Shown: piece by piece, positions 1-39,433 of the stretch | Layout: each line of letters begins with the position of its first letter | Numbering within the stretch: position 1 is the first letter of the stretch | Origin: a virus | Strand: one strand, 5' to 3' | Length of the DNA: 39,433 nucleotides | IMG/VR virus record: IMGVR_UViG_3300017917_001799 | Location: 1-39,433 of that record | Notes under the pieces: generated by a model | What the model saw: only the letters and a program-made list of their open reading frames with translations | The model's database searches: none | What the model was told of the DNA's origin: nothing | Position numbers and translations under genes: made by a program

Positions 1-54
1 GAAGAAGAAGGCGGTACAGTAGGTTTTAGGAACGGCAACGGTCCTACAATGTGA
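1..54 (+). CDS. C-terminal end of an upstream phage gene (partial)
   Basis: An open frame runs in from the window edge and ends at TGA 52-54, giving 17 residues that finish in GFRNGNGPTM. The following rho-independent terminator supports this as a real gene end. The piece is too short to assign a function; its Gly/Asn-rich character would fit a structural protein next to the tail-fibre gene, but that is only a guess. Confidence 0.5.
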   Translation, partial: EEEGGTVGFRNGNGPTM

Positions 55-71
55 CATTATCTACGTACTTT

Positions 72-99
72 ATAGGGCTCTTAGGAGCCCTATTTTTTT
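72..99 (+). terminator. Rho-independent terminator
   Basis: A perfect 9-bp stem (72-80 pairs with 85-93) closes a TTAG tetraloop at 81-84 and runs into a T tract (93-99). It lies 17 bases after the stop of the partial upstream gene and before the late promoter of the fibre gene, so it separates the two transcription units. Confidence 0.9.
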
Positions 100-123
100 G
101 ATTTCAGTTTCTGGAACTGCTGG

Positions 124-131
124 CATAAATA
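124..131 (+). promoter_or_regulatory. T4-type late promoter element (CATAAATA)
   Basis: CATAAATA differs by one base from the T4 late -10 consensus TATAAATA. It lies 36 bases before the ATG of the tail-fibre-like gene, leaving room for a leader with a ribosome-binding site (AGGAG at 155-159, 8 bases before the start). Confidence 0.65.
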
Positions 132-167
132 TATTGAAATAGGATTTTTTGTCCAGGAGTTTAAAAC

Positions 168-1796
168 ATGCCTTTACAGATTCGCAGAGGTAATAACGCC
201 GAAAGGCAACAGATAACACCGGCGGCCGGCGAGCTAATCTACGTTACCGACACTAAAGTTATATTTGTCGGGGATGGTACCACACAGGGTGGCGTTCCAG
301 TAATTAACTACAGCTCAGGAACTATCAAAGACTTAGCTGCTGAAGTTTTTACACAAGGTGTTCACAACGGCATTTCGTTTACATATGATTCAGTTACCAA
401 TAGAATTAATGCCAACGTAGAACCAGATTTATCAAATTATGAAGGAACCATTGGTGCCTCGGCATTCAAGGGTTCTTTTTTCGCCGACGATTCAACAAGA
501 TTATTAAACGGCATCGATGGTAGTATCAATCTAAACGGTACAGTTAAAACTAACGTGATACCCGGCACCGACGGAGATTACGACCTAGGAAACCCCACTT
601 TTAGATTCAATGAATTATACCTAGCTGGTCCTTCATTATACTTAGGGGCAGCACAAATAGTATCTATCGGCAGTACTATAAATCTACCAGCCGGATCTAC
701 TGTTGCGGGAGTGCCGATCGGCACAGGGACCGGTGGTAGTGGCGATGGTATTGTTGAAGGCAGCAATTATAGGATCAACATCTATGGCGCAGACAGTACT
801 GTGATCGTAGATGCAGACAACGGTTATCTACGTGGTGACCTAGAAGGCTCCATTAAAGGTAATGTATTTTCTCCAGATAACAGCTCGATCGTTTTAAATT
901 CTGAAACAGCTACATTAAATGGAACTGTAGAAAATGCAGGACTTAGTATCACAGCCAACGGCGAAATTATCGGTAAGAGAGTATTCGGCGGAATTGATAG
1001 TCCTATTGATATTGGTACTGCTGGCATTCCTAGCACATTAAGAGTTTTTTCTGATCAAAGATTGGTACAGGGTTTCGGAACCACTGACGGAGTTCTTGGT
1101 CTAGATATAGAAGTCAGTATTTCAAGAGGTACAATGACTTCTCCGGTTATCGTCCAAGCAGGAGATACATTAGGCGGTTTAAGATACGAAGCATATGACG
1201 GTGTCGATTACCAATTTGCTAGCCAACTAAATTTCTTGATTGATCCAAGAACTACTCCTAGTTCGGGTAATATTCAAACTGTTACTATGATAGATTTTCC
1301 TCCTGATACTACCCCAGGAGATAGATCATTTGTATTCGATGGAGCAGGCGATTTTCATGCTCCGTTATCAGTTAAGTCATCAGTGCAGACATTGGGCGTA
1401 TACGACCTAACAGATCCTACAGTATCTTTATTCTCAAGTTACAGTGATCGTACTGCTGTATCCGGAACATATACTCAACTTGCATCGTTGGCAACAGAAA
1501 CCCAGGTAATATTTGCTTATCCTAAAGCAGATTACATCGGCGGAAAAATAATGTTGATCGTAAGAAATGACACAGCAGGTGGAACCAGTATCACCGAACA
1601 CAAAATCGTCAATACCACTTCTTCAGTGGTAGATTTAGTAGTTGGAGCATTGTTATCAGATGGTACTGCGCCGATCGCAACAGTAGTTACCCAAATCAAT
1701 GGTAATGATGTTGAAATAGGTTTTGATACATCCGGTACTAATACTGCAGGTGATGTCTTATCTTACAAAGCTGTAATTGAATTATTCACCGCTTAA
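168..1796 (+). CDS. Tail-fibre/receptor-binding-like structural protein, Mtd_N-type N-terminus
   Basis: This 542-residue protein opens with LQIRRGNNAERQQ, then AAGELIYVTDTKVIFVGDG, the pattern of the N-terminal domain of phage tropism-determinant and fibre proteins that attach to the baseplate. The middle is rich in Gly, Asn, Ser and Thr with short beta-repeat segments such as YDLGNPTFRFNELYL (about residues 138-152). The last 120 residues look like a beta-sandwich tip. No enzyme motif is seen. The start has a good AGGAG site and a late promoter, consistent with a virion gene. The gene overlaps the end of the opposing radical SAM gene by 15 bases. It may be the receptor-binding fibre or a baseplate-attached accessory fibre; the exact role cannot be decided here. 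Confidence 0.75.
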   Translation: MPLQIRRGNNAERQQITPAAGELIYVTDTKVIFVGDGTTQGGVPVINYSSGTIKDLAAEVFTQGVHNGISFTYDSVTNRINANVEPDLSNYEGTIGASAFKGSFFADDSTRLLNGIDGSINLNGTVKTNVIPGTDGDYDLGNPTFRFNELYLAGPSLYLGAAQIVSIGSTINLPAGSTVAGVPIGTGTGGSGDGIVEGSNYRINIYGADSTVIVDADNGYLRGDLEGSIKGNVFSPDNSSIVLNSETATLNGTVENAGLSITANGEIIGKRVFGGIDSPIDIGTAGIPSTLRVFSDQRLVQGFGTTDGVLGLDIEVSISRGTMTSPVIVQAGDTLGGLRYEAYDGVDYQFASQLNFLIDPRTTPSSGNIQTVTMIDFPPDTTPGDRSFVFDGAGDFHAPLSVKSSVQTLGVYDLTDPTVSLFSSYSDRTAVSGTYTQLASLATETQVIFAYPKADYIGGKIMLIVRNDTAGGTSITEHKIVNTTSSVVDLVVGALLSDGTAPIATVVTQINGNDVEIGFDTSGTNTAGDVLSYKAVIELFTA

Positions 1797-3344
1797 TTTT
1801 TTAATCAAAGGAATGAAATAATCATTCCTTACAGTATCAAGAAAAAGCTGAGAGAAATTAATTGATTCTTTCAGCTTTTTTATTTCTTGCTCAGTCATAT
1901 CTAAGAGTTTTTCTCGATCACAAAGACGATCGTCATTGTAAGAACTAATATAAAAATCACCCCGACATTCTCTAGGAACAAGTGTTTTGTTTATTTCAGA
2001 AGCTATAGATTCTGCCTCTTCATAGCTTCGTATATCTGTATCGTCGTCTTTACGCCAACTAAAATAATTTTTTTCTGGATTAGGAAAATAATAACCGTAC
2101 TTACTGTAATTTTTATCTATTTCGCTCATATACATATACTTGACCAAATCATGATTTCCTATAATGCTAAGAGGAAACATATTGGCAAGATCCACAGGAC
2201 AATCAGTTTGTTTAAAAAATTCAGCGGCGCGGTATATAGTATCTCGACTTTCATACGGTAGTCCTACAATGATACCGGCGGCGATATAACTTCTTGAACC
2301 CCAAACATCTTTACATTTATACATTGTTTCGATAATCCTATCACTGGCCATTCCCTTGCCAATAAATTTAGCCGTTTTAGGATTAAAGGTTTCTATTCCG
2401 AAATAAGTTTCAGCTATTCCTGCGTCTTTCAATAACGTTATCTGTTCTGAATGAACAGCTAGAATATCTGCTCTAAGATAGCACCAAAATTTCATTTCGA
2501 AAGGTAAGCTCTGACTAACATCTGCAAACATCTGCATCTTTTCTGTGCTGTCATTAAATGTATCATCGACTATGAAATATTTTGTGGTTCCCCATCTCTC
2601 ATAGTTTTCTATTAATTCTCTACGTATCACATCGGGATGTTTGAGATAATCTGCAGTCTTCTGTCCAATTAGAGGATAGCTGCAATAGGCACATTTGAAT
2701 TTACAGCCTCTACTGACTTCAAGATTCAAAGTTTCTTGTGGTTGTATAAAATCATAATCAGTATATGAAGTTGTACTGGTTCGAAAATCCCAAACGGGAC
2801 TGTGTGCTTTGCGATCGTGATCTATAATACGATTAAACAGTCGACGATTTTTACCGGAAAGAGAATCTAAAAGATCTAATGTTTCTGTCTCACCTATTCC
2901 TACTATAACATGATCAACTGGTGCATCAAGATAGAAATCTATTTTAGCACCTCCTATAAATGTCTTAGTTTTAGGATTTAATTTTTTAATATAACTGATC
3001 CAAGGTCCGTAGCAATTTTTAGAAAATGCCCCTATAAGATTATCGTCTCGTAGTCTTTCATTATCAAGATCCTCGCCCCCCTCTCCGGGATTTCTAGTTC
3101 GAACTCCTACATCTGGAAATTTATAAGGCATCCATGTAGTACTAAATCCTATCGCCAAGGTATTTTTTCCTACAGCACGATCTAATATTTCTGTATAAAT
3201 TTTCCAATCGACCAAGGAACTGAAGTCAATTACCAAGCAACTATAACCGTGTTCTCTTATATGGCTAGCCAATCTGTGTACACCGTACCCTCTAGTTTTA
3301 ACATCGAATTGTACAGTATCAGCGAATAAAACGACATCAAACAT
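1782..3344 (-). CDS. Radical SAM protein with B12-binding-like N-terminal domain (paralogue 1)
   Basis: A 520-residue protein. The N-terminus (residues 1-165) has the alpha/beta layout of B12-binding domains (RGYGVHRLASHIREHGY at 18-34, then LVIDFSS; GIGETETLDLL at 149-159) but lacks the DxHxxG cobalt-ligand motif. The radical SAM core follows, with C214, C218 and C221 in CKFKCAYC binding the 4Fe-4S cluster. FIVDDTFND and YFGIETFNP are typical strands of this B12-radical SAM layout. It is a tandem paralogue of the next gene upstream, which it overlaps by 8 bases, and the pair share an operon read leftwards from the late-type element at 4963-4970. Substrate is unknown; methyltransferases, cyclases and ring-contracting enzymes all use this layout. 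Confidence 0.8.
   Translation of the reverse strand: MFDVVLFADTVQFDVKTRGYGVHRLASHIREHGYSCLVIDFSSLVDWKIYTEILDRAVGKNTLAIGFSTTWMPYKFPDVGVRTRNPGEGGEDLDNERLRDDNLIGAFSKNCYGPWISYIKKLNPKTKTFIGGAKIDFYLDAPVDHVIVGIGETETLDLLDSLSGKNRRLFNRIIDHDRKAHSPVWDFRTSTTSYTDYDFIQPQETLNLEVSRGCKFKCAYCSYPLIGQKTADYLKHPDVIRRELIENYERWGTTKYFIVDDTFNDSTEKMQMFADVSQSLPFEMKFWCYLRADILAVHSEQITLLKDAGIAETYFGIETFNPKTAKFIGKGMASDRIIETMYKCKDVWGSRSYIAAGIIVGLPYESRDTIYRAAEFFKQTDCPVDLANMFPLSIIGNHDLVKYMYMSEIDKNYSKYGYYFPNPEKNYFSWRKDDDTDIRSYEEAESIASEINKTLVPRECRGDFYISSYNDDRLCDREKLLDMTEQEIKKLKESINFSQLFLDTVRNDYFIPLIKKLSGE
2539..2585. repeat. 47-bp exact direct repeat, copy 1
   Basis: These 47 bases are identical to 4112-4158. They encode TKYFIVDDTFNDSTEK on the minus strand inside the radical SAM core of the two tandem paralogues. 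Flanking sequence differs even at third codon positions, so the stretch is unusually well preserved and may mark gene conversion. Confidence 0.85.
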
Positions 3345-4956
3345 TTTTATTTTTTCTTAATTTTTCTAACAGAGGTGTAAAATATTCTGATGTTACACTA
3401 TTGATAAAAAATTCATCAAAGTCTATCGTAGAAAGTACCGCTGAATATTCTTCCGGTGTCATGTCTATAGTGCGTTCTCGATCTTTTAATATCGGATGAT
3501 TAAAAGAACTAACATAAAAATCTCCTTGTCTAGTTCTTTGATAAGGCTGGAGTTCAGCATAGCTTTGATCAGCGATTTCCATAGCTTCGGCAAAAGATCT
3601 TATATCTGTGCCATCATCCTTTTCCCAGGCAAGCATACCTTCTACACCGTCATAGGGAAAAACATAACCGTATTGTTCGTAATTGTTATCAAACCAGCTA
3701 GTAGGAAACCATTGGTTGCGTTCTGACTTTTTAACAATGTTCAAGGGATAAACAGTTGAAATATCCAAGGGACAATCGTTACGCTTTAACCACTCCATGG
3801 TCTGATTCCACGATGCTCTGGTTTCGAATGGAAGTCCGATCATAAAACCTCCTTCTATCCAGACTCTATCACCCCAGACTTCTCGAGCTTTATATAAAGT
3901 ATCTTTTCTCTTAGATGCAGCCATACCTTTTCCGATAGTTTTTGAACTTTGATCATTTAATGTTTCTAGACCAAAAAAAGTTTCTGCAAGTCCGCAGGCC
4001 TTTAATAATTCCATTTGTTCAGGAAATGCTGACAATAAATCTACCCTGGTATAACACCAAAATTTTAATTGAAAAGGTAAGTCTCTAACTACATTATAAA
4101 ACATTTCTAGTTTTTCTGTGCTGTCATTAAATGTATCATCGACTATGAAATATTTTGTAGTACCCCAACGTTCGTAATTTTCTAGTAACTCGTCTCTAAT
4201 AATATTAGGATATTTGAGATAATCATTGATATTTTTTTGACCGATCAATGGAAAATTACAAAAAGCACATTTAAATCTGCACCCTCTTCCTACTTCAATG
4301 TTTAAAGTTTCTTGCGGCTGTAAAAAATCATATTCTGTGTAGCGAGTAGAACTTTCTCTAAAATCCCAGGTGGGATTATGAGCCTTTCTATCGTAGTCAA
4401 TTATAGAATTAAAGATACGTTTAGGACCTCTACCGCTTAGGCTGTTCAAAAGATCTATGGTCATAGTTTCTGCTATACCAAAAATAAAATGATCAACGTT
4501 TTTAAAATCCATATAAAAATCAGTTTTCGCTCCGCCGAGAACTATTTTTGTTTTTGGGTTAACAGTCTTAGGATATCGTAGCCATTCATCTACTTCGTTC
4601 TTTCCAAACTTTACCACAAGATTATCTTTTCGCCAGTCGTGTTTTTCTTCTTTTGTATTAGACATTTCAAACATCTCGCCTATGTTATGACCGGGAATTT
4701 GATTGGTATATTCGCCTGGATTTTCAGGGAATCGATAAGGCAACCATGTAGTAGAAAATCCGATCATATAGGTTTCGGGACCTACTGAAAGATCAATAAT
4801 TTCTTTATATGTTTCAAAAGTTAACGCTGAACTAAAATCAACAACCAAACAGGTATATCCGTTGGCTCTAATTTGGCTAGCGATTCTGTGAACACCATAT
4901 CCACGAATTTTATGATGTGGATATGGAGCATCGGTAAATAGTATCACATTAAACAT
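3337..4956 (-). CDS. Radical SAM protein with B12-binding-like N-terminal domain (paralogue 2)
   Basis: A 539-residue paralogue of the 1782-3344 product with the same architecture: B12-binding-like N-terminus (RGYGVHRIASQIRANGY at 18-34), then the radical SAM core with C226, C230 and C233 (CRFKCAFC). It carries an extra charged insert around residues 80-112. Again there is no DxHxxG motif, so cobalamin may be bound base-off without a His ligand or not at all. It is the first gene of the leftward operon and starts 6 bases after the late-type element, with no visible ribosome-binding site. Two related enzymes side by side suggest consecutive or two-site modification of a related substrate; this is inference. 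Confidence 0.8.
   Translation of the reverse strand: MFNVILFTDAPYPHHKIRGYGVHRIASQIRANGYTCLVVDFSSALTFETYKEIIDLSVGPETYMIGFSTTWLPYRFPENPGEYTNQIPGHNIGEMFEMSNTKEEKHDWRKDNLVVKFGKNEVDEWLRYPKTVNPKTKIVLGGAKTDFYMDFKNVDHFIFGIAETMTIDLLNSLSGRGPKRIFNSIIDYDRKAHNPTWDFRESSTRYTEYDFLQPQETLNIEVGRGCRFKCAFCNFPLIGQKNINDYLKYPNIIRDELLENYERWGTTKYFIVDDTFNDSTEKLEMFYNVVRDLPFQLKFWCYTRVDLLSAFPEQMELLKACGLAETFFGLETLNDQSSKTIGKGMAASKRKDTLYKAREVWGDRVWIEGGFMIGLPFETRASWNQTMEWLKRNDCPLDISTVYPLNIVKKSERNQWFPTSWFDNNYEQYGYVFPYDGVEGMLAWEKDDGTDIRSFAEAMEIADQSYAELQPYQRTRQGDFYVSSFNHPILKDRERTIDMTPEEYSAVLSTIDFDEFFINSVTSEYFTPLLEKLRKNKNV
4112..4158. repeat. 47-bp exact direct repeat, copy 2
   Basis: Identical to 2539-2585, located at the equivalent place in the paralogous radical SAM gene. 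Confidence 0.85.
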
Positions 4957-4962
4957 AGTGTA

Positions 4963-4970
4963 TATTTAAG
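4963..4970 (-). promoter_or_regulatory. Late-type promoter element (CTTAAATA), leaderless arrangement
   Basis: Read on the minus strand the sequence is CTTAAATA, two mismatches from TATAAATA, followed by 6 bases and the ATG at 4956. A T4-type late start site would fall at or beside the start codon. It lies in the 26-base gap between two divergent genes. On the plus strand of this gap only a weaker GTTAAAAA (4970-4977) precedes the ATG at 4983. Confidence 0.5.
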
Positions 4971-4982
4971 TTAAAAATCTAG

Positions 4983-5687
4983 ATGAGAAAATTTAGTTGT
5001 GTCTTAGCATTTGGTGATAGTCATGTGGCAGGTTGCGAGCTCAGTTCGATGACTGGTCTTGATCAGTATCTCAACGGGCAGGTAACTATTGAGGAAGCAG
5101 ATGCTTCTGGTAAGTTATTTTCATTTCCTAAGATTGTTGCTGAAAAATTAAATATTCCTTGTTATAATTATGCAATGACTGGTGGTAGTAACAGTCGAAG
5201 TTTAAGATTATTGACACAGGCAGTACAAGAACATCCAAATGCCTTAGTTCTGTTTGGTTATACATGTACTGATAGAACTGAATTTTATTATCCGGATCAT
5301 GGTCTTTATCTGGGACGAGATAAGGATAATTTTATACAGGTAGGTATGCAATGGCAAGGAATGATAGACTCTTTTGTAAAGTCTTCGCCGATGAAACATC
5401 CGATCAATGATCTTTACATTAAAAATATTTTAAGACCTTATAATAATTTAAAAGAAATAATGTTCTGTGTTGACAATATCTGCACAGGATATGCTTTAGA
5501 CTTTATACATATACCCCTATTTCCTGACGACATTCCAGACGTAGAAAATCTAATGAATTTTCAAGAATATGGAAACTATATCGATTGGTGCGAGGGTAAT
5601 AAATTCAAACGCCTGCAATTCTTACACTACGATATAGAAGCTCATCAAAAATTAGCTGAACTTATTATCAAGGATCTAGGCGCATAG
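4983..5687 (+). CDS. SGNH/GDSL-hydrolase-like protein
   Basis: A 234-residue protein with the block I motif FGDSH (nucleophile S13), block II/III-like GGSN at 67-70, and a C-terminal D217-x-x-x-H221 (YDIEAH), the usual positions of the SGNH catalytic residues. Families of this fold remove acyl or other ester groups from sugars, lipids or peptides. There is no signal peptide, so it would act in the cytoplasm. It is a single-gene transcription unit inside the island, flanked by radical SAM genes on both sides, and its end overlaps the convergent radical SAM gene by 20 bases. Catalytic spacing at the C-terminus is slightly unusual (DxxxH rather than DxxH). Confidence 0.65.
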   Translation: MRKFSCVLAFGDSHVAGCELSSMTGLDQYLNGQVTIEEADASGKLFSFPKIVAEKLNIPCYNYAMTGGSNSRSLRLLTQAVQEHPNALVLFGYTCTDRTEFYYPDHGLYLGRDKDNFIQVGMQWQGMIDSFVKSSPMKHPINDLYIKNILRPYNNLKEIMFCVDNICTGYALDFIHIPLFPDDIPDVENLMNFQEYGNYIDWCEGNKFKRLQFLHYDIEAHQKLAELIIKDLGA

Positions 5688-6837
5688 CCTCTCTACTGCG
5701 AAATCTATAACGTTCGGGAACTGTATCCCATAGATTCATATTTCTATTCACAGCGGCATCTCTTAACATAATTTGATGTAAAAAATTAGTTATAGGTTTT
5801 CCCGGAACAAAATCACACCAAGGACCACAACGTAGTTCTTCAAGATCAATGGTTTTAGGATCACTCCACTGAATAAGTCTATGTGTAATACCGTTGATTT
5901 TAACCATGTAATGATAAAGGTTATCATCTGCAGAAATTTTTTCCCAGGTCCATCCCTTAGATATAACATAGTCTTGTATAGCCTTAACGTGGTCACTTAG
6001 ATACCATCTAGGCTCGTCTGGATTTCTGCCAATATCACTGCCGGCTCTTACACGATATTGCCAAGCACTATTTCCTAATCTCTGTATCTCATCTAACACA
6101 TCTGGAAAATGATTAACATCTTCCACGGTATATCCTACGTAATAAACAAAGATGCCTTCTTCGTTGCAGTTTTTAATACCTTCTAGTTGTTTTCTGTGTA
6201 CAGTTTCTCCCTGGTACGAGTGATGATTTAAACCGATCATAACCGCACGGCATCCAGCCTCTTTAATTTCTTTGACCCATTGACGGTCGGAAAATCTAAC
6301 TCCATTGGTTAATATAGTAATATCCTGATGATCTCTACCTAATCGTTTTTGTAACTGATCAATTTTTCTTATAAGCTCAGGTAAATCTTTTCTTAGCGTA
6401 GGTTCTGCTCCTGCTAGAATAACGCTACCTGCATCATCTGGCCATGCTTCTATTTGTGCCAATATCAAATCGATCGGTTTATCCTGAGTTTTATTTTCTG
6501 GCTCATGATAACAATGAGGACAATTTAGATTGCACCGATCGGTAACTTCAACCATGATACCGCTAGGAACATCGTATCCGTAAGGATCGAAATCTAGAGC
6601 ATAATAAAATTCAGAATCTCTCTCGATCATGTGTTCTGAATATCCGTGTTCAGAACAGGTTTTCCCTAACCATATAGATCCGTTTCTTTCAAACTTTTCT
6701 CCCGGAACGTGCCTATAACATTCATGACATAAAGATACTGTTTTACCTAAGACTATTTTCAATCCTAATCTTTGAGGTATCTGTAATGTATACAGAGTTT
6801 TTTTAACAAGATTTACTGTTCGATCAATTATTTCCAT
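5668..6837 (-). CDS. Radical SAM protein with N-terminal Cys-rich domain, Tes/MJ0619-like
   Basis: A 389-residue protein. An N-terminal metal-site-like domain has C37-x-x-C40 (SLCHECYR) and C61-x-x-H64 (KTCSEHG), the layout seen ahead of the core in the archaeal-type radical SAM families that include tetraether lipid synthase (Tes) and MJ0619. The core carries C102, C106 and C109 (CNLNCPHC), then LAGAEPTLR as the GGEP-like strand. Two further Cys (RCGPWC, about residue 335) may bind an auxiliary cluster. Those relatives form or methylate unactivated C-H bonds in lipids or pterins. It is the last gene of a three-gene leftward operon with the GNAT-like and kinase-like genes, overlapping the former by 10 bases. 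Family placement is from motif memory, not alignment. Confidence 0.75.
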   Translation of the reverse strand: MEIIDRTVNLVKKTLYTLQIPQRLGLKIVLGKTVSLCHECYRHVPGEKFERNGSIWLGKTCSEHGYSEHMIERDSEFYYALDFDPYGYDVPSGIMVEVTDRCNLNCPHCYHEPENKTQDKPIDLILAQIEAWPDDAGSVILAGAEPTLRKDLPELIRKIDQLQKRLGRDHQDITILTNGVRFSDRQWVKEIKEAGCRAVMIGLNHHSYQGETVHRKQLEGIKNCNEEGIFVYYVGYTVEDVNHFPDVLDEIQRLGNSAWQYRVRAGSDIGRNPDEPRWYLSDHVKAIQDYVISKGWTWEKISADDNLYHYMVKINGITHRLIQWSDPKTIDLEELRCGPWCDFVPGKPITNFLHQIMLRDAAVNRNMNLWDTVPERYRFRSREAMRLDP

Positions 6838-7382
6838 CTTGGATATTTTCCTAATTCTTCATAAAATTTATCTGGAAACAATTGCCAAACGGTCTGCATT
6901 GTTCCTCTATAAAAAAGATCCTTAACTCTTTTCATCTGTCCAGATTTCTCCATAGCTGGTCCAAAAATCCTATGTACTAATCTCTGCGTACCTGCATCAT
7001 TTTCGTTGCTAGTAATGTAAAGACTGCTGCCCTTAGGAGCCCATTCTATACAAGCAGGTATTAAGAATTGACTAGTAGCATGTTGATGTGTAACTATTTG
7101 ATTTGAAGTCCGTAATGTATTTAACGGTAATTGATCAGTGAATACACAGGTGCGAGCTGCGATCCTATAACTGTTTGGCCCCATCTCATCAAAACTATGA
7201 GCCGCTACTGAACCAACTGCTCGATCATTATAGTATAGAATCCAGACCTGTTTTTCTCTTTCATTGTTAAAACAGTCTACTAACATTTTTTGGCTTGCAT
7301 TATTAATGAATCCTTTGGAAGCCGCTGTATTATAAAAATCAGTGAGATCTATATCATTGGACCAAGGAATTATTTTATACAT
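6828..7382 (-). CDS. GNAT-acetyltransferase-like protein
   Basis: A 184-residue protein. The segment VWILYYNDRAVGSVAAHSFDE (about 46-66) followed by a strand with RIAARTCVF resembles the beta2-beta4 part of GNAT N-acetyltransferases, which move an acetyl group from acetyl-CoA to an amine. The R/QxxGxG/A pyrophosphate loop is not clearly present, so activity is uncertain. It overlaps the kinase-like gene by 13 bases and the radical SAM gene by 10 bases, so the three are probably made together. Confidence 0.45.
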   Translation of the reverse strand: MYKIIPWSNDIDLTDFYNTAASKGFINNASQKMLVDCFNNEREKQVWILYYNDRAVGSVAAHSFDEMGPNSYRIAARTCVFTDQLPLNTLRTSNQIVTHQHATSQFLIPACIEWAPKGSSLYITSNENDAGTQRLVHRIFGPAMEKSGQMKRVKDLFYRGTMQTVWQLFPDKFYEELGKYPRWK

Positions 7383-8056
7383 TTTACTCTGTCTATAAAA
7401 TCAGAAGGATAATTTTTTCTAAAACTTTCCCAACACAATATCTGTAGAAGATCAAACGGTTGAGGATCAGTCCAGCTTATGCCCATAGCATCAGTAACCT
7501 TTTTCATTTCTTCTTGTCTGGTGCTATAGATATGACTTGTATGTTCTTGTATGCTGATAGCCGGTTCTGTTTGATGATAAGTGAAAAAATAATTAATACT
7601 CTTTAATTTTCCGTCTACCACAAAGTAACTGCTAGGGTGCATAGAATATTTGTAAAGACCTAGATTTCTATGAGATTGAACGATATTAAGCATTTGTTCT
7701 TGCCAATCAGGCAAAACAGAATCGAAATTTTCTTGTTCGCAACCAGCTAATTCCCAAAAATCAGGACCCTGTACTTTTAAATATATCTTTCGTTGAATCA
7801 TATCAATGTCTAAAATTTCCGGAACTAACTCTGGATTTTTTTCAGACATTAAATTTAGATATTTCACTTCTCTTTGAAATTTCTGTTCCATAAGAGATGG
7901 ATCAACTACTTCATTTTGTCCTTTATGATATTCACCGTCATTGTAATACCATTGTACGAAAACTTTTTTATCCTCGCTCATTAGACTGGTGTAAATAAGA
8001 TTGTTGCGACAGAGTCCACTTCCTGGCACATTGTTGTAGTAATAATTGAAATTCAT
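7370..8056 (-). CDS. Degenerate protein-kinase-fold-like protein (paralogue of the 21291-21989 gene)
   Basis: A 228-residue protein. FQREVKYLNLMSEKNPELVPEIL (split at about 60-82) resembles the kinase N-lobe helix and following strand, and YKYSMHPSSYFVVDGKLK then SINYF (136-157) sits where kinases have the catalytic loop and DFG. The DFG position reads NYF and no catalytic Asp is visible, so it looks like a pseudokinase or a fold cousin rather than an active kinase. It shares the opening pattern NLIYTSLM with NLIYTPLI of the paralogue 14 kb away. It is the first gene of a leftward three-gene operon with a weak late-type element in front. Role unknown; a scaffold or substrate-binding part is conceivable. 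Confidence 0.45.
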   Translation of the reverse strand: MNFNYYYNNVPGSGLCRNNLIYTSLMSEDKKVFVQWYYNDGEYHKGQNEVVDPSLMEQKFQREVKYLNLMSEKNPELVPEILDIDMIQRKIYLKVQGPDFWELAGCEQENFDSVLPDWQEQMLNIVQSHRNLGLYKYSMHPSSYFVVDGKLKSINYFFTYHQTEPAISIQEHTSHIYSTRQEEMKKVTDAMGISWTDPQPFDLLQILCWESFRKNYPSDFIDRVKCIK

Positions 8057-8060
8057 ACAG

Positions 8061-8068
8061 TAATTATC
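8061..8068 (-). promoter_or_regulatory. Weak late-type element (GATAATTA)
   Basis: On the minus strand GATAATTA is followed by 4 bases (CTGT) and the ATG at 8056. Two mismatches make it weak on its own; the spacing matches the stronger elements in front of other island genes. Confidence 0.3.
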
Positions 8069-8095
8069 TAAATTTTAGAATGCGAGAATAGAAAC

Positions 8096-8899
8096 GTGAT
8101 TAAAGGTATAAACGGACAACCATATTTTGACATGGAATCGTATTTAGACATGAATACATTCGCTGCTCTGCAGCCCGAAATCATCCGGGGATTCGCCGAA
8201 GCAAGAGAATATGCCAAAGAAGGCACCTGGATGGCTCCTGGATTTACCTTCAAAGATATGAGCTACAGGCTGCATTGGAAACCAATATACCAAGCCATGG
8301 AAGAATTTATGGCTTTACCCAAAGACGATCCGATCTATCTCGGCGGTATAGATCTATATAGAGATTTTAAAAACTATAAAATAAGAAATAAATTTACTAG
8401 ATATTTAAAAATGTCTATGGGGGCCTATGATCCTTACATCTACTATTTCTTGTGGGAAGAAGGCTCATGGGACGATCGCACCGCTGCACGTAAATTAACA
8501 GAAGAAGCTGCGTATTTTCCTAATACGGTAGCATGGGTTGAAAGTCTGATAGGTAAAGGAATATTTGAACATATTGGAAGAGTTATATTCTTTCATTGCG
8601 AAGCAGATGGAATACCATTTGAACATAGAGATCTTGATGCTAAAAACGGTATGGACCAAACATTCCCCCATAGGAATGAATTTATACACATTCGTCCTAA
8701 CACAAAGAAAGCTATGTATCTATGGGATCCTGAAACTAAAAATAAAACTTATCTCAATACCAGAGCGGCGTGGTGGAACGATCAAGATTGGCACGGCGGA
8801 GAACGTATAATGGAACCGTCTTATGCTTTAAGAATCGACGGAAAGTTTACAGATCAATTCCGTAAAAAACTAGGAATTGATCATATAGACACCTATTGA
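8096..8899 (+). CDS. Fe(II)/2-oxoglutarate oxygenase-like protein
   Basis: A 267-residue protein with H177-x-D179 (FEHRDLD) as the first two iron ligands, H233 (DWHGGE) as the third and R246 (YALRIDG) as the likely 2-oxoglutarate anchor. The N-terminal 170 residues form a helical region of unknown role. The enzyme would hydroxylate or otherwise oxidise a C-H bond in the cytoplasm. The only start at the beginning of the frame is GTG at 8096; an internal ATG at 8132 would remove 12 residues. It stands alone on the plus strand between the kinase-like operon and the halogenase, and overlaps the halogenase end by 7 bases. The DWHGG site is shared with the 18828-19394 product. Confidence 0.7.
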   Translation: MIKGINGQPYFDMESYLDMNTFAALQPEIIRGFAEAREYAKEGTWMAPGFTFKDMSYRLHWKPIYQAMEEFMALPKDDPIYLGGIDLYRDFKNYKIRNKFTRYLKMSMGAYDPYIYYFLWEEGSWDDRTAARKLTEEAAYFPNTVAWVESLIGKGIFEHIGRVIFFHCEADGIPFEHRDLDAKNGMDQTFPHRNEFIHIRPNTKKAMYLWDPETKNKTYLNTRAAWWNDQDWHGGERIMEPSYALRIDGKFTDQFRKKLGIDHIDTY

Positions 8900-10485
8900 T
8901 TTTTTAATACAAGATTTTCCCACTGACTCGGCGTCTGATTTTTAAAGACGTTTTCTTTAAGCCATTGATGATTATTCTTTAATGAACGACTGATTATGCT
9001 GTGTCTTTTTTCTGTATCTAGAAAATATAATTTCGCTAATTCATAGGTATCATCTTTCTTAAGATCATACCACTTAGTAGTATCTAATCCCATATGTACA
9101 GCCCATTGAGCCCACATATATTGAGGGAACATAGTATAACCTTCTAAAGCAGACTGCATGGTATTATTTTTATGTTTATATTTTTCATAGACAAGCTCTG
9201 TATGATTTTCTTTTTTCCCAAGCTCTCTCATTTCACGCCACATAGTGCTGTCTGTTCTAGAACTTAATGTGTAGTGTACTAGAATAAAATCAGAAATATC
9301 ATCGATAGAATACGTCATTATTTCGTTAAATTTTCTAAAATCGTAATGACCGGTTTCTTGATACGAAACTATAACGTCGTATAATCTTCTAACGCTATTG
9401 ATTATCACAAATAAAGCATTGGCTTCTAAAGGTTCTACAAATCCTCCACTTAATCCTAATGCTACTAGATTACCGTCGCCTATTTTTTCTAATCTGTTGG
9501 GTTCCCATTTGATCAATCTGGGTTCTCGTCTACGATTTTTTGTATATTCATAGTATTGATCTAATGCCTTGTTATCATCAAGGAATCGAGATCCAAAAAC
9601 AAGACCGCAGCCCATCCTATGATACACGCCTATCTTAAACATCCAACCAGACTCTTTTGCAATGCTCTGTGTATAATTGACCATTTCTGATTCGGGATCT
9701 TCATAGTCTAATTGACAGACCCATGCTCGATCAGCAACTGCATTCTTATAAGGAATAGATTTCCAACCTAAGGAATTAATTAGAAGTCTTTTAAACCCTG
9801 TTGCATCTAAAAATAAATCCGCTGTAAATTCCTCTCCAGAATCTGTTCTAACAGATTTTATTTTATTTTCTTCAGTTAAAACTTCAGTTACTATAGCATC
9901 TATATGCCTAACTCCATTGGGTATCGCTACACTATCTCTTAAAAAATCAGCCGCTTTGTCAGCATTAATATGTTGCGTCCAACCAAAGGGAGCATTAAGC
10001 ACACATTCTTGACCTACAAAAGGTGCTACATTTTTTTCCATGTAGTAAAACTGACTGTTAAAATATTTGTCAAACTTATCAATTTCATTATCGTTATATA
10101 AATTCAGCAGATAATCAGTTGTTAACGAATTACTGTTATGCGGAAGATCTAGAGGACTTAAAGGTTTATTGATATCTTTATAAAGAAACTTCGAATCCGT
10201 AGGATAGTTGAAACTAAAATATTCATATTCTGATTTACCGTCTTTCCAACCCGCGAATTTATTAGCCAGCTTATAGACCGCTCCTGTAGCACTCATCCAT
10301 TCGTGTGTGTCGAAACCCAGATCTTTAAAGAATTGGGCTACGTGAGGAGTAACACTTTCTCCGACTCCTATGCGCGGTATTTTACTAGACTCAATTACTA
10401 TTATTTCGCAGTTTTCTAAAAACCTAGAGTAATAAGCTGCTGCCATCCAACCAGCTGTTCCTCCTCCAACTATAACGATTTTCAT
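8893..10485 (-). CDS. Tryptophan-halogenase-like FAD-dependent protein
   Basis: A 530-residue protein of the normal length of flavin-dependent tryptophan halogenases. It has the FAD motif GGGTAGWMAA (7-16), the GVGES segment (40-44), the active-site Lys region KLANKF with K76 (equivalent to K79 of PrnA), and GLSGGFVEPLE at 344-354 with the conserved Glu E354. Two deviations stand out: the WxWxIP motif reads WMFKIG (281-286), and the residue after the Glu is Ala355 rather than Ser. The Lys and FAD sites argue for a working flavoenzyme, but these changes could alter halide use or substrate. A reductase partner is not seen nearby. GAGGA at 10493-10497 is its ribosome-binding site, with a late element further up. 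Confidence 0.85.
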   Translation of the reverse strand: MKIVIVGGGTAGWMAAAYYSRFLENCEIIVIESSKIPRIGVGESVTPHVAQFFKDLGFDTHEWMSATGAVYKLANKFAGWKDGKSEYEYFSFNYPTDSKFLYKDINKPLSPLDLPHNSNSLTTDYLLNLYNDNEIDKFDKYFNSQFYYMEKNVAPFVGQECVLNAPFGWTQHINADKAADFLRDSVAIPNGVRHIDAIVTEVLTEENKIKSVRTDSGEEFTADLFLDATGFKRLLINSLGWKSIPYKNAVADRAWVCQLDYEDPESEMVNYTQSIAKESGWMFKIGVYHRMGCGLVFGSRFLDDNKALDQYYEYTKNRRREPRLIKWEPNRLEKIGDGNLVALGLSGGFVEPLEANALFVIINSVRRLYDVIVSYQETGHYDFRKFNEIMTYSIDDISDFILVHYTLSSRTDSTMWREMRELGKKENHTELVYEKYKHKNNTMQSALEGYTMFPQYMWAQWAVHMGLDTTKWYDLKKDDTYELAKLYFLDTEKRHSIISRSLKNNHQWLKENVFKNQTPSQWENLVLKNQ

Positions 10486-10507
10486 CTTTTTATCCTCAAT
10501 ATTAAGC

Positions 10508-10515
10508 TATTTAAT
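10508..10515 (-). promoter_or_regulatory. Late-type promoter element (ATTAAATA) for the halogenase gene
   Basis: On the minus strand ATTAAATA lies 22 bases before the halogenase ATG, with a GAGGA ribosome-binding site between them. It is back-to-back with the TATAAATA element on the plus strand in the same 93-base gap. Confidence 0.5.
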
Positions 10516-10538
10516 ACCGAGCTAACAGGGCAAAAAAA

Positions 10539-10546
10539 TATAAATA
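10539..10546 (+). promoter_or_regulatory. Consensus T4-type late promoter (TATAAATA)
   Basis: An exact TATAAATA match, 32 bases before the ATG at 10579, with AAGGA (10568-10572) as ribosome-binding site 6 bases before the start. This is the best late promoter in the window. Confidence 0.8.
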
Positions 10547-10578
10547 TACAGCAAGAGTTAAAATCTCAAGGAATAAAC

Positions 10579-11175
10579 ATGGACTTTTCATACGTATCTT
10601 ACCCAGCATTACCACCAGAGTTAAAAGCTCTGATCTTAGAAACTGTAGAGAAAGAATGGGATAATCTACAGGCTACAAATATTCAGATGAAAGCTTCTGA
10701 AGCGGTAGTATCTGCCATTACAGAAGACGTAGATCTAACAAACAACCTAGGCTGGCATTATAATGAAAGCAAAGCCCATTTTCCCTTTATTTGCGATTAC
10801 TATGTTTTTGATGTTCCTGCAGAAGTAGCAGTCTGGTTAAGAGATAATGTTTCTGATCAACCAGCGAACATACAGGTTATGACAGCTGGTAGTCATGTTC
10901 CACCGCATATCGATGAAATAAGAAAAGGTGCTTTAAATTATATTATCGAAGCCGGCGGCGACGTTAGAACAGTATTCTATAATGTCAAGGCAGAAAATTC
11001 CAGTCAAAATGCCACTCCGTTTACCGTGATTCCTTATGAAAAATTGGATGTTTCTAACGATGTAGACATACAATCAGAAAGATGGCATACATTAGATACC
11101 ACAAGAATACACAGCGTTGAAGGTATCAATCCTGTAAAGAAAAGAATCGCTATCACTATCAGCATCATCGAATAA
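10579..11175 (+). CDS. Fe(II)/2OG or aspartyl-hydroxylase-like oxygenase (tandem copy 1)
   Basis: A 198-residue protein with the double-stranded beta-helix signature H110-x-D112 (PPHIDE), third ligand H178 (RIHSVEG) and R189 (KKRIAI) as co-substrate anchor. YNV and GGDVRTVFY strands fit the fold. It is related to the next gene (HIDE, GGDS and KRI motifs at matching positions). Together with the aminotransferase gene they form a three-gene plus-strand operon. The target is unknown; small enzymes of this kind act on free amino acids or peptides. Confidence 0.7.
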   Translation: MDFSYVSYPALPPELKALILETVEKEWDNLQATNIQMKASEAVVSAITEDVDLTNNLGWHYNESKAHFPFICDYYVFDVPAEVAVWLRDNVSDQPANIQVMTAGSHVPPHIDEIRKGALNYIIEAGGDVRTVFYNVKAENSSQNATPFTVIPYEKLDVSNDVDIQSERWHTLDTTRIHSVEGINPVKKRIAITISIIE

Positions 11176-11188
11176 GTAAAAACTGGTT

Positions 11189-11196
11189 CATAAATA
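11189..11196 (+). promoter_or_regulatory. Late promoter element (CATAAATA), leaderless arrangement
   Basis: CATAAATA is one base from consensus and is followed by only 4 bases (GTTG) before the ATG at 11201. No ribosome-binding site fits in between, so a message starting here would be leaderless. Read-through from 10539 could still supply a leadered copy. Confidence 0.55.
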
Positions 11197-11200
11197 GTTG

Positions 11201-11827
11201 ATGTATTTCAACTATTTAGAATTTCCAAATTTACCCAATCATCTAACACAACAGGTTCTGGATTTGGTCGACAAACCAATCCAGAATTTTCACGATTCGT
11301 CAGCGTTTATTGACAGCATTAAGAAATTCGGAAATCCTCGTGCTGATGAGATAATCAAAGCCATCACTGATATCAAATACGATCCGACGGATTCGTTAGG
11401 TTATCCATTAGAACAGGCACACGAATTTTATAGCGATCTAGCTTCTTTTGATTTTTTAGAAGTGACCGACGAAATCAATCAATGGGCAAAAGAAAATATC
11501 AGCAAAGATATATTACATGTAAGTATACAGGCCATGTACGGAGGAACTACTGTAACTCCGCATATAGACGAAATGAGAACTTTCGCGTATAATTATGTCA
11601 TAGCCACCGGAGGAGATTCTAAAACTTGCTTCTATAAGGCTCGTCCAGAATTTGAACATCTCAGGATCTATGAAAGAACTATATTTTCAAAGGAACGTTT
11701 AGAATTGATCGAAGAAATTAAAATACAGCCACATCGCTGGCATAGAATTAATACCAAGACTATTCATGCAGTTGAAAATCTTGATCCTTCCTCTAAACGA
11801 ATTTCACTATCTCTGAGTTTTTTATGA
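11201..11827 (+). CDS. Fe(II)/2OG or aspartyl-hydroxylase-like oxygenase (tandem copy 2)
   Basis: A 208-residue protein with H121-x-D123 (TPHIDE), H189 (TIHAVEN) and R200 (SKRISL). It is a tandem relative of the preceding gene, with matching motif spacing but clear divergence elsewhere, so the two may act on different positions or substrates. The ATG at 11201 was chosen over the TTG at 11198 because the late element lies directly before it. The stop overlaps the aminotransferase start (ATGA, 11824-11827), which indicates translational coupling. Confidence 0.7.
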   Translation: MYFNYLEFPNLPNHLTQQVLDLVDKPIQNFHDSSAFIDSIKKFGNPRADEIIKAITDIKYDPTDSLGYPLEQAHEFYSDLASFDFLEVTDEINQWAKENISKDILHVSIQAMYGGTTVTPHIDEMRTFAYNYVIATGGDSKTCFYKARPEFEHLRIYERTIFSKERLELIEEIKIQPHRWHRINTKTIHAVENLDPSSKRISLSLSFL

Positions 11828-13026
11828 CATCAAAACTAATATTTCCCTACGCTATCAATTCTACACAACAAATAAGAAAGATAGAACAATATACAAAATT
11901 TGGTTTTTATTCTCAAGGTAAAGAACTTATAGATCTTAGTCTTGGAAACTGCGGTTGTTTTCCTTTAGGGTTCCAACGACAAGACATTATTGATACCGTC
12001 AATAGACAAATGAGCGATATGCCATTTTGTAGCGGAGAATTTTTTACCACTAACGATTCTGTAATCGAACTCAGCGAAAGATTATTTGAGATCAGTGGAG
12101 GGTTTCGAAGTGTATTCGCACTCAGCGGAAGTGATGCAATTGAAGGTGCTCTACGTTTAGCACAATTATATCATTTACAAAAAGGTAATAACAGAAATAA
12201 ATTTTTAGGATTTGTAAAAAGTTATCACGGAAGTACATATCTTAGCTCAAGTGTTAGCGATGCTACCTACATGACTAACTTCTTCGGAAAAGATGAAAGA
12301 TGTGTATTATCAGATTATAATCTTGACGATATCACTAGCGATTTAACTGCGGTGGTAATAGAAACAGCTAGTTGGCAAAACGGACTAAAAGATCTTGGAG
12401 AAGAATTTTGGAGAAATCTAAGAATACGTTGTAGTGAATTAGATGTGGTATTAATAGTCGACGACATAGCCATGTGTGGCGGTAAGACTGGCAGCTTCTT
12501 TGGATTTAAAGATTTAGTTAGACCTGATATATTCACCATGGGTAAAGCGTTAACATCTGGATACTTTCCGCTCAGTGCTACTATGGTCGAACATAAGATT
12601 TTTGATGTAATCAAAGATCAGGTATTTTGTCACGGATTCACTTACAGTTTCAGTCTCAGTGGGATATATTCAACATTAGCATATCTTAATGTAATTGAGA
12701 GAGAAGGTATATTTGAGAATTATAAATCTATAGAAAAACAAAGTAACGACTTATTTTCTAGATTAGAAAGTGATAGGTTGATCAAAAGTTATAACCATCA
12801 TGGCTTAGTTTACAATTTGAATCTGTTGACTGAGAAACCTGTAGATACAACTTTTGAACAATTGTTGTTTAGTTACGGATTAAACGCAGGCATGTGGAAC
12901 GAGGGCGGAAGTGGTCTATTGATCACTATACCACTAAATGCCGATTTAGAGTATCTAGAACAATTAGAATCTAGATTATATCAAGCATTAGTTAATTATA
13001 GAACGCTTTTCTCCGGATCTAACTAG
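11824..13026 (+). CDS. PLP-dependent aminotransferase, class III-like
   Basis: A 400-residue protein of fold type I. ALSGSDAIEGALRLA (99-113) matches the phosphate-binding SGSEA segment, YHGSTYL (134-140) the PLP-stacking segment, IVDDIAMCGGKTG (211-223) the DEVxxGxGRTG segment with D213 or D214 contacting the pyridine N, and FTMGKALTSGYFP (237-249) holds the Schiff-base K241. This family moves the amine of omega-amino acids, amino sugars or glutamate semialdehyde. It is coupled by ATGA to the upstream oxygenase, so oxidation followed by amination or deamination is a plausible pair of steps. The end overlaps the amidinotransferase gene by 39 bases on the other strand. Confidence 0.85.
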   Translation: MTSKLIFPYAINSTQQIRKIEQYTKFGFYSQGKELIDLSLGNCGCFPLGFQRQDIIDTVNRQMSDMPFCSGEFFTTNDSVIELSERLFEISGGFRSVFALSGSDAIEGALRLAQLYHLQKGNNRNKFLGFVKSYHGSTYLSSSVSDATYMTNFFGKDERCVLSDYNLDDITSDLTAVVIETASWQNGLKDLGEEFWRNLRIRCSELDVVLIVDDIAMCGGKTGSFFGFKDLVRPDIFTMGKALTSGYFPLSATMVEHKIFDVIKDQVFCHGFTYSFSLSGIYSTLAYLNVIEREGIFENYKSIEKQSNDLFSRLESDRLIKSYNHHGLVYNLNLLTEKPVDTTFEQLLFSYGLNAGMWNEGGSGLLITIPLNADLEYLEQLESRLYQALVNYRTLFSGSN

Positions 13027-14058
13027 ATCTAGTGTTAAACAATGGATTCCCGATTCCCAGAACAGTCCATGTCTTTGTTTAACTACATGGCAGTTGATTC
13101 CTCGAGACTCCATTAGTTTAAAAATTTTAGGTTGTACATTAGAAAAAAGTACATTCTGCGGATCAAGAACTAGTACATTACTGTCAAAGAATACTTCTTG
13201 CGCATATCCTTTCCATTCGGTTAACCATTTATCTAACCAAGCATTGGAATATTTGCCGCCTGTGCTTTGATAATCAGTGATAAATTTTACGTCATCAAAC
13301 TTTTCAAAAAAACTTTCCAGGGCAATAATTCTTTTGTTTCTTAACGGTTCCGGAACCCAATTAAAGTTTACACAAAAAACAGTTTCATCATCGGTCATAA
13401 ACCAGCCATGATCGATGTGTCCCCAACCTCTCTGATGTGTATCACCAACATCGACTATAGCATTTTTTTCCACATTACGTTGCATCCACATCAATCCTGC
13501 AGAGGTACCAGGCCCTCGACAATTGGTAATTAATTTGTCTCCGCATTTAAACATAGTAGCAGTATGCCATAGTAATCTATCTTTCAGTTGTTTATGATAA
13601 ACATCCTCTCCGTTAGCCCACCATTTGTCTACTAAGGTTTCTAATATAGGAGGAGGTTGACTAATCCAGTTGTAACCTCTATCAAACAATTCTTGAAATA
13701 TATGGTTGTAATTAACGCTGTCGAGGTATCTATCTGGCATACTTGTATAGGTTTGATAGATTGTATGACCATAGGCTAAGTATTGATCTCTTGGAACCAG
13801 GGGTGCTGTGGGATTTACGACAACAAAATTTTTTAGATCTACGTCATGACCATAATTTGTTACCTTAGGTCTGTGAACTTTGATTCCTAATTTGCTGATA
13901 TAATCTGCTAGATTTTGAAGATCTTCTTTGGTTTCTTGTAAAATAATATTAAATTTATTTCTGGCTTCAGAATCTAGAGCCCAATCTAAATCTCCGGGAG
14001 AATAACAATCTCCCACAATAACTTCTTTCAACGGATCCCAGTTAGTCCAAATATTCAT
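12988..14058 (-). CDS. Amidinotransferase (glycine amidinotransferase/arginine deiminase superfamily)
   Basis: A 356-residue protein with the guanidino-modifying-enzyme plan: NWDPLKEVIVGDCYSPG (6-22) at the N-terminus, NPTAPLVPRD (82-91), the acid-base pair H214-x-D216 in GWGHIDHGW, and the catalytic C340 in SGIHCLTLDLVR near the C-terminus. Enzymes of this group transfer the amidino group of arginine to an amine acceptor, or hydrolyse it. It is the last gene of a long leftward operon and follows the DUF1415-like gene with a 4-base overlap. With the aminotransferase encoded opposite, it could produce and then cap an amine, but that is inference. Confidence 0.85.
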   Translation of the reverse strand: MNIWTNWDPLKEVIVGDCYSPGDLDWALDSEARNKFNIILQETKEDLQNLADYISKLGIKVHRPKVTNYGHDVDLKNFVVVNPTAPLVPRDQYLAYGHTIYQTYTSMPDRYLDSVNYNHIFQELFDRGYNWISQPPPILETLVDKWWANGEDVYHKQLKDRLLWHTATMFKCGDKLITNCRGPGTSAGLMWMQRNVEKNAIVDVGDTHQRGWGHIDHGWFMTDDETVFCVNFNWVPEPLRNKRIIALESFFEKFDDVKFITDYQSTGGKYSNAWLDKWLTEWKGYAQEVFFDSNVLVLDPQNVLFSNVQPKIFKLMESRGINCHVVKQRHGLFWESGIHCLTLDLVRSGEKRSIIN

Positions 14059-14483
14059 GTGTTTAATATCTCTTCTAAATAGCTATTGTCCCAGAAAGAA
14101 TAATAATTGGTTTTAGATAATTTATCTCTAGCATCATTTAAATTATCTCTCCACTGACATAGTATCAGATTATACTTACCGTTGTTAGATCTTACTCCGT
14201 TGATTTCTGTATATCTATCTTTATGATCAGGTAAAAAAATCAAATCTGGAAGTATTTTATTATATTCGTCGGCGATAGATTTTAATTCAACTTCGGAATA
14301 ATCGTCAGGAAGAACGTAGATAATTAATTCGAAATTCCAGGGCGGTGGATCTATATCACTACCGTCTGTTTTTAATATTTCATATTCTGAATTTTTCGCA
14401 AAAGGGCAGAGAGAAAATCCACCTAGCATTATCTGCTTAGTAGAAAGGTGTTCGATCCATTCTTCGATATGCTGTTTTATCAT
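14055..14483 (-). CDS. DUF1415-like protein
   Basis: A 142-residue protein. The N-terminal GFSLCPFAKNSEYEI (about 22-36) resembles the conserved LCPFA stretch of DUF1415 proteins, whose biochemical role is not established. Cys26 in this segment is the obvious candidate functional residue. It overlaps both neighbours by 4 bases (ATGA), so it is likely made in step with the amidinotransferase and the aspartyl-hydroxylase-like enzyme. Confidence 0.45.
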   Translation of the reverse strand: MIKQHIEEWIEHLSTKQIMLGGFSLCPFAKNSEYEILKTDGSDIDPPPWNFELIIYVLPDDYSEVELKSIADEYNKILPDLIFLPDHKDRYTEINGVRSNNGKYNLILCQWRDNLNDARDKLSKTNYYSFWDNSYLEEILNT

Positions 14484-15208
14484 ACATTCTCGTTAATGGT
14501 TCCCCGTTCGAAAGGAATCAATCCAATGCTTTGACTTTCATCGTGATAAAAAATCTCATCCCCCATACCGATCTTATCTTTTAATAGATCAACAATCATA
14601 ATCAATCTATATTCATTGGTATAATTATGTGCGCTGTGCAAGAATTGATTATTAAATCCAAACAAATCATTCCAAGTCGTTTCTTCGCCTCGAACTTCTA
14701 GAAATAGATCTCCTTGGGGTACGATTAAAGGAATATGTATTCTTACATATTTTCCATCTACGTTCTCGGGTCCAATGTGGCGTTTAAGGATAGTGTACGG
14801 CAGTAATGCACTATAGACCATTCCGTAACAAGAATCGCTGTATTTTTCTAACAGTTTCATCGCTGTAGGATATCGTTTAGCAGATTCAGAGTCAATAGTT
14901 TCGTCGAATGTTCTCACACCGTCTAGTTCAACGACGTTTCTAATTAATACACTCCTCCAATTATCAAAATTGCCTGACCATTTATAGGTCTCAGAATCTC
15001 TAGATAGTAGCATCTTAAGAGCTTCTTCCATAGAACAATTTAAATATTGTGGTTGTATGGTATTAACACATTGAGCATCGACTGCTTCCTTTAGTGTAGA
15101 ATATCCTTGCATAAAGTCGTCTATCAGACCTTGCCTATAAGACATAAGATCATCTGCAACTGGAATGTCTTTTCTTGTCCAAATTCTTTTTCTCATTTTA
15201 GTATCCAT
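14480..15208 (-). CDS. Aspartyl/asparaginyl beta-hydroxylase-like oxygenase
   Basis: A 242-residue protein. H144-x-G146 (KRHIGPEN), H191 (FLHSAHN) and R201 (YRLIMIVDL) match the AspH pattern, in which iron is held by two His and the usual Asp is replaced by Gly. HIPLIVPQGDLFLEV (158-172) is the typical strand pair between them. AspH relatives hydroxylate Asp or Asn in peptides, and some act on free amino acids. The N-terminal 70 residues are helical and unassigned. Overlaps the DUF1415-like gene by 4 bases and the SDR by 11. Confidence 0.8.
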   Translation of the reverse strand: MDTKMRKRIWTRKDIPVADDLMSYRQGLIDDFMQGYSTLKEAVDAQCVNTIQPQYLNCSMEEALKMLLSRDSETYKWSGNFDNWRSVLIRNVVELDGVRTFDETIDSESAKRYPTAMKLLEKYSDSCYGMVYSALLPYTILKRHIGPENVDGKYVRIHIPLIVPQGDLFLEVRGEETTWNDLFGFNNQFLHSAHNYTNEYRLIMIVDLLKDKIGMGDEIFYHDESQSIGLIPFERGTINENV

Positions 15209-15809
15209 TTAGTATTGTAATGCTAGAAATAAAATTCCTTTGATTTATTGCTTCTAACAAGAGCTTTACGGTATTTACAAAATCTTCAACAGTAATGATG
15301 CTGTTAGTTTCCATTACTTTTTGATATAATTCAAGACCGTTATGCTCGGGTGTGTCATAGGGATTATAAAAATTAGTTTGACAAATGCCGGGCATGATCA
15401 CAATGCTTTTACACTTACTACCGCTGTGATTTATTTGCCAACTAATTTTGTTTATTGCGTATTTCTCTTCTCCGTATTGTGTTAACCATGTAGCATTACT
15501 AGGAATATCAGCCAAAGGTTCTGCTGCTAAAGAACTTGTGTTAATTAAGTAATGTTGATCACTCCAATGTTGTTGTTGCCATAATTTAGCTATCTCAACC
15601 TGTTGATAATGATAGTAGGCATTGTTAAAAAACAGGTCACAGTCCCTAGTGAGTTCGACGATTCTATCGACATTTTCTTTAGAGCTAATATCAAATCCGT
15701 TATCTTTACTAAAACCCTTAACATTATAACCCAATGATTGAAAATAATCATAGACTCCTTTGCCTAATCCACTGGTGTGTCCCGTTACCGCTATTGATTT
15801 AAAATTCAT
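15198..15809 (-). CDS. Short-chain dehydrogenase/reductase (SDR)
   Basis: A 203-residue protein, short for the family. The nucleotide motif TGHTSGLG (9-16), the NNA segment (62-64), catalytic S92/S93 (INTSS) and Y117-x-x-x-K121 (KYAINK) are all in place, so it should be an NAD(P)H-dependent oxidoreductase acting on an alcohol or ketone. It sits between two AspH-like oxygenases with 11-base overlaps, which fits oxidation of a hydroxyl group installed by one of them. Confidence 0.8.
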   Translation of the reverse strand: MNFKSIAVTGHTSGLGKGVYDYFQSLGYNVKGFSKDNGFDISSKENVDRIVELTRDCDLFFNNAYYHYQQVEIAKLWQQQHWSDQHYLINTSSLAAEPLADIPSNATWLTQYGEEKYAINKISWQINHSGSKCKSIVIMPGICQTNFYNPYDTPEHNGLELYQKVMETNSIITVEDFVNTVKLLLEAINQRNFISSITILNGY

Positions 15810-16332
15810 ATGTGCCTTCCTTGGATACTTCTATCAATACAACTATTCGAGGATCTTCTGTAAAATTCCAAACAGAATGTGGTAAACTCACATCGAGTAT
15901 AAAGCATTCTCCCTCCACCCATTTTCCTTCTATACCATTTTCTTTAAAGCCACAATCGCCCTCGGGTACAATTAAAGGCACATGAATGATAAGATAATTT
16001 TCAAATCCTTCTTCGGTATCTGTATGCGGTAGTACTTCTGCGCCAGGATCTAATATGCTAATGCCAATACTTCTACACTTATCTCCTAGATAATCTGCTA
16101 TATTTTTCAACACCGGATATTTTTCAGAATTTTCTAAATCCCATTCCCCCATATTTTTTATAACAATCATCTTCCATTTCTTATGAATGTCTAGTTCCGC
16201 ATAAGAACCAGCAGGATATAAAGGAACTTGGCTAGTGTCGAGACCATTTACGTTTAGAAATTCTTCTCTAAGATCGGATATCTTACTGTTTATATAATCC
16301 TTATATATGAATCTGTTTACATCATACTCCAT
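15799..16332 (-). CDS. Aspartyl beta-hydroxylase-like Fe/2OG oxygenase
   Basis: A 177-residue protein with H103-x-D105 (LPHTDTEEG), H152 (SLPHSVWN) and R162 (PRIVVLIEV), plus the strand pair IIHVPLIVPEGDCGF (115-129) that closely echoes the 14480-15208 enzyme. Unlike that protein it has the full His-Asp-His triad. It overlaps the SDR gene by 11 bases and the large unknown gene by 11. Confidence 0.75.
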   Translation of the reverse strand: MEYDVNRFIYKDYINSKISDLREEFLNVNGLDTSQVPLYPAGSYAELDIHKKWKMIVIKNMGEWDLENSEKYPVLKNIADYLGDKCRSIGISILDPGAEVLPHTDTEEGFENYLIIHVPLIVPEGDCGFKENGIEGKWVEGECFILDVSLPHSVWNFTEDPRIVVLIEVSKEGTYEF

Positions 16333-17641
16333 TCCAGTCTCCGTTCATGCGCCAAGTAGGCATTGTCGGCTTAAGATCATCTATCATTATTATCTTAGCC
16401 GATGGAAGAAAATCTCGTATTTTAGATATCAACATGTCTCTAGATTGTATTCTATATTTGAGAGGAACAAAAGGTGCAGCAGGGTCATAGTTGAATATAT
16501 GGCTAAGATGAATAATCGTTTTATCTTTATTTTCTAACCAACCTTCTACAGGAAGAGCTTTGTTTAACACTAGGTCTTCGTGCCTGAATTCAAATTTAAC
16601 ACGCTTTTGAATATCAGTCCATTCTGGAATATCTATATCAACGATTCTTCCCCCATCGGCTAACCATTCCTGACCACTTTTATTTAAAAAACTAGCTCGA
16701 TCGTTGAGATATTGTTTAACGAATAGGGCATAATCACAACCATTCCAACCGTCTACTATAGCTTTCATAGTTTCTAATGCTAAGAGATTATAATCGACGA
16801 ATCTAACAACAGTATTATCATCGTACCCATATCTGATCAAATAATCTATCCAATTCAAACCACTGGCTTGAATTATCAATTGCTTAACAGGACCTTGAAA
16901 CTCAATTTCAACTAATTCTTCTGTGTTATGAGGATAGAATATAGTCTGTGCCGCCACTTGATTTTTTCCGTAAAGATATGTGCTGGCTAACATAAAACTC
17001 GGTTCGTAGTTAGGATAATAAAACTTTTTATTATTTCTTATACTATCTGGAAATACAAGGATTGACTGATTATTAGCTAAGCCTATACTAATTATATTCC
17101 AACCATGCCATTTGTGTTTATAGGACTTTGATTGTGATCCGGCACGTATCCATAGCGGTGTGTAGTCATCATGTATGTTTTCTTGACTACGCAATGGTTC
17201 TATTTGCTGGTGACTAGAATAATAGGCAAATTTTCCTACCTCAGGACAGCCCAGTTCTGCATAGATATCAAGATTAATGATATAACATTGTTCGTGCAAT
17301 TCATAATAGCCATCATCTCTATCGGGAATATGTCCCATCAAGAAGAATTTATCTCCATATACTATATCTTCGACCGCATTAAAAAATTCATCTCCGTTGA
17401 TAAACTCAGTTCCTGTACTTAATACCACTGCATGACTATAATTTTTAGCAGCTTCTTTCAGCAGTTGATCCTCATCTATTCCTTGCAGAACATCAAAGCC
17501 GCTAGATGTTATTTTCGTAAGAACGAAATCACTGAGGTTTTTCATTAACTCTGCAGTCCATTGGGTTTGACATGTAGATATTCTGTCCAAGAATATAAAC
17601 ACTATATCTCTAGAAGGAGAATTGCTTTCAAACTTTACCAT
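16322..17641 (-). CDS. Large two-part protein of unknown function
   Basis: A 439-residue protein not recognised with confidence. The N-terminal third has AVVLSTGTEF (about 71-80), FFLMGHIPDRDDGYYELHEQ (99-118) and LDIYAELGCP, which read like an alpha/beta domain. The middle has QLIIQASGLNW and VVRFVDYNLLALETMKAI, a pattern that recalls class I methyltransferase motifs (a strand ending in Asp followed by a helix). The C-terminus has IIHLSHIFNYDP and AKIIMIDDLKP. A fused binding or transferase protein is possible. It lies within the oxygenase operon, overlapping both neighbours, so it probably belongs to the same process. Confidence 0.5.
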   Translation of the reverse strand: MVKFESNSPSRDIVFIFLDRISTCQTQWTAELMKNLSDFVLTKITSSGFDVLQGIDEDQLLKEAAKNYSHAVVLSTGTEFINGDEFFNAVEDIVYGDKFFLMGHIPDRDDGYYELHEQCYIINLDIYAELGCPEVGKFAYYSSHQQIEPLRSQENIHDDYTPLWIRAGSQSKSYKHKWHGWNIISIGLANNQSILVFPDSIRNNKKFYYPNYEPSFMLASTYLYGKNQVAAQTIFYPHNTEELVEIEFQGPVKQLIIQASGLNWIDYLIRYGYDDNTVVRFVDYNLLALETMKAIVDGWNGCDYALFVKQYLNDRASFLNKSGQEWLADGGRIVDIDIPEWTDIQKRVKFEFRHEDLVLNKALPVEGWLENKDKTIIHLSHIFNYDPAAPFVPLKYRIQSRDMLISKIRDFLPSAKIIMIDDLKPTMPTWRMNGDWNGV

Positions 17642-18281
17642 AATTTTTATTATAAGATCTTACTAATAAATCACAAAATTCTTCTTTTCTATTACCCAAG
17701 ATTAAATTAGCGATCATGTGTATTCTATCTTTACTGCTACGATTAAACACAGCATGATTCTTACTGATATTAATCAACATAATTTTTCCTTCTCCCCATG
17801 GTACAGTACCATGCCCTTCTATTTCCATATCGCAGTTTACAGGATGAACTATCGCAACATTGATAGGTAATATACAGTCTAAAGGATCTATACCATCTGG
17901 TATTTCTCCGTCGTTGTGCCAATCAATATATCCTCCGGCACTAACTTTCATAAATCTTATCCTTGAATAGCGTTCAGTAGGAAACTTATTTTTCCAGAAT
18001 TCTGTAATTACAGGAGTTCGGTATGCTAGGTCAGTAAACTGATAAGGTGCCTGGTATTCGTTATAACCATAATTATCAGCAGTATATGTTTTGTCTATAC
18101 CTAAACCATGTAAACAACAACTGCTCCAACCAGCACTAGATGATTCTCTGTACTCTTGGTAATAAGATTCTACCTCTAATATCTGCTGTTTCCAAACATC
18201 AGTATCAAAGTTTATATCTAATTCTAACCAAGGAATTTCTTTCTTTCTAAGAATAATTCTAGCCTGCTCTATGATATCCAT
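17628..18281 (-). CDS. Aspartyl beta-hydroxylase-like Fe/2OG oxygenase
   Basis: A 217-residue protein with H122-x-D124 (DWHNDGE), H176 (KNHAVFN) and R186 (KDRIHMI). IRFMKVSAGGYID before the first His and ILPINVAI after it match the strands around the AspH iron site. Overlaps the neighbouring genes by 13-14 bases. It is the last of six consecutive oxygenase-type genes on this strand (17628-21255). Confidence 0.75.
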   Translation of the reverse strand: MDIIEQARIILRKKEIPWLELDINFDTDVWKQQILEVESYYQEYRESSSAGWSSCCLHGLGIDKTYTADNYGYNEYQAPYQFTDLAYRTPVITEFWKNKFPTERYSRIRFMKVSAGGYIDWHNDGEIPDGIDPLDCILPINVAIVHPVNCDMEIEGHGTVPWGEGKIMLINISKNHAVFNRSSKDRIHMIANLILGNRKEEFCDLLVRSYNKNYGKV

Positions 18282-18838
18282 TTTGAAAAAATCTCTATTG
18301 CTTGTTCCATAGTCAAACCTTTTTCTGGATCTGACTTTAAACTGATATCACAACTCAGTGCCCAGCGAGGTTCGAATGTACTGTTATGTATGTTGTGAGG
18401 AATACCAACTTGAACTAAAGAAGGCCATTTGACCGGCTGACTATGTAAATGATTCACTTGTCTAGGATGATATTGCACATAAGGTGTTCCTGCCTGTGTT
18501 TCTGTGATTTCGAAAGGAGTCTCTCCTTCTTTAACAGAATACCAATGCATCATACTTCCCGCACCATCGACTACCCAATTCATAGTGCAACGATTTAAAA
18601 GTTGTCCGTCGCCGTCTATATGTATTCCGCATTGTTTACCTTTAGGAGTATAAAATATCAAAGGCGGATATGTCATCACTAATCCTAAGCTGTCTAACCA
18701 TCCGGTAAATTCTTCTGATACATTATCGTAGTCTGCAAACCAAATTTCTGGATCATTGCTAGTTTGATTTAATATTCCAGGATTTTTTAATGGGTGTTTA
18801 ACAGGAATCGTTAAATCGCAACAATAATTAGATTTCAT
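18269..18838 (-). CDS. Fe/2OG-oxygenase-like protein
   Basis: A 189-residue protein with H73-x-D75 (CGIHIDGDG), a second His at 148 or 151 (GIPHNIHN) and R158 (EPRWALSCDI). MNWVVDGAGSMMHWYSV (86-102) is the strand pair between the sites. It differs from its neighbours in detail, so the run of oxygenases is not a simple recent tandem duplication. Confidence 0.65.
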   Translation of the reverse strand: MKSNYCCDLTIPVKHPLKNPGILNQTSNDPEIWFADYDNVSEEFTGWLDSLGLVMTYPPLIFYTPKGKQCGIHIDGDGQLLNRCTMNWVVDGAGSMMHWYSVKEGETPFEITETQAGTPYVQYHPRQVNHLHSQPVKWPSLVQVGIPHNIHNSTFEPRWALSCDISLKSDPEKGLTMEQAIEIFSKWIS

Positions 18839-19394
18839 CTTTAGGCCATCCGAAAAAATTAAACAGATATTTTGTTTTGGTTCCCATATTCAAACCACCA
18901 TGCCAATCTTGCCAATCGTCCCATTGATAGGTATTGCCTTGCTTTTCGTTGTAAAAAACATCTTTATCAACTATAAAGACCTGACCAAAACTAGGTTCGC
19001 AGATATGACAGGTGAAATGTCTAGGTTTTCCTTTAGATAGCAATTCAGCCTCTTGGTCAGGCATTTTATAGTCAGGGTGCCATGCTACAAGATGCCCAGG
19101 TGAAACTGCACTAATCCAGCAGCCTGCAGGCTCAACATTCAACCATTCACCGAATTTTGTAACATACTCTTCTGGAAAATGTTCTCCTGGCAAATAATCT
19201 ATCCATCTTACTGAAGGACTTGAAACATATCCTGCACGTTCCCACACTTTAATCAACGATTCTACTTTAGGATTGTCAATGTGAATATCGTCATCTTGCT
19301 CTGTTCCTCTGTTTCTAGGAGGAGTAGATTCCAATATGTTCATTAGTTCCGGCCAATTCATTATATGATTAGAGTTGCCTATAAACTTAGCCAT
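18828..19394 (-). CDS. Fe/2OG-oxygenase-like protein (paired with the 19387-19941 product)
   Basis: A 188-residue protein with H106-x-D108 (AWHPDYK) and H165 (QDWHGGLN). K175 (TKYLFNF) or nearby residues may replace the usual Arg. It is a tandem paralogue of the next gene upstream: both share the order WISxxxPG, HxD, GNTYxWD and DWHxGxN. Overlaps of 8-11 bases tie it to its neighbours. Confidence 0.7.
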   Translation of the reverse strand: MAKFIGNSNHIMNWPELMNILESTPPRNRGTEQDDDIHIDNPKVESLIKVWERAGYVSSPSVRWIDYLPGEHFPEEYVTKFGEWLNVEPAGCWISAVSPGHLVAWHPDYKMPDQEAELLSKGKPRHFTCHICEPSFGQVFIVDKDVFYNEKQGNTYQWDDWQDWHGGLNMGTKTKYLFNFFGWPKDEI

Positions 19395-19941
19395 TGTTCT
19401 TTACTCCTAAGAAATGAAACATGAACTGATCATGCAGTCCACAGTTTCCGCCTGCATGCCAATCCATGAAATTATCCCAGCGATATGTGTTACCTGATGG
19501 TTCACAATGAAAGCAACTGTCTCCAACAACCACTACTGCTCCAACATAAGGCTGTGAAATAAAAACGCTGTATCGTATCAGTTCTCCTTGCGCTAGATAT
19601 TTTTCCATATCGTCATCAATATCTCTATGGATAGGAGCATACTTACCGGGTCGCAGTCTACTGATCCAGGCTCTAGCACATTTTAATCCAATAAACTTTT
19701 CAAAATCCTCAACTACTAACTTAGGAAAATCTTTTTCAGGATAATAATTAATCCATTCAACGGTATCAACTTCTGAGTAACCTGCTTCTTCCCAGAGTTT
19801 GATAATCTCATCGAACCTACCATCTACATTTCTATAAAAATCTTCTCCGTAGGCCACACGTTGACCATCTTTAATCATTAAAGAATCTACGATGCTGTCC
19901 CACTTACCCGAATAAAAATTGTCTATAAATTTAGTTGACAT
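19387..19941 (-). CDS. Fe/2OG-oxygenase-like protein (paired with the 18828-19394 product)
   Basis: A 184-residue protein with H105-x-D107 (PIHRDID) and H162 (DWHAGGN), preceded by WISRLRPGK and GNTYRWDNF, as in the following gene. No Arg clearly occupies the 2OG position, as in its partner, so co-substrate binding may be altered. The start is 1 base after the stop of the upstream gene. Confidence 0.7.
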   Translation of the reverse strand: MSTKFIDNFYSGKWDSIVDSLMIKDGQRVAYGEDFYRNVDGRFDEIIKLWEEAGYSEVDTVEWINYYPEKDFPKLVVEDFEKFIGLKCARAWISRLRPGKYAPIHRDIDDDMEKYLAQGELIRYSVFISQPYVGAVVVVGDSCFHCEPSGNTYRWDNFMDWHAGGNCGLHDQFMFHFLGVKNNG

Positions 19942-19942
19942 C

Positions 19943-20584
19943 TCAAAACCTTATAACATAACCATCTTCTTCGAACTTCTTAACACTTTTATTAATTAAG
20001 AATTCGTGTTGTTCATTATCAATTATTCCTGCACAGACTAAAATAATTCTCTGATCTAAAATTATATCAGCACCGTGCCATATGTCCTTGTTATTGAACG
20101 CATATACTGGAGCATTTTCTGGAATTAAAGGATAGATCTTTTCTCCGTTCTGTTCTTTTGAAATAAAAAATGATCTTTTATTGTAATGAGGAGTTAACAA
20201 TATATTGTATCTTTCAGGGCTCATAGGATTAGTAATGTCAACATCATCCCTGTGAGCAGGTAAAACATCAGTGTGCAGATTAAGAGCAGCACCTATTAAT
20301 TGTTTATAAGGAAGTAATTTCAAAACATCAACTAGTTCTGGAAACTGTTTTTCAAATTCGGGTGCATAATACACTTGATAATTTTCTCTAAGATTGTAAT
20401 CTCTGTCAGATTCAGGAAAAACTTCTCTAGCATCAGTCCAATCGTTGACTGGATTTCTCGATGCTACCATACATAGAGTTGAAGTATAATCTAAGTTAGT
20501 GATAGAATTATTCAATACATAATCAGTTAGCTTTCTTCTATCTGGAATTTTACACGGAAGGTCAATGGGAGTAAATGCTATCAT
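19943..20584 (-). CDS. Fe/2OG-oxygenase-like protein
   Basis: A 213-residue protein with H111-x-D113 (PAHRDDVD), H170 (DIWHGAD) and R179 (DQRIILVCAG). NILLTPHYNKRSFFI (127-141) forms the strands between the sites. The full His-Asp-His plus Arg set suggests an active enzyme. The start overlaps the upstream stop by 4 bases. Confidence 0.7.
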   Translation of the reverse strand: MIAFTPIDLPCKIPDRRKLTDYVLNNSITNLDYTSTLCMVASRNPVNDWTDAREVFPESDRDYNLRENYQVYYAPEFEKQFPELVDVLKLLPYKQLIGAALNLHTDVLPAHRDDVDITNPMSPERYNILLTPHYNKRSFFISKEQNGEKIYPLIPENAPVYAFNNKDIWHGADIILDQRIILVCAGIIDNEQHEFLINKSVKKFEEDGYVIRF

Positions 20585-21255
20585 ACCTTGGTTATCTCTA
20601 CAGTAAAGCCCTTTGATTCTAATTTTCTTATGAAAGGGGTTAATATTTCAATATCGGTGAAATTTAATAAAACTTCCCGATCATTGACTTTTTCAAATCC
20701 AGTAATGCTACCAGACTTAATAGCTCTGTTGAAAAAGGTCATAATCTCAATATATGACTCTTGTTTCCAATCATAATCTCCTCCTGATAATTTTAACAGA
20801 TATCCAGGAGATTGAAATTTCGGTAATGGGATTCTTATATTAAGATGTATTCTATCTCTAGGTCCGAAGTTAGCCGCTATATGAACCACTCCGGCATCCA
20901 TATGCCACAAAGATCCGTCTGAGGGTAAATGATAGAATTTTTCGTTAGTGAAATCTAAAAGGTAAGCAAATGGATTTGTTATGATGGCCACATGATATCG
21001 ATCATCTGGATCGGCGTGAGCACTATAGGTTTCGGAAGGAGTTAATCTTAAAAGTCTAGCTTCTCCGGGATTATCGATCGATGCTAATACATCGCCCAAC
21101 GGAGTGTTTTGAAATTCTGGCTTGGTAACAAAAGGTCCAGACAATAATTTTCCTTGACAATCGTTGAGTAGTAAACTTTTACCAAAATCGCCAAGACTTT
21201 TAACTTGTTCGATCAGGGGTTCGATGGGAAATTTTTTATCAGTTACAGTTAGCAT
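20581..21255 (-). CDS. Aspartyl beta-hydroxylase-like Fe/2OG oxygenase
   Basis: A 224-residue protein with H80-x-D82 (SAHADPDD), H125 (VVHIAAN) and R135 (RDRIHLNI). LWHMDAGVVHIAANFGPRD (117-135) is close to the AspH third-ligand region. A C-terminal extension after residue 145 has no match that I recognise. This is the leading gene of the oxygenase run, preceded by GATAAGTA only 4 bases before its ATG. Confidence 0.75.
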   Translation of the reverse strand: MLTVTDKKFPIEPLIEQVKSLGDFGKSLLLNDCQGKLLSGPFVTKPEFQNTPLGDVLASIDNPGEARLLRLTPSETYSAHADPDDRYHVAIITNPFAYLLDFTNEKFYHLPSDGSLWHMDAGVVHIAANFGPRDRIHLNIRIPLPKFQSPGYLLKLSGGDYDWKQESYIEIMTFFNRAIKSGSITGFEKVNDREVLLNFTDIEILTPFIRKLESKGFTVEITKV

Positions 21256-21259
21256 CTAA

Positions 21260-21267
21260 TACTTATC
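21260..21267 (-). promoter_or_regulatory. Late-type promoter element (GATAAGTA), leaderless arrangement
   Basis: On the minus strand GATAAGTA (two mismatches to TATAAATA) is followed by TTAG and the ATG at 21255. It would drive the oxygenase run down to the amidinotransferase gene. Confidence 0.4.
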
Positions 21268-21290
21268 TGTTTAGATTTAGCTGAAAAAAA

Positions 21291-21989
21291 TTAATGATTG
21301 AATAATTCTTGATAAAGGTTTGGCAATATATTTTCAGGCCAATGTACATAGGTAGTTAACGATCTTTTAAACATTATTTCGATGTTAAGCCGTTTATTTT
21401 CATCTAGTGCTTCTTCAAACCGATGAGCAGAAACATTTATCAATCCTTTGACCTTTTCAAAATCAATATAGGGATCTTGTTGTTCAATACAACCGTAAAA
21501 ATCCATAGTTTTTAATATCCCGCCTTCGATAAAATAACAATGAGGATACAGAGTAATTTTATAATATCCTTCATTATAGATATCCTTTATTATATCAGAC
21601 ATCTGGTCTTTCCAATTTGGACACTCTATGTTTAAATCACCTTCACCAAAACATATCTGATTACAATTTTTACCCGGCCATTGTAAGAATATTTTCTGGT
21701 CAGCGAAATCGACATCTAATATTGTCGGCGCCCAAATTTTATTTTTAAAAACTTCTAGATATTTTATTTCTCTTTCGAAGAAAAATCTAACCATTTCTTC
21801 TGTGTAATACGGACGTTCCGGTAGATGCTCTCTAACCCCTTCATTTTGATAAGGGTGTGTATGATCAAAATTCATACAGAGTACATTATTCTCCGGATTG
21901 ATTAGCGGAGTATAAATTAAATTTGATTCGATCAATCTACCATTTTCGTAGTTGATTTTAAAATAAGGGTTCCAGTTATCAGTGTTCAT
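21291..21989 (-). CDS. Degenerate protein-kinase-fold-like protein (paralogue of the 7370-8056 gene)
   Basis: A 232-residue protein. FEREIKYLEVFKNKIWAPTI (71-90) resembles the kinase N-lobe helix and strand, and CYFIEGGILKTMDFYG (151-166) looks like the end of the catalytic loop plus a DFG-like MDFYG with D163. The HxD catalytic Asp is not evident (LYPHCY instead), so activity is doubtful. It has kept a better DFG than its paralogue. It is separated from the oxygenase run by 35 bases and has its own GATAAATA element. Confidence 0.45.
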   Translation of the reverse strand: MNTDNWNPYFKINYENGRLIESNLIYTPLINPENNVLCMNFDHTHPYQNEGVREHLPERPYYTEEMVRFFFEREIKYLEVFKNKIWAPTILDVDFADQKIFLQWPGKNCNQICFGEGDLNIECPNWKDQMSDIIKDIYNEGYYKITLYPHCYFIEGGILKTMDFYGCIEQQDPYIDFEKVKGLINVSAHRFEEALDENKRLNIEIMFKRSLTTYVHWPENILPNLYQELFNH

Positions 21990-21996
21990 TGAAAAA

Positions 21997-22004
21997 TATT
22001 TATC
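21997..22004 (-). promoter_or_regulatory. Late promoter element (GATAAATA), leaderless arrangement
   Basis: On the minus strand GATAAATA, one base from consensus, is followed by 7 bases and the ATG at 21989. Confidence 0.6.
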
Positions 22005-22019
22005 GGGTGCTAATAACAG

Positions 22020-22027
22020 CGTAAATA
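22020..22027 (+). promoter_or_regulatory. Weak late-type element (CGTAAATA), leaderless arrangement
   Basis: CGTAAATA is followed by AAAC and the GTG start at 22032. It matches TAAATA but not the first two consensus bases. It lies in a 42-base divergent gap opposite GATAAATA on the other strand. Confidence 0.35.
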
Positions 22028-22031
22028 AAAC

Positions 22032-22889
22032 GTGGAACGAATACGCACAGCACCAAGTTATAGTTTAGAATATGCCGAAGTTGAGAGGCCATCACCTCTC
22101 ACAGATCGACGAATAGAATTGATAATCCAAGACGTCTTATCAGGAAAAATAAATCCAGATATCAGTGATCAGATCTACGATTCATTTAAGACAGAAGTTG
22201 AAAATTGGATTTTATCTAGTAATCTGAATAAGCTAACAGGATTAGAATCCTATACAAGAAAAGATATCATAATCGGGTGTACTCAATTTATAGACAATCT
22301 TTATATGGATGGTCCTGTACAGGTATTACACAATGATTATAGATATCATCAGAGATTAAGTTTAGCGTTTTTTAAAGATGTAGGATCTTTAATTCCGGGA
22401 ATTCCATTAATAATTGCTATGCCATTTCCGAGTATAGGTGCTCCTCATCGAGACATGGAGGAAATACTTTATGAAGCAGAAAATAAAAACGTTCCTGTAC
22501 ATATTGATGGGGCTTGGATTACCTGTTGTCGCGATATTACATTTGATTTTCGTCATCCATCTATTGCGTCTATCGGGATTAGTCTGAGTAAAGGTCTTGG
22601 GTTAGGATGGAATCGAATAGGTTTACGTTGGATTAAAGAACCTAAACAAGATTCTATTTCTATCATGAACGACTTTCATATGAATAATCGTGCCTTGGCA
22701 ATGATAGGTTTGCATTTTGTAAGAAACTTGCCGCCAGACTATCTCTGGAATACTCATGGGCAAAATTATTATAAAATATGCAATGATTTTAATTTAACAC
22801 CTACTAACAGCATCTACCTGGCATTGCGAAATAATCAACCTATTGGAATTAGTCCACTATTGAGGTATCTAGAAAATGAATCATTATGA
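22032..22889 (+). CDS. Short PLP-dependent-enzyme-fold protein
   Basis: A 285-residue protein containing what looks like the large domain of a fold type I PLP enzyme: IPLIIAMPFPSIGAPH (124-139), the pyridine-binding Asp in VHIDGAW (D159) and a Lys in SLSKGLGLGWNRIGLRW (K187), the position of the Schiff-base Lys. It is about 100 residues shorter than normal aminotransferases and seems to lack much of the N-terminal and small domains, so it may be a reduced enzyme or need a partner. The frame is closed by a stop just upstream, so GTG 22032 is the only early start. It leads the four-gene operon with PP-loop and two radical SAM genes. Confidence 0.6.
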   Translation: MERIRTAPSYSLEYAEVERPSPLTDRRIELIIQDVLSGKINPDISDQIYDSFKTEVENWILSSNLNKLTGLESYTRKDIIIGCTQFIDNLYMDGPVQVLHNDYRYHQRLSLAFFKDVGSLIPGIPLIIAMPFPSIGAPHRDMEEILYEAENKNVPVHIDGAWITCCRDITFDFRHPSIASIGISLSKGLGLGWNRIGLRWIKEPKQDSISIMNDFHMNNRALAMIGLHFVRNLPPDYLWNTHGQNYYKICNDFNLTPTNSIYLALRNNQPIGISPLLRYLENESL

Positions 22890-23616
22890 TATTGATGGAG
22901 TTATTATACCCTTCGATCCAGACTGGCGTAGCGTAGCAATCAGCCTTAGCGGTGGTGCGGACAGCGCCTTGTTGGCCTATTTGATCTGTTGTTTAGCTCA
23001 AGAACATAAGATAAACAATTTTACAGTACATTGTATTAGTCATACGAGGATGTGGAAAACTAGACCCTGGCAAGGTTACGATAGTTTAAGAATCTTTAAT
23101 TGGTTAAGAACATATTTTGCACATATTAATTTTGGAAGGCATACTAACTTTATCGCGCCAGAACTAGAATACGGGAACATCGGTCCTAGCCTAACTGATG
23201 AATACGGAAAAAATGTTAGCGGGGACAACATAGAAATTCGAGCATTTGCTGAATACATCTGTTACCAAAACGATTGCGATGCCTACTATAATGCCGTGAC
23301 AAGAAATCCTAGAGGAATAGATCTAGGAGGAATGAAAGAACGAGACATCGAACCAACTGACAAAAATCAACATCTACAGATTATGCAACACATGGGTAAG
23401 TGGGCCTTACATCCTTTTAGGTTCGTAGAAAAAGATTGGGTAGTAAAGCAGTATTATAGATTAGGATTAGAGGATCTTTTTAACTTAACTAGAAGTTGTG
23501 AGGGAGAATTTAAAGATATAAATTATACAAATTATAAACCTAATCAATACGTTCCTATTTGTAATAATTGTTTCTGGTGTAAAGAAAGGAAATGGGCCAT
23601 TGAACAAAACCAGTAA
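22876..23616 (+). CDS. PP-loop ATPase, QueC-like
   Basis: A 246-residue protein. The PP-loop SLSGGADSALLA (23-34) binds ATP and adenylates a carboxyl or carbonyl group. Four Cys at the end, C208 (RSCEGE), C229, C232 and C235 (CNNCFWCKERKW), give the zinc site of QueC, the 7-cyano-7-deazaguanine (preQ0) synthase. The central part differs from what I recall of QueC, so a different adenylated substrate is possible. A QueD homologue starts at 39228, but no QueE is evident. It overlaps the previous gene by 14 bases and the next by 17. Confidence 0.7.
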   Translation: MNHYDIDGVIIPFDPDWRSVAISLSGGADSALLAYLICCLAQEHKINNFTVHCISHTRMWKTRPWQGYDSLRIFNWLRTYFAHINFGRHTNFIAPELEYGNIGPSLTDEYGKNVSGDNIEIRAFAEYICYQNDCDAYYNAVTRNPRGIDLGGMKERDIEPTDKNQHLQIMQHMGKWALHPFRFVEKDWVVKQYYRLGLEDLFNLTRSCEGEFKDINYTNYKPNQYVPICNNCFWCKERKWAIEQNQ

Positions 23617-24862
23617 TACTTTTTGTATGCATCCTTTTACAGGATTAGCCACTAGAGAAGACGGAGCCATTTGCGCCTGTTGCCGAAGCCACCCAGTTGG
23701 CTTTATAGATCAACAACCATTAGAAGAGATCTGGAACAACGAAACTATGAAACGTATTCGAAGGCAGGTTCTTAACAATGAAAGACCACCAGAATGCGAA
23801 CCTTGTTTTAGTTTAGAAGATCAGGGCGTGGTAAGTCTAAGAAAGAGGCACGTAGAAGGACATATCCCAGAAGCACGTATTAACCTCTATCCTAATGCCT
23901 TGGACAATCTACGCAAAGATTATTCTATGCCATTTGAAATTCCTACTATGGAACTAAAATTGAATAATCTCTGTAATTTAAAATGCCGTATGTGTCATCC
24001 AATGGACAGTACCTCTTGGAACGACTGGAGTGAAATTAAGGACTTCTATAAGAAGGAAGGCAACATCATGTATGCCATAGTAGAAGAACATAATCTAGAA
24101 AATAAACCTTTTTTAGATAAATTTCAAGACGATCCTAGATGGTGGGCCAGTTTAGAAAAATTATTACCTTACTTCCGTCGTGTAGAGTTTGCAGGCGGTG
24201 AGCCTTTAATGGATCCGCAACACTATCGAATCTTAGACATGCTAGCACCTTATGGTCATCAGATAGAAATTAAGTATGCTACTAATCTAAGTATGTTAGG
24301 AAAAAGTAATCGCACTATTTGGGAATACTGGCCTAAATTCAAAAGTATCGCTGTAAATGTTAGCATAGACGGCATTGGATCTAGTTACGAATATGTTCGA
24401 GGAAACGCATCTTGGGCCGAATTGATTAATAATATAAAACAGATCCAGACTATTCCTAATATCAGTAGAATTGTAGGAGCAGTCACAGTACAGGTTAGTA
24501 ATGTTTTAATACTTGACAAAATGATAGAATACTTCTTAGATGATTTAGGAATCGTATTTCATACTCATCGAGTAGAATATCCTAAACTTTTATCTGCACA
24601 GGTTATTCCTTCTGACTTAAGAAAAATAGCTATAGAGAGACTAGAACAGGTATCTTTACGTGTGCCTGAATTTAAATTTGTTAAAAAGTATCCGCAACTA
24701 TTGCCTTATACGCTAGGACAGATTAAAGACAATATAAATTATTTAAAAGCAAGAGATCAAAGTTATCTATGGCAAGACTGTGTCGAATTCAATCGTCGTT
24801 TAGATAAATCTAGAGATCAAAGTTTTACAGATATAACCCCAGAATTTAAAGACTATGTATAA
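23600..24862 (+). CDS. Radical SAM protein with N-terminal twitch/SPASM-like cysteines
   Basis: A 420-residue protein. The N-terminus has FCMHPFTGLATREDGAICAC with C9, C25, C27 and C28, then EIWNNETMK and C66-x-x-C69 (CEPC), the pattern of a twitch-type auxiliary cluster domain placed before the core. The core has C125, C129 and C132 (CNLKCRMC) and FAGGEPLMDP for SAM binding. The 26735-28150 product has the same plan. The start is TTG at 23600 with AAAGGA upstream, overlapping the QueC-like gene; ATG at 23627 would remove C9. Substrate unknown; twitch proteins often act on peptides or sugars. Confidence 0.8.
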   Translation: MNKTSNTFCMHPFTGLATREDGAICACCRSHPVGFIDQQPLEEIWNNETMKRIRRQVLNNERPPECEPCFSLEDQGVVSLRKRHVEGHIPEARINLYPNALDNLRKDYSMPFEIPTMELKLNNLCNLKCRMCHPMDSTSWNDWSEIKDFYKKEGNIMYAIVEEHNLENKPFLDKFQDDPRWWASLEKLLPYFRRVEFAGGEPLMDPQHYRILDMLAPYGHQIEIKYATNLSMLGKSNRTIWEYWPKFKSIAVNVSIDGIGSSYEYVRGNASWAELINNIKQIQTIPNISRIVGAVTVQVSNVLILDKMIEYFLDDLGIVFHTHRVEYPKLLSAQVIPSDLRKIAIERLEQVSLRVPEFKFVKKYPQLLPYTLGQIKDNINYLKARDQSYLWQDCVEFNRRLDKSRDQSFTDITPEFKDYV

Positions 24863-25748
24863 ATTAACTAGCTCTTGGCCGCATCAAGATCAGATTAAAG
24901 TTGAATGGAATATAGGCAAACGTTGCAATTATGATTGCACCTATTGTCCCAAGGAAATACATGATAATTTTAGTCCACATACGCCGATAGATGTTTTAGA
25001 AAAAACTATAGATCAATTAGTAGAGATAGGAAAACCTATAAGATTAAGTTTTACTGGCGGGGAACCTAGTGTGCATCCAGACTTTGAGGATCTATTAGAA
25101 TACTGCAAAAGAAAAGGTATATTCTGGATTAACTTAACTACCAATGGAACTAGGTCTAGCCGTTGGTATCTGCAACACGAAATGTTTATTAATCATATTG
25201 TTTTTAGTCTACATTTTGAACACGACTGGCAGCGTGTGGCTAGAACCATTAACGAATTCTACGACGGAACAGAAATTGATTTTTTTGTTAATGTTATGGC
25301 TCACCACGATCATATGGATAATGTTCGTAAGGTTGTGAAACAGTTTAAAGAAGTTGGAATTAAGTTTGCGGTTCGAAGAATACGTTGGACCGAAGGCGAT
25401 CATAATGTATTTGACGATCTAAAATATAACGGAAATGATCTCCAGTGGATTTTAGAACAAGATGCCACTGTCAAACCTAATGTTAGAATAGATGATGACA
25501 AAGTAATGCATGCCAATGATGTAATCAAATTACACCTAAATCAATTCAAAGACTGGTCTTGTAATGCCGGTATTGAAAGTTTGATGATTAATTGGGACGG
25601 TGAAGTGCATCGTGCTACCTGTAGGGTAGGAGGTAGCTTAGGTAATATCTACACCGGAAGTTTTATTGTTCCAAAAGATCCTGTTATATGTACCAGAGAT
25701 TGGTGTACCTGTGCTGCTGACATTCCCTTGACTAAGTTTAAACTTTGA
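24855..25748 (+). CDS. Radical SAM protein with C-terminal auxiliary-cluster cysteines (convergent pair, plus copy)
   Basis: A 297-residue protein. Core C24, C28 and C31 (CNYDCTYC), SFTGGEPSVHPD (about 67-78) and TTNGTRSSRWY follow the standard order. The C-terminus has WSCNAGIESL, then C279, C284 and C286 (CTRDWCTC), likely ligands for a second Fe-S cluster, ending in TKFKL. The 25638-26738 product on the opposite strand is a paralogue with the same C-terminal plan. Overlaps the upstream radical SAM gene by 8 bases. Confidence 0.8.
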   Translation: MYKLTSSWPHQDQIKVEWNIGKRCNYDCTYCPKEIHDNFSPHTPIDVLEKTIDQLVEIGKPIRLSFTGGEPSVHPDFEDLLEYCKRKGIFWINLTTNGTRSSRWYLQHEMFINHIVFSLHFEHDWQRVARTINEFYDGTEIDFFVNVMAHHDHMDNVRKVVKQFKEVGIKFAVRRIRWTEGDHNVFDDLKYNGNDLQWILEQDATVKPNVRIDDDKVMHANDVIKLHLNQFKDWSCNAGIESLMINWDGEVHRATCRVGGSLGNIYTGSFIVPKDPVICTRDWCTCAADIPLTKFKL

Positions 25749-26738
25749 TATGTGTGTCTCTGGCTGGCAGGTACATTTAGAAATAGCACAGATAGATGGT
25801 AACAATTTTGGTTGAAACTTTTCAATAAAATTATCGTCGAAAATATTATATTGAAAATCTAGATTGTAAATCGTTTGACCACAAGATCCTTTTATGTAAC
25901 CTTGTGAATCAACAAAAACACACTCAAGTCCTATATCGCAACTCCAACCTTTAAAATTATTCCAATTGTTGTTTATATAGACCTGAGGTTTTCCTTTTAT
26001 AGTTTTACCGTTATCCAACCAACCTTTGCTTTCATGGAATCTAATAACACCGTTTGAAAACAGATGTCTATTTTTTATAAACCAAAAGAGTCCAGGAGCT
26101 CTCTTTATTTCATCTTTGAGATATATTTTCTGTTTTTCAGTATAAGAAATAACTGCATCGTCGGACCATTCCACTAGTTCCTTTGCCTGTATAACCCAAT
26201 CATATTTGCTTTTTTTCTTAAGATATTCAACAGCGGCTACGCAGTTATCCCAGTTTTCGTGATCCATTAATACCAATGCTGTAACTTTCTTTCCAAGAGC
26301 ATGAAGAGTATCAGCCACTTCTATATGATGATCTAGGTTGGCCTGTGAAACATGCAAAGACAATACCGCATCGTCAATAGCATGTCCATATTCTTGCCAC
26401 CAGCGTAGAGTCCTAGATCCATTAGAAATAATACTGATATAAGTATCATGTTCTTTCTTCATGGCTAGTATAAATTGTTCAAGACCTTTCCATAGTGTAG
26501 GTTCACCGCCTAATATCTTTATGTGAAATTGATCTTTTCCTGCATGTTTTTTGTAGTAGTTAATTAGATGATTGAAATGTTTAATTGTTAACTCTACATC
26601 TGTCGGCGCTTTGTCTGTACCCTCGAATGATCCAGGAAAACAATACCTACATTTAAAATTACAGAGATTATGAGGCATCCATCTTAATTCTAATATATTA
26701 GATTTCTGCGTTGAAACAATCTTTATCGGATGAGTCAT
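25638..26738 (-). CDS. Radical SAM protein with C-terminal auxiliary-cluster cysteines (convergent pair, minus copy)
   Basis: A 366-residue protein. Core C26, C30 and C33 (CNFKCRYC), ILGGEPTLWKG (74-84) and SNGSRTLRWW match the plus-strand paralogue. The C-terminus has WSCDIGLECV, then CAISKCTC, and reaches SKFKL at residues 331-335, where the paralogue stops. Here the frame continues for 31 further residues that are the antisense of the other gene, giving a 111-base coding overlap. The tail is probably a by-product of a lost stop codon. Starts 4 bases inside the previous gene's end (ATGA). Confidence 0.8.
   Translation of the reverse strand: MTHPIKIVSTQKSNILELRWMPHNLCNFKCRYCFPGSFEGTDKAPTDVELTIKHFNHLINYYKKHAGKDQFHIKILGGEPTLWKGLEQFILAMKKEHDTYISIISNGSRTLRWWQEYGHAIDDAVLSLHVSQANLDHHIEVADTLHALGKKVTALVLMDHENWDNCVAAVEYLKKKSKYDWVIQAKELVEWSDDAVISYTEKQKIYLKDEIKRAPGLFWFIKNRHLFSNGVIRFHESKGWLDNGKTIKGKPQVYINNNWNNFKGWSCDIGLECVFVDSQGYIKGSCGQTIYNLDFQYNIFDDNFIEKFQPKLLPSICAISKCTCQPETHISKFKLSQGNVSSTGTPISGTYNRIFWNNKTSGVDIT
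25734..25745. repeat. 12-bp palindrome at the junction of convergent radical SAM genes
   Basis: AAGTTTAAACTT is its own reverse complement and encodes Lys-Phe-Lys-Leu in both reading directions, once for each of the two convergent paralogues. The plus gene stops directly after it; the minus gene reads through. Confidence 0.85.
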
Positions 26739-28150
26739 AGAAGATGTGCTAGTTCGGGAAATACTGATTTAAAATCTAGTCCTCTATGTGCATCCATAGT
26801 TGAAATATATTCTCTAAAATCTGGTAGGAGATTGGTGTGATCTTCAGCATCCATCCATTCCAAAATACCTTCCCAACGTTTCCAACCATAGGGATTAGTT
26901 TCCCAAAACTCCGAGTCTTGTGTATAATTATTCCATAACCATTGCTTAAGATCATCAAATAAACGATGTACTTCTTCTTTATCTTCTTTAGGTAATACAC
27001 GAAGACTTAGCCAGGTGGGTATCCATAAGAGATGAACTCCAATTAATCCGCCTCCGTTTGTCTGGCCTGCAACGTTTTTTTCAAAGTTTAGTTTTTTAAA
27101 ATTACTGCTAACTTTCCATTTAATGAAATCAGGAATATGTTTGATATTAAGAATTTGCACGGCCAATGCAATATTACAATGAATGTGCTCCGCAGTATTA
27201 TCCAGCTTCTCTAGGTTAGCTTTTACTACTTCCCAATCTGTAGGATAACGTATGTAGTGTACTCGATCTCCCATCCCGTCGAGACTTACTCCAACTTTTA
27301 CTTTTTTAAATTGATTCCATATTTCAATAATATCGTCGTCAACTAATAGACCGTTGGTATTATATCTTAAACTAATTTTATCAGCATAACCTTGACGAAT
27401 AATTTCTTCTAAGAACAATCTATGTTCTTTAATCATTAACGGTTCGCCGCCAGCAAAATATAATTGTTTTAGATTAGGAATTTGATCATAAATTTCTTTC
27501 CAGAAATCCGGATTCTCGTGCCAGAAATTATTAAATTCTTTTCTATCCCAGGTCATTTGTTTTTTAATCAATGAACTTTGGAATATAGGAAATACTTTTT
27601 TATGGTCTGCTACCCACTGACTAGAATCATGAGGACTACACATGATACATTTTAAATTACAGGTATGGCCTAATCTAAGATCTAAGTATTCTAATCTATA
27701 CGGTACGCTACCATCTTCTTCTGTATTAGCTATGAGTTTAGGAATATCGACATTATCGTAATGCCACGTGCCAGTTTCCCATATACGTTTACTGGCAATA
27801 CCTTGTTGCTCTTCTTCATAACATTTTAAGCAACTAGCAGGAACTTCGCCGGCTAACATTGTTTTTCTTACAGACTTCATGTAATCATTGTTGAAAGCCT
27901 CAGTTGGCAAATTGTGTCCAAAGTTAGCAGGCTTACCATCTTCCATCTTTACCAACCCAACAGAGTAATCTCCTGTATTTGCGCCGCTGGCATTCGCCAC
28001 ACAGCAAATGCGCATGTCACCGTTGGGTCTTGTAGCTAGGTGTATCCACGGTAATACACAAAAACTAGGACTACCGGATATTTCTGTAATCTGCTTCTGC
28101 CAGTTACCTAATTGCGTATTTTCGGGTTGGAGCCAGAATACTTTATTCAT
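26735..28150 (-). CDS. Radical SAM protein with N-terminal twitch/SPASM-like cysteines
   Basis: A 471-residue protein with the same plan as the 23600-24862 product. The N-terminus has SFCVLPWIHLATRPNGDMRI (C31) then C49-C50, and C107-x-x-C110 (CLKC) followed by EEEQQGIASKR; the core has C164, C168 and C171 (CNLKCIMC) and FAGGEPLMIKEH. An insert with GANTGDYSVGL separates the first Cys groups. It is coupled to both neighbours by overlaps of 4 and 8 bases in a five-gene leftward operon. Confidence 0.8.
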   Translation of the reverse strand: MNKVFWLQPENTQLGNWQKQITEISGSPSFCVLPWIHLATRPNGDMRICCVANASGANTGDYSVGLVKMEDGKPANFGHNLPTEAFNNDYMKSVRKTMLAGEVPASCLKCYEEEQQGIASKRIWETGTWHYDNVDIPKLIANTEEDGSVPYRLEYLDLRLGHTCNLKCIMCSPHDSSQWVADHKKVFPIFQSSLIKKQMTWDRKEFNNFWHENPDFWKEIYDQIPNLKQLYFAGGEPLMIKEHRLFLEEIIRQGYADKISLRYNTNGLLVDDDIIEIWNQFKKVKVGVSLDGMGDRVHYIRYPTDWEVVKANLEKLDNTAEHIHCNIALAVQILNIKHIPDFIKWKVSSNFKKLNFEKNVAGQTNGGGLIGVHLLWIPTWLSLRVLPKEDKEEVHRLFDDLKQWLWNNYTQDSEFWETNPYGWKRWEGILEWMDAEDHTNLLPDFREYISTMDAHRGLDFKSVFPELAHLL

Positions 28151-29234
28151 TAAAAACCTCTAGATCTAAAAATTGATCTCTACATTGACTCACAACAGGT
28201 TCTGGAAATTTTCCACAGGTTCTGGCGCATACAGGTAATCCCTTGGTATTAAATTCTTCATTCCAGATCGTTTGCCATTCAATGCTATCAACTATATCTT
28301 TTATCGTTCTGTTTCTCAAATTAAATTGCTCCATACCGCCAAATTGATTAACTACTCTCATAAAGTTTGAATAACTGTCCTGCTGATAATTATAAACCAA
28401 CTGTTCAGGTTTAGCATGAATGTAGGGAACCGCTCCTACAAAACAACAGGGCCAAAGATAACCTAATGCATCAACATATACGCTTTTTGTTCCTTCAACT
28501 TCACAGACAATATTAGCCTGCTTAATTAATTCTTTATAATTTTCAACAGTTTTTCTATCAATAAAAATTAATTTTTGTTCGGTAGGATTTTCTAATTTGT
28601 GTGTAACATTTCCATTTTTATCATAGACTTCAAAGTAAGGATTTCCTATAAATCTACTGGTCTGCTTTTCGTAGAAACTTTCAAAGCCTAGATCCTTGGC
28701 CATTTGTCTGGCTGTTTCTAATTGATGTTCATTGTGTTTAAATGTGATAAAATTCCAACGAGCGCGACCCCCTTCGCCTATAAATGCTGATGCATTTTCA
28801 ATAATCTTATTGAAGTCTGTACCTATTCTATATAAATGATGAGTGTCTTCTAGGCCATCGATACCAAACTGTACTAAATGATTTTTGGGCAAGGTATGAG
28901 CTAATTCTTTCCACCAGCTAATGGACCTAGCACTTCCGTTGGTATGTAGATCTATTCTGATCTCCGGATTGGCGGTGGCCATATGATCGACAATAGGAAT
29001 AAGGTCTTTATGAAGTATGGGATCTCCGTAGTTTCCGCACATCGTAATAGTGTGCAGCTGATTCATAAATTCAAAATTAAAAATTTCTTTGGCTAATGCT
29101 AGATCAATATCCGAAACCTTTAGAAGAGGATTTTCTAGACCGCCATGATGGTTCCTTGCGCACATCGGACATTTTGCCTGACAATTAGAACTAAGTTCTA
29201 CATGCACCACACCGATTTCGTCAAACTTATACAT
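28143..29234 (-). CDS. Radical SAM protein
   Basis: A 363-residue protein with core C18, C22 and C25 (CQAKCPMC), MCGNYGDPILH in place of GGEP, and LHTNGSARSISWW. FGIDGLEDTHHLYR is typical of the core's later strands. The C-terminal part has C244 region VCEVEGTKSVYVDALG, then WPCCF, and VCARTCGKF, which could hold an auxiliary cluster of the SPASM type. It overlaps the methyltransferase-like gene by 8 bases. Confidence 0.8.
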   Translation of the reverse strand: MYKFDEIGVVHVELSSNCQAKCPMCARNHHGGLENPLLKVSDIDLALAKEIFNFEFMNQLHTITMCGNYGDPILHKDLIPIVDHMATANPEIRIDLHTNGSARSISWWKELAHTLPKNHLVQFGIDGLEDTHHLYRIGTDFNKIIENASAFIGEGGRARWNFITFKHNEHQLETARQMAKDLGFESFYEKQTSRFIGNPYFEVYDKNGNVTHKLENPTEQKLIFIDRKTVENYKELIKQANIVCEVEGTKSVYVDALGYLWPCCFVGAVPYIHAKPEQLVYNYQQDSYSNFMRVVNQFGGMEQFNLRNRTIKDIVDSIEWQTIWNEEFNTKGLPVCARTCGKFPEPVVSQCRDQFLDLEVFNE

Positions 29235-29847
29235 TTACTTTTCCTATGATCATAAATCTTTTGTACAAAGGCATTTCCATTTCGCCTTCCCATAGAACAT
29301 GGATATTAGATTGTTTTTTAAATTCTTCTAAGTCTCTAGCTATTCTAACATGCTCTTCTATATTGTAATTATTACTTTGTAATACCACGAGACTGTTATT
29401 AGGTATTTTAGATATCCACGATTCATATTGTTCTTGTGTAATATGTTCACAACTAGTATTAATGATTATATCGGCATCGCTGTCTATGGAACACATATCG
29501 GCAGTTATAGCACGAAACCTTCCTTCTATTTCTTCTTTTTTATTCATCATGATAGCAACAGATTCACATTCTGGGTCTATATCTATACTGCGAATGTGAT
29601 CAATAGGAATATCACTTTGAAACAACATGCTAGAAAGTGTACCTACCCAGCCTCCGTGGATGTCGACGGTAACAGGAAACTCCATAGTTTTGTTACGCTC
29701 AGGATATATCACATATTCTAGAGTTTTAACTAACCATTCTTTACTCTGCATTTGACCCCTCCAGAACGCATCAAGGGTACGCATGGGATCTTTGCTTTCA
29801 CGGATGGCACACATCCAATAGTGTAAATGTTCTAGGTCTATTTGCAT
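29227..29847 (-). CDS. Class I SAM-methyltransferase-like protein
   Basis: A 206-residue protein. VTVDIHGGWVGTLSSML (59-75) resembles motif I, IRSIDIDPECE (85-95) motif II with an acidic residue to hold the ribose, and ITADMCSI then DIIINTSCEHI (126-136) the following strands. The helical N-terminus HYWMCAIRESKDPMRTLDAF is unassigned. A role in adding a methyl group within the radical SAM operon is likely, but the methyl acceptor is unknown. Overlaps both neighbours by 8-10 bases. Confidence 0.6.
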   Translation of the reverse strand: MQIDLEHLHYWMCAIRESKDPMRTLDAFWRGQMQSKEWLVKTLEYVIYPERNKTMEFPVTVDIHGGWVGTLSSMLFQSDIPIDHIRSIDIDPECESVAIMMNKKEEIEGRFRAITADMCSIDSDADIIINTSCEHITQEQYESWISKIPNNSLVVLQSNNYNIEEHVRIARDLEEFKKQSNIHVLWEGEMEMPLYKRFMIIGKVNV

Positions 29848-30821
29848 TTCGGTATCTTGCTATCTGCTGAACTAAAGCAACTAGGTGTCGTACACATAGT
29901 TGGCGATTTAAATAACTGGAATCCGTTAGTCAGAGTCCCTAGTCTCATATCGTGGCAACTATATGATCTTTTTACCTCGTCGCTGCGTATGATAACACTT
30001 TGGAATCCAGAATTACAATTCCACCCGTCAAACTTGTTAAAACCGAAAGCATTAAATCGTTCGGCTTGATCGAATAGATATTCAGTTCCTTGTGCATCAT
30101 AAAGTGCTATCTGATATAATTCTTCTCCGAGAGCCTGTTGCGGAAAACCTGTCTGCATTTTTTCAATCATATCATCGGTGTATCCTTCTACTAAATGACT
30201 AGCCGTTGGATCGCTTTGAGGCTTTAATGTAACATTAATTCCTCTCTGATAAAGTCTCTCCATTCTTTCATACAGATCATAGAATCTTTCTGGTACCATT
30301 ACTTGATTAATAGTTACGTATACCTGTTCGTACATCAGCTGTAGACATTTATCTCCGAATTCTTGTTCTTTGGCAAACTCGTCATGGAAGCTAGCGGTAA
30401 CACTTCTGCGCTGAAGCATTTCTGTAGATGTACACCAAGATTTCCACCATTTGCTTCCGGGACTGAGATTAGTTGTCATGTGTATGCTTTGATACGGGGT
30501 TTGAGGACCGTCGTCTAAATGCTGAATAAGATTTATTAGATCTTTATAAGCTGTAGGTTCGCCACCACTGAAACTCCAATGGAATTCAGTAAATCCGTTT
30601 TCTCTAGCCTGTCTTTTAATTTCGTCTATGGTTCTTTTATAAACTTCTAGGGTATCGTAATCCAATTTATCCGATCTAGCATAAGGCCAGCAGTAGGAAC
30701 AATTGTAATTACAGAAACGGCCTAATATCCAGCTTACCGAAAATAAAGGTCGATCTAACATAGTCCTTTGACCGAACCGTACGATATCTTGAAATGGTAT
30801 TGATTTAAAATTGGTTGTCAT
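29838..30821 (-). CDS. Radical SAM protein with C-terminal auxiliary cysteines
   Basis: A 327-residue protein with core C37, C41 and C44 (CNYNCSYC), WSFSGGEPTAYKD (about 82-94) and MTTNLSPGSKWW. The C-terminus has GWNCNSGFQSV, YSCHDMRLG and MCTTPSCFSS, similar in order to the convergent pair (WSC, then a Cys about 20 residues on, then CxxxxC). It leads the five-gene leftward operon, with ATTAAATA 10 bases before its ATG. Confidence 0.8.
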   Translation of the reverse strand: MTTNFKSIPFQDIVRFGQRTMLDRPLFSVSWILGRFCNYNCSYCWPYARSDKLDYDTLEVYKRTIDEIKRQARENGFTEFHWSFSGGEPTAYKDLINLIQHLDDGPQTPYQSIHMTTNLSPGSKWWKSWCTSTEMLQRRSVTASFHDEFAKEQEFGDKCLQLMYEQVYVTINQVMVPERFYDLYERMERLYQRGINVTLKPQSDPTASHLVEGYTDDMIEKMQTGFPQQALGEELYQIALYDAQGTEYLFDQAERFNAFGFNKFDGWNCNSGFQSVIIRSDEVKRSYSCHDMRLGTLTNGFQLFKSPTMCTTPSCFSSADSKIPKCK

Positions 30822-30831
30822 AATATGCTAA

Positions 30832-30839
30832 TATTTAAT
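30832..30839 (-). promoter_or_regulatory. Late-type promoter element (ATTAAATA)
   Basis: On the minus strand ATTAAATA is followed by 10 bases and the ATG at 30821; no ribosome-binding site is seen in between. It is divergent from the sigma-70 promoter of the tRNA-like gene. Confidence 0.5.
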
Positions 30840-30849
30840 CACTTGTCTG

Positions 30850-30878
30850 TTGACTCTGATTAAACTAGGTTATATAAT
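30850..30878 (+). promoter_or_regulatory. Sigma-70-type promoter for the tRNA-like gene
   Basis: TTGACT (30850-30855), 17 bases, then TATAAT (30873-30878). The expected start, about 7 bases downstream, is at the first base of the acceptor stem (30885), so the RNA could be made with its mature 5' end. Confidence 0.8.
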
Positions 30879-30884
30879 ATACTT

Positions 30885-30997
30885 GTGGTCGTGAGTGGAA
30901 CAAGGCAGACCTGCCGCTTACCCTTAATTGGATAGCTGGTGATGGGGCGCCGTCTTAGACATAGCCTTTGTAGGTTCGAATCCTACCGACCACACCA
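30885..30997 (+). tRNA. Oversized tRNA-like gene (about 113 nt), possible UAG anticodon
   Basis: A perfect 7-bp acceptor stem (GTGGTCG 30885-30891 with CGACCAC 30987-30993), discriminator A and encoded CCA (30994-30997), and a perfect T arm (stem GTAGG/CCTAC, loop TTCGAAT, 30970-30986) are present. A 7-base loop CTTAGAC at 30954-30960 with an imperfect stem and a 4-base variable loop would give anticodon UAG (Leu). The part between acceptor and anticodon stems is about 57 bases instead of about 19 and contains both a GTGGAACAAGGCAGAC segment like a Leu D arm and a TTAATTGGATAG segment like a second D loop. Amino-acid identity and even tRNA function are uncertain. Confidence 0.6.
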
Positions 30998-31005
30998 TTT
31001 ACCTT

Positions 31006-31013
31006 TATAAGTA
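31006..31013 (+). promoter_or_regulatory. Late-type promoter element (TATAAGTA)
   Basis: TATAAGTA differs by one base from TATAAATA and lies 27 bases before the ATG of the histone-like gene, which has AAAGGA as ribosome-binding site. It overlaps a weak hairpin (30996-31017) that could also mark the tRNA 3' end. Confidence 0.5.
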
Positions 31014-31040
31014 AATGACGCATAACTAAAAGGAAAAATT

Positions 31041-31235
31041 ATGTCAAACACAGTAGAACAACTCAAAGCAGCAATGGAAACATTCTTAGCAGAAGATACA
31101 AAATTCACATCAGGCAATGGCGCAGCTGGGACTCGAGCTCGTAAGGCTCTTCAAGAAATGTCCAAACTGATCAAATCACGTCGAAACGAAATTACAGAGG
31201 AAAAGAACGCTCGCAAAGAAGCTAAGGCAGCGTAA
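31041..31235 (+). CDS. Histone-H1/Hc1-like small basic protein
   Basis: A 64-residue basic protein. The segment FTSGNGAAGTRARKALQEMSKL (about 22-43) resembles the NKAAGTRVRK core of bacterial histone-H1-like proteins of the chlamydial Hc1 type, and the remainder is Lys/Arg/Glu-rich and predicted helical. Such proteins bind and compact DNA. The start has AAAGGA upstream and a late-type element, so it may act during packaging or late replication. Confidence 0.65.
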   Translation: MSNTVEQLKAAMETFLAEDTKFTSGNGAAGTRARKALQEMSKLIKSRRNEITEEKNARKEAKAA

Positions 31236-31236
31236 A

Positions 31237-31683
31237 ATGAACGATAAAGATCTACCGACTCTTACATTAGACGATATAACGATAGATCTTGGTAATTACG
31301 ATGCCGCTACTGACAACATGATAAGTTCGAGCGGCATCGATACTATTACTTTAGATCCCAGTTGGTCAAACGTAGGAACTATAACTATTCCCTCAGGCAG
31401 TGGTGGATCAGGCGGAATATCCTATACCTCTTCATACAATTGGACTCCTAATCCTACTCAGGTAACCATTAGCAATAATGGAATCGAAATGGCTCCGGGT
31501 ACCGATATCAAAGTTGACGGTAAAAGCCTAAAAGAATTTATGAACAAAATGGAACAGAGATTATCTATTCTTGTTCCAGATCCGGCCAAACTTGAAAAAT
31601 TCGAAGCTTTAAAAAAAGCCTACGAGCACTATAAGACTATGGAAAGTCTTTGTTTCGATGAGCCCAAGGAAGAAGATCAGTGA
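31237..31683 (+). CDS. Phage structural-type hypothetical protein
   Basis: A 148-residue protein. The first 90 residues are acidic, Thr/Ile-rich repeats with a GSGGSGG linker (about 56-62), like beta-rich virion proteins. Then GIEMAPGTDIKVDGKSLKEF and a C-terminal coil, MEQRLSILVPDPAKLEKF, KAYEHYKTMESLC, that I recall from conserved T4-like phage proteins of unknown role. It starts 1 base after the histone-like gene and its stop overlaps the GTG of the next gene. Confidence 0.55.
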   Translation: MNDKDLPTLTLDDITIDLGNYDAATDNMISSSGIDTITLDPSWSNVGTITIPSGSGGSGGISYTSSYNWTPNPTQVTISNNGIEMAPGTDIKVDGKSLKEFMNKMEQRLSILVPDPAKLEKFEALKKAYEHYKTMESLCFDEPKEEDQ

Positions 31684-32345
31684 GCACACAATTATATAAT
31701 ATTTTAAATAGAATGATCGATAACGGGCTCGCTATCGATACTGTCTACGACATCGGAGCTTGTATAGGTTCTTGGAGTTCGGAAATTAAAAAAAATTGCC
31801 TTACTGATTCGACATTTTTTCTTTTCGAAGCCAATGAGAGATACATTCCGATTCTATCACAATCAGGTTTCTATTTCTTTACTGCATTATTGAGTAGTCC
31901 TGGTAAGGGTGTGGTTAAGTTTTATAACGGAACCAACACCGGGGATAGTTATTATAAAGAAACTACTAAATGGTATGATGAGCAAGACTCTATAGATTTG
32001 CCCTCTTATACTCTCGATCAGATCATCGAGGCACATAAATTGCCTATTCCCGATCTTATCAAGATCGATACGCAAGGATCAGAATTAGACATACTGTCTG
32101 GCTGTGAGTCGATTATTGACAAAGTCAGTCTAATACATATAGAATGTCCTATCATCGAATATAATTTAGGTGCTCCTAAAATACAAGACTATCTAGATTA
32201 TTTTAAATCAAAAAACTTTATCCCTGTAGAGCTCACTGAGGTACATATAGGCGAAGACACTTTATTACAGATTGATATCTTATTTGTACGTAAAGATGTA
32301 AAAGAAAAATACCTACAACCGAACAATTTCATAAGAGTGTTATAA
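31680..32345 (+). CDS. FkbM-family methyltransferase
   Basis: A 221-residue protein with SAM motif I VYDIGACIGSWS (22-33), the acidic FEAN segment (49-52), and the family signature LIKIDTQGSELDILSG (127-142). FkbM-type enzymes O-methylate sugars and natural products. The start is GTG at 31680, overlapping the upstream stop. It is outside the island but may act on a surface glycan or on island products. Confidence 0.8.
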   Translation: MSTQLYNILNRMIDNGLAIDTVYDIGACIGSWSSEIKKNCLTDSTFFLFEANERYIPILSQSGFYFFTALLSSPGKGVVKFYNGTNTGDSYYKETTKWYDEQDSIDLPSYTLDQIIEAHKLPIPDLIKIDTQGSELDILSGCESIIDKVSLIHIECPIIEYNLGAPKIQDYLDYFKSKNFIPVELTEVHIGEDTLLQIDILFVRKDVKEKYLQPNNFIRVL

Positions 32346-33014
32346 ATGAATGTTAAACTTGTATCCTATTCACAACCAACATCAGAATTTGCAGATATGG
32401 GTATCGCAGATGCGCAGGAACTCATCGCGTATTGCGCCCGTGTCTCAAATCCATCAAACCAATTCAATACAGAGACATCAGAGAAGCTTATACGATATCT
32501 TGTTAAACACGCACACTGGAGCCCCCTTGAAATGGTTTCGGCCTGCGTGGAAATCACAACCACAAGAGATATCGCAAGACAAATCCTTAGACACAGAAGT
32601 TTCAGCTTCCAAGAGTTCAGTCAGCGATATGCTGACCCTACTAAAGATCTCTCGTTCGTACTGCGAGAAGCACGACTTCAAGACCCAAAAAACAGACAGA
32701 ACTCAGTCGAAACAGATGATGAACGCCTACAGAGAGAATGGGAACTTAGACAGAACAATGTCATTACAGAAGCAAGGATGGCCTACCAGTGGGCTATCGA
32801 TCAGGGCATAGCCAAAGAACAGGCTCGTGCTGTTCTTCCTGAGGGATTAATCGAAAGTAAACTTTACATGAACGGTACACTACGTTCTTGGGTACATTTT
32901 ATTGAACTGCGGTCTGGCAATGGTACTCAAAAAGAACACCAACTGGTAGCATTAGCTTGTGCCAAAGCTATCGCTGCAATTTTTCCTATGACAGAAAGTC
33001 TTATTCAAAAATGA
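32346..33014 (+). CDS. thyX: Flavin-dependent thymidylate synthase
   Basis: A 222-residue protein with the ThyX motif RHRSFSFQEFSQRY (82-95), which holds dUMP and FAD, plus the C-terminal ESKLYMNGTLRSWVHFIELR region. It makes dTMP from dUMP using methylene-tetrahydrofolate and NADPH, feeding phage DNA synthesis. Length is normal for the family. It starts directly after the FkbM gene, and its stop overlaps the cupin start (ATGA). Confidence 0.95.
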   Translation: MNVKLVSYSQPTSEFADMGIADAQELIAYCARVSNPSNQFNTETSEKLIRYLVKHAHWSPLEMVSACVEITTTRDIARQILRHRSFSFQEFSQRYADPTKDLSFVLREARLQDPKNRQNSVETDDERLQREWELRQNNVITEARMAYQWAIDQGIAKEQARAVLPEGLIESKLYMNGTLRSWVHFIELRSGNGTQKEHQLVALACAKAIAAIFPMTESLIQK

Positions 33015-33340
33015 AATACGGTGCATATGATATCGGCGGAGAGGTCGTCAAAAAAGATGACCGATATGTTGTCCGAGATAATAAAGAGTTACAAAATCTA
33101 ATAGTTAGTTCTACTGATCTTAATATCGGTAAATCAACCGGTGGACATCGTCATGAAGGACAAGAAGAGGTCTATTTCTTTATTCGAGGAAATGGCAGAA
33201 TGGAACTCGACGATGATCATTTTGATGTTTATCCGGGTGATACTGTATTGATTAAAGATGGTGTGTTTCATCGGGTACATAATACAGGAAAAGAAAATCT
33301 TTATTTTATTTGCGTATTCCAGGGTGCAAGGAATCACTAA
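33011..33340 (+). CDS. Cupin-domain protein
   Basis: A 109-residue single cupin. Motif 1 is GGHRHEGQEEVYFFIRGNG (44-62) with H46, H48 and E52; motif 2 is PGDTVLIKDGVFHRVHN (75-91) with H87 or H90, giving the usual 3-His/1-Glu metal site. Such proteins are mannose-6-phosphate isomerase-like or small-molecule oxygenases. The start was placed at the ATG overlapping the ThyX stop rather than further upstream. Confidence 0.75.
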   Translation: MKYGAYDIGGEVVKKDDRYVVRDNKELQNLIVSSTDLNIGKSTGGHRHEGQEEVYFFIRGNGRMELDDDHFDVYPGDTVLIKDGVFHRVHNTGKENLYFICVFQGARNH

Positions 33341-33723
33341 TGGATGAAGAATTAAAACGATTCTGCGAAAACTATGAGGTTCGTGTCCTAAACGATCAAA
33401 AGCGTAGAGCACGGTATCATCCTCCTACATTTTTCACAGATCCCTTTCGTGCTGATATTATTCGAAACGATGTTGTAGAATACGAAACTGAAAAAGTTAT
33501 TACTCTAGAGATACCGGAGAGTCGCCTGCAAACATTGATAGATTTAGAACGTAAATTTTTTAAATGGCAACATCACACCAACAGGGAAGTTGACTTATTT
33601 CAAACTCTAATGGATAAAGAGCGAGAAGAATCTTTTTATCGCAACACCAATCCTGCTGTTCAAAAAGCCTACGAACAATATTCAATGATGCTAAATTTAG
33701 CAGGATATCAAAGGAAATTTTAA
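33340..33723 (+). CDS. Hypothetical phage protein
   Basis: A 127-residue charged, largely helical protein with no recognised motif. The C-terminal half has KWQHHTNREVDLFQTLMDKE and EQYSMMLNLAGYQRK. The ATG at 33340 overlaps the cupin stop (TAATG) and is preferred over the TTG at 33310. It belongs to the thyX operon. Confidence 0.6.
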   Translation: MDEELKRFCENYEVRVLNDQKRRARYHPPTFFTDPFRADIIRNDVVEYETEKVITLEIPESRLQTLIDLERKFFKWQHHTNREVDLFQTLMDKEREESFYRNTNPAVQKAYEQYSMMLNLAGYQRKF

Positions 33724-34077
33724 TTGACTATCGAACAACTAATTTTTGCTAATATTGCATTTTTCATATTAATCGCTGTAGTGTATGCACATTCAAAATG
33801 GCAAAAAATCAAAGAATGCTACGGTATGTGGTTCACTCGAGAATATTGGACAGATTACAACATCGTTGAATTCCTTAGCTGGGCTGCAAAAGCAGTGATT
33901 ATTGTACCTGGACTTATTTTTGGAATACAGATCTGGTGGTTGTTTTTTCTAACATTAGTTACTAGTCTTACACTGATTTGGGCCAGTAATAAAAAATTAT
34001 TACCGACATTAGTAGGTTTCAATACGATTTGGGTCTGGATTAGCTGCATGGTTTTAGCACAACATCTCATCAAATAA
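33724..34077 (+). CDS. Small integral membrane protein
   Basis: A 117-residue protein with four hydrophobic segments: about residues 5-23, 46-66, 67-86 and 93-114. There is a conserved-looking loop with WQKIKECYGMWFTREYWTDY between the first two. Start codon TTG directly after the preceding stop, with AAGGA 8 bases upstream. Function unknown; an inner-membrane role during infection is likely. Confidence 0.65.
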   Translation: MTIEQLIFANIAFFILIAVVYAHSKWQKIKECYGMWFTREYWTDYNIVEFLSWAAKAVIIVPGLIFGIQIWWLFFLTLVTSLTLIWASNKKLLPTLVGFNTIWVWISCMVLAQHLIK

Positions 34078-34099
34078 AACGATTCAAAAAACAAACATA

Positions 34100-34128
34100 T
34101 TGACAGGTTTTTAGAAATCTCATATAAT
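34100..34128 (+). promoter_or_regulatory. Consensus sigma-70 promoter
   Basis: TTGACA (34100-34105), exactly 17 bases, then TATAAT (34123-34128). It precedes the ATG at 34156 by 27 bases and marks the switch from late-type to host-type promoters. Confidence 0.9.
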
Positions 34129-34155
34129 TAAAGTGTTCGACAACAGAAAATTATC

Positions 34156-34986
34156 ATGAGAGATTATTGGACTTGCTCAAAATTTGCAGACTGGATACGC
34201 GGTACCATGAAACCGTCTGCCGAAACATCTAAAGGTTGGGCTACTTGGAAAAAAGAAGCTCAAAGAAAACATCCAATTCGTTTTTGGATTGCTGAAGAAG
34301 GTCTAGACAAGATCCAAGACGTATGGTGTTATATTCCCGAAAGGATCAACGATGTTCGATATTACATTAACAACCGCTGGGTTTCTCGTACTCATGCTCT
34401 TACCGCTCATCCCCGCGACATACCGCGTGGCGAGTGGCGCGACGTGGGGAACCGCTTTCTGCCTTGCTTATTCAATGAGCTGGTTGATTTTGTTGAAGTA
34501 GAACAGGCTTGGCACCACGTAATGTGGGATAGTGATGCTAGAAAAAGATATCAAACACCCTGGTGGCGCAGTGGTTGGCTACGCTGGAGAACTTGGCGTT
34601 GTCCAGATGCAGGTATCGAATACTTAATCTGGGCCAGCGGTCTTAAGGTCGACGAAGGAATGGGCGTTACTAAAGACAGCGAAGATTACGGTCAACCTAC
34701 ATATCAAGCTAAAGCTGCTAAAGAAATCCTAGAACTATATCGTTGGTGGAAAGAAGTCTACCCAAAACGCCCTGATCCTATGGATGCTAGCGGATGGAGT
34801 GCTTACTGTGAACTACGCAGAAAGAACGGAAGAGACTTTTTCGACTTTGAAGATAAGACTCCGGAAGAAGCAGAAATGAGTAAAACAGCTCTTGACAAGA
34901 GCCATGAATTGGAAGCACAATACGAAGCAGAAGACGAAGCTATGATGATCCGTTTGATTAAAATACGCCAGTCTCTTTGGACATAA
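34156..34986 (+). CDS. Hypothetical phage protein, Trp-rich
   Basis: A 276-residue protein unusually rich in Trp and Arg (for example WWRSGWLRWRTWRCPDAG at about 136-153), with a DHxxx-like helical C-terminus that is Glu-rich and probably coiled. No enzymatic motif recognised. It is the first gene behind a consensus sigma-70 promoter, so it is likely expressed early. Confidence 0.6.
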   Translation: MRDYWTCSKFADWIRGTMKPSAETSKGWATWKKEAQRKHPIRFWIAEEGLDKIQDVWCYIPERINDVRYYINNRWVSRTHALTAHPRDIPRGEWRDVGNRFLPCLFNELVDFVEVEQAWHHVMWDSDARKRYQTPWWRSGWLRWRTWRCPDAGIEYLIWASGLKVDEGMGVTKDSEDYGQPTYQAKAAKEILELYRWWKEVYPKRPDPMDASGWSAYCELRRKNGRDFFDFEDKTPEEAEMSKTALDKSHELEAQYEAEDEAMMIRLIKIRQSLWT

Positions 34987-34987
34987 T

Positions 34988-35191
34988 ATGACATTTAACG
35001 AAACTGACGATTTATATAGAAAGTACATGGCATTTAACGGTATCATGCTTGAAGAACACGATCCATTAGAAATAGCAGCTACAATGGTTATACAAGGTTT
35101 GACCTTTTATAGATCGTTTCTCAGTGAAGAAGATTATCAAAAAATGGTACAAAGCATCTACAACAATAAAGACGAGGTTAAAACTTTTTAA
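34988..35191 (+). CDS. Small hypothetical phage protein
   Basis: A 67-residue acidic, helical protein (HDPLEIAATMVIQGLTFYRS at about 24-43). It starts 1 base after the previous stop and probably belongs to the same early operon. No known domain seen. Confidence 0.55.
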   Translation: MTFNETDDLYRKYMAFNGIMLEEHDPLEIAATMVIQGLTFYRSFLSEEDYQKMVQSIYNNKDEVKTF

Positions 35192-35193
35192 TT

Positions 35194-35607
35194 ATGAAAG
35201 CAGAAAAACCAGCAGAAGGTATTATGAAGACCAGCGATTTTGGAGATTCGAAGTTTTATAAAGTTGTCTGTGGTTGCGGTCAGGACGATCACAGCATTGA
35301 CTTTGAAGTTGAAGCTGCGGAAACCGGTATTAACGTCAACACCTATGTTACCGTTAAAACTGACTATTGGTCGGAATCTATCAAAAAACGCTATGATATC
35401 AACAATCCTTATCTGCAAGAACTTGATTGGGTCTTAAAAGATATTTGGAATGGGTTCTTCATTCGCCTTAAACTCACTTGGACAGTATGGACCAAGGGTT
35501 ATGTCAAAACAGAATCCACTATAGCCATGACTGAGCAACAAGCTCTTAACTACGCAGAAACTCTCAAATCCGCAATACAAGATGTCAAAGATTTCAAAAA
35601 GCCCTGA
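35194..35607 (+). CDS. Hypothetical phage protein with CxC motif
   Basis: A 137-residue protein with VVCGCGQDDHSIDFEVEA (about 24-41), a short Cys-Gly-Cys hairpin in a beta-rich N-terminal half, then an amphipathic C-terminal helix. The second ATG at 35224 has a nearby AGAAGG site and would shorten it by 10 residues; which start is used is unclear. It overlaps the next gene by 26 bases. Confidence 0.55.
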   Translation: MKAEKPAEGIMKTSDFGDSKFYKVVCGCGQDDHSIDFEVEAAETGINVNTYVTVKTDYWSESIKKRYDINNPYLQELDWVLKDIWNGFFIRLKLTWTVWTKGYVKTESTIAMTEQQALNYAETLKSAIQDVKDFKKP

Positions 35608-36160
35608 TCGACACTCTTTCCAAAAGAAAGGTTATGTCAAGCGCCAGGCTGAAAAAAACGAACCCGTCAACGAAGATTACCTCGATTGGTTTGAAAAGGT
35701 AATCGAAGATCATAATACCAAATTTAACGATCCCGAAAGTCGCATAAACAATATGGAATACGATCTCCTAACCACCGATTGGATTTTGGAGAAAGTTCGC
35801 ACCAGAGATGACTATGCTCAAAATTTATATGCGGCTATGTGCAATAATGGATTTATTAAACTAGATGTTATTCCTATTCTTAAACAGGAGGAATGGGGAT
35901 GTTCATGGCGTTCTGCTGGAGGAATAATCGCCGATATGCAGGAAAAGGGAGATTACATCGATTGGTACTGTTCGGGTATCCGGGATATTGGAATCTATGC
36001 TCCTGCAAAAGAGGATGAAGAATTTACTGAAGAACAAAAAGCCCGTTTGGCAATAGTTGACAAATACGTGCCGGAAGGCCGCATAACCGACGAGATCCGG
36101 AATGATCTCCAACGTCTTGGCTGGGCGGTGGCGCCTGGTGGAGATTGGGAAAACTTTTAA
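35582..36160 (+). CDS. Hypothetical phage protein
   Basis: A 192-residue protein, charged at the N-terminus, with EEWGCSWRSAGGIIADMQEKG (split at about 102-122) and GAPGGDWENF-like Gly/Trp-rich end (APGGDWENF). I do not recognise the family. It overlaps the preceding gene by 26 bases and continues the early operon. Confidence 0.55.
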   Translation: MSKISKSPDRHSFQKKGYVKRQAEKNEPVNEDYLDWFEKVIEDHNTKFNDPESRINNMEYDLLTTDWILEKVRTRDDYAQNLYAAMCNNGFIKLDVIPILKQEEWGCSWRSAGGIIADMQEKGDYIDWYCSGIRDIGIYAPAKEDEEFTEEQKARLAIVDKYVPEGRITDEIRNDLQRLGWAVAPGGDWENF

Positions 36161-36185
36161 CACAATAGGAGAAAAGTGAACTAAA

Positions 36186-36377
36186 ATGACCTGGGAACTC
36201 TATGAGGTCTGGTCCGACGTTGACGGACACGAAGAATTGGTTGAAACCACCAAAAGTAAAAAAGAAGCGTTGGCATTGGCTAAGAAAACGTTAAATGAAG
36301 GTGCCGACGAAGTTTGGATTTGTCGTGAAACTGGTGACGGTGATTACGAAGAAATCGAACGGTTGACAATTGATTAA
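36186..36377 (+). CDS. Small hypothetical phage protein
   Basis: A 63-residue acidic protein that reads as a beta-alpha-beta unit: WELYEVWSDVDGHEELVE, a helix SKKEALALAKKTL, then EVWICRETG. AGGAG at 36167-36171 lies 14 bases upstream. The promoter of the next gene overlaps its last codons. Confidence 0.55.
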   Translation: MTWELYEVWSDVDGHEELVETTKSKKEALALAKKTLNEGADEVWICRETGDGDYEEIERLTID

Positions 36378-36391
36378 TTTGATAGTATAAT
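36363..36391 (+). promoter_or_regulatory. Consensus sigma-70 promoter
   Basis: TTGACA (36363-36368), 17 bases, then TATAAT (36386-36391). AAGGAG (36409-36414) and the ATG at 36421 follow. It lies partly inside the end of the preceding small gene. Confidence 0.9.
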
Positions 36392-36420
36392 AACTATATT
36401 AACTAATTAAGGAGCATTCA

Positions 36421-37596
36421 ATGGCTGTTACTAAAAGCAAATCTAAGCATTTGGCTGAAGCACGAGCTAATAAAGGTCGTGACATGAGTCCAAAATGGGA
36501 TGGACACGAAACTTGGAATGCAGATCAGTTTAACCGCCATTTCCGAATTGCCATGGAATACTATCGCGTAGAATTTAACGGACGCGATCTCAAGCCCAAA
36601 GTTATTAATTGGATGGGTGCTAACGGTTATACTAAAGATCAAATCAAGGCTTTTAAGGATACTAAAGATTTTCGTTGCAACGGTACTATGGGAGCCATTG
36701 CAGCCAATCTGCTTCGCGGTATGCCCCCAGTTCGTGCAGATTTCAACGAAGGTCGTAATACCGCAGAATGGCTAGGATCACAGATTTCTAAAATCATTGA
36801 AGAAGGAAAAAATGATTATGAGCCGGAAGAGCCTGTAGATGAGAAAGCCGCCGCTCCTGTGATATCAATCCAAGATCGTGTTCGAGAAGCTACATTTGGC
36901 ATGACTGAAGAAATTGAAGACGCTCTAGAATCATTCGTGATTGATCCGGAGGCATTTGACCCCAAAGCATTTAAGATGCTGAATCTTCTTCGAGGAAAGC
37001 AGGCCAAGGCAGCCCACGCTCGAATTATCAAAGACTTCTATCAGCGTCAGTACAACGAATATCTCGAACTTCAAGAAGGTAAATGCGATCAGCTTAAAGA
37101 AGCATACAGCCATTTAAACAAAGCTCAAGTGAAAAAGATTGTTCTTTTTTATCAAGAAATCCTTTCGGCCTGTGATATGCTGATGCAAGAAGCCAAGATC
37201 AATCGTAAGCCTCGTGCTAAGAAATCTAAACCTGTCGAAAAAATCGTAGAAAAAATCAAGTATATGAAGCAGGACGACAAGCTCAAACTGGTTTCTATTA
37301 ACCCTACAGATATCGTAGGCGCCAAAGAACTATGGGTTTTTAATGTAAAAACTCGCAAATTGGGCAAGTATGTTTCTGGAGAGTTCAACGAACTCAGCGT
37401 TAAAGGTACCAGTGTCACAGGGTTTGATGAGATTAAATCCGTACAAAAAACCCTGCGTAAGCCCGAAGAACAGCTCAAAGAGTTCAAAGCGGCAGGTAAA
37501 GTGGCTTTGCGCAAGTTCCTAGAGGACATTAAAGCAGTAGATATTAAGCTCAACGGACGTATCAACGAAGACACTATCTTATTGAAAGTTCAATGA
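36421..37596 (+). CDS. Hypothetical phage protein, probably well expressed early
   Basis: A 391-residue protein. The N-terminal 120 residues (KWDGHETWNADQFNRHFRIA, VINWMGANGYTKDQI) form a helical domain. A long Lys/Glu-rich middle has probable coiled coil, with a linker at 250-270 (RKPRAKKSKPVEKIVEKIK). The C-terminal 120 residues (KELWVFNVKTRKLGKYVSGE, SVKGTSVTGFDEIKSVQKTL) look like a small beta domain. Function unknown. Strong promoter, strong ribosome-binding site and standalone position suggest high early expression. Confidence 0.65.
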   Translation: MAVTKSKSKHLAEARANKGRDMSPKWDGHETWNADQFNRHFRIAMEYYRVEFNGRDLKPKVINWMGANGYTKDQIKAFKDTKDFRCNGTMGAIAANLLRGMPPVRADFNEGRNTAEWLGSQISKIIEEGKNDYEPEEPVDEKAAAPVISIQDRVREATFGMTEEIEDALESFVIDPEAFDPKAFKMLNLLRGKQAKAAHARIIKDFYQRQYNEYLELQEGKCDQLKEAYSHLNKAQVKKIVLFYQEILSACDMLMQEAKINRKPRAKKSKPVEKIVEKIKYMKQDDKLKLVSINPTDIVGAKELWVFNVKTRKLGKYVSGEFNELSVKGTSVTGFDEIKSVQKTLRKPEEQLKEFKAAGKVALRKFLEDIKAVDIKLNGRINEDTILLKVQ

Positions 37597-37615
37597 TGTA
37601 GTTTGGTAGCAGTTT

Positions 37616-37623
37616 GATAAATA
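37616..37623 (+). promoter_or_regulatory. Late promoter element (GATAAATA), leaderless arrangement
   Basis: GATAAATA, one base from consensus, is followed by only 5 bases (TCGTT) before the ATG at 37629. No ribosome-binding site is present. Confidence 0.6.
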
Positions 37624-37628
37624 TCGTT

Positions 37629-38504
37629 ATGAACGATCAAACTGCTACCCAAATCGATGTTATTGCACAGGCTCTCAAAGAGCTCGCCGAGAAACAGTCA
37701 TCTCAAGATATCGTAATTAACGATCTTAGATTTCTCGAGTTTCGTGCTAAAAAAGCCGAAGATAATTACGGTAAAGGCCTTATCTTTACCGGTAAAGGCT
37801 ATACCAAACAATTAGTTTTCAACGGAAATCCTGATAGATTTTTTAGTTCTGAAAATATCGATCTAGCTAGAAATAGACATATTTCTATCGATAATGTAAG
37901 AGTGCTTTCAGAGAATGAATTAGGTGAATCAGTTACTAAAAGTAACCTTCAAGAACTGGGTCGCTTAAGAGGTTTGATCATCGACGGTTCAATGGTGATT
38001 AACGGATACTTGCATTATAACGCAGCATCTGATAGATTAGGTCTAGGTACAGAAAGTCCAAATGCTGCCCTCAGCGTCATGGAAGACAGCATCGAAGTTA
38101 TGCTAGGTACTACTGAATCAGGAAATGGGTTAGTTGGAACATATTCTAGTGTTGGCTTAGATATCGTGACTGACAATACCGCCAGGATCAGCATCAGTGG
38201 TAACGGCAACATCGACTTAGGAAATCCTAACAAGGCTGCTATACAAGCTCGTGTTCACGGTAAACTAAGCATCGGAGTTGCCACGCCAGATCCTGCTGTT
38301 GACCTTCATGTAGCTGGAGCAGTAAGGCTAAACAATCATATCCAGATGTATGCATCAGAACCTCCAATGTCTGGCACTTATACCGTGGGCGATATTATTT
38401 GGAATTCCAATCCCACAGTTGGACGTTATGTTGGCTGGGTATGTTTAAGAGCAGGTAGCCCAGGTTCTTGGTATCCTTTTGGAGAAATCAAAGAAAGAGG
38501 TTGA
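37629..38504 (+). CDS. Tail-fibre-like virion protein
   Basis: A 291-residue protein. A short N-terminal coiled region (TQIDVIAQALKELAEKQSS) is followed by beta repeats, including NAASDRLGLGTESPNAALSV, ISGNGNIDLGNPNKAAIQ and KLSIGVATPDPAVDLHVAG, which are typical of phage fibre and chaperone-tip proteins, then a compact C-terminal part PPMSGTYTVGDIIWN, WVCLRAGSPGSWYPFG. This last pattern is common at the ends of phage tail proteins. ATG 37629 is favoured over TTG 37614 because the late element lies between them. Confidence 0.75.
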   Translation: MNDQTATQIDVIAQALKELAEKQSSQDIVINDLRFLEFRAKKAEDNYGKGLIFTGKGYTKQLVFNGNPDRFFSSENIDLARNRHISIDNVRVLSENELGESVTKSNLQELGRLRGLIIDGSMVINGYLHYNAASDRLGLGTESPNAALSVMEDSIEVMLGTTESGNGLVGTYSSVGLDIVTDNTARISISGNGNIDLGNPNKAAIQARVHGKLSIGVATPDPAVDLHVAGAVRLNNHIQMYASEPPMSGTYTVGDIIWNSNPTVGRYVGWVCLRAGSPGSWYPFGEIKERG

Positions 38505-38505
38505 T

Positions 38506-39138
38506 GTGCCTGCTTTGATTATTGGCAACGGCGAAAGCCGTAAAAATCTAGATCTATCTCCCTATTTAAAAAGTTTTATATCTGTAGGCTGTAATGCCAT
38601 ACACAGAGATTATATCACTGACCATTTGGTATGTTGCGATCAAAAAATGGCTCAAGAATCTCTGCAGAATCCTAACTTAACTTCTACTAAAATATATACG
38701 CGACAGCGTTGGATGAATACAAATCTCCGATATATGGGAAACTTAAATCCCTTGCCGGATCTTCCGGTCAACGGCGACACCAAGCCCGACGATGATTTTA
38801 ATTGGGGGTCTGGGCCATATGCAGTATTGCTCGGATGTCATCTTTCTTCAGAAGTTGTATTGCTCGGATTCGATCTCTATAGCAACGACGATCTAGTGAA
38901 CAATGTCTATAAAGGTACAGCAAACTATTCCAGAGAAGATTCACATTCAGTCGATCCAGCATTTTGGATCTATCAAATATCTCGATTATTTGATCATTTT
39001 CAAAATCATAATTTTATTTGTTTGAACCACGATTCGTGGACTCCTCCTGATTCTTGGCGTAAAGGTAATGTTCGTTTTCGCGATCACAATTATCTCGACA
39101 GAGTTCTTGACATAGTAAATAACAGTATAGTACAATAG
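38506..39138 (+). CDS. MptE/DUF115-like or sialyltransferase-like protein
   Basis: A 210-residue protein. PALIIGNGESRKNLDLSPY (2-20) followed by CNAIHRDYITDHLVCCDQ, then FNWGSGPYAVLLGCHL and VVLLGFDLYSND, is the nucleotide-binding plan of the DUF115/MptE-like fold shared with some GT42 sialyltransferases. A glycan-related role fits. The GTG at 38506 has AGAGG 5 bases upstream; a TTG at 38479 would overlap the fibre gene. It follows the fibre gene by one base, so the two are probably co-expressed. Confidence 0.6.
   Translation: MPALIIGNGESRKNLDLSPYLKSFISVGCNAIHRDYITDHLVCCDQKMAQESLQNPNLTSTKIYTRQRWMNTNLRYMGNLNPLPDLPVNGDTKPDDDFNWGSGPYAVLLGCHLSSEVVLLGFDLYSNDDLVNNVYKGTANYSREDSHSVDPAFWIYQISRLFDHFQNHNFICLNHDSWTPPDSWRKGNVRFRDHNYLDRVLDIVNNSIVQ
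39107..39136 (+). promoter_or_regulatory. Sigma-70-type promoter for queD
   Basis: TTGACA (39107-39112), 18 bases, then TACAAT (39131-39136), overlapping the end of the preceding gene. The QueD start lies 91 bases downstream; the leader has no clear structure. Confidence 0.65.
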
Positions 39139-39227
39139 TTCTATAGAGGCCTTACATGACGCTCATCCCTCTTTAAACATTCTGCGTGTCATCAAACTTA
39201 CTCGCTTATTTTTACAGGAGGCAAGAG

Positions 39228-39433
39228 ATGGCGAAATATTACTCAACAAAAACATATGGCAACGACAGAGGTCTTAGTTGCTGCTTTAGACAATGGCGTG
39301 CCACACACAGTCATTGCTCATTACTTCACGGTTATTCGATCGGTATCAAACTGATTTTTGAATGTGATACCTTAGACGAAAAGAATTGGGGCATGGACTT
39401 TGGTGGTCTTAAAGAGTTCAAAGCATGGGCAGA
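39228..39433 (+). CDS. queD: 6-carboxy-tetrahydropterin synthase-like protein (partial, runs off the window)
   Basis: The first 68 residues are visible. CCFRQWRATHSHCSLLHGYS (18-37) holds the His residues that bind zinc in the QueD/PTPS family, and LDEKNWGMDFGGLKEFK (49-65) the next conserved strand and substrate site. QueD turns dihydroneopterin triphosphate into carboxy-tetrahydropterin, the first step to preQ0 and 7-deazaguanine. AGGAGG at 39216-39221 is a strong ribosome-binding site. The form is like phage QueD copies I recall. Confidence 0.85.
   Translation, partial: MAKYYSTKTYGNDRGLSCCFRQWRATHSHCSLLHGYSIGIKLIFECDTLDEKNWGMDFGGLKEFKAWA

Follow-up and report, generated by a model that had tools for sequence, protein, structure and literature searches.

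The window analysed here is a stretch of viral DNA of 39,433 nucleotides (IMG/VR record IMGVR_UViG_3300017917_001799). A 29 kb block at positions 1782–30,821 is 99% coding; 99.1% of it is occupied by enzyme genes or conserved open reading frames, and the widest gap between genes is 93 bp. An initial annotation, made from the sequence alone, had described this block as a phage enzyme island. The limits it gave are exact, coinciding with the ends of genes o2 and o34, and the gene overlap within operons that it reported is borne out by the coordinates. The late promoters it invoked were dismissed, as the T4-type motif TATAAATA was found once against an expectation of 6.4. The island is bordered on the left by a tail fibre or adhesin with an Mtd_N domain (o1, 168–1796, + strand; Pfam Mtd_N, 1.9e-11) and on the other side by o35/ThyX and a tRNA-like gene (30,883–30,998, +). 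A covariance model of this RNA matches the window, nine related contigs and eleven further loci. Because the RNA is absent from loci of oxygenase o8 in which o34 is internal, and lies kilobases from o34 in two contigs (G006 and G012), it was treated as a boundary element and rejected as a member of the pathway.

The nine radical SAM proteins of the initial annotation were all recovered with Pfam Radical_SAM (o2, o3, o5, o28–o32 and o34; E values from 1e-20 to 2e-6), with o28 scoring 28.5 against a cut-off of 29.5. Two are predicted N-terminal-twitch enzymes, o28 (23,600–24,862, +; NCBIfam NF033640, 1e-97) and o31 (26,735–28,150, −; 2e-121), and both clear the curated NCBIfam N_Twi_rSAM cut-off of 170 bits, with 328 and 406 bits. 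The B12-binding-type protein o2 (1782–3344, −; Radical_SAM 7e-17) is nearest to NCBIfam rSAM_ladder_B12 (1.3e-24, well under the cut-off), and CxxxCxxC is kept in all 41 of its homologues, as it is in 25 of 25 for its paralogue o3 (3337–4956, −; 3e-15). In o5 (5668–6837, −; 1e-20) the radical SAM core is accompanied by an HMPTM zinc ribbon (Zn_ribbon_HMPTM, 3e-14), as in Tes/GDGT-MAS and other enzymes with this ribbon (PDB profile match to GDGT-MAS (Tes), 1e-30). Although related to Tes and TrsS by sequence profile, o5 lies far under both equivalog cut-offs and has no lipid context. The others are o29 (24,855–25,748, +; 6e-16; core motif kept in 49/50), o30 (25,638–26,738, −; 2.5e-13; 24/27), o32 (28,143–29,234, −; 3.6e-9; motif in 34/35, with a weak SPASM match) and o34 (29,838–30,821, −; 1e-11). 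The last of these is the usual final gene in islands of this type, with 66–90% identity in 10 relatives and 55% in one more.

Eleven oxygenases had also been proposed, and their metal ligands are conserved (o8, o10, o11, o15, o17 and o19–o24). Only three exceed the Pfam threshold, all in the Asp/Asn beta-hydroxylase family (PF05118, Asp_Arg_Hydrox): o15 (14,480–15,208, −; 8.6e-15), o17 (15,799–16,332, −; 1e-24) and o19 (17,628–18,281, −; 3e-11), the partner of o18. A fourth, o24 (20,581–21,255, −), is PF05118-like below the threshold (0.0019), with ligands kept in 53/53 homologues. The Pfam search gave no oxygenase match for the remaining seven, namely o8, o10 (10,579–11,175, +), its paralogue o11 (11,198–11,827, +), o20 (18,269–18,838, −; H73/D75/H148 in 8/8), o21 (18,828–19,394, −; 91/91), its paralogue o22 (19,387–19,941, −; 84/84) and o23 (19,943–20,584, −; 4/4, invariant in 8 aligned). 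H-x-D...H is invariant across the families of all of these oxygenases except o15, which has H-x-G...H. The best-conserved member is o8 (8096–8899, +), a predicted 2OG/Fe(II)-type oxygenase in which H177/D179/H233 are kept in 93 of 94 homologues. It is also the commonest component of the island, matching 393 IMG/VR stretches. Its PDB sequence profile gave sub-significant matches only; its predicted structure, of moderate model confidence, aligns with 2OG oxygenases (Z about 9.5), and it is the only one of the eleven for which the double-stranded beta-helix fold was modelled. Because metal and catalytic ligands are conserved across families, chance or imagined motifs were dismissed.

Three further enzyme assignments of the initial annotation are well supported. 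The predicted flavin-dependent, tryptophan-type halogenase o9 (8893–10,485, −; Trp_halogenase, 5e-90) keeps the catalytic Lys and Glu (K72 and E354) in 11/11. Flavin-dependent halogenases of the VirX1/PrnA type carry the motif WxWxIP, and o9 reads WMFKIG at this position. The class III PLP aminotransferase o12 (11,824–13,026, +) matches Aminotran_3 (7.7e-43) and PDB profiles (1e-31). The pentein-fold amidinotransferase o13 (12,988–14,058, −) matches HsvA, StrB1 and AGAT by PDB profile (2.5e-32 to 1e-21), with D174/H214/C340 kept in 9 of 10 homologues. Its neighbour o14 (14,055–14,483, −; phrog_10325, 7e-26) was found in 43 of 80 amidinotransferase loci.

This mixture of halogenase, 2OG oxygenases, B12-type radical SAM proteins and class III aminotransferase resembles natural-product tailoring, as do an amidinotransferase of the HsvA/SxtG/StrB1 kind and a FeeM-like protein, and some relatives add an AMP-binding ligase. 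The island might thus make a small molecule or modified peptide that acts in the infected cell or on competitors. We consider this rather unlikely, as the ligase occurs in few loci and the window showed no scaffold-building enzyme (NRPS, PKS or carrier protein), no precursor peptide and no transporter. RiPP clusters carry a dedicated precursor-peptide gene next to their tailoring enzymes; the gaps of the island are too narrow to hold a separate one, which counts in favour of the tailoring of a virion protein, but a precursor may overlap other genes or be encoded at a distance.

Other assignments are weak and come from sequence comparison. The SDR, PP-loop and SGNH calls of the initial annotation have conserved motifs but all fall under Pfam cut-offs: o16 (15,198–15,809, −) is possibly SDR-like (NCBIfam SDR, 0.0013), o4 (4983–5687, +) may be an SGNH/GDSL-like hydrolase (Lipase_GDSL, 0.0088, with an invariant GDSH motif), and o27 (22,876–23,616, +) is a putative PP-loop ATPase of QueC/TilS type (TilS 0.00035; QueC-like phrog 0.0008; SGGxDS kept in 32/35). 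The conserved protein o33 (29,227–29,847, −), formerly called methyltransferase-like, resembles a methyltransferase by eye only, and the Pfam search gave no family match. Another conserved protein, o26 (22,032–22,889, +), has 68–71% identity in relatives.

Missing from the initial annotation were two kinase-like proteins, one with GNAT/FeeM-like features and one with a GT-A fold. The kinase-like proteins are o7 (7370–8056, −), a core member present in 78 of 80 loci, and o25 (21,291–21,989, −; 67 of 80), which aligns with the o7 family in a joint profile that matches the kinase TTK at 2e-6. The canonical HRD and DFG aspartates are missing in o7, where YSMHPSSYF...SINYF aligns with HSDLKPANF...LIDFG of TTK. 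Also part of the core is o6 (6828–7382, −; 67 of 80 loci), a candidate GNAT/FeeM-like acyltransferase (FeeM 0.0096, GNAT 0.45) whose PDB sequence profile gave sub-significant matches only. The model of o18 (16,322–17,641, −; pLDDT 83) has an N-terminal GT-A-fold domain, in which no DxD was seen, and a C-terminal domain; its Z scores are 10.6 to the PBCV-1 capsid glycosyltransferase and 10.3 to LH3. PDB sequence profile searches with o18 and o26 gave zero matches.

The QueC/TilS-like o27 is among the features that would fit hypermodification of the phage DNA against restriction, for example with 7-deazaguanines. The lineage keeps a QueD-like gene (o47), and in other phages the amidinotransferase is flanked by FolE and by QueE/QueD-like genes. 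We regard this role as highly improbable because FolE, QueD and QueE lie outside the island, and eleven oxygenases with nine radical SAM proteins far exceed any known base pathway. Such systems combine a DpdA transglycosylase with FolE, QueD, QueE and QueC; a DpdA-like candidate in the lineage had no match in Pfam or NCBIfam.

The island recurs in other viruses, sometimes intact and sometimes with its members rearranged, so the possibility of singly scattered homologues was dismissed. Nine or more further viral contigs keep the gene order (G001–G004, G006, G009–G011 and G017), and the genes are shuffled in G007, G008, G012, G015 and dozens more. In a 265 kb contig the entire island is flanked by the fibre and the tRNA-like gene. 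The carriers are jumbo T4-like phages, with contigs up to 331 kb, in which a frequent core (o7, o25, o6, o8, radical SAM o5/o28/o29/o31 and oxygenases o21/22/24) and an exchangeable set (radical SAM, 2OG-type, halogenase, aminotransferase, amidinotransferase, SGNH and methyltransferase genes) occupy a fixed site beside the Mtd_N tail fibre. Across several hundred homologues, catalytic residues are almost always kept rather than broken, and dN/dS is low where dS is unsaturated.

A site with the fibre on one side and a tRNA-like gene or a tRNA array on the other, and with content so variable that 80 loci show 57 arrangements around o8, could be a recombination hotspot in which independent auxiliary genes pile up with no shared pathway. 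This explanation seems very unlikely to us: the same families recur together down to 30–50% identity, core genes are present in 67–80 of 80 loci, and sub-modules co-occur strongly (Fisher test; o18 with o19, p 1e-13; o28 with o29, p 3e-15; o12 with o13, p 1e-8), these p values being only indicative because the loci are related. The core was also not found outside these viruses in the searches made. Conservation and co-occurrence show that the island is more than a chance pile-up. At the sensitivity used, neither o7 nor o8 was detected in cellular species genomes or GenBank phages. A cellular origin was set aside on the genome scans for o8 and o7, which depend on short conserved peptides and could miss distant relatives.

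The claim that no characterised phage pathway has this mix holds within the searches made, but smaller precedents exist. The available text of one report describes modules of radical SAM and glycine amidinotransferase genes in the Campylobacter phages CP220 and CPt10 (Timms et al. 2010, PMC2853527). As in the island, radical SAM genes (about five) cluster with a pentein amidinotransferase in a T4-like phage, there as an interchangeable module near baseplate genes. Unlike the island, these modules, so far as that text describes them, have 10–12 genes, include sugar-nucleotide transferase folds, belong to another phage lineage and host, and have no reported 2OG oxygenases or halogenase. Orthology and gene order are not shared with Campylobacter phages: only o13 (29% identity to the CP220/CPt10 amidinotransferase) and o34 (23%, CP21) were seen to match, and o28, o31 and o5 have zero matches there. 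In cyanophages, 2OG-Fe(II) oxygenases and PrnA-type halogenases are known (Sullivan et al. 2010, PMC3037559); VirX1 of cyanophage Syn10 is a characterised viral halogenase. Like the island, cyanophages thus have several 2OG oxygenases and a flavin halogenase, theirs having about 31% identity to o9, whereas the cyanophage cases involve one to a few genes, without a radical SAM block or an amidinotransferase/aminotransferase pair.

Together with the Campylobacter modules, the nearest known systems are the host recognition clusters of marine T4-like phages, the pelagimyophages and cyanomyophages. Such a cluster, too, is a large and hypervariable island that adjoins tail-fibre genes at a constant place in the genome, and it includes radical SAM cassettes, with Mtd domains among the structural proteins in the pelagimyophage setting (Zaragoza-Solas et al. 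2020, PMC7029224). It is described as rich in glycosyltransferases and as lying between VrlC and gp14, in phages other than ours, with no conserved o7/o8 core described (PMC7029224); the borders of our island are the Mtd_N fibre and o35/ThyX. The authors of that study propose that glycosyltransferases beside the tail fibres modify the host surface (PMC7029224), and relatives of our island carry SGNH, FkbM and sulfotransferase-like genes. That the enzymes alter the host's LPS or capsule towards the end of infection, perhaps to block superinfection, nevertheless strikes us as distinctly unlikely, since Pfam matched no family-level glycosyltransferase in the window and the GT-A fold of o18 lacks DxD.

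The block is conserved both whole and in rearranged form and its catalytic sites are intact, so neither of the two outcomes that the initial annotation named as refuting was observed, and its proposal of one unrecognised tailoring system is supported. The system may act on a virion protein, a glycan or a small molecule; adjacency to the Mtd_N fibre favours an adhesin and falls short of showing it. We tentatively favour, at somewhat less than an even chance, a modular virus-borne tailoring pathway that most likely acts on a virion adhesin. During infection, the enzymes would make C-H-level changes on one target class (hydroxylation, halogenation, C-methylation or cross-linking, and amidination), most plausibly on an adhesin such as the adjoining tail fibre. 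Recognition or scaffolding may be the role of the kinase-like and GT-A-like proteins, and module exchange would alter surface chemistry and thereby how receptors are bound or how well host defences are withstood. The AspH-family hydroxylases, together with a GT-A fold in o18 nearest to a viral capsid glycosyltransferase and LH3, fit protein modification. Tailoring genes also recur near fibres elsewhere: halogenase and 2OG oxygenase genes adjoin tail fibres in cyanophage Sf-FR1, and the module of Campylobacter phage CP220 lies near baseplate genes. Of 35 loci that contain the Mtd_N fibre, 33 have it at the edge of the island and the other two have it inside. Fibre similarity follows island content beyond core similarity, weakly (partial Mantel r 0.14, p 0.013); so slight a co-variation could arise from physical linkage by itself. 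The fibre may merely share a recombination hotspot with the island.

If there is one pathway, few biosynthetic blocks known from phages would match it in chemical elaboration. It would bring many new enzymes of the radical SAM and 2OG types, their active sites intact, and would offer natural substrates on which viral halogenases and viral 2OG oxygenases could be tested. Uncultured jumbo phages commonly carry the island, and searches of sequenced cells and isolated phages did not recover its core. A bolder possibility, to which we give only a modest chance, is a virus-exclusive combinatorial post-translational machinery, in which a conserved core for recognition, acyltransfer and oxygenation, joined by exchangeable modules (radical SAM, 2OG, halogenase and amidination), would write non-canonical groups onto the adhesins of the phage itself and so widen the range of receptor binding past what the 20 amino acids allow.

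A collagen-like fibre had been considered as hydroxylase substrate, since Gly-X-Y repeats occur in one fibre and o18 resembles LH3 in fold. The idea was dismissed because only 2 of 35 fibres have such repeats, and their loci lack o18 and o19. The fibre of the window has zero Trp and zero Cys. This counts against it as the target, excluding Trp as the halogenase target, and Cys thioethers, on this fibre, and leaves Tyr, Asp and Asn as candidate residues.

The window, 39,433 bases long, is a complete IMG/VR record; within positions 1782-30821 lie 33 genes (o2-o34), tightly packed or overlapping (99.1% coding; largest gap 93 bp). Profile searches against Pfam, PHROG, NCBIfam and PDB confirmed the nine radical SAM proteins reported in the initial annotation, as well as the halogenase (o9, flavin type), class III aminotransferase (o12) and amidinotransferase (o13, pentein type). 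The eleven oxygenases were recovered in part: the profiles identified Asp/Asn-hydroxylase types, and seven of the eleven lack a Pfam oxygenase match. For these seven, the assignment is based on an H-x-D...H motif that is invariant across their families and on a fold match for o8. Support was weaker for the SGNH, SDR, PP-loop and methyltransferase labels, the last (o33) being given by appearance alone. Four proteins had been overlooked: the kinase-like o7 and o25, o6 (weakly FeeM/GNAT-like) and o18. When aligned to TTK, o7 is missing the HRD and DFG aspartates.

To assess conservation, we compared 15 related viral contigs by tblastn. Gene order is kept in eight (G001, G002, G003, G004, G006, G009, G010 and G011), and G005, a contig that overlaps with G006, also ends in the ordered block; the island is rearranged in G007, G008, G012 and G015. 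A scan of IMG/VR with an o8 profile returned 393 stretches, 80 of which were kept. In these 80 loci, o8 is accompanied by o7 (78), o6 (67), o25 (67), o22 (61), o5-type proteins (60), o31 (56), o21 (55), o28 (53), o24 (53) and o29 (46), and more rarely by o12 (17), the window's halogenase family (11) and o13 (10). The pairs o28 and o29, o18 and o19, and o12 and o13 co-occur strongly, with the caution that the loci are related. The genes around o8 are arranged in 57 different ways, so the association outlasts rearrangement and reflects more than the common descent of one block.

Catalytic residues and metal ligands are intact in nearly all homologues: o8 (93/94), o21 (91/91), o22 (84/84) and o24 (53/53) among the oxygenases, o5 (87/87), o28 (51/51), o31 (56/56) and o2 (41/41) among the radical SAM proteins, and also o9 (11/11) and o13 (9/10). 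Between the window and its closest relative, G003, dN/dS is mostly <0.1 where dS is unsaturated. The initial annotation would have been contradicted by singly scattered homologues or by mostly broken catalytic sites. Neither was found, since the block recurs as a unit, both in order and shuffled, and its catalytic residues are preserved.

The island occupies a fixed site. A Mtd_N-domain tail fibre stands at its edge in 33 of 35 fibre-containing loci, with other phage genes beyond, and lies inside it in two. In a 265 kb contig (G018), the PPase is followed by the fibre, a 35 kb stretch of tailoring genes, then o34 and the tRNA-like gene; the window's island is found again in a 269 kb contig (G017), between the same PPase and o35, with no recognised fibre there. 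Contigs bearing o8 reach 331 kb, and the DNA polymerase and clamp loader of G002 are closest to those of the jumbo phages Phosso, Atu_ph07 and PA5oct. In most relatives, the right edge is a conserved tRNA-like RNA of 114 nt (window 30883-30998, +) with acceptor stem, CCA, T-arm and extra variable hairpins showing compensatory changes. It was called neither by Rfam nor by ARAGORN in the window; a shorter homologue in L355 was read as tRNA-Pro (ggg). Large tRNA arrays with near-complete isoacceptor sets mark this edge in G006 and G012; arrays were listed at L059 7052-15837 (27 genes) and at L048 17736-19745 and L049 219-6497 (9 plus 24 genes). A conserved small ORF of 64 codons (window 31041-31235, +; starting MSNTVEQLKAAMETFLAEDTKFTSGNGAAGTRARKALQEM) looks histone-H1-like by eye.

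The island is a set of enzyme modules that share a frequent core and sit next to a tail fibre at a constant genomic position, and its enzymes may form one pathway acting on one substrate class. We favour a virion adhesin as the substrate because of the position, the protein-hydroxylase-type enzymes, the GT-A fold of o18 and the lack of scaffold-building genes. In structure, the N-terminal half of o18, a protein that has no DxD, is most like a capsid glycosyltransferase of PBCV-1 and the lysyl hydroxylase LH3. It is adjacent to o19, an AspH-type oxygenase, in 24 of 26 loci having both (window 16322-18281, -), a split pair that recalls how LH3 combines an accessory with a hydroxylase domain. Island content is weakly correlated with fibre similarity, which could reflect linkage. 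The window's own fibre contains neither Trp nor Cys, so the halogenase would have to target Tyr or another aromatic, or else another substrate; small-molecule, host-surface and DNA targets are less likely alternatives to the adhesin.

Parts of this system have counterparts in earlier work. Campylobacter phages have interchangeable modules that combine radical SAM genes with an amidinotransferase (PMC2853527), radical SAM cassettes occur in hypervariable host-recognition clusters (PMC7029224), cyanophages carry 2OG oxygenases and halogenases (PMC3037559), and the viral halogenase VirX1 has been characterised (review: PMC8407142). In the open-licence literature searched, we found no description of the island's scale, its combination of oxygenases, radical SAM proteins and halogenase, the o7/o8 core or its wide spread in uncultured jumbo phages. 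There is a real chance that the system will prove categorically new once its substrate is known. Among 50,697 GenBank phage records, o8, o7 and o18 had no matches at E 0.01, and a peptide-seeded search of 84,980 cellular species genomes did not find o8 or o7. Halogenase relatives (~31%) are common in cyanophages. The sequenced Vibrio phage K566 (L070, 255 kb) carries several radical SAM genes in a row close to a gene annotated as PagP, and a smaller version of the system might be studied there.

The amidinotransferase also exists outside the island: an o13 scan gave 125 stretches, and 19 of the 80 kept carry o13 without other island families, many among FolE, QueD-like and QueE-like genes. It occurs with o12 in 50 of the 80 and with its neighbour o14 in 43. 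Campylobacter phages hold o13 relatives (29%) next to several radical SAM genes. In other phages (L199-L218, L230 and L231), the amidinotransferase lies between FolE and QueD-like or QueE-like genes, with glycosyltransferase- and epimerase-like genes, and this context possibly represents a different modification pathway. A protein with a GDSGGFQ motif in L021 (644-2407, -) and L230 (1434-2960, +) had no Pfam or NCBIfam match and recalls tRNA-guanine transglycosylase/DpdA. The window itself ends in a cut-off QueD-like gene (39186-39431, +), which lies downstream of structural genes and is kept in the lineage.

Follow-up and report, generated by a model that had tools for sequence, protein, structure and literature searches.

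Why would a bacterial virus carry six iron-oxygenase genes side by side, and are these genes copies of one enzyme or separate steps of a chemistry? They belong to an uncultured T4-like virus of bacteria known from a 39,433-nt fragment (IMGVR_UViG_3300017917_001799; the window), 95.7% of which is coding by its listed ORFs. As a preliminary description had stated, the six ORFs occupy 17628-21255, all on the minus strand, and are transcribed in the order OX11, OX10, OX9, OX8, OX7, OX6. They had also been called overlapping, which holds for four of the five junctions (by 4, 8, 11 and 13 nt) but not for OX9/OX10, which lie 1 nt apart. The run is part of a set of eleven oxygenases (OX1–OX11) within a 13-kb stretch and sits inside a conserved enzyme cluster of ~25 kb.

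20581..21255, minus: OX11, Asp/Asn-hydroxylase-like 2OG oxygenase; H80-x-D82, H125, R135, invariant in 17/17
19943..20584, minus: OX10, putative 2OG oxygenase; H111-x-D113, H170, R179; metal residues 10/10
19387..19941, minus: OX9, 2OG oxygenase fold; H105-x-D107, H162, Gln172
18828..19394, minus: OX8, OX9 paralog (31%); H106-x-D108, H165, Lys175
18269..18838, minus: OX7, double-stranded beta-helix oxygenase; H73-x-D75, H148, R158, kept in 47-48/48
17628..18281, minus: OX6, Asp/Asn beta-hydroxylase family; H122-x-D124, H176, R186; PF05118 43.8 bits, E 3.2e-11
16322..17641, minus: u439, neighbour of OX6 in all clusters; found as a domain fused with OX6 in bacterial MAG contigs

Fold and active-site residues

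An HxD...H iron triad is present in all six ORFs and is kept across orthologs in per-family alignments, with the HxD and distal His found in every homolog of OX6 (25/25), OX7 (48/48), OX8 (18/18), OX10 (10/10) and OX11 (17/17), and with the first His in 26, the Asp in 25 and the distal His in 24 of the 26 homologs of OX9. Because a loose HxD/E...H...R pattern turns up in 14% of shuffled copies, the motif by itself is weak evidence, and we dropped the bare motif search. Independent support for a double-stranded beta-helix 2OG/Fe(II) fold came for five of the six, from structural models of OX9 and OX7 and from the homology of OX8, OX6 and OX11. The AlphaFold model of OX9 (pLDDT 93.1, pTM 0.90) matched many 2OG oxygenases in the PDB at Z 12-15 (top match 3dkq, Z 14.9; prolyl hydroxylases, Z 12-13), and the nearest solved folds include AspH, prolyl hydroxylases and a viral collagen prolyl hydroxylase. 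The best matches to the OX7 model (pLDDT 94.7) were mostly 2OG oxygenases at Z 8-9.5, led by a proline 3-hydroxylase (Z 9.5). Profile searches of the PDB returned weak matches for OX8 and OX9 and nothing for OX7.

OX4, OX5 and OX6 exceeded the curated cut-off of 22.6 bits for the Asp_Arg_Hydrox family (PF05118; 55.4, 87.6 and 43.8 bits, respectively), which groups them with AspH and Cpz10. OX11 fell under this cut-off (18.5 bits) and resembles the family by profile, its family profile matching Cpz10 (7v4f, E 5.9e-24), a hydroxylase of caprazamycin biosynthesis (PMC9814697), as well as L-proline cis-4-hydroxylase (E 1.1e-8). OX7, OX8, OX9 and OX10 had no match to PF05118 and were assigned no family in the Pfam scan. 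For OX10, the PDB profile search also gave nothing meaningful (one chance-level match, to myosin); its motif, together with weak profile similarity to OX1 (score 33-36, versus at most ~20 for reversed controls), suggests a putative 2OG oxygenase. The iron-oxygenase fold proposed for all six thus has independent support in five, with a weaker case for OX10.

The usual 2OG-anchoring arginine, ~10 residues past the distal His, is present in OX11, OX7, OX10 and OX6, at exactly the positions previously given (135, 158, 179 and 186). It is indeed absent from the products of the genes at 18828 and 19387, as had been noted, and in this respect OX8 and OX9 differ from the Asp_Arg_Hydrox family, which has Arg on the last core strand. 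To call them simply anchorless, however, may go too far. The position in OX8 is Lys in 18/18 homologs, which makes 'no anchor' too strong, and the Gln of OX9 in the window is replaced by Lys in 15 of its 26 homologs and matched by Gln in 5. Even in OX10 the position varies (Arg 7/10, Lys 2/10). OX9 R123, on a neighbouring strand and kept in 25/26 homologs, might stand in for the missing arginine. A parallel is provided by the R735Q variant of human AspH, which keeps activity at a reduced level with a >60-fold higher Km for 2OG (PMC12816917); by this analogy, OX8 and OX9, though lacking the canonical Arg, need not be simply anchorless.

Ages and distribution of the oxygenase lineages

The run could be imagined as the product of recent tandem copy-number expansion: the six genes are consecutive, and paralog pairs are found among the eleven (OX8/OX9, OX2/OX3, OX4/OX5). 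These pairs, however, are just 27-31% identical. OX8/OX9, the only clear BLAST paralogy within the run, had been described as a close tandem duplicate; the two are paralogs but not close ones, and in the tree the OX8 slot and OX9 slot stand apart with support of 100/99, which places their split, as reconstructed, before the divergence of the virus lineages compared. Most other neighbouring oxygenases share no detectable BLAST similarity and could not be aligned above chance. Because a single alignment of all eleven was unreliable (OX11 misaligned, mean column identity 22%), one deep tree was replaced by per-family alignments and by profile-profile comparison, which linked OX3 with OX7 (91% probability). 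The orthologs of a given slot are mostly 45-90% identical (often 30-39% for OX11), and their low dN with saturated dS is consistent with purifying selection, a reading that is qualitative because of the saturation. The tree and orthology data rule out recent duplication and exclude one shallow recent clade of all six, leaving expansion of this kind a negligible probability, and bear out the earlier view that the diversity exceeds what copy-number expansion would give, the six being separately conserved, old lineages in fixed order.

We found the orthologous cluster in 17 viral contigs representing ~15 distinct uncultured viruses, with the gene order kept as OX11-(OX10)-OX9-(OX8)-OX7-OX6-u439-(OX5)-SDR-(OX4)-u142-AmidinoT-AmT3. 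OX9, OX7, OX6, u439, SDR and u142 each occur in 17/17 clusters, whereas the presence of the four oxygenases in brackets varies among clusters that otherwise resemble each other, which implies that some steps are dispensable. The OX11 slot, at 30-39% identity in most clusters, may have been exchanged among lineages. The cluster was found in none of the isolated phages searched, and OX7, OX9 and OX10 had zero matches in 50,697 phage records. Two large related records carry a T4-type Gp23 capsid gene; the photosystem gene PF00124, sought in order to name a cyanobacterial host, was absent from 12 related records.

The gene next to the run encodes u439, which had no convincing match in Pfam, PHROG, NCBIfam or the PDB; its motifs alone give a tentative hint of a GT-A-like half and a Rossmann-like half. 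A genome scan using u439 found OX6-u439 fusions in bacterial MAG contigs, in one order in L116 and the opposite order in L117/L118, and the pair also occurs without the rest of the cluster in distant viruses (L042-L046). Fusion in both orders suggests that OX6 and u439 share a substrate.

Composition of the enzyme cluster

Beyond the run, the cluster holds ~nine radical-SAM enzymes, an amidinotransferase, an aminotransferase, a flavin halogenase-like protein, an SDR and the five other oxygenases, and tail-fibre-type genes flank the block.

168-1796: tail-fibre-type protein with a major-tropism-determinant N-terminus (Mtd_N)
1782-3344 and 3337-4956, minus: two radical SAM enzymes (PF04055), possibly B12-binding from sub-threshold B12 matches (best NCBIfam matches of 1782-3344: B12-binding radical SAM models, under cut-off)
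5668..6837, minus: radical SAM, HMPTM-type zinc ribbon; PF04055 E 1.3e-20, PF23545 52.9 bits
6828..7382, minus: acyltransferase-like, weak FeeM match; PF21926 E 0.0096, under cut-off
8096..8899, plus: OX1, oxygenase, no Pfam family; 75-88% orthologs; HxD/H/R 10/10
8893..10485, minus: flavin tryptophan-halogenase family protein; PF04820 E 5.3e-90
10579..11175, plus: OX2, oxygenase, paralog of OX3
11198..11827, plus: OX3, oxygenase, paralog of OX2 (30%)
11824..13026, plus: class III PLP aminotransferase (AmT3); PF00202 E 7.7e-43
12988..14058, minus: amidinotransferase (guanidine transfer); phmmer StrB1 (1bwd) E 3.5e-20, HsvA E 2.3e-18
14055..14483, minus: u142, conserved protein
14480..15208, minus: OX4, Asp/Asn beta-hydroxylase family; H-x-G replaces H-x-D (Asp position Gly 3/5, Ala 2/5)
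15198..15809, minus: SDR (short-chain dehydrogenase-like); weak Epimerase/adh_short matches
15799..16332, minus: OX5, Asp/Asn beta-hydroxylase family; optional
22876..23616, plus: PP-loop (QueC-like) ATP-pyrophosphatase-like; weak PF01171/PF06508, under cut-off
23600-24862, plus: radical SAM, twitch/SPASM; NF033640 327.8 bits
24855-25748, plus: radical SAM; PF04055 E 5.9e-16
25638..30821, minus: four radical SAM proteins (PF04055; starts 25638, 26735, 28143, 29838); NF033640 405.8 bits for 26735-28150, sub-threshold radical SAM models for 28143-29234
29227-29847, minus: putative methyltransferase-like protein, 206 aa, no family match
30822-31236: tRNA-like element and histone-H1-like Hc1 protein, in the sole sizeable gap by the cluster
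37614-38504: fibre-like protein

The amidinotransferase also matched SxtG and AGAT by phmmer and, by sequence, resembles the natural-product enzymes StrB1, HsvA and SxtG. An FkbM methyltransferase lies near the cluster, and ThyX is also encoded in the window.

A proposed tailoring pathway and its alternatives

The conserved order inside the cluster makes the genes look like separate pathway steps rather than copies of one, and different families within one conserved cluster likely perform different reactions or act at different positions. The separate hydroxylation sites suggested earlier would be one such outcome, but 2OG oxygenases are also known to desaturate, halogenate or epimerise. We lean, by a small measure, toward the six genes being non-redundant 2OG/Fe(II) oxygenases of one phage-borne tailoring pathway; that they are active catalysts, share one substrate and differ in target site is inferred, as is the kind of product. 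With O2 and 2OG, each oxygenase would most likely oxidise, for instance by hydroxylation, its own position or its own intermediate. The building block would resemble an amino acid or a peptide and would also undergo guanidinylation and radical modification, and OX6 would act jointly with its neighbour u439. Partners would include the ~nine radical-SAM enzymes, the amidinotransferase, the aminotransferase, and the flavin halogenase-like, SDR and acyltransferase-like proteins. More tentatively, the cluster may be a complete phage specialised-metabolite pathway in which radical-SAM and 2OG enzymes build, during infection, a guanidinylated, multiply oxidised compound of amino-acid or peptide type that is not known from any cultured phage, with OX7 and OX8/OX9 outside any curated family. 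The flanking tail-fibre-type genes weakly favour a product that alters the surface of the host or influences host interaction in another way.

An explanation that overlaps with this tailoring pathway, and differs by naming the destination, has the cluster altering the host envelope (for example, LPS decorations) in the course of infection to exclude competing phages, with the oxygenases acting on glycan or lipid precursors. The fibre-type genes at both window ends, the nearby FkbM methyltransferase and the link of pelagimyophage islands to surface change (PMC7029224) fit this idea, but family scans of the cluster recognised no glycosyltransferase, nucleotide-sugar enzyme or O-antigen flippase, and we consider it possible though doubtful. 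Such rich oxygenase and radical-SAM content is not known as a typical feature of LPS loci. We judge a protein or peptide target unlikely, be it a ribosomal peptide product or virion proteins, such as tail fibres, that would be hydroxylated. The nearest solved folds and the resemblance of twitch/SPASM radical-SAM enzymes to peptide maturases speak for such a target; the near-complete coding of the window, with its sole sizeable gap already occupied, speaks against it, as do the lack of a recognised peptidase and the usual role of amidinotransferases and aminotransferases as small-molecule enzymes. No small ORF within the cluster was a candidate RiPP precursor, and a RiPP cluster was rejected on this ground, although a precursor may lie elsewhere in the genome.

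Two further readings are far less probable. For the cyanophage enzymes, Sullivan et al. 2010 (PMC3037559) proposed 2OG consumption, and the genes here might likewise mainly burn 2-oxoglutarate to succinate and thereby modulate the nitrogen sensing or energy state of the host; this seems improbable, because it needs no divergent, individually conserved families in fixed order beside radical-SAM and amidinotransferase genes, leaves the OX6-u439 fusions unexplained and meets no PF00124 in the 12 related records. A shade less probable still is action on DNA bases. 2OG oxygenases do hydroxylate the DNA bases of other phages, and the window encodes ThyX and a QueC-like PP-loop protein, but a base hydroxymethylase, DpdA, a base glucosyltransferase and TET/JBP went unmatched in the proteins scanned, and the nearest relatives hydroxylate amino acids and peptides. 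With its marker genes not recognised among these proteins, DNA hypermodification was rejected.

Single metabolic genes and short sets derived from hosts are familiar cargo of phages. If the tailoring pathway is real, its 20-30 genes, with eleven non-redundant oxygenases and an order kept in ~15 uncultured virus lineages but found in none of the isolates searched, would imply that certain phages perform multi-step chemistry of their own while infecting a host. OX7 and OX8/OX9 would add at least two oxygenase families without a curated family, one with a non-Arg 2OG site. The cluster offers a defined gene set for expression and, at the predicted 2OG site, natural replacements of Arg by Lys and by Gln.

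Parts of this arrangement have precedents. A single genome of a marine T4-like cyanophage can carry several small 2OG oxygenases, asparaginyl hydroxylases among them, with up to five listed (PMC3037559), unlike the eleven of the window in a pathway-like conserved cluster. In pelagimyophages, glycosyltransferases and radical-SAM cassettes occupy a hypervariable host-recognition island, and the block in the window resembles this pelagimyophage/cyanomyophage T4-like island in its flanking tail fibres and radical-SAM genes; those islands are glycosyltransferase-rich (PMC7029224), whereas the window has eleven oxygenases and no recognised glycosyltransferase. The Campylobacter phages CP220 and CPt10 carry a variable block, made up of five radical-SAM genes plus an amidinotransferase, which the authors describing it viewed as an interchangeable metabolic module (PMC2853527). 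The window likewise has several radical-SAM genes (21-28% similar to those of CP220) and a homologous amidinotransferase (29%), and adds eleven oxygenases to this simpler module; HMMs for OX1–OX11 found nothing in a 41 kb CP220 segment, from which u439, SDR and u142 were likewise missing. The CP220 amidinotransferase homolog is annotated as a possible glycine amidinotransferase, and a tail fibre gene lies ~12 kb away from it.

Six oxygenase genes in one run

The window, 39,433 bases of an uncultured virus record, is 96% coding and carries tail-fibre-type genes near each end. Six of its eleven oxygenase ORFs (OX6–OX11 of OX1–OX11) lie consecutively on the minus strand at 17628–21255, transcribed in the order OX11, OX10, OX9, OX8, OX7, OX6. 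A preliminary description had reported six overlapping, mostly unalike genes here, an observation that we confirmed with small corrections: neighbouring genes overlap at four of the five junctions, by 4–13 nt, but a 1-nt gap separates OX9 from OX10.

The only pairs in the window clearly related by BLAST were OX8/OX9 (31%), OX2/OX3 (30%) and OX4/OX5 (27%), with OX5/OX9 borderline (E 1e-4). Beyond OX8/OX9, randomised pairwise tests among the six gave a sole signal, for OX6/OX11 (z 7), and profile comparison added links between OX5 and OX6 and between OX3 and OX7. When placed in a maximum-likelihood tree, genes from different viruses fell into two separate groups according to their slot, OX8 or OX9 (100/99), indicating that the split between them predates the viruses compared. 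A single shallow, recently duplicated clade is excluded. OX8 and OX9, described earlier as a close tandem duplicate, are indeed the only clear BLAST pair of the six, but at 31% they represent a duplication older than these viruses.

Oxygenase identity and the 2OG anchor

Because a loose version of the HxD...H motif turned up in 14% of shuffles, the motif alone is insufficient evidence of an oxygenase. Across homolog families of 10 to 48 sequences, however, HxD and the distal His were invariant or nearly so, and this conservation, unlike the bare motif, counts as such evidence and bears out the H-x-D and later His reported for all six. OX6 scored above the Pfam Asp_Arg_Hydrox cut-off, and the OX11 family profile matched the solved beta-hydroxylase Cpz10 (E 5.9e-24) and L-proline cis-4-hydroxylase (1.1e-8). 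The predicted model of OX9 (pLDDT 93), which aligned to 2OG oxygenases at Z 12–15, also covers the fold of its homolog OX8; that of OX7 (pLDDT 94.7) folds into the same barrel, and its top matches (Z 8–9.5) are nearly all 2OG oxygenases. The least supported of the six is OX10, a putative oxygenase on the basis of the motif and a profile link to OX1 that scored 33–36, where reversed profiles reached about 20 at most.

The anchor arginines had been correctly placed at positions 135, 158, 179 and 186. OX8 and OX9, said to lack this Arg, do have other residues at that position: Lys in all 18 OX8 homologs and, among 26 OX9 sequences, 15 with Lys, 5 with Gln (the window's included) and the remainder with others. 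On the neighbouring strand, OX9 R123 is Arg in 25 of 26. The Gln of the window's OX9 resembles human AspH R735Q, in which activity persists with a >60-fold higher Km for 2OG and acceptance of other 2-oxoacids (PMC12816917). OX8 has thus probably kept its 2OG binding, and the more interesting enzyme of the two is OX9. OX4 (14480–15208, minus strand) has H-x-G in place of H-x-D, with Gly or Ala at the iron-binding Asp position in five of five homologs; human AspH and 2OG halogenases also lack this Asp.

A conserved cluster and its possible chemistry

IMG/VR scans and ORF comparison placed the run inside a gene set conserved in 17 contigs, about 15 of them distinct. OX9, OX7, OX6, u439 (the 439-aa protein adjoining OX6), the SDR gene and u142 (14055–14483, minus strand) were present in all 17, whereas 14 had OX8 and 7 had OX10. 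Besides the window, four contigs contain the complete six-gene run, and two of these carry a cluster that is near-identical. Genes for the amidinotransferase and the aminotransferase were found in 15 of the 17, and both remaining loci stop shortly past u142. Around these genes are about nine radical-SAM genes (two possibly B12-binding) and genes for an acyltransferase-like protein, a PP-loop protein and a flavin halogenase-family protein; the whole cluster extends over about 1782–30821. A T4-type Gp23 capsid gene is present in two large records of the group. Two ~230-aa proteins conserved in the clusters (7370–8056 and 21291–21989, both minus strand) are similar by eye and matched no Pfam family; each has a kinase-like stretch, CYFIEGGILKTMDFYG in the latter, without the usual catalytic Asp.

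Identity in the OX11 slot is merely 30–39% in most clusters, yet nearer relatives (53–63%) occur in related viruses without the rest of the run, a pattern of sequence identity suggesting that this slot may have been exchanged between cluster types. After locus L002, the OX11 genes closest to the window's are those of L003, L012, L016 and relatives, where most of the run is absent.

In distant viruses OX6 and u439 are paired and most other oxygenases are absent. The two also form a single polypeptide, in opposite domain orders, on MAG contigs from two assigned taxa: Neisseriaceae (13 kb, perhaps of phage origin) and Bdellovibrionia (where one of the contigs is 710 kb long). These two fusions argue that OX6 and u439 act on a common substrate. 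No convincing database match was found for u439 (16322–17641, minus strand). Its relatives stand alone in bacterial MAGs L112–L115 and are fused to OX6 in L116–L118. The nearest solved proteins to the amidinotransferase are StrB1, HsvA and SxtG, and Cpz10, which OX11 resembles, is an enzyme of caprazamycin biosynthesis (PMC9814697); purely by analogy, these likenesses point to small-molecule chemistry.

An interchangeable block in the Campylobacter phages CP220 and CPt10 contains five radical-SAM genes together with a glycine amidinotransferase (PMC2853527). The enzyme of CP220 is a homolog of the window's amidinotransferase, but a search of that segment found no oxygenase of the window's OX families. 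Pelagimyophages have a tail-fibre island with radical-SAM cassettes (PMC7029224), and cyanophages encode up to five 2OG oxygenases, with a proposed role in 2OG/nitrogen signalling (PMC3037559). OX7, OX9, OX10 and u439 had zero isolate matches in 50,697 phage records; one Pelagibacter phage was the sole match to OX6 and OX11, and a weak one. Most likely, the cluster encodes a phage-borne tailoring pathway whose oxygenases are non-redundant. We infer a pathway product and a target for it; the oxygenases would tailor that product, perhaps at different sites on one molecule. The earlier interpretation is partly supported: the diversity goes beyond copy-number expansion, and the enzymes may, as it proposed, have separate hydroxylation sites.

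A tRNA-like element and an Hc1 gene

A tRNA-like element at 30885–30997 (plus strand), which several related loci conserve in the equivalent slot, has a perfect 7-bp acceptor stem, a canonical T-arm (GTAGG-TTCGAAT-CCTAC) and an encoded CCA. The stretch in between is about 78 nt, compared with about 44 usually, its hairpins are variable and a normal anticodon arm is not obvious; neither ARAGORN nor Rfam called it. Downstream lies:

31041–31235, plus strand, histone-H1-like Hc1 protein, 64 aa (PF07432, 59 bits)

This gene sits between the tRNA-like element and the gene for a 148-aa conserved protein of unassigned function.
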